Shown here one piece after another: positions 1 through 36,040 of a stretch of DNA of 36,040 bases (positions are counted from its first letter, which is position 1; each line of letters starts with the position of its first letter). Position numbers and translations under genes: made by a program. This stretch comes from Mycobacterium sp. (lineage in GTDB: Bacteria; Actinomycetota; Actinomycetes; Mycobacteriales; Mycobacteriaceae): contig JAGQTU010000040.1 in assembly GCA_020438865.1 (NCBI GenBank), positions 1 through 36,040 on the forward strand, in the 5' to 3' direction. Below the pieces are notes generated by a model. The model was not told where the DNA came from. It worked only from the letters and a program-made list of their open reading frames with translations, and did no database searches.

Positions 1-86
1 AGCCCGATCCCGCACCCGTCAGCGAACCGTCACCACAGCCGCCCGAGCCCCGCCCGGCCCCGGACGCCTACGCTGAGTCACCGTGA
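1..86 (+). CDS. 3' end of an upstream gene, probably mptB (C-terminal tail only)
   Basis: An open frame runs from the left edge (first full codon at 3) to a TGA at 84-86. It encodes about 27 residues rich in Pro, Glu and Ala, ending in the sequence DAYAESP. The stop overlaps the GTG start of the next gene (GTGA), as in co-transcribed genes. The tail has no recognisable domain. In mycobacteria the gene before this ABC ATPase is the mannosyltransferase mptB (Rv1459c), a membrane protein with a hydrophilic C-terminal tail, so that identity comes from gene order only. The frame choice rests on the overlap and on the amino acid composition. Confidence 0.5.
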   Translation, partial: PDPAPVSEPSPQPPEPRPAPDAYAESP

Positions 87-1015
87 GTTCCGGCGCCCCG
101 ATCCCCGTGCGACTGCGCGGGGTGACCAAACGCTATGGATCGACGACGGCCGTGTCCGACCTCGACCTCGAGGTGAACGCCGCCGAGGTGCTGGCCCTGC
201 TCGGTCCCAACGGTGCGGGCAAGACCACCACGGTGGAGATGTGCGAGGGCTTCGTCAAGCCGGACTCCGGCGCCATCGAGGTGCTCGGCCTGGATCCGAT
301 CGCCGACAACGCCCGGGTCCGCGAGCGCATCGGTGTCATGCTGCAGGGCGGCGGCGGCTACCCCGCGGCCCGCGCCGGGGAGATGCTGAACCTGGTGGCC
401 TCCTACGCCGCCAACCCGCTGGATCCCGGCTGGCTGCTGGACACCCTCGGGCTCACCGACGCCGCCCGCACCACGTACCGCCGGCTCTCGGGTGGTCAGC
501 AGCAGCGGCTGGCGCTGGCCTGCGCCCTGGTGGGCCGGCCGGAACTGGTGTTCCTCGACGAGCCCACCGCCGGTATGGACGCCCACGCCCGGGTCGTGGT
601 GTGGGAGCTGATCGACGCGCTGCGCCGCGACGGGGTCACCATCGTGCTGACCACCCATCAGCTCAAGGAGGCCGAGGAACTCGCCGATCGGATCGTCATC
701 ATCGATCGCGGGTCGGCCGTCGCCGCCGGAACACCCGCCGAGTTGATGCACAGCGGCGCCGAGGATCAGTTGCGGTTCACCGCGCCTCGCCGCCTGGACC
801 TGGCGCTGCTGACCGCCGCGCTCCCCGAGGACTATTCGGCCAGGGAGGTCTCGCCCGGCGAGTACCTGGTGGAGGGCAAGATCGACCCGCAGGTGCTGGC
901 AACCGTGACCGCATGGTGCGCGCGGCTGAACGTGCTCGCCACCGACGTCCGGGTGGAGCAGCGCAGCCTCGAGGATGTGTTCCTTGACATCACCGGCAAG
1001 GAGTTGCGGTCATGA
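83..1015 (+). CDS. ABC transporter ATP-binding protein (ABC-2 exporter type)
   Basis: The 310-residue nucleotide-binding subunit powers an export pump at the inner face of the cytoplasmic membrane. All ATPase motifs are present: Walker A GPNGAGKT (41-48), signature LSGGQ (135-139), Walker B LVFLDE (155-160) and the H-loop histidine in TTHQ (about 192). The last 90 residues form the C-terminal extension typical of DrrA/CcmA-like exporter ATPases. The GTG start overlaps the preceding stop, and the gene's own stop overlaps the permease start (ATGA), so the two subunits are translationally coupled. It matches M. tuberculosis Rv1458c in position and length. The substrate is unknown. The adjacent heme A synthase gene is often part of the same conserved block, but a role in heme or cytochrome assembly would be inference. 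Confidence 0.93.
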   Translation: MSSGAPIPVRLRGVTKRYGSTTAVSDLDLEVNAAEVLALLGPNGAGKTTTVEMCEGFVKPDSGAIEVLGLDPIADNARVRERIGVMLQGGGGYPAARAGEMLNLVASYAANPLDPGWLLDTLGLTDAARTTYRRLSGGQQQRLALACALVGRPELVFLDEPTAGMDAHARVVVWELIDALRRDGVTIVLTTHQLKEAEELADRIVIIDRGSAVAAGTPAELMHSGAEDQLRFTAPRRLDLALLTAALPEDYSAREVSPGEYLVEGKIDPQVLATVTAWCARLNVLATDVRVEQRSLEDVFLDITGKELRS

Positions 1016-1785
1016 CCGAGCTGTTCCCGGCCGGGACCTTCTCCCCCGATCCCCGGCCCAACACGGTGCCCCGGATGCTGCTCGCCCAGTACGGCCTGGA
1101 ACTCAAGCTGCTGCTGCGCAACGGCGAACAGCTCTTGCTGACGATGTTCATCCCGATCACCCTTTTGATCGGGCTCACGCTGCTGCCGTTCGGGTCGTTC
1201 GGCCCCGACCGGGTCAGCGTCTTCGTCCCGGCGATCATGGCGCTGGCGGTGATCTCCACGGCGTTCACCGGGCAGGCGATCGCCGTGGCGTTCGACCGGC
1301 GCTACGGCGCACTGAAACGACTGGGGGCCACCGCACTTCCGGTGTGGGGCATCATCGCGGGCAAGGCACTGGCGGTGGTCACCGTGGTGTTCCTGCAGGC
1401 GATCCTGCTCGGCGGCATCGGCCTGGCCCTGGGCTGGCGCCCGCACCCGACCGGGCTGCTGCTTGGCGCGGTGATCATCGCGCTGGGCACCGCCGGGTTC
1501 GTCGCGATGGGCCTGCTGCTGGGCGGCACGCTGCGGGCGGAGATCGTGCTCGCCGTCGCCAACCTGCTCTGGTTCGTCTTCGCCGGTTTGGGGGCGCTGA
1601 CGGTGGAGGGCGGTGCGATCCCCCGCGCACTGTCCTGGGTGGCCAGGCTCACCCCGTCGGGTGCGCTGACCGAGGCGTTGACGCAGGCGCTGTCGCTATC
1701 GGTCGATTGGTTCGGCGTTGCGGTGCTGGTGGCCTGGGGCGCGGTGTCCGCGCTGGCCGCGTTGCGCTGGTTCCGGTTCACCTGA
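1012..1785 (+). CDS. ABC-2 type transporter permease
   Basis: The 257-residue integral membrane protein is the channel subunit for the ATPase encoded just upstream, whose stop it overlaps by four bases. About six hydrophobic segments are visible (near 43-60, 72-92, 115-138, 146-168, 175-195 and 235-252), after a hydrophilic N-terminus of about 25 residues. This is the usual ABC-2 permease topology. It corresponds in position to Rv1457c. No substrate-specific motif is visible. Export of a lipid, drug or cell-wall component is equally possible. A 56-base spacer with a dyad separates it from ctaA, so ctaA probably has its own promoter as well. Confidence 0.88.
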   Translation: MTELFPAGTFSPDPRPNTVPRMLLAQYGLELKLLLRNGEQLLLTMFIPITLLIGLTLLPFGSFGPDRVSVFVPAIMALAVISTAFTGQAIAVAFDRRYGALKRLGATALPVWGIIAGKALAVVTVVFLQAILLGGIGLALGWRPHPTGLLLGAVIIALGTAGFVAMGLLLGGTLRAEIVLAVANLLWFVFAGLGALTVEGGAIPRALSWVARLTPSGALTEALTQALSLSVDWFGVAVLVAWGAVSALAALRWFRFT

Positions 1786-1803
1786 TAGCGCGCCGACGGC
1801 CCT

Positions 1804-1835
1804 ACTACGCGGCGTAGTTTGGGGTCCACTACGAT
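1804..1835 (+). promoter_or_regulatory. ctaA promoter with overlapping dyad operator
   Basis: A perfect palindrome, actacgc-g-gcgtagt, lies at 1804-1818. Its right half (cgtagt, 1813-1818) also pairs with actacg at 1828-1833 across nine bases, so the two hairpins or protein sites are alternatives. A TACGAT hexamer (1830-1835) fits the mycobacterial -10 consensus TANNNT. It ends six bases before the ctaA GTG at 1842, the spacing of leaderless mycobacterial transcripts. The first palindrome would then cover the -35 region, a natural place for a regulator. No Shine-Dalgarno sequence is seen before the GTG, which agrees with leaderless initiation. The binding protein is unknown. Confidence 0.5.
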
Positions 1836-1841
1836 CGGGCG

Positions 1842-2798
1842 GTGCCCGTCGGACGGTTCTTCCTGCGGCTGGTGGACCTGTTACCGCTGCCCAGCCTGCG
1901 CGTGCAGCGCCTCATCGCCGCCGCGGTGATCCTCACGCAGGCCGGTATCTCGGTCACCGGGTCGATCGTCCGGGTGACCTCGTCCGGCCTCGGCTGCCCG
2001 ACCTGGCCGCAGTGTTTCCCGGGCAGCTTCACCCCGGTCCCGCACGCCGAAGTCCCCCGCATCCACCAGGCCGTCGAGTTCGGCAACCGGCTGATCACCT
2101 TCCTGGTGGTGATCACCGCGATCCTGGCCGTGCTGGCGGTGACCCGGGCACGCCGGCGGCGCGAGGTGCTGGTCTACGCCTGGCTGATGCCGGCCTCCAC
2201 GGTGTTGCAGGCGGTGATCGGCGGTGTCACCGTGCTCACCGGGCTGCTGTGGTGGACCGTGGCCGTGCACCTGCTGGTGTCGATGGCGATGGTCTGGCTG
2301 GCCACCGTCCTCTACGTCAAGATCGGCCAGCCCGACGACGGCATCCCCACCCCGGTGGTGCCGAAACCCTTGCGGCACTTGACCTTACTGAGTGCGCTGG
2401 CGCTGTCGGCGACGTTGGTGACCGGCACCACGGTGACCGGGGCCGGCCCGCACGCCGGCGACAAGAGTCCGCAGCGCATCGTGCCGCGGCTCGAGGTGGA
2501 GATCATCACGCTGGTGCATGCGCACTCCACCTTCCTGTTCATCTATCTGTCGCTGCTGATCGGTCTGGGTGCCGGGCTGTTCGCCGTCTACGCGCCGAGG
2601 TCGATCATGCGCCGGCTGCTGGTCCTGGTGCTGCTGGTGATGGCGCAGGGCCTGCTGGGCGCCGTCCAGTTCTTCACCGGGGTGCCCGCCGTGCTGGTCG
2701 CCTTCCACGTCGCCGGTGCGGCGGCCTGCACCGCGGCCACCGCCGCGCTATGGGCGTCGATGCGACAGCGGGCCGAGCCCAAGACGCTCGAGGGCTGA
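1842..2798 (+). CDS. ctaA: Heme A synthase (COX15/CtaA family)
   Basis: The 318-residue membrane enzyme oxidises the C8 methyl of heme O to the formyl group of heme A, the cofactor of the aa3 cytochrome oxidase. About eight transmembrane helices are visible, with the two-fold layout of the family. Family features present are the periplasmic cysteine pair in GCPTWPQC (C52, C58), the first heme histidine and acidic residue in IHQAVEFGNR (H75, E79), and further histidines at 143, 226/228 and 289. The GTG start is supported by the -10 box six bases upstream. The partner gene ctaB (heme O synthase) lies 2 kb away on the other strand. As I recall, the M. tuberculosis counterpart Rv1456c has been labelled an ABC transporter membrane protein, but the residues here indicate CtaA. 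The 3' end overlaps the convergent gene by 51 bases. Confidence 0.93.
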   Translation: MPVGRFFLRLVDLLPLPSLRVQRLIAAAVILTQAGISVTGSIVRVTSSGLGCPTWPQCFPGSFTPVPHAEVPRIHQAVEFGNRLITFLVVITAILAVLAVTRARRRREVLVYAWLMPASTVLQAVIGGVTVLTGLLWWTVAVHLLVSMAMVWLATVLYVKIGQPDDGIPTPVVPKPLRHLTLLSALALSATLVTGTTVTGAGPHAGDKSPQRIVPRLEVEIITLVHAHSTFLFIYLSLLIGLGAGLFAVYAPRSIMRRLLVLVLLVMAQGLLGAVQFFTGVPAVLVAFHVAGAAACTAATAALWASMRQRAEPKTLEG

Positions 2799-3686
2799 CT
2801 GGAGGCAGACCGCGAACTGTCGCTGCTGCAGCGAGCGGGTCTTTTCGTCGAGCTGGCGCCAGCCCAGCGACGGTTCGATGAGTTCGAGTTCGAGAATTAC
2901 CGGGTCCTCGGCGTCACCGATCAGATCGACCCGCGCATAGAGCAATTCCGCCTTCGCGATCCCCAGCCGGGCGCAGGCCGCGTCCAGTGCGGCGTGGCCG
3001 GCGTCCCACATCGCGAAGTCCGGATCGGCCGGGGTCAACCTCTCCTCGGCGAAGACGCCGGAGCCGTCCAGCCGGGGCAGCCGGCCCGGTGGCGGCAGCA
3101 TCGGCCCCTTGACGAAGGCGTGCGACTGCTCGCCGCCGAGGAACACCAGCGCGGTCTCCCCGGCCTCGACCCGGGCATCGTAGGGCTGAACCAGCACGGT
3201 GCGCCCGTCGCGGTGCAGTTTCGCCGCATGGGCCCGCGCCTCGGTGGCGTGGGTGAACCGGCCCGCTCCCACCGAACCGGCCCCGACGGCGGGCTTGACC
3301 ACCACCTCCCCGCGCGGCAGCCGGACCGCCGTGCCGGGGTCGAAGAACGACGACGGCACCGTGGGCACCCCGGCCGCGGCCAGGTCCTCCAAGTAGCGCT
3401 TGTCGCTGTTCCAGGCCACCACGGCCGGCGCGTTGAGCAGGTTACGCACCCGCGACGTCCAGGCCAGGAATTCGTCGCGACGCTCGGCGTAATCCCAGGT
3501 GGCGCGCAGGATCACCAGGTCGGCGTTCAAGGTCTCCGGGTCGTCCCAGGACAGCCAGTGGGCGTGCAGGCCGCGGTCGCGCAGCGCCGCGACCAGGCCC
3601 GCGTCGTCGCCGTCGCCGTCCACCAACTGCGGGCAGCCGGCCAGCACGATCCGCGGATGGAACACATTGGGGCGGGCCAGCTTCAT
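2748..3686 (-). CDS. ATP-grasp domain protein (RimK/glutathione synthetase-like)
   Basis: The product is a soluble protein of 312 residues. ATP-grasp features are ILRATWDYAERRDEFLAW-like sequence near 59-76, the NSDKRYLEDLAAAGVPTVPS-type substrate/ATP hinge (93-112), a glycine-rich loop VVVKPAVGAGSVG (128-140), and the acidic metal-binding motif VILELELIEPS near residue 270. Such enzymes join a carboxylate to an amine or thiol through an acyl-phosphate. The substrate is not identifiable. The start at 3686 (MKLARPN) is preferred over an upstream in-frame ATG at 3725, which lies beyond the divergent qor start. The gene sits between ctaA and qor in mycobacteria (as Rv1455 does) and its 3' end overlaps ctaA by 51 bases tail to tail. 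A TATCAT -10-like box lies 18 bases before the start. Confidence 0.8.
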   Translation of the reverse strand: MKLARPNVFHPRIVLAGCPQLVDGDGDDAGLVAALRDRGLHAHWLSWDDPETLNADLVILRATWDYAERRDEFLAWTSRVRNLLNAPAVVAWNSDKRYLEDLAAAGVPTVPSSFFDPGTAVRLPRGEVVVKPAVGAGSVGAGRFTHATEARAHAAKLHRDGRTVLVQPYDARVEAGETALVFLGGEQSHAFVKGPMLPPPGRLPRLDGSGVFAEERLTPADPDFAMWDAGHAALDAACARLGIAKAELLYARVDLIGDAEDPVILELELIEPSLGWRQLDEKTRSLQQRQFAVCLQSALERLGLGPLSHRRP

Positions 3687-3715
3687 CGGGACTTCACACC
3701 GGGGATGATAGTGAC
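3687..3715. promoter_or_regulatory. Very short divergent promoter region between the ATP-grasp gene and qor
   Basis: Only 29 bases separate the two divergent start codons. On the minus strand TATCAT (complement of 3705-3710) fits TANNNT for the ATP-grasp gene. For qor no clear -10 or ribosome binding site is visible in the gap. The promoters must therefore overlap each other and extend into the opposite coding regions. Confidence 0.3.
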
Positions 3716-4690
3716 ATGCACGCAATCGAAGTCGCCGAGACCGGCGGTCCCGAGGTTCTGAAGTACGTCGAGAAGCCGAAGCCCTCCCCTCGCTCCGATG
3801 AGGTGCTGATCCAGGCCGACGCGATCGGCGTCAACTACATCGACACCTACTTCCGGTCCGGGCAATACCCGCGCGAACTGCCGTTCGTGCTCGGAATGGA
3901 GGTGTGCGGCACGGTGGCGGCCGTCGGCGACGACGTGGCCGCGATCAAGGCCGGCGACCGGGTGGTCACCGCGAACGCCAACGGTGCCTACGCGGAATTC
4001 TGCACGGCGCCAGCCGATTTCGTCGCCTATGTGCCCGATGCCGTGCAGTCCGATGCAGTGGCCTCGGCGCTGCTCAAGGGGATGACGGCGCACTACCTGA
4101 TCAAGTCGGTGTATCCGGTGCAGCCCCGCGACTTCGTGCTGGTCCACGCCGGGGCCGGTGGTGTGGGCCTGATCCTGACCCAGTGGGCCACCAGCCTGGG
4201 CGCCCGGGTCATCACGACGGCGTCCACCCCCGACAAGGCCGAGTTGTCCCGCCAGGCGGGCGCCGTCGAGGTGCTCGACTACCCGGAGAATGCGGCCGAC
4301 TTCGCCGCCCGGGTGCGCGGACTCACCAGCGGCCACGGCGTCGCCGCGGTGTACGACGGGGTGGGCAAGACGACATTCGATGCCAGCCTGGCCTGCCTGG
4401 CCGTGCGCGGCACGCTGGCACTTTTCGGCGCCTCCAGCGGCCCGGTGCCGCCGGTGGACCCACAACGGCTCAACGCCGCCGGGTCGGTCTTCCTGACCCG
4501 GCCCAACCTGGCGCACTTCACCCGGACCCCCGACGAATTCGCCTGGCGCGCCGGCGAAGTGCTGGACGCCATCGCCGACGGTTCGATCACCGTCACCGTC
4601 GGGGGGCACTATCCGCTGGCCGAGGCCGAACGGGCCCATCGTGATCTGCAGTCGCGCAAGACGACCGGATCGATCGTCCTGTTGCCGTAG
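3716..4690 (+). CDS. qor: NADPH:quinone oxidoreductase (zinc-independent MDR family)
   Basis: The 324-residue cytosolic protein has the full quinone oxidoreductase layout. Its N-terminal GroES-like half contains VNYIDTYFRSGQYP and the LGMEVCGTV segment, and its Rossmann domain carries HAGAGGVG (144-151) for NADPH. No zinc-ligand cysteines are present, as in QOR rather than alcohol dehydrogenases. It probably reduces quinones or alpha,beta-unsaturated carbonyls with NADPH. The gene lies next to heme and oxidase assembly genes and before a pentose phosphate operon that makes NADPH, as in M. tuberculosis (Rv1454c). A GC-rich hairpin pair follows the stop. Confidence 0.9.
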   Translation: MHAIEVAETGGPEVLKYVEKPKPSPRSDEVLIQADAIGVNYIDTYFRSGQYPRELPFVLGMEVCGTVAAVGDDVAAIKAGDRVVTANANGAYAEFCTAPADFVAYVPDAVQSDAVASALLKGMTAHYLIKSVYPVQPRDFVLVHAGAGGVGLILTQWATSLGARVITTASTPDKAELSRQAGAVEVLDYPENAADFAARVRGLTSGHGVAAVYDGVGKTTFDASLACLAVRGTLALFGASSGPVPPVDPQRLNAAGSVFLTRPNLAHFTRTPDEFAWRAGEVLDAIADGSITVTVGGHYPLAEAERAHRDLQSRKTTGSIVLLP

Positions 4691-4708
4691 GCATCATCCG
4701 CCGCGACC

Positions 4709-4753
4709 GCGCGCAAACCGCGCGCTTAGCGGCGTGTCGGCGGGCCGACACGC
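4709..4753. terminator. Tandem GC hairpins between convergent qor and ctaB
   Basis: Two perfect hairpins lie back to back. The first is gcgcgc-aaacc-gcgcgc (4709-4725). The second is gcgtgtcgg-cggg-ccgacacgc (4732-4753), with nine-pair arms. Both lie between the qor stop (4690) and the ctaB stop (4764), so they can end transcription from either side. There is no T-tract, which is usual for hairpin terminators in mycobacteria. Confidence 0.65.
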
Positions 4754-4763
4754 ACGCTCGCGG

Positions 4764-5693
4764 TCAGGAGAACAGGGTCGGCAGGGCGAGGGCCGAGTCG
4801 ACGGCGAGCGCCACGAACACCAGGGCCAGGTAGTTGTTCGACTGCAGGAACAGCCGCAGCGGCTTGACCGACTCGCCCCGGCGCACCCCGGCGTGCAGCC
4901 GATGGGCCATCACCAGGAACCAGGCGCCCGCCAGTGCGGCCACCGAGGCGTACAGCCAGCCGGCGGCCGGCATCAGCGCCAGCGTGGCGGCCACGGTGAG
5001 CCAGGTATAGATGACGACCTGCTTGGTCACCTGCTGCTCGGTCGCGACGACGGGAAGCATCGGCACCCCGGCGGCGGCGTAGTCGTCCTTGTACTTCATC
5101 GCCAACGCCCAGGTGTGCGGCGGCGTCCAGAAGAAGATGATCGCGAACATCACCAGCGCCTGCCAGCCGATCGTGCCGGTCACCGCCGACCAGCCGATCA
5201 TCACCGGCATGCAGCCTGCGGCGCCGCCCCACACCACGTTCTGCGAGGTGCGGCGCTTGAGCAGCAGGGTGTAGACCAGCACGTAGAACGCGATGGTGGC
5301 GGCGGCGAGGTGGGCCGACAGCATGTTGGTGGTCCACCACAGCCAGAAGAACGAGGCCACCGACAACGCCAGCCCGAACACCAGGGCGTGGCTGCGCGGC
5401 ACCGTGGCCCGGGCCAGCGGGCGGCGCTCGGTGCGCTTCATCACCTTGTCGATGTCGGCGTCGGCCACGCAGTTCAGCGCGTTGGCACCCGCCGCCGCGA
5501 GCATGCCGCCGAACAGGGTGTTGGCGATGAGCAGCGGATCCACGCTGCCCCGGCTGGCCAGCAGCATCGCCGGGATGGTGGTGACCAGGAGCAACTCGAT
5601 GACCCGGGGCTTGGTCAGGGCCAGGTAGCCGAGCAGGCGGTCGCGGAATCGTACGGGCGCGCCCTCGACGAGGTGCACTTCGCGAACTCTCAC
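4764..5693 (-). CDS. ctaB: Protoheme IX farnesyltransferase (heme O synthase)
   Basis: The 309-residue UbiA-family membrane prenyltransferase attaches the farnesyl group to heme B, making heme O, the substrate of CtaA. It has [17 protein letters not shown] at the N-terminus, the prenyl-diphosphate motif [14 protein letters not shown] (Asp 78 and 82) and the second acidic loop near YKDDYAAAG, with about eight to nine hydrophobic helices. The GTG at 5693 is chosen because AGGAG lies eight bases upstream and the length matches the family. The same frame stays open to 5909, but that extension has no family similarity. It converges on qor with a hairpin terminator between. It corresponds to Rv1451. 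Confidence 0.93.
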
Positions 5694-5964
5694 GCAACCG
5701 ACTCCTGCCAGACCCAACGATCTACTACAGAGGATGGTAGACCGAGCGGCCCCCGCGCAGGTACCCAAGGGGGCGATTCCCTGCGATTCCGGCACCGGCT
5801 CGGATTGGCTGCGTAATCCTTCACCTGCGGGTAACCCCGCAGAAAGGCGGCTGTCGAGGAGGGCGAACAGACTCTGCGCGCACTCCTGCAGCCGCGGACG
5901 ATCCGGCACTAGGGTTAGGGGGGACTAGCTTGCCAGTCGATCCGAGGACGCCAGGAGTGCGCTT
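5694..5964. promoter_or_regulatory. Divergent ctaB-tkt control region
   Basis: This 271-base gap has no convincing gene. For tkt, TAGGGT (5910-5915) fits the TANNNT -10 box, and a good ribosome site (caggag) lies before the GTG. ACTAG occurs twice around it (5908-5912 and 5924-5928). A perfect hairpin ctgcggg-taac-cccgcag sits at 5825-5842. Near the ctaB side, tctac (5721-5725) and gtaga (5737-5741) form a weak dyad containing the CTACTAC sequence that resembles the ctaA dyad. GCGATTCC occurs twice near 5773-5790. The role of each element is not established. Confidence 0.4.
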
Positions 5965-8088
5965 GTGACCACGCTCGAAGAGATTTCCGCCCTGACCGAG
6001 CCGCACCACCCCGACGACTGGACGGAGCTCGACTCCCTGGCCGTCGACACGGTGCGGGTGCTGGCCGCCGATGCGGTGCAGAAGGTCGGGAACGGACACC
6101 CCGGCACCGCGATGAGCCTGGCGCCACTGGCCTACACGCTGTTCCAGCGGGTCATGCGGCACGACCCCAGCGACACCCACTGGCTGGGCCGCGACCGGTT
6201 CATCCTGTCCTGCGGGCACAGCAGCCTGACCCTCTACCTGCAGCTGTACCTTGGCGGTTTCGGGCTGGAACTCTCCGACATCGAGTCGCTGCGCACCTGG
6301 GGCTCCAAGACCCCGGGGCACCCGGAGTTCCGGCACACCCTCGGCGTGGAGATCACCACCGGTCCGCTGGGCCAGGGCCTGGCGTCGGCGGTGGGCATGG
6401 CGATGGCCGCCCGCTACGAGCGCGGCCTGTTCGACCCGGACGCCCCGGCCGGCACCAGCCCGTTCGACCACTACATCTACGTCATCGCCTCCGACGGGGA
6501 CATCGAGGAGGGCGTGACCAGCGAGGCGTCGTCGCTGGCCGGCACCCAGCAGCTCGGCAACCTGATCGTGTTCTACGACCGCAACCAGATCTCCATCGAG
6601 CACGACACCAACATCGCGTTGTCCGAGGACACCGTCGCGCGCTACCGGGCGTACGGCTGGCACGTGCAGGAGGTCGAGGGCGGCGAGAACGTCGTCGGGA
6701 TAGAGGAGGCGATCGCCGAGGCGAAGAAGGTCACCGACAAGCCGTCGTTCATCGCGGTGCGCACCATCATCGGCTATCCCGCCCCGACCAAGATGAACAC
6801 CGGCGGGGTGCACGGCTCGGCGCTGGGCGACGAGGAGGTGGCCGCCACCAAGCGGGTGCTGGGCTTCGACCCGGACAAGACGTTCGAGGTGCGCGACGAG
6901 GTCATCGAGCACACCCGCAAACTGGTGGACCGCGGCCGCGAGGCGCACGAGAAGTGGCAGGCCGACTTCGACGCCTGGGCCCAGCGCGAGCCCGAGCGCA
7001 AGGCGCTGCTGGACCGGCTGACGGCCGAGGAGCTGCCGGACGGCTGGGATGCCGACATCACGCATTGGGAACCGGGGTCCAAGGCGGTGGCCACCCGCGC
7101 CGCCTTTGGGCAGGTGCTCAACGACGTCGCACCAAAGCTACCCGAATTGTGGGGCGGCTCGGCCGATCTCGCCGGCAGCAACAACACCACCATCAACGGG
7201 GTGAAGTCGTTCGGCCCGCCGTCGATCTCGACCAAGGACTACACCGCCGACTGGTACGGCCGGGTGCTGCACTTCGGCATCCGCGAGCACGCGATGGGTT
7301 CCATCCTGTCCGGCATCGTGCTGCACGGTCCCACCCGCGCATTCGGCGGCACGTTCCTGCAGTTCTCGGACTACATGCGCCCCGCGGTGCGACTGGCGTC
7401 GCTGATGGACATCGACACCATCTACATCTGGACGCACGACTCGATCGGCCTCGGCGAGGACGGGCCCACCCACCAGCCGATCGAACACCTCGCGGCCCTG
7501 CGGGCCATCCCGAAACTGTCGGTGGTGCGGCCGGCCGACCCGAACGAGACCGCGTATGCGTGGCGCACGATCATCGCGCGCGGCAGGGGAAGCGGAGCCG
7601 CGGGGCCGGCGACATCCGGCTTCGGCCCGGTCGGATTCATCCTGACCCGTCAGGGTGTGCCGGTGCTGGAGGGCACCGACAGCGACGGGGTGGCGCGCGG
7701 CGGGTACGTGCTGGGCGGCGGCAACCCGGCCGATGACGCCGACGTGATCATCATCGCCACCGGCTCGGAGGTTCAACTGGCGGTGGAGGCCAAGAAACTG
7801 TTGGCGGACAAGGATATTCGGGCCTACGTGGTATCGATGCCCTGCGTCGAATGGTTCGAATCCCAGCCGCAGGAGTACCGGGACAGCGTGCTGCCGCCGG
7901 ACGTCTCCGCCCGGGTCGCGGTGGAAGCCGGGGTGGCGCAGTCCTGGTACAAGATCGTCGGCGACACCGGTGAGATCGTCTCGATCGAGCACTACGGCGA
8001 ATCGGCCGACGACAAGACCCTGTTCCGCGAGTTCGGCTTCACACCAGAGGCCGTCGCCGCCGCCGCGGAACGCGCAATCGACAACTGA
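5965..8088 (+). CDS. tkt: Transketolase
   Basis: The 707-residue thiamine-diphosphate enzyme moves two-carbon units between sugar phosphates in the non-oxidative pentose phosphate pathway. Visible motifs are GNGHPG (H45), the ThDP/Mg motif GDGDIEEG with N207 downstream, the DRNQIS loop, and the pyrimidine-domain motif [11 protein letters not shown]. The C-terminal domain ends in [18 protein letters not shown]. The GTG start has caggag nine bases upstream. It is the first gene of the tkt-tal-zwf-opcA-pgl operon. Oddity: around residues 545-554 (after [12 protein letters not shown]) there is a Gly/Ala/Pro-rich stretch of about ten residues that I do not recall from the M. tuberculosis enzyme. 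The frame stays open, so this looks like a surface-loop insertion. Confidence 0.97.
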
Positions 8089-8127
8089 CCTACGACGATG
8101 CGGGACGAAGTCCCGGTGAGAAGTAGG
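8089..8127 (+). promoter_or_regulatory. Stem-loop in the tkt-tal spacer
   Basis: Just after the tkt stop there is a perfect hairpin cgggac-gaa-gtcccg (8101-8115). It is enclosed by a second pairing cctac/gtagg (8089-8093 with 8123-8127). It could attenuate transcription or protect the mRNA end between tkt and tal. No T-tract follows. Confidence 0.4.
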
Positions 8128-8130
8128 TCG

Positions 8131-8146
8131 ATCAGACAATCAGACA
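8131..8146 (+). repeat. Tandem 8-bp direct repeat before tal
   Basis: The octamer atcagaca occurs twice without a gap, ending five bases before the purine-rich ribosome site (aaagga) of tal. It is short and could be chance or a slippage product. It could alter leader spacing. Confidence 0.5.
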
Positions 8147-8163
8147 AAGCCAAAGGAACCGCA

Positions 8164-9282
8164 ATGACACAGAATCCCAATCTCGCGGCGCTGTCCGCCG
8201 CGGGCGTCTCCGTCTGGCTCGACGACCTGTCCCGCGATCGGCTGCAGTCGGGCAACCTGCAGGAGCTGATCGACACCCGCAGCGTCGTCGGCGTCACCAC
8301 CAACCCGTCCATCTTCCAGGCCGCGCTGTCCAAGGGGACCGCCTACGACGCCCAGGTGGCCGAACTCGCCGAGCGTGGCGCCGACGTCGACGCCACCGTC
8401 CGCACGGTCACCACCGACGACGTCCGCAACGCCTGCGACGTGCTGCGTCCGCAGTGGGAGTCCTCCAACGGGGTCGACGGCCGGGTTTCGATCGAGGTCG
8501 ATCCGCGGCTGGCCCACGACACCGACAAGACCGTGCTGCAGGCCATCGAGCTGTGGAAGATCGTCGACCGGCCCAACCTGCTGATCAAGATCCCCGCCAC
8601 CAAGGCGGGCCTGCCCGCCATCACGGCCGTTCTGGCCGAGGGTATTTCGGTCAACGTCACGCTGATCTTCTCCGTCGAACGCTACCGTCTGGTGATGGAC
8701 GCCTACCTGGCCGGCCTGGAAGCCGCCGAGAAGGCGGGGCATGACCTCAACACCATCCACTCGGTGGCATCGTTCTTCGTCTCCCGGGTGGACACCGAGA
8801 TCGACAAGCGGCTCGAGGCGCTCGGCTCCGACGAGGCGCTCGCGCTGCGCGGCCAGGCCGGGGTGGCCAATGCCCGGCTGGCCTACGCGGCCTACGAAGA
8901 GGTGTTCGTCGGCGGCAAGCGGTTCCTTCCGCTCGCCGAGGCGGGCGCCTGGGTGCAGCGGCCGCTGTGGGCGTCGACCGGCGTCAAGAACCCGGACTAC
9001 TCCGACACCCTGTACGTCACCGAATTGGTGGCACCCAACACGGTGAACACCATGCCCGAGAATACCATCGACGCGGTCGCCAACCACGGAGTGATCAAGG
9101 GCGACACCATCACCGGCACGGCCGGCCATGCCCAGCAGGTGTTCGACAAGCTCGAGGCCATCGGCATCGACCTGCGCGACGTGTTCCTGGTGCTGGAGGA
9201 CGAGGGCGTGGAGAAGTTCGAGAAGTCCTGGCACGAATTGCTGGACGCGACGCAGGGTCAGCTCGACGACAAGTCGAAATGA
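8164..9282 (+). CDS. tal: Transaldolase
   Basis: The 372-residue enzyme transfers dihydroxyacetone units between sugar phosphates. It has the N-terminal [11 protein letters not shown] and [11 protein letters not shown] motifs of the long actinobacterial form and the Schiff-base lysine in [11 protein letters not shown] (K142). The ATG at 8164 is chosen over an in-frame ATG at 8098 because aaagga lies upstream and [10 protein letters not shown] starts the conserved part. The stop overlaps the zwf start (ATGA), so translation of the two is coupled. It is separated from tkt by a 75-base spacer with a hairpin and a tandem repeat. Confidence 0.96.
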
Positions 9283-10871
9283 CCGCGGATAGCGAGCCCG
9301 TCGCCGGGGTCGTCGCGCCGGTTCCCGGTGTGATCGCTCCCGCGCCGTCCGGGTGGCGCAACCCGCTGCGCGACAAGCGCGACAAGCGGATGCCGCGGAT
9401 CGCCGGCCCCTGCGGGGTGGTGATCTTCGGCGTCACCGGCGACCTCGCCCGCAAGAAGCTGATGCCGGCGATCTACGACCTGGCCAACCGTGGGCTGCTG
9501 CCGGCCTCGTTCTCGCTGGTCGGATTCGCCCGAAGGGACTGGGCCGACGAGGATTTCGGCGCCATCGTCCACGACGCGGTGTGCCAGCACGCCCGCACGC
9601 CGTTCCGGCAGGAGGTGTGGGACCGGCTCTCGGAGGGGTTCCGGTTCGTGCAGGGCACCTTCGACGACGACAAGGCGTTCGGCCGGCTGGCCGAGACGCT
9701 GGAGAAGCTGGACGTCGAGCGCGGCACCGGCGGCAACCACGCGTTCTACCTGTCGATCCCGCCGAAGGCCTTCCCCCAGGTCTGCGAACAGCTGAGGAAG
9801 TCCGGGCTGGCCCGTCCGCAGGAGGGCCGCTGGAGCCGGGTGGTGATCGAGAAGCCGTTCGGTCACGATCTGCAGAGCGCCATCGAACTCAACAAGGTGG
9901 TCAACAGCGTGTTCCCGGAGGAGTCGGTGTTCCGCATCGACCACTACCTGGGCAAGGAGACGGTGCAGAACATCCTGGCACTGCGGTTCGCCAACGAACT
10001 CTACGAACCGATCTGGAACAGCCACTACGTCGACAGCGTGCAGATCACCATGGCCGAGGACATCGGCCTGGGCGGGCGGGGCGGCTACTACGACGGGATC
10101 GGCGCGGCCCGCGACGTCATCCAGAACCACCTGTTGCAACTGCTGGCGCTGACCGCGATGGAGGAGCCGGTGAGCTTCCACCCCGACGAGGTCAAGGCCG
10201 AGAAGATCAAGGTGCTCTCGGCGACCAGGCTGGCCCAGCCGCTGGACGAGACCGCCGCGCGGGGCCAGTACACCGGCGGCTGGCAGGGCGGCGAGAAGGT
10301 CGTCGGCCTGCTCGACGAGGAGGGGTTCTCCAAGGACTCGACCACCGAAACATTCGCCGCGATCACCCTCGACGTCGACACCCGCCGGTGGGCCGGGGTG
10401 CCGTTCTACCTGCGCACCGGAAAACGGTTGGGCCGCAGGGTGACCGAGATCGCGCTGGTGTTCAAGCGGGCTCCGCATCTGCCGTTCGACGCCACCATGA
10501 CCGAGGAGCTCGGCAAGAACGCCCTGGTGATCCGGGTCCAGCCGGACGAGGGCATCACGTTGCGGTTCGGCTCCAAGGTGCCGGGCAGCACCATGGAGGT
10601 GCGCGACGTGAACATGGACTTCTCCTACGGCTCGGCGTTCGCCGAGGCCTCGCCGGAAGCCTACGAGCGGCTGATCCTCGACGTGCTGCTCGGTGAGCCG
10701 TCGCTATTCCCGGTCAACGCCGAGGTCGAGTTGGCCTGGGAGATATTGGATCCGGTTTTGGACTACTGGGCGGCGCACGGAAAGCCGGACCCGTACGAGG
10801 CGGGCACCTGGGGCCCGGAGTCGGCGTTCGAGATGCTGCAGCGGTCCGGCCGGGAATGGCGGCGGCCATGA
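9279..10871 (+). CDS. zwf: Glucose-6-phosphate 1-dehydrogenase
   Basis: The 530-residue enzyme oxidises glucose 6-phosphate to 6-phosphogluconolactone and makes reduced cofactor. The dinucleotide site [10 protein letters not shown] is at 51-60 and the active-site signature RIDHYLGKE at 219-227. The N-terminus carries a Pro/Val-rich tail of about 40 residues before the Rossmann fold. The ATG overlaps the tal stop by four bases, and the gene's stop overlaps the opcA start. It corresponds to M. tuberculosis zwf2 (Rv1447c). The neighbour OpcA is known in actinobacteria as a protein needed for full activity of this enzyme. Confidence 0.97.
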
Positions 10872-11779
10872 TCGTCGACCTGCCCGACACCACGACCAAC
10901 GACCTCAACAAGAAGATCACCGCACTGCGTGAGGAGGGCGGGGCGATCACGCTGGGCCGGGTGCTGACTCTGGTGGTCGCGCCGGACAGCGAGGACCTCG
11001 TCGAAGACGCCATCGACGCCGCGGTGTCGGCGAGCCGGGAACACCCCTGCCGGATCATCGTGGTGGTGCCCGCCGACCGGTTGGCCTCCGACGCGCGTCT
11101 GGACGGTCAACTCCGGGTCGGCGGCGATGCCGGTGCCGGTGAAGTGGTGGTGCTGCGGATCTCCGGCCCGCTGTCGTCGCATGCCAGCAGTGTGGTGCTA
11201 CCGTTCCTGCTGCCGGACACTCCCGTGGTGGCCTGGTGGCCGGGTTCCGCACCGGAGATTCCCGCCCGGGATCCGTTGGGCAGGTTGGCGATCCGGCGGA
11301 TCACCGACGCCACCGGCTCCGACGATCCACTGGCTTCGATCAGGAGCCGGCTGCAGGGTTACACCGGGGGTGACACCGACCTCGCCTGGAGCCGGATCAC
11401 GTATTGGCGCGCGCTGCTGGCCTCGGCCCTGGACACCCCGCCCTACGAGCCGATCACCTCGGCGCTGGTGTCGGGCCTGAAGGACGAACCCGCCCTGGAC
11501 ATCCTGGCCGGGTGGCTGGCCAGCCGGATCGACGGTCCGGTGCAGCGCGCCGTCGGTGACCTCAAGGTCGAGTTGGTGCGGCCCACCCAGACGATCACGT
11601 TGAGCCGGCCGCAGGACGGCGTGACGGCGACGATGAGCCGCACCGCACGGCCGGATGCACTGCTGCCACTGCCGCGGCGCGAGACCCGCGAATGCCTGGC
11701 CGAGGACATGCGCCGCCTCGACGCCGACGAGATCTACCACGAAGCACTGGCCGGTATCGACAAGGTGCAGTACCTGTGA
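10868..11779 (+). CDS. opcA: Glucose-6-phosphate dehydrogenase assembly/activating protein OpcA
   Basis: The 303-residue actinobacterial OpcA binds and activates glucose-6-phosphate dehydrogenase. It is recognised by its N-terminus [17 protein letters not shown], the segment [29 protein letters not shown] and the invariant position after zwf. The start at 10868 overlaps the zwf stop (ATGA). Another in-frame ATG lies 12 bases earlier but gives an extra MAAA not seen in the family. The stop TGA overlaps the GTG of pgl. No catalytic motif is known, and the role is regulatory or structural. Confidence 0.94.
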
Positions 11780-12531
11780 ACAGCCCCAAGGGATTAGTCG
11801 TAGAGACCTACCCCGACACCCCCGCACTGGTCGCCGCCGCCGGCGACCGACTGGTGGAGGCCATCACCGCGGCGATCGCGGCGCGGGGCCGGGCACTGGT
11901 GGTCCTGACCGGCGGCGGCACCGGGATCGGCCTGCTCAAGCACGTCGGGGCGCATGACGCGGCCATCGACTGGTCGAAGGTGCACCTGTACTGGGGTGAC
12001 GAGCGCTTCGTTCCCGCCGACGACGACGAGCGCAACGAGAAGCAGGCCCGCGAGGCCCTGATCGACCACATCGCCATCCCGGCTGCCAACGTGCATCCGA
12101 TGGCGCCCAGTGACGGCGTATTCGGCGACGATCTCGACGCGGCAGCGGCCGCCTACGAGGCCGTGCTGGCCGACAACGCCGAAAGCGGCCAGCCGGCGCC
12201 GATTTTCGACGTCCACCTGCTCGGCATGGGCGGTGAGGGTCACATCAACTCGCTGTTCCCGCACACCGCGGCCACCGCCGAGTCCACGCGCCTGGTGGTC
12301 GGTGTCGAGGCCTCACCGAAGCCGCCGCCGCGGCGGATCACCCTGACACTGCCCGCCGTCCGACGCTCCCGCGAGGTGTGGCTGGTGGTGTCGGGCGGGG
12401 CCAAGGCGGAGGCGGTCGCGGCCGCGATCGGTGGCGCCGCACCGGCCGAGGTACCGGCCGCCGGCGCCGTCGGGCGCGATGCCACGGTTTGGCTGCTCGA
12501 CGCCGATGCGGCAAGCAAGCTGAAACGCTGA
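11776..12531 (+). CDS. pgl: 6-phosphogluconolactonase
   Basis: The 251-residue enzyme hydrolyses the lactone made by Zwf to 6-phosphogluconate. It has the sugar-isomerase-like fold with [11 protein letters not shown] at the N-terminus, [19 protein letters not shown], and the [15 protein letters not shown] active-site loop (the usual LGMGxDGHxASLFPG). The GTG start (VNSPKG) overlaps the opcA stop by four bases (GTGA). It is called devB in M. tuberculosis (Rv1445c). One base after its stop the coiled-coil gene begins, so the unit continues. Confidence 0.95.
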
Positions 12532-12532
12532 G

Positions 12533-12916
12533 ATGGCGGACAAGGCACCACCTCGGACCGGTCGGGACCGGATCAAGACGCTGGCCCAGGCGGCGTTGAA
12601 CGCCGATGTCACCGTCGACCAACTCGACACCATCCTGACCGGCATGAACGGGGCGCTCACCGACCTCAACACGACCATGTCCGGGATGAACGGCACGATG
12701 GAGTACTTCGAGCAGACGCTGGAGTTGTTCAACACCACGCTGACCCACATCGACGAGCTGGCCCCGCGGCTGGCCGCCGTGGTGGACCGGCTCGAGGCGA
12801 TCGTCGCGCGCGTCGAACGCATTGTGGGGCTCAGCGAGGCGGTGATGTCCCCGATCGCGGTGACCGAGTCGGCCGTGCGCGGGGTGGTCAACGCGGTGCG
12901 ACGCGGAGCAAAGTAG
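12533..12916 (+). CDS. Small coiled-coil protein at the end of the pentose phosphate operon (Rv1444c-like)
   Basis: The product has 127 residues. After a basic start (MADKAPPRTGRDRIK) come long amphipathic helices with repeated Asn-Gly-Met segments (TGMNGALTDLNTTMSGMNGTM, about 36-56) and Leu/Ile/Val heptads to about 110, then a basic tail ending RRGAK. There is no signal peptide or catalytic motif. The ATG starts two bases after the pgl stop, so it belongs to the same operon and may assist or tether one of its enzymes. The heptad pattern is also reminiscent of phasin-like or polymer/membrane-surface proteins. It corresponds in position to Rv1444c, whose function is unknown to me. Confidence 0.85.
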   Translation: MADKAPPRTGRDRIKTLAQAALNADVTVDQLDTILTGMNGALTDLNTTMSGMNGTMEYFEQTLELFNTTLTHIDELAPRLAAVVDRLEAIVARVERIVGLSEAVMSPIAVTESAVRGVVNAVRRGAK

Positions 12917-12919
12917 CCG

Positions 12920-12936
12920 GAGGCGGCCTCAGAGGC
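12920..12936. terminator. Short nested GAGGC/GCCTC inverted repeats between convergent genes
   Basis: The alternating blocks gaggc (12920-12924), gcctc (12926-12930) and gaggc (12932-12936) lie in the 12-base gap between the coiled-coil gene and the hyuA-like gene and enter the latter's last codons. The arms are short and the loops of one base are impossible without opening the stem, so termination here is uncertain. Confidence 0.25.
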
Positions 12937-14974
12937 TTATCACCACGTCCCCGTCGGGGGTCGGACGTGCGGTCTCACCTGGCCCTACGACGATCGTCGT
13001 GAACGGGCCGGCGATGGCTGCCGGACCCGGCACCGTCACCCCGGGCAGCACGTCGTCGAGGTCGTAGATCCGGGCCTCGTGCCAGGCGCCCCCGACCCAC
13101 ATGCGCCGTCGTCCGACGGGATGCAACGCCGTCCCCGCCGGCAGCGGCGCCTGCACCGGTTTCTCGACCTCTCCCACGGCGGTCAGCCGGATGCCACGAA
13201 CGACGGGCTCCTGGGCGCGCGCCTCTATCAGGCGGGCCTCGGAGTTCATCCGGTGGAATTCGGCCACCGCCTGCGCGACGTCGGTGGGGTCGGATACCGC
13301 TATGGCGGTGTCGAAGGTCTGCCCCGGATAGACGAGCAGCAGAGACCATTCCAGCCGGACCCGGTCACCCGGGACGCCCGCGACGTCCAGTTCGTGACGC
13401 GCGTTGTCCTCGAGCTCGCGCGCCAGCCGGGCGAGGTGGTCGCGGTCGACCTCGGCCCACGGCGAGATGTAGCCCCGCGAATCGTCGATGACGTGATCGG
13501 CCGCCAACAGGCCCAGCGCGGACAACCCGGCTGCGGCCCGGGGCACCACCACCGTGCGCATGCCCAGAGCGCGGGCCTGAGTGGTGGCGTGCACACCACC
13601 CATTCCGCCGAAGGCCACCAGGGACAGCTTTCGCGGGTCGGCCCCGGCCAGCGACAGCACGCGCCGAACCGCGTCGGTCATGTTGGCGTCGACGAGGCGA
13701 ACGATCGAGGCGGCGGTCTCCTCGACCCCAAGCCCGACGCGCCGGCCCAGCTCCCCGATGGCCGCGCGCGCCGCCTCGAGGTCCAGGGTCATCCGGCCGT
13801 CGTTGAATCCCGCTGCCGCCAACCGGCCCAACACCAGATCGGCGTCGGTGACCGTCGGTTCGGTGCCGCCGCGGCCGTAGCACACCGGTCCCGGCTGGCT
13901 CTGCGCCGACTGGGGACCGACGTGCAGGACACCGCCCTCCTCCCAGGCGATCGAGCCACCGCCGGCGCCGACCGACGGGATGTCGATCATGGGCAGCCCG
14001 ATGCAGTAGCGGTGGAACCAGTTCCAGTCCATCTTCATCTCGGGCCTGCCGTTGCGGATCAGGCAGACGTCGTAGCTGGTTCCGCCCATGTCGACGCTCA
14101 CCACGTCGCCGACACCCGTGCGCTGGGCGGCCCTCGCCGCGGCGCTGACCCCGCCGGTCGGGCCGGAGCCGATGGTCGCGACCGCGCGTCTGGCGGCGGC
14201 TTCGGCCGTGGCGATACCGCCGGCCGAGGTCGCCACCAGAAGCCGGTGCCGATAGCCGCTGTCGGCCAGACTCCCCGCCAGGCGGCTGAGATAGTGTGCG
14301 ATCGGCGGTCCTACGTAGGCGTTGACCAAAGTGGTCGAGGTTCGCTCGAATTCCGCTGGCTTGGGCAGGATCTCGTGCGACAGGGAGATCATCTCGACGT
14401 CGGGGTACTCGGCCAGGACGATCTCGCGGGCCCGCAGTTCGTGGGCGGGGTTGAGGTAGGAGTGCAGGAAGCAGATGGCGATCGACGTCACCCCGAAGGC
14501 TCGAAGCCGCGCCGCCGCCTTGGCCACCTGCTCCTCGTCGAGAGCCGTCTCGATCCCGCCCTCGGCGGTGAGCCGCTCGTCGACTTCCAGTCGCACCCTG
14601 CGCCGCGCGATGGGAGCCGGCGCGGGCAGCGTCGGATCCCAGATGTCCTCCTTGTAGCAGCGCCTGAACTCGATCTCGTCCCGGAATCCACGAGTGACGA
14701 TCAAACCCGTTGCCGCGCCGTTCATCTGGATCATGGCGTTGTCGGCGGTGGTGGTGCCGTGCACGATCGTCCGCGTCCGCGCCAGCAGGTCGCCGACCGG
14801 GAGGCCCTCGGCCTCGGCGAGCCGTGCGATACCGGCCAGCACGCCGTCGCTCTGATCGCCCTGGGTGGTGGGGACCTTGTCCATCGCCAGCGTGCCGTCG
14901 GGGCGGCGCAGCACGCAGTCGGTGAACGTGCCCCCGACGTCGATGCCGATTCGGTAGTCGCCTGCCGCGCTCAT
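12929..14974 (-). CDS. Hydantoinase/oxoprolinase family subunit A (HyuA-like)
   Basis: The 681-residue ATP-binding subunit has the actin-like fold of N-methylhydantoinase A, 5-oxoprolinase and acetone/acetophenone carboxylase. Motifs are IGIDVGGTFTDC (9-20), VHGTTTADNAMIQ, LIVTRGFRDEIEFRR, SVDMGGTSYDV and AFGGMGGVHA. It activates a carbonyl or lactam with ATP and works with the B subunit encoded directly upstream (ATGA overlap). Family members either hydrolyse cyclic amides or carboxylate ketones. Sequence motifs alone do not separate these. The start at 14974 (MSAAGDYRIG) is taken; the frame extends 43 codons further without family sequence. It is the last gene of the aldehyde dehydrogenase-hyuB-hyuA unit. 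Confidence 0.9.
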   Translation of the reverse strand: MSAAGDYRIGIDVGGTFTDCVLRRPDGTLAMDKVPTTQGDQSDGVLAGIARLAEAEGLPVGDLLARTRTIVHGTTTADNAMIQMNGAATGLIVTRGFRDEIEFRRCYKEDIWDPTLPAPAPIARRRVRLEVDERLTAEGGIETALDEEQVAKAAARLRAFGVTSIAICFLHSYLNPAHELRAREIVLAEYPDVEMISLSHEILPKPAEFERTSTTLVNAYVGPPIAHYLSRLAGSLADSGYRHRLLVATSAGGIATAEAAARRAVATIGSGPTGGVSAAARAAQRTGVGDVVSVDMGGTSYDVCLIRNGRPEMKMDWNWFHRYCIGLPMIDIPSVGAGGGSIAWEEGGVLHVGPQSAQSQPGPVCYGRGGTEPTVTDADLVLGRLAAAGFNDGRMTLDLEAARAAIGELGRRVGLGVEETAASIVRLVDANMTDAVRRVLSLAGADPRKLSLVAFGGMGGVHATTQARALGMRTVVVPRAAAGLSALGLLAADHVIDDSRGYISPWAEVDRDHLARLARELEDNARHELDVAGVPGDRVRLEWSLLLVYPGQTFDTAIAVSDPTDVAQAVAEFHRMNSEARLIEARAQEPVVRGIRLTAVGEVEKPVQAPLPAGTALHPVGRRRMWVGGAWHEARIYDLDDVLPGVTVPGPAAIAGPFTTIVVGPGETARPTPDGDVVISL

Positions 14975-16728
14975 GACGTGCGCCGCTTGCGCTCGAGCTC
15001 GGTGGCCTCCCGGTCGAGTGCCAGCGTCATGTCCGCCAGCGAGCCGGTGATGACGACGCCGTAGTCGCGGAACGCGCCGTCGAGCGAGACGTATTCGTCC
15101 CACACGTCGTCGAGGACGGCCTGCGGGTCGCGGTCCAGGGGGTCACCCCATCCCCCGCCGCCGCCGAAGTCGTAGACCAGTTGCTCGCCGGTGTCCAGCA
15201 GCACCCCGGCCACCGCGGGGTCCACCACCTCGTCGCCGACCACGCAGTGGTCGGGGGCGCCGTTCTGGCCGCCCGCGATGCCGGGATGGGTGTGCCGCTG
15301 GTTGACCACGTACTGGTTGACCCGGGTGGGGGTGCGCACCTCCTTGACGAAGTGGCTGCCGCACCCGCCCCGCCACTGGCCGGGGCCCCCGGAGTCGGTG
15401 AGATAGTTCCGGCCGCGCAGGATGTGCGGGAACAGCTGCTCGTTGATCTCCGCGGTGGCCTTGATCAGGTTTCCGTTGGAGGCCGACAGCGCGCCCCAGC
15501 CGTCGGTGCCGCGGGCGGCGCTCACCCAGCCCGCGCTGACTTCACCGCCGTGGTCGAAGAACGGCTTTCCGGTGCGGGGATCGAGGTCGCCCCACATCTG
15601 CCGTGGGCTGCCGAACTTGTAGCTCTGCGGGCAGCACCGGTCCGGGATGATCTTGCTCATCGCGATCGCGATGGCGTCGCCGACCTCGACACCGGGATGA
15701 TGGGTTCCACTGGAAACCGGTTTCCCCTCAACGGGATTCAGGCAGCAACCTTCAGGAACCCGCAGCTCGATGCAGTTGAAGAAGCCTTCGTTCTTCGGGA
15801 TGGACGGGTCGACCAGGCTGGCGAGCGCGGCGATGACATTGCCCCGGGTGTTGCCGAACGTCGACCACGCGTTGATGTCCGGGCGGGTGTCGGAGCCCTC
15901 GAAGTCGATGATCAGCCGGTCACCGTCGACAGTGATCGCAACGTGAACGTGGATGTCCTGGTTGCCTGCGGGGTCGGAATCGCAGTACACGTCGGCCTCG
16001 TAGGTGCCGTCGGGCCAGCGTGCGATCTCCGCGGAGAACCGCCGGGTGGCGTCGTCGACCGACCACCGGACCGCGGCCTGGACGGTCGCCACGCCGTACT
16101 CGGCGATGATGTCGGTCAGCCGGCGCGCGCCCAGTTGGGCCGCACCCACCTGCGAGCGCAGATCGCCGATGAAGCCCGGCAGCCGGTTGTTGGCTCGCAT
16201 GGTGAGCACCACGTCGCGGCGCTCCCGGCCCGCGTCCACGATCTTGAGCAGCGGGTAACGCACCCCTTCGCTCCAGATGTCCTTGGCGAACACGTTGTAG
16301 CCGCCGGCCATCGCGCCGCCGGTGTCGCCGTGGTGACACTGGATGGAGGCGAACAACGCGACCCGCTGGCCGGATCCCGCCGGGTCGAAGACCGGCGAGA
16401 AGACGTTGACGTCGGGCAGGTGTCCACCGCCGTGGTAGGGGTCGTTCGCAACGATCACATCGCCCGGATAGAGCTCGCCGGCGAAGAACTCGGCGGCGAA
16501 CCGCACCGGCAACGTCGAGGACAACATGAACTGCGGGATGCCCACCGACAGCGCGGCGAGGTGACCGGTGGCGTCGAGGATGGTGGCGTTGCGCTCGTTG
16601 GACTGGTTGAGGATCGGGGTGGTTGCGGTCCGCGACACATAGGTGGCCATCTCGAAACAGATGGTCTCCATCGCGGATCGGATCACACTGGCGGTCACCG
16701 CGTCGACGTCGACATGTACGTCGTTCAT
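14971..16728 (-). CDS. Hydantoinase/oxoprolinase family subunit B (HyuB-like)
   Basis: The 585-residue B subunit pairs with the HyuA-like protein. Family hallmarks are the N-terminal SRTATTPILNQSNERNATI region, the NDPYHGGGHLPDVNVFSPVF motif, SGGPGQWRGGCGS near the C-terminus and FGGGGGWGDPLDRDPQAV close to the end. The start at 16728 overlaps the stop of the aldehyde dehydrogenase gene (ATGA), and its stop overlaps the hyuA start, so the three genes form a tightly coupled unit. No third (gamma) subunit of the acetone carboxylase type is present nearby. That argues slightly for a hydrolase or a two-subunit carboxylase. Confidence 0.9.
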   Translation of the reverse strand: MNDVHVDVDAVTASVIRSAMETICFEMATYVSRTATTPILNQSNERNATILDATGHLAALSVGIPQFMLSSTLPVRFAAEFFAGELYPGDVIVANDPYHGGGHLPDVNVFSPVFDPAGSGQRVALFASIQCHHGDTGGAMAGGYNVFAKDIWSEGVRYPLLKIVDAGRERRDVVLTMRANNRLPGFIGDLRSQVGAAQLGARRLTDIIAEYGVATVQAAVRWSVDDATRRFSAEIARWPDGTYEADVYCDSDPAGNQDIHVHVAITVDGDRLIIDFEGSDTRPDINAWSTFGNTRGNVIAALASLVDPSIPKNEGFFNCIELRVPEGCCLNPVEGKPVSSGTHHPGVEVGDAIAIAMSKIIPDRCCPQSYKFGSPRQMWGDLDPRTGKPFFDHGGEVSAGWVSAARGTDGWGALSASNGNLIKATAEINEQLFPHILRGRNYLTDSGGPGQWRGGCGSHFVKEVRTPTRVNQYVVNQRHTHPGIAGGQNGAPDHCVVGDEVVDPAVAGVLLDTGEQLVYDFGGGGGWGDPLDRDPQAVLDDVWDEYVSLDGAFRDYGVVITGSLADMTLALDREATELERKRRTS

Positions 16729-18194
16729 CGTCGCGAGTCCTCCTCCAGGGCAGGCAGTTTTCCGGCGCTGACCACCGACTGCAGCTCGGTGTATTCCGCG
16801 AGGCCCTCCTCGGCGAACTCCCGTCCGATTCCGGACTGCTTGAATCCGCCGAACGGGCTGGAGATGTCGAGCATGTACATGTTGATTCCGTAGGTGCCGG
16901 TGCGCACCTGACCGGAGACCTCCAGGCCGTGCGCGACGTCTTTGGTCCATACCGAGCCCGCCAGTCCGTAGTCGCTGTCGTTGGCGATCCGGACGGCGTC
17001 GTGCTCGTCGGTGTAGGAGATGACTGTCAACACCGGCCCGAAGATCTCCTCGCGGGCGATCGTCATGCCGTTGTCGGCGTCGGCGAACAGCGTCGGCCTG
17101 ACGTACCAGCCTCGGCCGAGGGGCGAATCATCGCCACCGACAACGATTCTCGCGCCCTGGTCGACGCCGGACCGGATGTAGTCCTGCACTCGGAGCTGCT
17201 GGCGCCGGGACACCAGCGGACCGATGTCGGTCGCCGGGTCGGCGGGGTCGCCCACCACCAGCTCTGACATCATCCCGGCCAGGGCGTCGACGAACTCGTC
17301 GTGCCTACGCTCGCTGACCAGGATCCTGGTCTGGGCTACGCAGGCCTGTCCGTTGTTCATCAGACCGGCCATCTTGAGCCCGGCGACCGTCTTGCCGATG
17401 TGCGCGTCGTCGAGGACGATCGCCGCCGACTTGCCACCCAGCTCCAGGCCGCAACGCTTCAGCTGTTCGCCGCACAGGGACGCGATACGACGGCCCGTGG
17501 CGGAGTTCCCGGTGAAGGCGATCTTGTCGACACCGGGATGGCGCACCAGTTCCTCGCCGGTATCCCGCCCGCCCGGCACCACCGACACCACACCCTCGGG
17601 CAGGCCGATCTGCTCGATCATCTCGGCGACCCACAACGAGTCCAGCGGTGTCTCCGGCGCGGGCTTGACCACCACCGTGCACCCGGCGATGAGCGCGGGA
17701 ATCAACTTGGGCATCAGCAGGTTCTGCGGCACGTTCCAGGGAATGATGATTCCCACTACCCCGACCGGCATTCTGCGCAGGTGCACCTCCCCGAGGAGCC
17801 CGGTGCGGCGCTGCGCCCAGGGGAACGATCGCGCCGCCTGCGTCGCGAGATGCATCATCGAGGCCGCCCCGGCTGCCTGGCCGAGCCTGCTGAAGCTTGC
17901 CGGTGAGCCCATCTCGGCGGTGATCAGATCGGCCATCTCGTCGATGTGCTCCGAATACACCGCCGCCAGCTTCTCCACCGCCGCGATGCGCTCGGCGTGG
18001 CTCAGGTGCGGCCACGGCCCCTCGTCGAAGGCCGTCCTGGCGGCGCGGACCGCCGCGTCGACATCCTGCGCCGAGCCGGCGGCGGAGTGGGCGATGACCT
18101 CTTCGGTGTGCGGGGAGACGATCTCGATTCGATCGCCGCTGCCCGGCTGCCAGTGCCCGCCGACGAATATCCGTTCGTAGGAGGGCACTTTCAT
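16725..18194 (-). CDS. NAD(P)-dependent aldehyde dehydrogenase
   Basis: The 489-residue ALDH-superfamily enzyme oxidises an aldehyde to a carboxylic acid. Catalytic residues are all present: the cysteine in NNGQACVAQ (C285), the glutamate in LELGGKS (E251), the asparagine in PWNVPQ (N154) and K177. The start at 18194 (MKVPSYERIF) has gagagg six bases upstream. An in-frame ATG at 18233 would sit at the predicted transcription start. It is the first gene of the minus-strand unit. The order fits acid production followed by the HyuAB step, but it could equally process the aldehyde from the alcohol dehydrogenase at 24.2 kb. Confidence 0.93.
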   Translation of the reverse strand: MKVPSYERIFVGGHWQPGSGDRIEIVSPHTEEVIAHSAAGSAQDVDAAVRAARTAFDEGPWPHLSHAERIAAVEKLAAVYSEHIDEMADLITAEMGSPASFSRLGQAAGAASMMHLATQAARSFPWAQRRTGLLGEVHLRRMPVGVVGIIIPWNVPQNLLMPKLIPALIAGCTVVVKPAPETPLDSLWVAEMIEQIGLPEGVVSVVPGGRDTGEELVRHPGVDKIAFTGNSATGRRIASLCGEQLKRCGLELGGKSAAIVLDDAHIGKTVAGLKMAGLMNNGQACVAQTRILVSERRHDEFVDALAGMMSELVVGDPADPATDIGPLVSRRQQLRVQDYIRSGVDQGARIVVGGDDSPLGRGWYVRPTLFADADNGMTIAREEIFGPVLTVISYTDEHDAVRIANDSDYGLAGSVWTKDVAHGLEVSGQVRTGTYGINMYMLDISSPFGGFKQSGIGREFAEEGLAEYTELQSVVSAGKLPALEEDSRR

Positions 18195-18338
18195 CGCAGA
18201 CCTCTCGACAATCCGGCCGGTCCGGGTCCACATGACGCTAACATACGAAATGAGACACTTCAGGTGAACTTTGTAAAGCGGGACGTGGGCGTTGAGCGCG
18301 AATCACGATATTCCCGGCACGATGGCACGGAGGGATGG
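18195..18338. promoter_or_regulatory. Divergent control region of the aldehyde dehydrogenase/hyu unit and an SDR gene
   Basis: On the minus strand a promoter is visible: -35 TTCACC (complement of 18263-18268), a 17-base spacer and -10 TATGTT (complement of 18240-18245). An imperfect dyad acttca-gg-tgaact (18257-18270; one mismatched pair) covers the -35 box, as an operator would. For the plus-strand SDR a ribosome site ggaggg (18329-18334) is clear, but no convincing -10 is seen. No regulator gene is adjacent, so one of the island's TetR proteins is a candidate. Confidence 0.45.
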
Positions 18339-19079
18339 ATGGCCTCACGCGAGCGGAACGCGGTCGTCACCGGCGGCAGCGGCGGCATCGGCAAGGCCTG
18401 CGGCCGTCTCCTGGTGCAGCGCGGTTACGACGTCGTCCTCATCGCCCGGCGGGAAACCCCGCTGCGCGAGGCCGCCGAGGACATCGGGGCGCGGTGGGTG
18501 GTCGCCGACGCCTGCGATCCCGCCGGCTTCCCGGCGGCGCTGACCGGGCTCGGGGCGGTGGACCTGCTGGTCCACGCGGCCGGTGTACTCGGGGGCACGT
18601 ACGCCCGCAAACAGACCTTCGAGGACTGGCGGACGATGATGGCCGCCAACCTGGACTCCTGTTTCGTGGTGACAGCGGCCGCACTGCCGTTGATGCGGCC
18701 CGGCTCCCGCTTCGTCTTCATCTCCTCGTCGGCCGCGCACGAGCCGATGCCCGGCCGCACCGCGTACTCCGCGTCGAAGGCGGGGATGAACGCGTTCGCG
18801 CGGGCGCTGGCTCTCGAGGTCGACCGGGACGGCATCAACGTCAACCTTGTCACTCCAGGGCCTGTCGAAACCGAGATGCTGCAAGACGTTCCGTTCGAGA
18901 TGTACGCCGTGACGGTCGACGACGTGGCCGATACCGTCGTCTGGCTCGACACGGTCGCGGGATCCGTCGACCTGCCTGAGATCCGGCTCAACGCCATCAC
19001 CCGGGGGCCGTCGGCACGATCGCCGGTGGTGCCCTCCGAGGCCCGGCGGCGCGCCGCGGGCCTACCTAGTCCGCCATGA
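18339..19079 (+). CDS. Short-chain dehydrogenase/reductase
   Basis: The 246-residue SDR uses NAD(P) to oxidise an alcohol or reduce a ketone. Cofactor motif TGGSGGIG is at 11-18, HAAGV near 79-83, active-site serine about 130 and the YxxxK pair Y143/K147 in TAYSASKAG. The C-terminal 40 residues (after DTVVWLDTVAGSV) diverge from the usual GQxxxVDGG ending and are Arg/Pro-rich, so the substrate end is unusual. The ATG at 18339 is chosen for the ggaggg site just before it. The 3' end overlaps the convergent VOC gene by 14 bases. Confidence 0.87.
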   Translation: MASRERNAVVTGGSGGIGKACGRLLVQRGYDVVLIARRETPLREAAEDIGARWVVADACDPAGFPAALTGLGAVDLLVHAAGVLGGTYARKQTFEDWRTMMAANLDSCFVVTAAALPLMRPGSRFVFISSSAAHEPMPGRTAYSASKAGMNAFARALALEVDRDGINVNLVTPGPVETEMLQDVPFEMYAVTVDDVADTVVWLDTVAGSVDLPEIRLNAITRGPSARSPVVPSEARRRAAGLPSPP

Positions 19080-19518
19080 CCGCGAGCCTGCCCATCGGCA
19101 GCAACTCGACCATCACACCGTCCGGGTCGGAGACGGTCGCCGCCATCCCGCCCCCGGGGGTGGGCATCGTCCTGGGGACACCGCCGAGGCCCATGTGGGC
19201 CAGTCGGTCCAGCACCGCCGGGACGTCGACCTGGACCGACAGCAGGAACACGCCCCGCGCGGGCACGCCCCGCTGAGGCGGAGACGCCGTGATCGCCGGG
19301 ACCCCCAGGTCGAGAAGTTCGATGATCCCCGAGTCCGGGTGCGCGGCGTCGCCGAGGAATACCGTGCGGACCGCTTGGGTGCGGACCCCCAGCAACCCTT
19401 CGAGGTCGGCCTGCAGGGCCTTGTCGACGAGGACGGTCAGCCCCAGTCCATCGCGATAGAACCGCAGCGACTCGTCGAGGTCCGCCACACAGACACCGGC
19501 GTGGTGCATGGTCGTCAT
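19066..19518 (-). CDS. VOC (glyoxalase/dioxygenase superfamily) protein
   Basis: The 150-residue single-domain protein has the beta-alpha-beta-beta-beta repeats of the vicinal oxygen chelate fold: HHAGVCVADLDESLRFYRDGLGL at the start and SDPDGVMVELLPM near the end. Possible metal ligands are H5/H6, E67 in IIELLDLG and E137. Members include methylmalonyl-CoA epimerase, glyoxalase I and extradiol dioxygenases. In an acyl-CoA cluster an epimerase- or isomerase-like role is attractive but unproven. It is the last gene of the unit starting with TetR at 24.09 kb, 19 bases after the thiolase-like gene. Confidence 0.82.
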   Translation of the reverse strand: MTTMHHAGVCVADLDESLRFYRDGLGLTVLVDKALQADLEGLLGVRTQAVRTVFLGDAAHPDSGIIELLDLGVPAITASPPQRGVPARGVFLLSVQVDVPAVLDRLAHMGLGGVPRTMPTPGGGMAATVSDPDGVMVELLPMGRLAVMAD

Positions 19519-19537
19519 CGGGAATATCCGTATCCAC

Positions 19538-21007
19538 TCACCAGCGGGCCTCGTTCCGTTTGCCGTCCGTCGTCACCCTCACCGCCTGCCCGACGAGCTC
19601 GCGTGACTCGGCATCGGCGAGCAGATCGGCGTCGTGCACCCGGGCCAGGGCCCGGCCGTCCTCGGTGTCCAGCACCACCAGCCCCTGCTGCGGGGCACCG
19701 TCGCGACCGTGGGCGACGGTGTAGGCACACACGGTAGCCGGTCCCGACCAGGCCGTGAGGACCGGGCGGCGCGGCTGGTCGGCGTCCACCTCGGACTGCA
19801 GTGCAGCCGGGTCGGCCGGCGGCGTGCCGCACCCCGGTTCCGGGGACCACACCGCCGCAACATGTTTGGCCATGTGCATGCCGACGCCCGTGACCAGCGT
19901 CCGGCCCGCGTTCACCGGCAGCCGGTCGAAGGCGGTCGCGATGGCGTGCGTCAGGTAGCCGCTGGCCGGACCACCGGCATAGGGCAGTCCGCCGGTGATC
20001 GTCAGACCGCGCGGGTCGTCGAGGGCCAGGCCCAGGGCGTCGCAGGCCAGCCGGAGCGAGGAGGGAAAGCAGGAATACAGGTCGAACGCGTCGATCTCGT
20101 CCAGTGACACACCGGCGGCCGCGAGCACATGCCGGCCCGCGACCGACATGGCCGCCGACCGCGACATGTCCTGGCGCTCCGCGATGCTCGCCGGGTCCTC
20201 CGCGTAGGCCCAGCCGCCCAGGTACAGGCGCCGGTCTTCGGCAACCCCGAGTTCGTCGGCCTTCTCGCGCGTCGCGACCAGCAGCGCGGCCGACATGTCG
20301 ACGTCCATCACCGCCACCTCGTGCTTGGTGTACGGCCAGCCGACATACCGGTTGTCCGCGGTCGGGGTGCCGACCGTCGCGGCGTCGAGCGCGGTCGGGC
20401 GCCACGCATGCGGATTGCCCTCCGCCACAACGCTCATCGCGGCCATCATCGCCGCGGCCTGCGCGGCATCGTCGGCCAGTGACGCACCGAGCCCGGCGCG
20501 CCGCGCGGTGTCCCACAGCGGGAACGTCTCCCAGGCCTGCACCACCTCGTGGTTCAGTTCGGACGGGTGCGGCGGATCCCACGGGAACGGCGAGGACTTG
20601 CGGTGACTCCAGGGCAACCGCTCGTCGTTCTTCTTGGCCGCCCGCACGCTGGCGAGTGCCTCGGCGCTGCAGATCAGGGCGAGGTCCAGTTCCCCGCGCC
20701 GCATCGAGTCCGCGGTGCGGTCGACCAGGTCCTGGGGTGTCGTGCCACCGATCCCCGAATAATGCCGATGCCGTGGCGCGGATCCCAGGGCGCCAGCCAG
20801 CCGGCCGACCGGGTCGTCGTAGGACCAGCTTTGGCAGTACACGATCTGCAGCGAGTCGATCTGCGGCAGAGCATGTTCCACGCCCGCGACCGCGGCCGCC
20901 TCCCGTGCCCGCTGCTCCCAGCTGACGAGCGGCTCCGGCGCGACGGCGTCGCGCACGGTGTGCTGGGCGGCGCCGATCACGCACAGCTGACGCATGTCGT
21001 CGGCCAT
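19538..21007 (-). CDS. Thiolase-like protein type 1 (no thiolase nucleophile)
   Basis: The product is a 489-residue protein with the thiolase fold plus a C-terminal beta-rich extension (about 410-489). It resembles Rv1867 and the M. smegmatis thiolase-like protein TLP1 as I recall them. The segment that carries the nucleophilic CGSG in true thiolases reads SGIGGTTPQD (84-93), without cysteine. The C-terminal catalytic CxG loop reads GVGMHMAKHVA (374-384). DLYSCFPSSLR (309-319) and the TITGGLPYAGGPASGYLTHA block are family-typical. Carbon-carbon cleavage by the standard mechanism is unlikely. Acyl-CoA binding, aldol-type chemistry or a partner role is more plausible. The ATG overlaps the hydratase stop by one base (TGATG). 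Confidence 0.85.
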   Translation of the reverse strand: MADDMRQLCVIGAAQHTVRDAVAPEPLVSWEQRAREAAAVAGVEHALPQIDSLQIVYCQSWSYDDPVGRLAGALGSAPRHRHYSGIGGTTPQDLVDRTADSMRRGELDLALICSAEALASVRAAKKNDERLPWSHRKSSPFPWDPPHPSELNHEVVQAWETFPLWDTARRAGLGASLADDAAQAAAMMAAMSVVAEGNPHAWRPTALDAATVGTPTADNRYVGWPYTKHEVAVMDVDMSAALLVATREKADELGVAEDRRLYLGGWAYAEDPASIAERQDMSRSAAMSVAGRHVLAAAGVSLDEIDAFDLYSCFPSSLRLACDALGLALDDPRGLTITGGLPYAGGPASGYLTHAIATAFDRLPVNAGRTLVTGVGMHMAKHVAAVWSPEPGCGTPPADPAALQSEVDADQPRRPVLTAWSGPATVCAYTVAHGRDGAPQQGLVVLDTEDGRALARVHDADLLADAESRELVGQAVRVTTDGKRNEARW

Positions 21008-21828
21008 CAGGAACCGGACCACCGCGGTGCGCGCTTCTCGGCGAAGGCGCGTGGGCCCTCCTTCGCATCCTCCGTGGCGAACACCTCCCTGGAGATGCGG
21101 GCCTCGTTGCGGTAGGCCTCGCCCATGTCGAGCTTCAGGCCCTCCAGGACACTGCGTTTGGTGGCCCGGACCGCCAGCGGTGCGTTCTTCGCGATGCGGG
21201 CCGCGTACTCGAAGGCGGTGTCCAGCAATGCTTCCTCCGGGACGACCGCGTTGAGCAGGCCCATCCGGAGGGCGCGCTGAGCGTCGATCAGGTCGGCGCA
21301 CAGCAGGAACTCCATGGCCTGGGCGAACGGGATCTGGCGGGGCAGGCGCACCGTGGTCCCGCCGCCCGCGAACAGGCCGCGCGCGGGCTCCAGCACGCCG
21401 AAGGTGGCGTGCTCGGCGGCGACCCGGATGTCCACCCCGCCGAGCATCTCCATGCCGCCGGCCACACAGGGACCGTTGATCGCCGCGATGATCGGCTTGT
21501 CGACCCTGGTGCCCCGCAGCACGGCGTCTGTTCCGTCCGACAGCGAGTAACCCTTGACCGAGGTGGCCGTGCCGGCCTGGAGTTCCTTGGCCAGCGCGGT
21601 GATCTCGGGTACATAGGTCTTGAGGTCGGCACCTGACATGAAGGACCGGCCGACTCCGGTGAAGATCGCCACCCAGGCCGCCTCGTCGGCCTCGAACCGC
21701 TTCCAGGCCTGCGCCAGCTGGTGGAAGTGTTCGAGGTCGCAGGCGTTCTTCGCCTCCGGGCGGTCCAGGGTGATGAGCGCGACGTGTTCCGCGCCGGCTC
21801 GCGCTGCGAGCTCATAGTGTACGGGCAC
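21007..21828 (-). CDS. Enoyl-CoA hydratase/isomerase family (crotonase)
   Basis: The 273-residue crotonase-fold enzyme probably adds water to an enoyl-CoA. Oxyanion-hole segments SGADLK (65-70) and GPCVAGG (119-125) are present, and both catalytic glutamates can be placed (E127 in GGMEML and E147 in VLEPARG), so hydratase activity is expected. The start is the GTG at 21828, preceded by agaggaag. The longer upstream frame lacks family sequence. It lies 23 bases after the acyl-CoA ligase gene and is coupled to the thiolase-like gene. Its substrate should be the CoA ester from the ligase. No acyl-CoA dehydrogenase gene is in the region to make the double bond. Confidence 0.92.
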   Translation of the reverse strand: MPVHYELAARAGAEHVALITLDRPEAKNACDLEHFHQLAQAWKRFEADEAAWVAIFTGVGRSFMSGADLKTYVPEITALAKELQAGTATSVKGYSLSDGTDAVLRGTRVDKPIIAAINGPCVAGGMEMLGGVDIRVAAEHATFGVLEPARGLFAGGGTTVRLPRQIPFAQAMEFLLCADLIDAQRALRMGLLNAVVPEEALLDTAFEYAARIAKNAPLAVRATKRSVLEGLKLDMGEAYRNEARISREVFATEDAKEGPRAFAEKRAPRWSGS

Positions 21829-21851
21829 GAGACTTCCTCTTCTGTTGGCCG

Positions 21852-23495
21852 TCAGCGCTTTTCGGACCCGGCGAACGGCTGCGGATAGGCCCCGGACCGG
21901 CCGTGGTCGTCGAACTCCTTGCGCAACGCCGCACGGTCTGAGTTCGTCATGGGCGCATAGCCGGCCGACCGGGCCGGCCGCCACCAGACCGGGTCGTCAC
22001 ACAGCCAGGCCTCGCGCCGCAGCGGCTTCTTGTCGATCTTGCCCTGGCCGACCACCGGGATCTCCGGGACGACGCGGACGAATCGGGGCGCCCACTTGGT
22101 GCCCAGGTCGGACTGTGCGGCCAGGAAGGACGCGAAGTCGTCCGGATCGAAGGACCGGCCCGGCAGCAGTTCGATCGCGGCGAGGATCTGGTCGCCGGCC
22201 AGCGGGTCCGGCACCCCGACGACGACGACCTCCGCGGCGTCGGGGTATCGGCCGAGGATCCGCTCCACCGGGCTGACCGCGAAGTTCTCCGAGTCCACCC
22301 GCAGCCAGTCCCCCGCCCGGCCGGCGAACCAGAACACACCGTCGGCGTCGCGGTAGGCCAGATCGCCCGACCAGAACCAGCCGTTGCGCAGCCGGTCGGA
22401 CTGGGCCTCGGCGTTGTTCCAGTAGCCCTCGAACGCACCCGTGGCGTCGCGGCGAACCAGCTCACCGATCGCGTCGGCGGCATTGCACATCTTGCCGTCC
22501 GAATCGAACTGTGCCGTATCGCATTCCGCTCCGGACTCGTCGACGACGGCGATGTCCGCGCCGGGCGGAGCGAGTCCGAGCGAACCCGGTTTGGGTGCGG
22601 GCACCAGCGCTATACCGCCCTCGCTGGAGCCGTATCCGCTGAGCACGGCCACACCGAATCGCTCGCGGAATCGGGCGGCGTCGCGCGGGGACGATTCCGG
22701 GGCGAGCACCGCCCGCAGCCGGTGGTCGCGGTCGTGCGGTCCCGGCGGGGTCGCCAGGATGTAGGCCAGGGCCCGGCCGACCGTGGAAGTGAAGGTCACC
22801 CCGTGGGCGCGCACGTCGTCGAGCCAGGCGCCCGCCGAGAAGCGATCCCGCAGCACCAGCCGGCATCCGCCGGCCAGCGCGGGAAACAGCGTGGAGTTCA
22901 GCGCGTTTCCGTGGGACAGCGTCAGCGGGCAGTACAGAACGGCTTTGGGGCCGAATCCCAGTTCCGCCGAAACGCGCGCGAACCGGGCCTGGCTGCACTT
23001 CACGGCCTTGGGGGCCGATGTCGAGCCGGAGGTGAACAGCAGGAACAGCAGAGTCGACGGCGGCGGGTCCGAATCCGGCAGCGGCGCACCGTCGAATGCC
23101 CGCCAGGGCGCATCCTGGACCCGCACCGGATCCTTGACGAGGCCGGCGAACATGGCATCCGCGACCACCAGCTGGCATGCCGTGTGGTCGATGTCGCGGG
23201 CCAGCTCCGCCCCGCGGCGCGTCGAGTTCACCCCGACGATGCACACGCCGGCCAGTGCCGCCCCGAGAATCTGGAACACGTACTCCGGCACGGTCGGCAG
23301 CAGCACACCGATGTGCGGGGGGCGGGCCGGATCGAGGGTCGCGCGCATCCAGGCCGCCCGCACCGCGGCCTGCCGCACCACCTCACGCCAGCTGTAGGAC
23401 CGATCTCCGCAGACCAGTCCGATGTTGTCGTCGTCGGCACGAGCGCGGACCATGGCCGCCACACTCGCCGGACGGGCGTCCCCTGGCACCGTCAT
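21852..23495 (-). CDS. Acyl-CoA synthetase (FadD17-like)
   Basis: The 547-residue adenylate-forming ligase makes an acyl-CoA from a carboxylic acid, ATP and CoA. Core motifs: FTSGSTSAPK (154-163), GYGSSEG (287-293), SGDLAYRD (376-383), GDWLRVDSEN and the catalytic lysine in GKIDKK (K486). The stretches LDPARPPHIGVLLP and STRRGAELARDI resemble FadD17, the mycobacterial ligase linked to short side-chain steroid acids. That similarity is from memory and is the only substrate hint. The ATG overlaps the stop of the TetR gene (ATGA), so regulator and ligase are co-translated. Confidence 0.92.
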   Translation of the reverse strand: MTVPGDARPASVAAMVRARADDDNIGLVCGDRSYSWREVVRQAAVRAAWMRATLDPARPPHIGVLLPTVPEYVFQILGAALAGVCIVGVNSTRRGAELARDIDHTACQLVVADAMFAGLVKDPVRVQDAPWRAFDGAPLPDSDPPPSTLLFLLFTSGSTSAPKAVKCSQARFARVSAELGFGPKAVLYCPLTLSHGNALNSTLFPALAGGCRLVLRDRFSAGAWLDDVRAHGVTFTSTVGRALAYILATPPGPHDRDHRLRAVLAPESSPRDAARFRERFGVAVLSGYGSSEGGIALVPAPKPGSLGLAPPGADIAVVDESGAECDTAQFDSDGKMCNAADAIGELVRRDATGAFEGYWNNAEAQSDRLRNGWFWSGDLAYRDADGVFWFAGRAGDWLRVDSENFAVSPVERILGRYPDAAEVVVVGVPDPLAGDQILAAIELLPGRSFDPDDFASFLAAQSDLGTKWAPRFVRVVPEIPVVGQGKIDKKPLRREAWLCDDPVWWRPARSAGYAPMTNSDRAALRKEFDDHGRSGAYPQPFAGSEKR

Positions 23496-24091
23496 GCCGA
23501 ACCGGTCCGCCGCTGCGGCGAGGAGGTGGCCCGGATACCGGCGACGATGAGCTCGAGGCCCCGCTCGAACCCGGCCTCCGCCCTACGTCGTGCCCGTGCG
23601 CTCGTCGGTGCCGGGCGGGAGTCCTCCAGGCTCACCGAACCGAGCAGATAGGTGTACAGCAGGGCGTGAGCGGTCGATGCCGCGGCGGCGTCGAGACCGG
23701 CTTCGCCCAGCAGGCTGCGGCTGAGCCGGTCGTGGCGGCGGGCGGTGTGGCCGTTGCCGTTGGTCTGCAGCACGACGGCGATGCCCGGCACTTCCAGCAT
23801 GGCTTTGCGGGCCGCGCAGTACAGCTCGCGAAGACGCCGGTCCCACGGGCCCGGTCCGGGCTCGGCGATCGTGGCCAGCACGGCTTCGGCCAGCAGGTCC
23901 AGTGCGGCCTGCTTGCCCGGGACGTGATAGTAGACAGACGGTTTCGCCGCCCCCAGCTCGACGGCCAGATCCGCCATGGTGACCCGCTGGACTCCGACGC
24001 GCCGGGCCAGCTCGTACAGGGCGGACACCACCCGTTCACGATCGAGATCGCCGTACGATCTCCGCGCCGCGGTCACGGTTCCGCCGGACAC
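23492..24091 (-). CDS. TetR-family regulator (block B)
   Basis: The product has 199 residues. The N-terminal helix-turn-helix is clear: VTMADLAVELGAAKPSVYYHVPGKQAALDLL at about 37-67. The rest is a helical ligand-binding domain with MLEVPGIAVVLQTNGNG and an Arg-rich C-terminus. Several starts are open (ATG 24142 and 24133, GTG 24091). The GTG at 24091 is preferred because gggaggtgg lies directly before it, whereas the ATGs have no ribosome site. It is the first gene of the TetR-ligase-hydratase-thiolase-VOC unit and divergent from the alcohol dehydrogenase gene. It probably represses both directions until a pathway acyl-CoA or substrate binds. Confidence 0.88.
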   Translation of the reverse strand: MSGGTVTAARRSYGDLDRERVVSALYELARRVGVQRVTMADLAVELGAAKPSVYYHVPGKQAALDLLAEAVLATIAEPGPGPWDRRLRELYCAARKAMLEVPGIAVVLQTNGNGHTARRHDRLSRSLLGEAGLDAAAASTAHALLYTYLLGSVSLEDSRPAPTSARARRRAEAGFERGLELIVAGIRATSSPQRRTGSA

Positions 24092-24199
24092 ATCCACCTC
24101 CCTGCCGCGAATTCGACCCACGGTCCAAAGCATGTCGGGCATGATTCGACCGAGGGTAGAAAGTGACGATACCCACTCACGCGATCTGAGGTGCCCACG
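24092..24199. promoter_or_regulatory. Divergent promoter/operator region between TetR and alcohol dehydrogenase genes
   Basis: A dyad gggta...taccc spans 24154-24174 (five-base arms, 11-base spacer). The octamer attcgacc is repeated at 24111-24118 and 24144-24151. For the plus strand, TTCGAC (24145-24150), 17 bases, then GATACC (24168-24173) is a reasonable promoter. On the minus strand TATCGT (complement of 24166-24171) or TACCCT (complement of 24153-24158) fit TANNNT. The dyad thus lies over both promoters, as expected for a shared TetR operator. Confidence 0.4.
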
Positions 24200-25291
24200 A
24201 TGAGCGAACGCGGTGCGATTCTCCGGGCGGTTGGAGAACCACTGCGGGTCGAGGACATCACCCTCGCGCCGCTCGCGCCCGATCAGGTACGCGTGCGCAT
24301 CGCCGCCAGCGGCGTGTGCCACTCCGATCTGTCCCAGGCCACCGGTGCGCTGCCGGTCGGCACACCCTGCGTCCTGGGCCATGAGGGCGCCGGAGTCGTC
24401 GAGGCGGTCGGTGCCGAGGTGCACCACGTCGCGGCCGGGGACCACGCGGTGATCTCGTGGGTGCCGGCCTGCGGACACTGTTGGTTCTGCCGACGGGGCG
24501 AGGTTCACCTGTGCCGCAACGCCATCCGCGATGCCTACTCGATGCCGTATGCCAGTGATGCCGCGGGCACGGCCCTGTTCACGTCGATGGGTGTGTCGAG
24601 CTTCGCGACGGCCACCAACTGTCTGGCCCGGGCCGTCGTCCCGATCGACCCCGACATTCCGCTGGAGATCGCGTCCCTGATCGGGTGCGGCGTCGCGACC
24701 GGCGCGGGCGCCGCGCTGAACACCGCCCCGGTCGAGCACGGCAGCTCGGTCGCGGTCGTCGGCCTCGGCGGGGTCGGTCTGGCATCGCTGATGGCGGCGA
24801 AGGTACGGGGCGCCGCCGAGATCATCGCGGTCGACCCGGTGCCGGCACGCCGGGAGGCCGCGCTCACGCTGGGCGCGACACACGCCGTCGACCCGGCCCA
24901 GGGCGAGGTCGCCGACCAGATTCGCGCCGTCACCGGCCGCCGGGGCGCCGACTACGTGTTCGAGGCGGTCGGCCGCCAATCCACCATCGAGAGCTCGATC
25001 GCCGCCACCCGCCGCGGTGGCACCACGTGCGTCGTCGGTGCGTCGCCCGTCGACGAGCGGGTGTCGCTGTCGGCCTACGACCTCTACATGCACGGTAAGA
25101 CCCTGGTGGGGTGCCAGTACGGTTCGGTGGTTCCCGATCGGGACTTCCCGATGTTGCTCGACCTGTGGCGGGCCGGCCGGCTTCCGCTGGACCGGCTGAT
25201 CACCGGACGCATCGCGCTCGACGAGGTGAACCGCGCGTTCGACGATCTGGTGCACGGTAAAGGCATTCGCTCCGTCATCGTCAACGAATGA
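24200..25291 (+). CDS. Zinc-dependent alcohol dehydrogenase (MDR family)
   Basis: The 363-residue enzyme oxidises an alcohol to an aldehyde or ketone with a nicotinamide cofactor. Catalytic-zinc ligands are C40 (GVCHSD), H61 (GHEGAG) and C163 (GCGV). Structural-zinc cysteines are C91, C94, C97 and C105. The Rossmann motif GLGGVG is at 188-193. The layout is that of class III-like, long-chain or aryl alcohol dehydrogenases. The ATG at 24200 is chosen over the GTG at 24191 because gagg sits eight bases before it. It forms a two-gene unit with the AttH/CrtC-like gene 13 bases downstream. The aldehyde dehydrogenase at 16.7 kb could take its product. Confidence 0.94.
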   Translation: MSERGAILRAVGEPLRVEDITLAPLAPDQVRVRIAASGVCHSDLSQATGALPVGTPCVLGHEGAGVVEAVGAEVHHVAAGDHAVISWVPACGHCWFCRRGEVHLCRNAIRDAYSMPYASDAAGTALFTSMGVSSFATATNCLARAVVPIDPDIPLEIASLIGCGVATGAGAALNTAPVEHGSSVAVVGLGGVGLASLMAAKVRGAAEIIAVDPVPARREAALTLGATHAVDPAQGEVADQIRAVTGRRGADYVFEAVGRQSTIESSIAATRRGGTTCVVGASPVDERVSLSAYDLYMHGKTLVGCQYGSVVPDRDFPMLLDLWRAGRLPLDRLITGRIALDEVNRAFDDLVHGKGIRSVIVNE

Positions 25292-25304
25292 GATCGAGGC
25301 ATCA

Positions 25305-26687
25305 ATGGACAGCACTGACACCGACACGTGGCGGCACTACCCCTTCCGGCTGGTGCCCGGCGACCCCCTGCTCGACTTCCCGGCCGCCGAGGGCGCTCAC
25401 CCCGGCTACGAGTCGGACACCTGGTATCTCGCAGGCACACTGACCGGCGAGCAGTCCGGTCGGCACTACGCGTTCATCACGATCTTCAACCGCAACCGGC
25501 CCGGCGGCGAGGTGGTCGCCGACTTCCACACCTTCGCGCTGTTCGACATCGACGGCGGCACATACGGCACGTTCACCGACTACGACATGCCACCCAAGAA
25601 CATGGAGCCCGGTGCCCGCCCCAAGCTGACGTGCGCCGAGGGGCACCTCGACCTCAGCTACGAGAGCAGCGCGGGAAGGACCACCTGGACCGCGTGCCGC
25701 GACGGTGCCGGCGAGCTGATCCCCTACACCTATGACTTCGCCGCGTTCGGCCGCGACAATGCCGGCGCCGCAATGGAATTACGGTTGCACCTGACCCCCA
25801 CCCGGCCGCCGGTGCCGGTGGGGGCCGCGCGCCACAACGGCAGGATCGTCGCCTGTATCCAGGACGGCACCTACTCGTACTTCCAGACCGGGACGCAGCT
25901 CGCCGGGACGCTGCGCTGGGGCGAGACCCACGAACCCGTCGTCGGTCACTCGGGCCACATCGACCGGCAGTGGTTCCCGAGCTACGCGGGTGGCGGCGGC
26001 ACTGGGGGCGACCCCCGCGGTCAGGCGCACGAGTGGCACACCATCACCCTGGACAACGGTGTGGACCTGTCCGTGTGGCGGCAGTTCGACCGCCGGATAG
26101 GCAACGCGCTGGTGCCGTTCACCGGAATCACCGCCGCCTACGCCGACGGCGCGGCACCCGAGTGCGCCGAGGACCTCGAGGTGGTCACCACCGGCTATGT
26201 GCGCTGGCCCGACGAGGTCCGCAGCTTGATGCGCCCGCCGTCGAAGCCGAGGTACCTGCCGGAGCGCCATACGCTGTCGTCGGCCGAACTGGAACTCGAA
26301 CTGACGGGAGAGCCGCTGGTGCGGGCCCCGGCGCATGCGCTGCCGATCGAGTACATGGAAGGTCCCTATCGCTATCACGGCACCATGCGCGGCCGGCCCG
26401 TCACGGGAACGGCGCTCTACGAGGCCACCAACGCCATGTACCGCGACTGGGAACTGATCGACGTGCTCGCCACCCAGATCACCGCCGCCGGTGCGCGATC
26501 CGAGCCGCTCACCGCGGCGGTGGCCGAGGCGCGTTCGCATATCGCGCACGGCGACAATCAGACCACCGTGGACTTCCTGGACGGTCGTGTGCGGCCCCTG
26601 TTGGCCGCGCTGCCCGACGAGGTGGCCGGTGAGCTGATCGCGATCCTCGACGACCTGGCCGACGCCGTCCGCAACGATCTTCGATAG
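25305..26687 (+). CDS. AttH/CrtC-like lipocalin-fold protein (putative hydratase or isomerase)
   Basis: The 460-residue protein has no signal peptide or membrane segments. It is rich in beta strands and aromatics: WYLAGTLTG (40-48), HYAFITIFNR (54-63), DFHTFALFD (73-81), and HSGHIDRQWFPSY (215-227), which resembles the conserved Asp/Trp motif of the hydroxyneurosporene synthase (CrtC)/AttH superfamily. Family members hydrate isoprenoid double bonds or reshape natural-product skeletons. Many relatives are uncharacterised. The C-terminal 70 residues are helical and could be an added domain. A gagg site precedes the ATG. Co-transcription with the alcohol dehydrogenase suggests both act on the same lipophilic substrate. 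The family call is tentative, the gene is not. Confidence 0.6.
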   Translation: MDSTDTDTWRHYPFRLVPGDPLLDFPAAEGAHPGYESDTWYLAGTLTGEQSGRHYAFITIFNRNRPGGEVVADFHTFALFDIDGGTYGTFTDYDMPPKNMEPGARPKLTCAEGHLDLSYESSAGRTTWTACRDGAGELIPYTYDFAAFGRDNAGAAMELRLHLTPTRPPVPVGAARHNGRIVACIQDGTYSYFQTGTQLAGTLRWGETHEPVVGHSGHIDRQWFPSYAGGGGTGGDPRGQAHEWHTITLDNGVDLSVWRQFDRRIGNALVPFTGITAAYADGAAPECAEDLEVVTTGYVRWPDEVRSLMRPPSKPRYLPERHTLSSAELELELTGEPLVRAPAHALPIEYMEGPYRYHGTMRGRPVTGTALYEATNAMYRDWELIDVLATQITAAGARSEPLTAAVAEARSHIAHGDNQTTVDFLDGRVRPLLAALPDEVAGELIAILDDLADAVRNDLR

Positions 26688-26692
26688 GCTCC

Positions 26693-27856
26693 TCAGCCGT
26701 TGGGCGCCAACAGGATCGGAAGCGTCACCGTTTCCCGCAGCAGCGTCGAGGCACCCGTCTGCACGCCGTCGAGCACCCGGTAGTGCGGCCACCGGCGCAG
26801 CACCTCGGTGAACACGATCTTCGCCTCCAGTCGGGCCAGCTGGGCACCCAGGCAGAAGTGCTCGCCGATGCCGAATGCCAGATGGGGGTTGGGCGCGCGC
26901 GTCACGTCGAACTCGGCGGCGTCCGGGCCGAACACCGTCTCGTCGCGGTTGGCGGCGGCGTAGAGCATCACCAGGTATGAGTCGGCGCCGACGTCGACCC
27001 CGTCCAGCCGCACCGGGCACGTCGTGGTGCGCGACATCGCGACGATCGGCGTGACCCAGCGGAGCATCTCCTCGACGGCGACCGGTATCAGAGAGGGGTC
27101 AGCGGCCAGCACCTCGCGCTGTTCGGGATGCTCGGCCAACGCCACCAGTCCGCCGCTGATGAGGTGGCGGGTGGTTTCGTTACCCGCCACCAGCAGGCTC
27201 ATGCAGAAGCCCAGTTGTTCGGCTCTGGTCAGTCCGGCGTCCGCGGTGATCGCGGTGAGCAGGTCGTCGGGCGGGTCCGTCTCGGCGGTTCGCGCGTCGA
27301 GTTTGGCGTTGAAGTAGGTGAAGAAGTCGATGGCGGCCATCGCGCGGGGATCGGTCGGGTCGGTCGCGGCGATCGCGATGGCGTCCGACCAGGTGCGAAA
27401 CGTCGGCAGGTCGTCGGGCGGTACCCCCAGCATGTGGGCGATCACCAGGATGGGCACCGGGGCACTGATCGCATCGACCGCGTCGATCGGAAGCGTCGGA
27501 TCGATGGCGTCGAACGCGTCGGCCACGATGGCCTCGACGACCGGCGTGAGCTGCGCGACGCGACGCACCGTGAACCCCTTGTTCACGATCTGGCGCATCG
27601 CGACGTGGCGCGGCGGGTCGACGTACAGAATCGACTCGGCGCCGGTCACCGTGCGTTTCAGGTCCCCGATCAACACACCCCTGGCCGAGGAGTAGGTGGC
27701 CGGGTCCTTGCTGATCGCGACGATCTGCTCGTGGCCGGCGATCGTCCAGAACCCGGCCTCGGGTTGGCGGGCCACCGGAGCGCTGCGGCGCAGTTCGGCT
27801 AGTTCGGCGTCGGGGCCGTGCTGCCAGAACTCCGGGTCGGCGACATTCGGGACCAT
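26693..27856 (-). CDS. Cytochrome P450
   Basis: The 387-residue soluble bacterial P450 inserts one oxygen atom into its substrate using electrons from a ferredoxin. The heme-binding loop FGIGEHFCLG has Cys335, the I-helix AGNETT is at 224-229, ExxR is at E263-R266 and the C-helix HxxxR pair is H84/R88. The length is at the short end for actinobacterial P450s. The start at 27856 (MVPNVADPEF) follows a gaggagg site in the 17-base gap after the TetR gene, and the longer frame has no P450 sequence. The CYP family cannot be assigned by eye. No ferredoxin or reductase gene lies in the window. The 3' end is five bases from the convergent AttH/CrtC-like gene. Confidence 0.94.
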   Translation of the reverse strand: MVPNVADPEFWQHGPDAELAELRRSAPVARQPEAGFWTIAGHEQIVAISKDPATYSSARGVLIGDLKRTVTGAESILYVDPPRHVAMRQIVNKGFTVRRVAQLTPVVEAIVADAFDAIDPTLPIDAVDAISAPVPILVIAHMLGVPPDDLPTFRTWSDAIAIAATDPTDPRAMAAIDFFTYFNAKLDARTAETDPPDDLLTAITADAGLTRAEQLGFCMSLLVAGNETTRHLISGGLVALAEHPEQREVLAADPSLIPVAVEEMLRWVTPIVAMSRTTTCPVRLDGVDVGADSYLVMLYAAANRDETVFGPDAAEFDVTRAPNPHLAFGIGEHFCLGAQLARLEAKIVFTEVLRRWPHYRVLDGVQTGASTLLRETVTLPILLAPNG

Positions 27857-27873
27857 CGTCGGCACTCTCCTCC

Positions 27874-28446
27874 TCAGCGCGCCGGCAGCGCGGCTGCCGC
27901 GCGGATCTGCCTGCGGGCCGCCGCGGGATCGGGATCGGGAAAGACGTAGTGGCTCAGCGCGGTTCGCGCGATCGCCCCGGCCAGGTCCCCGGGCCTGAAT
28001 TCCTCGCCGATGCCGCCCTCGCGGGCGCACTGCGCCAAGACCACCATCAGCCCCTCGGTCATCATCGGCAACGCCTGCGCCATCTGATCATGCGCGAAGC
28101 CCGGTTCGAGATCCAGCAGCCGGCCCGGCGGCTGGTCCTCGACGAAGGTCACGACGACGTCGACCGCCGCCTCCAGTCGGGCGATGCCGGTGACGGCGGA
28201 GGTCGCCCGCTCCATCGCCACGTTGAAGCGCCGAACCTCCTCCCTCCCCAGGGCGTCGATGAGTTCCTCTTTCGACGCGAAGTAGCGGTACAGGGTCGGC
28301 CGGGAGACCCCGGCGACACTGGCAACGTCCGAGAGCGAAAGCTTCCGTGCGCCGCTACGGAAGATCAGGCGGCGGGCCGCGTCGAGGATCCGGCGGCCGG
28401 GGTCGTGGTGATCCGAGGCCGACCGGCGGGGCTCCGCACTCGACAT
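27874..28446 (-). CDS. TetR-family regulator (P450-linked)
   Basis: The product has 190 residues. The helix-turn-helix KLSLSDVASVAGVSRPTLYRYFASKEELIDAL lies near 35-66, followed by a helical sensor domain containing EDQPPGRLLDLEPGFAHDQM. The ATG at 28446 has ggagg four bases upstream. An in-frame ATG at 28461 falls inside the operator dyad and is rejected. It sits between an SDR gene and the P450 gene on the same strand, directly after a large nested inverted repeat. It therefore probably represses its own promoter and that of the P450. Confidence 0.9.
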   Translation of the reverse strand: MSSAEPRRSASDHHDPGRRILDAARRLIFRSGARKLSLSDVASVAGVSRPTLYRYFASKEELIDALGREEVRRFNVAMERATSAVTGIARLEAAVDVVVTFVEDQPPGRLLDLEPGFAHDQMAQALPMMTEGLMVVLAQCAREGGIGEEFRPGDLAGAIARTALSHYVFPDPDPAAARRQIRAAAALPAR

Positions 28447-28459
28447 CGATCCTCCGCGC

Positions 28460-28493
28460 ATTACAGAGTTACATTGCGTGTAACCACTGTAAT
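28460..28493 (-). promoter_or_regulatory. Nested double palindrome: likely TetR operator of the tetR-P450 genes
   Basis: Within the 76-base gap 28447-28522, attacag (28460-28466) pairs perfectly with ctgtaat (28487-28493). Inside it gttaca (28468-28473) pairs perfectly with tgtaac (28479-28484) around ttgcg. Thirteen pairs share nearly one centre, and each half holds two TTACA-type units. On the minus strand TACAGT (complement of 28486-28491) fits the TANNNT -10 box, so a bound repressor would cover the promoter. The TetR ATG follows 14 bases after the dyad. Confidence 0.75.
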
Positions 28494-28522
28494 ACCCGAA
28501 CAGGAGGTTCGTGGCATTCGAA

Positions 28523-29326
28523 TCAAATGAAGTCGGAGCCGCCGTCTACGTTGACCGTGGCTCCGGTGACGTAGCCGTTGCGTCGCGAGGCCAGGTACGT
28601 CGTGATGGACGCGATCTCCTCCGGCAGCCCGGCGCGGCCGAGGTCACAGGGCTGGTGAAAGTTGTTGTCGATCCAGGTCATCACGTCGACCGGATTCGTC
28701 GCGTCCAGGCCGTCGGCAGCCAGGATGTCGCGCAGGTTCTCGGTGAAACTGGCCGTCACGATGGTGCCCGGGCACACGCAGTTGACCAGGATGCCGTCCT
28801 TGGCAAGGCTTTTCGACAGGTTCTTGGTGACGCTGCTCAACGCCGCCTTCGCCGCGGTGTAGGCGACGATCCGCGGGTTCTGCCGCTGGATGGAATGCGC
28901 GGACAGGGTGACGATGCGCGCCCAGTCGGCGCCCCGCAGCAGGGGAAGCGCGGCCCTGATCGAGCGCACCGCCGACATGGTGCCCAGCGCGAACGCGGTG
29001 TCCCACTGTTCGTCGGTCATCTCCTCGAAGTAGCCGTCGCCGGGCCCGATGGTGTGCACCAGGCTGTTCAACACCCCCCACCTCTCCCCGACTGCCGCGA
29101 AGCCCGCCGCGATTGAGTCGGCGTCGGACATGTCCACTCCGATACCCACGGCGTCGGGAGCCCCGACCGCGCGCAGGGACTCGACGGCCGCGTCGAGCGC
29201 CGCCCGCCCTCTCGCCATCACCGCGACACGCGCCCCCTCGGCGGCCAGCGTCTGGGCGATCGCCAGACCCATGCCCTTGCTGCCACCGGTGACGACTGCG
29301 GCCGATCCCGCCAGACCCAGATCCAC
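28523..29326 (-). CDS. Short-chain dehydrogenase/reductase
   Basis: The 267-residue classical SDR has NAD(P) motif TGGSKGMG (13-20), serine near 142 in TLSAHS, the YTAAK catalytic pair, and the family-typical ending YVTGATVNVDGGSDF. It catalyses reversible alcohol/ketone conversion, so it could act after the hydratase or the P450. The GTG start at 29326 has aagggaa six bases upstream. It follows the TetR gene of the unit by 15 bases. After it comes the 76-base gap with the operator, so the next two genes can also be transcribed separately. Confidence 0.92.
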   Translation of the reverse strand: MDLGLAGSAAVVTGGSKGMGLAIAQTLAAEGARVAVMARGRAALDAAVESLRAVGAPDAVGIGVDMSDADSIAAGFAAVGERWGVLNSLVHTIGPGDGYFEEMTDEQWDTAFALGTMSAVRSIRAALPLLRGADWARIVTLSAHSIQRQNPRIVAYTAAKAALSSVTKNLSKSLAKDGILVNCVCPGTIVTASFTENLRDILAADGLDATNPVDVMTWIDNNFHQPCDLGRAGLPEEIASITTYLASRRNGYVTGATVNVDGGSDFI

Positions 29327-29341
29327 GATCGTTCCCTTCGA

Positions 29342-30022
29342 TTATCCAGTTATTCTGTCAGCGAATAGAATTCGATCGATGGCTTCGGGCCCCACCCCGA
29401 GGCCGCGTAAGCAGAACCGTTGAACCCTGACCCGGAGTCCGGACGAGTCATGGCCGGCTTGGGCCCATTGCCGTTCGATGTTGGACCAGACGACACCGTG
29501 GATCGACACCGCCTCGTCGAGGGGATCGATCTCCGCGAACAGTCCCCGGTCCCTGCCGGCCCTGAGCTGCTCGACGAGCGGGCGCAGGACCTCGTCATAG
29601 GCGGGGCCGACCAGCTCCGGGGCGACGAACATCTGCGACTGCGCCTCGAGCGACAGCCGCCGCAGATCCGACCCGACCCGATCGTCGTAGGCCAGGTCCA
29701 GCCGCCCGTCGATCCAGGCCGCCACGGCACGAACCGGATCCGCTGCGGCCGCCATCACCGGCTGGAGTCGTCGCATCTCGGCGCGTGCGGTCTCGAGGAA
29801 CAGCGCGGAGACCAGCTGATCCTTGGAATCGAAGTGCCGGTAGAAGGCCCGGGTGCTCAGCTGCGCCCGGCCGAGCACCGCGGCGATGCTCAGCGCCCCT
29901 ACTCCGTTCGCCCGCACGATCTCCCCGGCCGCTCCGAGAATCGCGACACGGACCTGCGGGTCGGGGTCGAGTTTTCTGCGCCCCTTGGCGCCGGCTCGCT
30001 GCGCGGTGTCAGGCTGTGGCAT
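29342..30022 (-). CDS. TetR-family regulator (block C)
   Basis: The product has 226 residues. After a basic N-terminal tail of about 24 residues comes the DNA-binding domain with ALSIAAVLGRAQLSTRAFYRHFDSKDQLVSALF at about 43-75, then a larger helical ligand domain with AYDDRVGSDLRRLSLEAQ. It overlaps the sulfotransferase stop by 14 bases and precedes the SDR gene by 15, so it is inside the unit it may control. The dyad upstream of the first gene of the unit (32434-32450) is the obvious candidate target. Confidence 0.88.
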   Translation of the reverse strand: MPQPDTAQRAGAKGRRKLDPDPQVRVAILGAAGEIVRANGVGALSIAAVLGRAQLSTRAFYRHFDSKDQLVSALFLETARAEMRRLQPVMAAAADPVRAVAAWIDGRLDLAYDDRVGSDLRRLSLEAQSQMFVAPELVGPAYDEVLRPLVEQLRAGRDRGLFAEIDPLDEAVSIHGVVWSNIERQWAQAGHDSSGLRVRVQRFCLRGLGVGPEAIDRILFADRITG

Positions 30023-31154
30023 CGTATGCCGCGAGGTACTCGCTGAAGGCGTCGCGCACCTGGTCCTCGGTCAGCCCGTAGTCGGCCAACTCGTAGACGT
30101 GGGCTCCGTGCCGGCCCGGCTGGTGCCCGTCGGCCCATTCCCGCACCTTGGCGCGGGCCGCGTCGGTGAACTCCAGGCCGAGCCGCTCGTAGCTGTCGGC
30201 CACCGTCTGCACCGCGTCGTCCTGAAGGTCGGCGAACGACACGTCGACGAATCGGTCATCGCCGAACGTCCTGCGAAACTCCATCGCCCGTTGCACGCCC
30301 TTGGACCACCAGGCCAGTTGCTCGGCTCCCAGTTCGTGCGGATCCCGACGCTCGCTGCTCCAGCTGCGCACATACGCGATAAGGCTGCACACCGACCCGA
30401 GCACCTTCGCCGGATCACGATGGCTCCACAGGAATTTCGCGTTCGGGTAAGCCTCGACGAACGCCTCGAGCGCGAACATGTGCACGGGGGTCCGCAGGTG
30501 CCACAGATTCGGCTTGCAGTGCCACTGAAGGAGTTTGAGCACCTGCCGGTGGTAGTCGTAGGTCTCGCGCATGTCGGTGTCCATCAACCACGCGGTGTAA
30601 CTGGGCACCCGGACCACCCCGTCGAAGTGATAGGTCCGGAAGCTCATGCCCATCAGGTCTTGACACTCGGTCGGGGCTTCGGGTTCCGAACTCAACATGG
30701 TCTTGAACTCCGGGAACATGCTGTCGATCATGGCGATTCCCTCGGCGGCCTGCGCGATCCTGGGATCGGTGTACTGCGTGGCTGCCTCCGGTGGCGGCAC
30801 CGGCGCCTGGGACTCCCAGGTCCGCAGGGACCGGAACTGTGGATCGTTGGCCACCAGCTGACCCAAAGCCGTTGTACCCGTGCGGGGCAGGCCGAGGATC
30901 ACCACCGGGCCCTGGATGACCTCGTCATCGATCTCCGGATGGCGCTTGTAGGTCTCGACGATCTTGAGCCGCTGGATCAGGGCATTGCTGATGGTGGCGT
31001 GCTGAATCACCGCCCCGAGTTCGTTCAGGTCCGCTTCGGCGTTCAGCGCGTCGACCGTGCGCTCGAGACCCTCGCGGTAGTACGGCGAGCCGAAGTCGTC
31101 CAATCCGGTCGCCGCGCGGGCACCGTCCTCGAGTTGGTCTGGGGAGAGTGTCAT
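30009..31154 (-). CDS. Sulfotransferase (PAPS-dependent, mycobacterial Stf-type)
   Basis: The 381-residue cytosolic protein has the PAPS phosphosulfate loop GLPRTGTT (88-95) and the 3'-phosphate site FLWSHRDPAKVLGS (Arg246, Ser254). It would transfer sulfate to a hydroxyl group of a small lipophilic compound. It belongs to the large mycobacterial group that also includes, from memory, Rv3529c-like proteins, most without known substrates. The ATG overlaps the DUF1214 gene stop by four bases. A P450, SDR and alcohol dehydrogenase nearby suggest a hydroxylated substrate; a true sulfating role, or binding of a sulfated compound, is unproven. Confidence 0.9.
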   Translation of the reverse strand: MTLSPDQLEDGARAATGLDDFGSPYYREGLERTVDALNAEADLNELGAVIQHATISNALIQRLKIVETYKRHPEIDDEVIQGPVVILGLPRTGTTALGQLVANDPQFRSLRTWESQAPVPPPEAATQYTDPRIAQAAEGIAMIDSMFPEFKTMLSSEPEAPTECQDLMGMSFRTYHFDGVVRVPSYTAWLMDTDMRETYDYHRQVLKLLQWHCKPNLWHLRTPVHMFALEAFVEAYPNAKFLWSHRDPAKVLGSVCSLIAYVRSWSSERRDPHELGAEQLAWWSKGVQRAMEFRRTFGDDRFVDVSFADLQDDAVQTVADSYERLGLEFTDAARAKVREWADGHQPGRHGAHVYELADYGLTEDQVRDAFSEYLAAYDATA

Positions 31155-32395
31155 CGGTAGAACCTCGCGTGGACGGCCCGGCGACGCGCCTCGATGACCC
31201 TGGCGCGCTCATCGGCGGTGGTCGTCGCGGTGCCGGCAGGCAACTCGGACATGACGTCGTCGATCTTGACGACTCGCGAGGCCGGCACCGGCGCGCTCTC
31301 GGTCCGCACGCAACGAAGTAACATCGCGCCATTGCTGTATCCGGCGGTGTCGAGCCAGTTCGCCACCCCGGGGTCCCGGGCCGACAGGACGAACCGCGCC
31401 ACTCCATCGGGATCGACAGCCGCCTGGTGGCCGTTGAGGCTGGACTGGTGACGCCCGTAGTTGATGGTCTCCAACCACGGATTCCCCAGCGACAGACTCC
31501 AATAGACGCCTTCGGGCGGTTTGAGCTCCAGGATCAGCGCCTCGTCGGGCTGCAGCGCGAATCGTCCTATCACAGGCCGGTTTTCAGCGGCCGCGCCCAT
31601 CGAGCTCATGTCGGCCGGCGGTAGGAAACCGTTGGCCGGCGGCATCGCGCCGAAGTCGAGGAAGAACTTGAGGTTGTCGTGGACGAAGTCGCCGAGGGCG
31701 TGCAGCTGGCGCGACACCGAGGCTTCCGGATCCAGGGAGCGCTCCTCGGGTTCGACCGCGTCGCCGAGCCGCTCGATCTTCAGGGCCGCCGGCACCTCGG
31801 TGTCCCAGTCGTAGAGGAAGTTCCGGACGGTCAGCACCGGGTGGTCGCCGGCCAGTCGCAGCCAGTTGCCCTCGCGTGCGTCGGTCGACAGGACCACTTC
31901 GAAGTTCCCGTCGCCGTCGACGTCGAGGTCGTCGACCAGACAGTTGGCGGTCGCCGCCATCCCGTCCATGGTCTGTAGGCCGACGTAGCGGGCGGTACCC
32001 CGGTTGCCGAACAGCCGGTAGGTCTCCCCCGCCCTCAGGTTGGCGTTCAGATACACGCAGTCCGGGCACTCGAGTCCCCACGTGACGACGTCGTCCATAG
32101 CCGCCCGGTTGACCGCGAGCACGGGGTCCGGCTCTGCCCGCAGCGCCATGTCGACGCCGACCGCCAACAACACCAGCAGGTGGCGCATGCCGGACGCGTA
32201 GTCGACGCGGTTCCTGTTGACCGGCGTCGACGCGACGAGCCGCTCGGCGGCGGCCAGCCGGTCCTGCAGGTGAGCCCACGCCCCGGCGAGATCTGCGGCC
32301 TCGCGGCCGCCTCCCGACAGGGCGGCCTCGGCGATCGAGCTCGGCAACCAGGCCATCGGGTTCTTCCACGCCGGCGCGGCATGGTCGTCGACCAC
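31151..32395 (-). CDS. DUF1214-containing protein of unknown function
   Basis: The 414-residue protein has no signal peptide. The C-terminal part (about 280-365) shows the DUF1214 pattern: YWSLSLGNPWLETINYG, then HQAAVDPDGVARFVLSARDPGVANWLDTAG. The N-terminal part includes a long helix (36-56) and a CPDC pair (110-113). DUF1214 proteins often sit near P450s, sulfotransferases and acyl-CoA genes in mycobacteria, with no assigned activity that I know. The GTG start has ggagga four bases upstream. It is the first gene of block C, overlapping the sulfotransferase start, and its promoter carries a dyad. Confidence 0.82.
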   Translation of the reverse strand: MVDDHAAPAWKNPMAWLPSSIAEAALSGGGREAADLAGAWAHLQDRLAAAERLVASTPVNRNRVDYASGMRHLLVLLAVGVDMALRAEPDPVLAVNRAAMDDVVTWGLECPDCVYLNANLRAGETYRLFGNRGTARYVGLQTMDGMAATANCLVDDLDVDGDGNFEVVLSTDAREGNWLRLAGDHPVLTVRNFLYDWDTEVPAALKIERLGDAVEPEERSLDPEASVSRQLHALGDFVHDNLKFFLDFGAMPPANGFLPPADMSSMGAAAENRPVIGRFALQPDEALILELKPPEGVYWSLSLGNPWLETINYGRHQSSLNGHQAAVDPDGVARFVLSARDPGVANWLDTAGYSNGAMLLRCVRTESAPVPASRVVKIDDVMSELPAGTATTTADERARVIEARRRAVHARFYR

Positions 32396-32511
32396 GGGTC
32401 CTCCGTCTCCGCCGAGCTTTGCGACGCTCCATTTGAAAATAGCGTTTTCAGCTCGGTGGGACGAATATCACATCGCGACGGCCCATTGTCAACGGTGTCT
32501 GCGAGCGGCGG
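32396..32511 (-). promoter_or_regulatory. Promoter and dyad operator of block C
   Basis: On the minus strand, -35 TTCGTC (complement of 32460-32465), 18 bases, and -10 TATTTT (complement of 32436-32441) form a promoter about 33 bases before the GTG. A perfect dyad tgaaaa-tagcg-ttttca spans 32434-32450 and covers the -10, as a repressor site would. It is one of the few AT-rich spots in the window. The remaining bases to 32511 hold nothing recognisable. Confidence 0.6.
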
Positions 32512-32637
32512 CTACCACCAGGCGCCATCCGGGTCCGCGACCGCCCAGTCGGCCAGGACCGGCGGGGCCACCGGCGGCAGCGGGCCGACCAGCTCCGCGG
32601 TGTTCTCCATCGTCACGTCGTAATCCGGCTGCGTCAT
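32512..32637 (-). CDS. Small ORF of 41 residues downstream of ppc
   Basis: The reading frame is ATG (32637) to TAG (32512). The peptide begins MTQPDYDVTMENTAEL, has a Pro-rich centre (GPLPPVAPPVL) and ends DPDGAWW. All but two of its sense codons end in G or C, and the acidic Trp/Pro composition is unlike a random GC frame, so I think it is coding. It lies 37 bases after the ppc stop on the same strand. No Shine-Dalgarno sequence is seen, which counts against it, and leaderless or coupled translation would be needed. No homologue is recognised. Confidence 0.45.
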   Translation of the reverse strand: MTQPDYDVTMENTAELVGPLPPVAPPVLADWAVADPDGAWW

Positions 32638-32674
32638 GAGGAGTTCGACGCGACCACGGCGGCGGCGGTTCCGG

Positions 32675-35467
32675 CTAGCCGCTGTTGCGCAGCGCCGATG
32701 CCAGCCCGCTCATCGTCAGCAGGATGCCGCGCTGCACCAGTTCGTCGGTGTCCCCCGAGCGGTACCGCCGCAACAGCTCGACCTGCAGGTGGTTGAGCGG
32801 CTCGAGGTACGGGAACCGGTTGAACACCGAGCGGGCCAGCGCCGGGTTGTCGGCGAGCAGGTCGTCCTGACCGGTGATGAGCTTGTGCATCCGGATGGTG
32901 CGCTCGTGCTCGTCGACGATCTTGCCGAACACCCGGTGGCGCAGTTCCTCGTCATCGACGAGTTCGGCGTAGCGGGCAGCCAGACCCATATCGGACTTGG
33001 CCAGCACCTGGGCCATGTTGGACAGCACCGTGCGGAAGAACGGCCATTTGACGTAGAGGTCCTGGAGCATCTCGAGCCTGCCGTCCCCCTCGGCGATCCA
33101 CTGCTCGAAGGCGGTGCCGGTCCCGTACCAGCCGGGCAGCATCACCCGGGACTGGCTCCAGGCGAGCACCCACGGGATGGCACGCAGGTCGGAGATCGAA
33201 GTGGTCGGCTTGCGGGAGGTGGGCCTGCTGCCGATGTTGAGCGAGCCGATCTCGCTGACCGGCGTCGACGCCTTGAAGTACTCGACGAATCCCGGTGTCT
33301 CGTGCACCAATTCGGCGTAGGCGTGGTGGGCCCGCGCGGCCAGATCGTCGAGCACCTGATAGGCGGGACTTGCGTCGTCACCGAGTCCCTCGACGTCGAG
33401 CAGGGTGGCCTCCAGGGTGGCCGCCAGCAGTGTCTCCAGATTGCGATGGGCGATGCGCGGCTCGGCGTACTTGGCCGCGATCACCTCCCCCTGTTCCGTC
33501 AGTCGCAGCGACCCGTGTACCGCTCCCGGCGGCTGCGCCAGGATCGCGTCGTAGCTGGGGCCGCCGCCGCGCCCGACGGTCCCGCCGCGACCGTGGAAGA
33601 GCCGCAACCGGATTCCGGTCTTGCGGGCCGACTCCACCAGATCCAGTTCGGCCCGGTACAGCGCCCAGTTGGCAGCCAGGTAACCGCCGTCCTTGTTGGA
33701 GTCGGAGTAGCCCAGCATGACCTCCTGGCTCTCGCCACGGGCATGCACCATCGCGCGGTACAGCGGCAGGTCGAGCGCTGCCTCCAGGATCGACGACCCG
33801 CGCTGCAGGTCGTCGATGGTCTCGAAGAGCGGCACGATGCCCACCGGCGCGTAGGGGTTCGCCGAAACATCGAGCAGCCCGGCCTCTTTCAGTAGGATCG
33901 CCGCCTCCAGCAGGTCCGACACCGACTGACACATCGAGATGATGTAGTTGGGCACCGCGGCGGCGCCGAACACCCGCACCGCGCGCGCTGCGGCGAACAC
34001 GATGTCGAGTTCCTTGCGGGCCAGCTCGGACAGCTCGGCGTCGTCGCGGATCAGCGGGCGCCGGGTGCCGAGTTCGGCGACCAACAGCTCGACGCGCTCC
34101 GGTTCGCTCAGTGCCGCGTAGTCGGGGTGCACACCGGCCCAGGCCAGCAGCTCGGCGACGACCTCTTCGTGCACGTCGGAGTTCTGCCGAAGGTCCAGCC
34201 CGGACAGGTGGAAGCCGAACACGTCGACCGCTTCTCGCAGTCGGGCCAGGCGGTCGTCGGCCAGCAGGGCGCTGCCGTGTTGCCGCAGCGAGGCGTCGAT
34301 CACGTCGAGATCGGCGAGCAGCTCATCAGAGGTCTGATACGCCTGCAGACCCAGATCGATCAAATGCTGCGGGAGGCGGTCCAGGATCTCGCGGGCGGTG
34401 GCGCTGAGCCGGCCGTGCACCACCCGCAGCGCCCGGCGGTAGGGCTCGTCGGCGCGGGCCGGCTCGCCGCACGGATCGGCCAGCTCCATCAGCGCAGGGC
34501 TCGTCTTGACCAGCCGCGCCGACATCGACAGCTCCCGTTCGAGCCGGGTCAGCTGCTGCAGGTAGTGGCCCAGCGCGGCGTGCGCGGCACTGCCGGTGGC
34601 CAACCGGATCACCTCGCCGGTGACGTTCGGGTTGCCGTCGCGGTCTCCCCCGATCCACGATCCCGGGCGCAGGATCGGCTGCTCGAGCAGGTTCGCCTCC
34701 GGCCAGCGGGTCCGCAGCGCGGTGCGGACCTCGCCGTTCACCCTGGGGATCACCTCGAACAGCGCCGCGGGATAGTAGCGCAGCCCCACTTCGATCTCAT
34801 CCTGGATCTTCAACCGCGACAACCGAATCAGGGCGGTCTGCCACAGGGTGAGGATCTGGCGGCGCAGCTCGGTGTCGATCGAGCGGCCGTCGTCGGTCTC
34901 GTTCTGACCATGCAGCCGCATCCGCATCAACTGGGTGATGCGGTGCTGGGTGTCGAAGACGGTTCGGCGCCGGGTCTCGGTGGGGTGTGCGGTGATAACC
35001 GGCGACACCAGGGCGCCTCGCAGGGCGTCGGCCACCGCGTCGGCGCTCAGGTCGACGGCGTCGAGCTTCAGGTACGTCGCCGCCAGGGTGCTGTCGGGCT
35101 GGGGTTCACCGGCGGCGACGTGCACCGCGCGGCGCCGCTCCCGGTGGATGTCCTCGGCGACGTTGGCCAGCAGCGCGAAATGGCTGAACGCGCGGATCAC
35201 CGGAATGGCCTGGTGGATGTCGATACCGCTGAACAGCTGGGCGAGCTGGGCCCGGTCGATCTCCGAGCGCCGGACCCGGAAGGACTCGACTCGGGCGCGC
35301 TCCACGAGGTCGAACACCTGCGCGCCGTTCTGCTCCCGCACGGTCTCCCCGAGGATCGCGCCCAGCAGTCGGATGTCCTCGCGCATCGGCTCGGTGGCCT
35401 CCCGGCCGATCCGCGTGCGGCGAACCGCGCCGATCGGTTCCAGCGCCACCTCGGAGACCTCAGCCAT
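32675..35467 (-). CDS. ppc: Phosphoenolpyruvate carboxylase
   Basis: The 930-residue enzyme adds bicarbonate to phosphoenolpyruvate, making oxaloacetate to refill the TCA cycle. Both family signatures are present: the catalytic histidine in TAHPTE (H161) and [13 protein letters not shown] (583-595), with the mobile loop [13 protein letters not shown] (624-636). The C-terminus reads RNSG, close to the canonical RNTG. The ATG at 35467 (MAEVSEVAL) gives a normal length. The frame is open 48 codons further, without family sequence. Ribosome site ggag is only two bases from the ATG, so the exact start is less certain. M. tuberculosis lacks this gene, as I recall, while fast growers keep it in this region. 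Confidence 0.96.
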
Positions 35468-35746
35468 CTCTCCAGTATCGGCGCGGCGCGGGCGGTGCGC
35501 AGAACGGACGATGCCGGAGTTGTTCACAGTCGCCGATTCATCCACAGCCCGCCCTTCCGGGGATGTGCGATCGAATATACGTGGCGCTCCTAGACTTTTC
35601 GTGGGCGCCATTTTCCCTGTTCAGGGATGTTTTTGGTTGAGCGGCAACGCTATCGGCGGCACGCTGGGTGAATTGAAGGACGCGCACGCGGTGTGCCTCT
35701 AGGTTTCGGGGTTACCACACCAACCGCAACCCCAAGGACGATCCGC
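35468..35746. other. Upstream region of ppc and junction with an insertion sequence
   Basis: This 279-base gap has no gene I can support. It contains the sequences TTGTTCACA (35521-35529) and TCATCCACA (35539-35547), each one base off a DnaA box. It also has a wide inverted repeat tggcgc/gcgcca (35582-35587 and 35605-35610), and a small stem tccct-gttc-aggga (35614-35627) followed by tgttttt, which looks like a weak terminator. The left end of the ISL3-type element must lie somewhere here, but I could not fix its terminal inverted repeat without the right end. Confidence 0.4.
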
Positions 35747-36040
35747 GTGCGCGTCAGTACTGCATTTAACCGTCTGCTGCAGATCCCCGGGGCCACGGTC
35801 ACCGAAGTCACCATCGGCGACCGCGATGTCGAAGTGTTCCTACGGCCCCGGGCTCGGCTGCTGGCCTGCCCGTGCGGCAAACGACTGCGAGCGGCCTATG
35901 ACCGACGGCGGCGGCGCTGGCGACACCTGGACCTGGCGTGCCGGCGGCTGTGGCTGGTCTATGACATCCGCCGCCTGGACTGCCCGGACTGCGGGGTGAT
36001 CACCGAGGAACTGCCCTGGGCCCGCCCCGGCGCCCCACAC
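35747..36040 (+). CDS. ISL3-family transposase, N-terminal part (cut by window edge)
   Basis: A GTG-started frame runs 98 codons to the window end without a stop. The N-terminal zinc-binding domain of ISL3 transposases is recognisable: FLRPRARLLACPCGKRL, then RRRWRHLDLACRRLWLVYDIRRLDCPDCG and ending near LPWARPGAPH. The two cysteine pairs (CPC near 44-46, CPDC near 79-82) form the zinc site. The DDE catalytic core lies beyond the window. Intactness cannot be judged. Confidence 0.88.
   Translation, partial: MRVSTAFNRLLQIPGATVTEVTIGDRDVEVFLRPRARLLACPCGKRLRAAYDRRRRRWRHLDLACRRLWLVYDIRRLDCPDCGVITEELPWARPGAPH
35747..36040 (+). mobile_element. Partial ISL3-type insertion sequence at the right edge
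   Basis: Only the transposase start is inside the window; the true left boundary lies between 35468 and 35746. The element sits upstream of ppc, on the opposite strand, and may have separated ppc from its former upstream neighbour. Target-site duplication cannot be checked here. Confidence 0.7.

Follow-up and report, generated by a model that had tools for sequence, protein, structure and literature searches.

The window analyzed here is a 36,040-bp stretch of contig JAGQTU010000040.1 from Mycobacterium sp. Between the tkt-tal-zwf-opcA-pgl genes and ppc, it carries a locus of 17 genes (12929-32395), all with frames free of stop codons. OpcA was assigned by NCBIfam, and zwf, tkt, tal, pgl and ppc were presumed from their positions. 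Pfam and NCBIfam searches confirmed the gene content listed in an earlier sequence-only reading of this DNA. That reading counted 16 genes in three tightly packed blocks, but its own list sums to 17, and the genes form five strand runs, i.e. ALDH-HyuB-HyuA (minus), SDR1 (plus), TetR1-FadD-ECH-TLP-VOC (minus), ADH-CrtC (plus), and DUF1214-ST-TetR3-SDR2 with TetR2-P450 (minus).

Table 1 Genes, junctions and operator-like sites of the locus.
Feature	Position	Strand	Basis
127-aa gene downstream of pgl, left flank of insertion	12533..12916	+	open frame
Inserted segment relative to G018	12907..32505		blastn
HyuA-like (CapA-like) subunit, 681 aa	12929..14974	-	Pfam, NCBIfam, start check
HyuB-like (CapB-like) subunit, 585 aa	14971..16728	-	Pfam, NCBIfam, start check
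Aldehyde dehydrogenase (ALDH), 489 aa	16725..18194	-	Pfam; GQAC and ELGGK motifs
SDR1, 246 aa	18339..19079	+	Pfam; GGSGGIG and YSASK
VOC/glyoxalase-fold protein, 150 aa	19066..19518	-	Pfam
Thiolase-like protein type 1 (TLP), predicted retro-aldolase, 489 aa	19538..21007	-	TLP1_add_C; 4egv; Y311/C313
Enoyl-CoA hydratase (ECH, EchA19-like), 273 aa	21007..21828	-	Pfam, NCBIfam, start check
Acyl-CoA ligase (FadD, CasI-like), 547 aa	21852..23495	-	Pfam, NCBIfam
TetR1, ~199 aa	23492..24091	-	Pfam, start check
Tandem operator-like repeats between TetR1 and ADH	24111..24167		two sites, 0 and 2 mismatches
Zn-dependent alcohol dehydrogenase (ADH), 366 aa	24191..25291	+	Pfam; in 16/16 carriers
CrtC/AttH-fold protein (CrtC), 460 aa	25305..26687	+	Pfam; structure model and fold search
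Cytochrome P450, ~390 aa	26693..27865	-	Pfam; FGIGEHFCLG; CYP125/130/126/142 relatives
TetR2, 195 aa	27874..28461	-	Pfam
SDR2, 267 aa	28523..29326	-	Pfam
TetR3, 226 aa	29342..30022	-	Pfam
Sulfotransferase (ST, Sulfotransfer_3), 381 aa	30009..31154	-	Pfam
DUF1214 protein, 414 aa	31151..32395	-	Pfam; 6ans E 1.9e-41
Palindromic operator-like site upstream of DUF1214	32432..32451		exact in 8/9 orthologous loci; L101 one mismatch
41-aa ORF at 3' side of ppc, right flank of insertion	32512..32637	-	open; also in L064

Relative to a related genome (G018, stretch L064), the locus lies on an inserted segment of 19,599 bp (19.6 kb), slightly longer than the gene span. Homology to L064 in blastn ends at 12906 and picks up at 32506, and L064 has 11 bp in between, which is the empty site that the sequence-only reading had suggested looking for. 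Its view that the locus interrupts housekeeping genes on both sides was rejected, because both junction genes are open and the site in G018 is empty. The 127-aa gene at the left junction has a homologue in all 19 ppc-pgl stretches compared (42-80% identity). No integrase or transposase family was found among the 17 genes, no tRNA was found, and no repeat common to both junctions was seen by eye, repeats being present only within the region. Among the 17 genes and at the two junctions, the segment shows none of the hallmarks (integrase or transposase, tRNA site, terminal repeats) of an integrative mobile element.

In 16 other mycobacterial genomes, stretches were found that carry close relatives (at least 60% identity, or at least 50% for TetR) of between 2 and 14 of the 17 genes. 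From a set of 30 loci, 18 with a ligase identity of at most 49% (L013, L014, L016-L021, L023, L024 and L026-L033) were left out, and 11 mycobacterial loci plus L025 were kept; L083 was counted together with L006, which has the same gene order. No match above 44% was obtained in the controls, which comprised the ppc-pgl stretches of 19 relatives (282 kb) and further stretches of the own genome (126 kb), the latter picked for DUF1214, PSL or FadD matches and hence not random. FadD, ECH and TLP, present in 13 of the 16 stretches, are together with ALDH the most widely shared core, and HyuAB occurs in a single other carrier. For G182, G315 and G464, TLP was scored as absent since the retrieved stretches end too early; the gene follows 9-10 kb past the end of the stretch in G182 and in G315, and is on a different contig in G464, which yielded only a 7.2-kb contig. 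The gene set is conserved and the gene order is not, the blocks being reshuffled mostly within one neighborhood, part of which is hidden by contig ends in RYN_144, UR.bin238 and G464. The window copy is a mosaic. The conservation as a unit that the sequence-only reading had suggested examining is seen for the set across 16 genomes, and the independent scattering of blocks that it had named as contrary evidence was not seen, as far as the stretches show. The ppc-pgl interval carries different cargo in several relatives, documenting it as a cargo site, and together with the variable order, the mosaic copy and the differing operators described below this would agree with unrelated small operons having gathered by chance at an insertion hotspot. 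However, the same genes lie together in 16 genomes whose stretches contain none of ppc, pgl, opcA and tkt, and a chance assembly is therefore considered improbable.

Several enzymes of the locus approach known families without reaching their curated cut-offs. The ligase scores 521 bits with the CasI steroid-22-oyl-CoA synthetase model (NF052587; best of 86 models, cut-off 900) and the hydratase 271 bits with EchA19 (NF051848; best of 72 models, cut-off 400). HyuA and HyuB score 516 and 253 bits with caprolactamase CapA and CapB (cut-offs 1000), and the alcohol dehydrogenase 322 bits with the NDMA-dependent model TIGR03989 (cut-off 440). The locus resembles the cholesterol/bile-acid side-chain catabolism of actinobacteria (CYP125/142, CasI, EchA19, ChsH1H2-Ltp2) in its P450, its steroid-acid-ligase-like and EchA19-like enzymes, and a predicted C-C cleaving protein of thiolase fold. 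It differs in having other operators, in missing all equivalog cut-offs, and in lacking among its 17 genes the acyl-CoA dehydrogenase pair, MaoC hydratase pair and Ltp2 of KstR-type cholesterol side-chain clusters; neither a single acyl-CoA dehydrogenase or MaoC hydratase, nor a Cys-thiolase or P450 redox partner, is found among the 17. The host genome encodes five KshA_C proteins above cut-off.

The TLP belongs to the TLP1 family (TLP1_add_C, PF18313, 54.8 bits against a cut-off of 26.1) and matches the structure of MsTLP1 (4egv_A) with an E value of 1.3e-70 over residues 70-487, sharing its YSCF motif and extra C-terminal domain. Unlike MsTLP1, it lies in a catabolic cluster beside a hydratase. 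Its orthologues are 74-81% identical, whereas TLP1-type paralogues in the same genomes reach 31-38%; an orthologue (75-81%) is present in 5 of 5 CrtC carriers searched, and the best matches in near relatives without the locus are 31-37% identical (4 of 4). The nucleophile loop of thiolases (CxS) aligns with G87-G88-T89, which contains no Cys and is invariant in 8 of 8 orthologues, and MsTLP1 has no thiolase activity according to PMC3406046; a function as Cys-thiolase was therefore rejected. Y311 and C313 are likewise invariant in all 8 orthologues, Y311 aligning with the YDxF tyrosine of Ltp2-type enzymes. TLP shares with Ltp2/Sal (6ok1; PMC12329534) a thiolase-like sequence, the lack of a nucleophilic Cys and the Tyr of Y-x-(C/H)-(F/Y), which, like that of Sal, has a Cys two positions further on. 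According to PMC12329534, catalysis by CtSal relies on Y302 and C304 of YDCY. TLP differs in that S replaces the D of the Sal motif Y-D-C-Y (Y311-S-C313-F) and in that the window has no separate DUF35 partner gene. Y351, also invariant, is one column off the position of Ltp2 Tyr344 in an alignment traced through L095. At the profile level TLP matches Ltp weakly (probability 12%, E 0.0024), its C-terminal domain does not significantly resemble the ChsH2-type OB profile of DUF35/OB partners (E 0.074), and the predicted structure was unusable (pLDDT 45).

Judging from these residues, TLP is more likely an aldolase-type cleaving enzyme than a thiolase, and the chain is likely cleaved by the hydratase followed by a retro-aldolase. 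None of the papers listed in the literature search covered both TLP1 and aldolase. The sequence-only reading had regarded an acyl-CoA dehydrogenase, a true thiolase and P450 redox partners as missing pieces; all three are absent from the 17 genes, but the first two may not be needed, since a retro-aldolase would make a Cys-thiolase dispensable and a double bond already present would do the same for the dehydrogenase. Should TLP1 prove to be a retro-aldolase, many "acetyl-CoA acetyltransferase" annotations would be wrong, and chain cleavage could be tested directly.

The CrtC protein exceeds the Pfam CrtC cut-off, and a structure model with fold search showed that its residues 22-379 adopt the two-lipocalin fold of the AttH/CrtC/kievitone hydratase superfamily, a fold shared with 25-phosphosteroid lyase (25-PSL). 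It is 13-18% identical to solved structures and has an additional C-terminal helical part. Although the fold is common to both, an assignment as 25-PSL orthologue was rejected for want of a profile match. Homologues of the Sterolibacterium 25-hydroxysteroid kinase and 25-PSL do occur in relatives' clusters, a lyase homologue (E 1.1e-25) and an APH-type kinase (9fsg, E 8.3e-39) being found in 5 of the 16 genomes. A strict pairing of ST with CrtC, as a sulfate version of kinase plus lyase, was also rejected, because OTB74 (G156) has ST, kinase and lyase with no CrtC match at E 1e-5, and because ST is absent from the SupBloom, hodleri and arenosum stretches, where a CrtC-like gene (57-58%) is present. 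The pairing survives only in the speculative scheme given below. No relevant paper on growth substrates of OTB74 was found in the literature search.

Operator-like sites are found at two promoters. For the palindrome upstream of DUF1214, 0.04 matches are expected in the window and 2 of 100 shuffles reached the observed count, because a palindrome scores on both strands; for the TetR1/ADH repeats 0.03 are expected. Since each pattern was derived from the very site it describes, these figures are not independent tests. The palindrome has no second site in the window, and its extended form is a single site in the host genome. Among 128 loci (L103 being the window itself and L090 overlapping L022), exact matches occur in nine, always at the place upstream of DUF1214, with one more before ST in L121. 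Sites related to the TetR1/ADH repeats are present in L006. For the palindrome that lies upstream of TetR2 in the window, no counterpart was seen in the upstream stretches of relatives. Given the single palindrome and the different TetR1/ADH repeat, one operator common to all blocks was rejected, and the difference between the two promoters in their operators speaks against a single, simple regulon.

Taken together, the best explanation, with a probability of about one half, is that the host acquired the locus as a mosaic island whose enzymes break down the side chain of a cyclic isoprenoid alcohol, steroid-like or otherwise. The P450, with ADH, SDRs and ALDH, would convert a methyl or alcohol group to a carboxylate, and the CasI-like ligase would form its CoA ester. 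The hydratase would then add water across the alpha,beta double bond, and TLP would split the resulting beta-hydroxyacyl-CoA into a ketone or aldehyde and a short acyl-CoA. The CrtC-fold protein may act on a prenyl double bond or a tertiary alcohol, by hydration or elimination, and HyuAB, ATP-dependent by family, might at a guess act on the carbonyl released or on a lactone or lactam. DUF1214-ST-TetR3, with SDR2 downstream, may constitute a separately controlled unit. The ST-DUF1214 unit with its own operator-like site, the P450 and the SDRs would also suit a locus that oxidizes and sulfates a lipophilic compound, i.e. modification or detoxification instead of complete catabolism; this is improbable, since the ligase, hydratase, TLP and ALDH of the shared core fit degradation.

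Among the putative substrates of this island, steroid-like or cyclic isoprenoid compounds have the best support, in line with the substrate class proposed by the sequence-only reading, whose single regulon was not supported. The clues come mainly from relatives' clusters, and the strongest steroid indicators lie in some of these clusters and not in the window. They include the 25-PSL homologue with its kinase described above, Mce4_CUP1 (Mce4-type uptake) and 3Beta_HSD-type genes, an Ltp2 homologue (6ok1, E 1.6e-52) accompanied by an OB_ChsH2_C protein, and, in L117, two adjacent acyl-CoA dehydrogenases with a zf-ChsH2/OB protein; Ltp was found in G182 and not in G315. Alternatively, the same enzymatic logic could serve alcohols with no steroid-like nucleus, either acyclic or small isoprenoids or methyl-branched compounds (prenols, terpenoid alcohols or phytol-like ones). 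In favor of this, the CrtC-fold kievitone hydratase acts on prenyl groups according to PMC5805349, structures of CYP124, which bear the name methyl-branched lipid omega-hydroxylase, are also among the matches of the P450, and the window has no ring-cleavage gene. CasI as best ligase model and the Mce4-type, Ltp2/ChsH2-type, 3Beta_HSD and 25-PSL-like genes of the relatives make this alternative distinctly less probable than a cyclic substrate. A more specific scheme is a long shot, in which TLP1 would be a distinct acyl-CoA retro-aldolase clade with a fused partner domain and the island an aerobic mycobacterial route for tertiary-alcohol isoprenoids, with PAPS-dependent sulfation by ST and a CrtC-fold lyase replacing the ATP-dependent kinase/phospho-lyase dehydration apparently encoded by sister clusters.

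No paper title describing the combined gene cluster was found in a search that missed most subscription journals. The locus unites in one testable system several orphans, namely TLP1, whose structure was published in 2012, the DUF1214-sulfotransferase pair, and homologues of 25-hydroxysteroid kinase and 25-phosphosteroid lyase beside P450s in mycobacteria. The DUF1214-sulfotransferase-SDR arrangement is like that of Rv3531c-Rv3529c. In PMC6429209, those genes are given as hypothetical or possible oxidoreductase. In addition, the DUF1214-sulfotransferase pair recurs in the host genome.

The island, an inserted catabolic locus, belongs to a general kind already known; its enzyme set is unusual. 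The window is the complete contig C304 of a 4.96-Mb genome (366 contigs, 90.9% complete). With gene starts set using ribosome-binding sites, all 17 island frames are open, without stops. Family profile searches recovered the gene families that the sequence-only reading had placed in the interval from the pentose phosphate operon to ppc, while its 16 genes in three packed blocks became 17 genes in five strand runs. GC content is 65-73% per kb over the whole window, and the island is not distinct.

Stretches 3' of ppc were fetched from 19 relatives. The best ppc match among 60 other genomes searched is that of G018 (86%), in which 168 bp separate the ends of the matches to ppc and to the 127-aa gene 3' of pgl (tblastn). 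Because blastn homology ends as tabulated, 19.6 kb in the window replaces 11 bp in G018; the empty site that the sequence-only reading proposed to look for is thus found. No repeat common to both island junctions was seen by eye, and a repeat finder run on each junction separately returned short local pairs only. The empty site is compatible with either gain in the window lineage or loss in sister lineages; gain is favoured because the carriers found have the set at other places. None of ppc, pgl, opcA and tkt occurs in the fetched stretches of the 16 other carriers. At the same junction, two relatives (G004 and G024) carry a P450-like region (38% and 37%) and a third (G009) a ligase-like region (26%). 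Over the 19 stretches, ppc and the 127-aa gene lie between 8 bp and 12 kb apart, and one stretch (L070) has a further 12.5 kb between the 127-aa gene and pgl.

Coordinates of the island and related features
Feature	Stretch	Position	Remark
Left homology end	window; L064 (G018)	12906; 656	blastn
Right homology end	window; L064 (G018)	32506; 644	blastn
ppc-pgl interval	window; L064-L082	12916-32675	site of variable cargo in mycobacteria, other genomes having up to 12.5 kb
Second palindrome copy	L121	14361-14375	just upstream of sulfotransferase, there apart from DUF1214
DUF1214-sulfotransferase pair	L111	9679-11975	own genome
DUF1214-sulfotransferase pair	L114	7983-10180	own genome
DUF1214-sulfotransferase pair	L115	4574-6951	own genome
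Trio of hydrolase, kinase and lyase-like genes	L085 (G000:C110)	8258-11447	own genome; 27-33% to relatives' genes
ATP-grasp-like protein	window	2748-3725	between ctaA and quinone oxidoreductase-like gene; 194 bits to D-cycloserine synthetase DcsG model (cut-off 360)

The carriers were tallied on fetched stretches at ≥60% identity (TetR ≥50%), contig and stretch ends restricting several. Genes held of 17 are 14 in CR10 and OTB74, 13 in M. septicum, 12 in G458, 11 in RYN_144, 10 in M. sphagni and UR.bin238, 8 in BK086, 7 in UC10, SupBloom, M. hodleri, G182 and G315, 5 in JS60 and M. arenosum, and 2 in G464. Alcohol dehydrogenase (ADH) is found in all 16, followed by thiolase-like protein (TLP), enoyl-CoA hydratase (ECH) and acyl-CoA ligase FadD (13 each), P450 (11), CrtC and VOC (10), TetR3 (9), SDR2, sulfotransferase and DUF1214 (8), SDR1 (6), aldehyde dehydrogenase (ALDH; 5), TetR2 (4), TetR1 (3), and HyuA and HyuB (1 each). 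In control sequence (ppc-pgl stretches, 282 kb; own-genome stretches, 126 kb), the best identity to island genes was 44%; five stretches with or beside a CrtC paralogue reached 61% for CrtC and 72% for ALDH.

TLP orthologues (75-81%) are present in all five carriers searched (G182, G315, G458, G464 and G217, which corresponds to RYN_144). TLP matches in four near relatives (G018, G009, G004 and G024) are 31-37% only. The assignment of TLP (type TLP1) as an aldolase, predicted from sequence, is the most testable novelty. For the ligase, 12 of 30 loci returned show 68-80% identity, 11 mycobacterial and one labelled Acidobacteria; that contig (JAKIXW010000049.1), with 62-88% orthologues of the mycobacterial island, is probably mis-binned. 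A 148-genome search found the ligase orthologue in the own genome and G067 (71%) only, the next match being 48%. Of 396 genus genomes, 156 (the own genome among them) match CrtC at E ≤ 1e-60. Ten further genomes do so at 67-80%; the remaining 145, roughly one third of the set, have lower-scoring matches only, mostly 56-66% among the matches listed. Of 12 related genomes searched whole, one has HyuA (80%) and ten have CrtC at E 1e-5.

Judged by its counterparts, the window copy is mosaic. The majority of its genes resemble the CR10/septicum/RYN_144 arrangement; among the carriers compared, TetR1 (64%) is common to SupBloom, hodleri and arenosum only, and ALDH-HyuB-HyuA to OTB74 only.

All nine orthologous loci examined have a palindrome, GAAAA(C/T)-N4-TTTTC, upstream of DUF1214; eight copies are exact and that of L101 has a single mismatch. 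Of 128 loci, 9 show exact matches, the window (L103) included, each upstream of DUF1214 (L090 overlaps L022). This palindrome occurs once in the window, as does its extended form in the own genome. Between TetR1 and ADH lie two tandem repeats of a different type; L006, where TetR1 is likewise present, has counterparts of these repeats. Two or more control circuits are likely, which speaks against one simple regulon; adjacency suggests which TetR pairs with which putative site. DUF1214 and sulfotransferase form a recurring pair in the own genome, adjoining three more times.

After the FadD-ECH-TLP core of CR10, septicum, OTB74 and G458 come genes for an APH-type kinase, an alpha/beta-hydrolase, a PF10118 protein and a 388-aa protein; of these, JS60 has the genes for the kinase, the PF10118 protein and the 388-aa protein, in a different order. 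For the 388-aa protein the match is to 25-phosphosteroid lyase 9fzn (E 1.1e-25), and for the kinase to 9fsg/9ft5/9fu5 (E 8.3e-39), structures whose neighbouring deposit codes suggest 25-hydroxysteroid kinase. In Sterolibacterium, a tertiary side-chain alcohol is dehydrated by kinase plus lyase, according to PMC8449060 and PMC11061730. UC10, BK086 and sphagni carry an Ltp2 homologue (in BK086, E 1.6e-52 to 6ok1) with an OB_ChsH2_C protein, a CoA transferase and Mce genes; a 3Beta_HSD-type gene is found in BK086, sphagni and RYN_144; and in G182, Ltp is accompanied by two OB proteins and by two acyl-CoA dehydrogenases that lie side by side. Five KshA_C proteins score above cut-off in the own genome and none in 14 control genomes.

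Elsewhere in the own genome, a separate trio of alpha/beta-hydrolase, APH-type kinase and 25-phosphosteroid lyase-like genes, with enoyl-CoA hydratases nearby, is possibly a second tertiary-alcohol dehydration operon. A CrtC paralogue adjoins an ALDH (71-72% to that of the window) in all four stretches L124-L127, the last of which also holds a KshA_C protein, a Rieske ring hydroxylase and a FAS1-like dehydratase.
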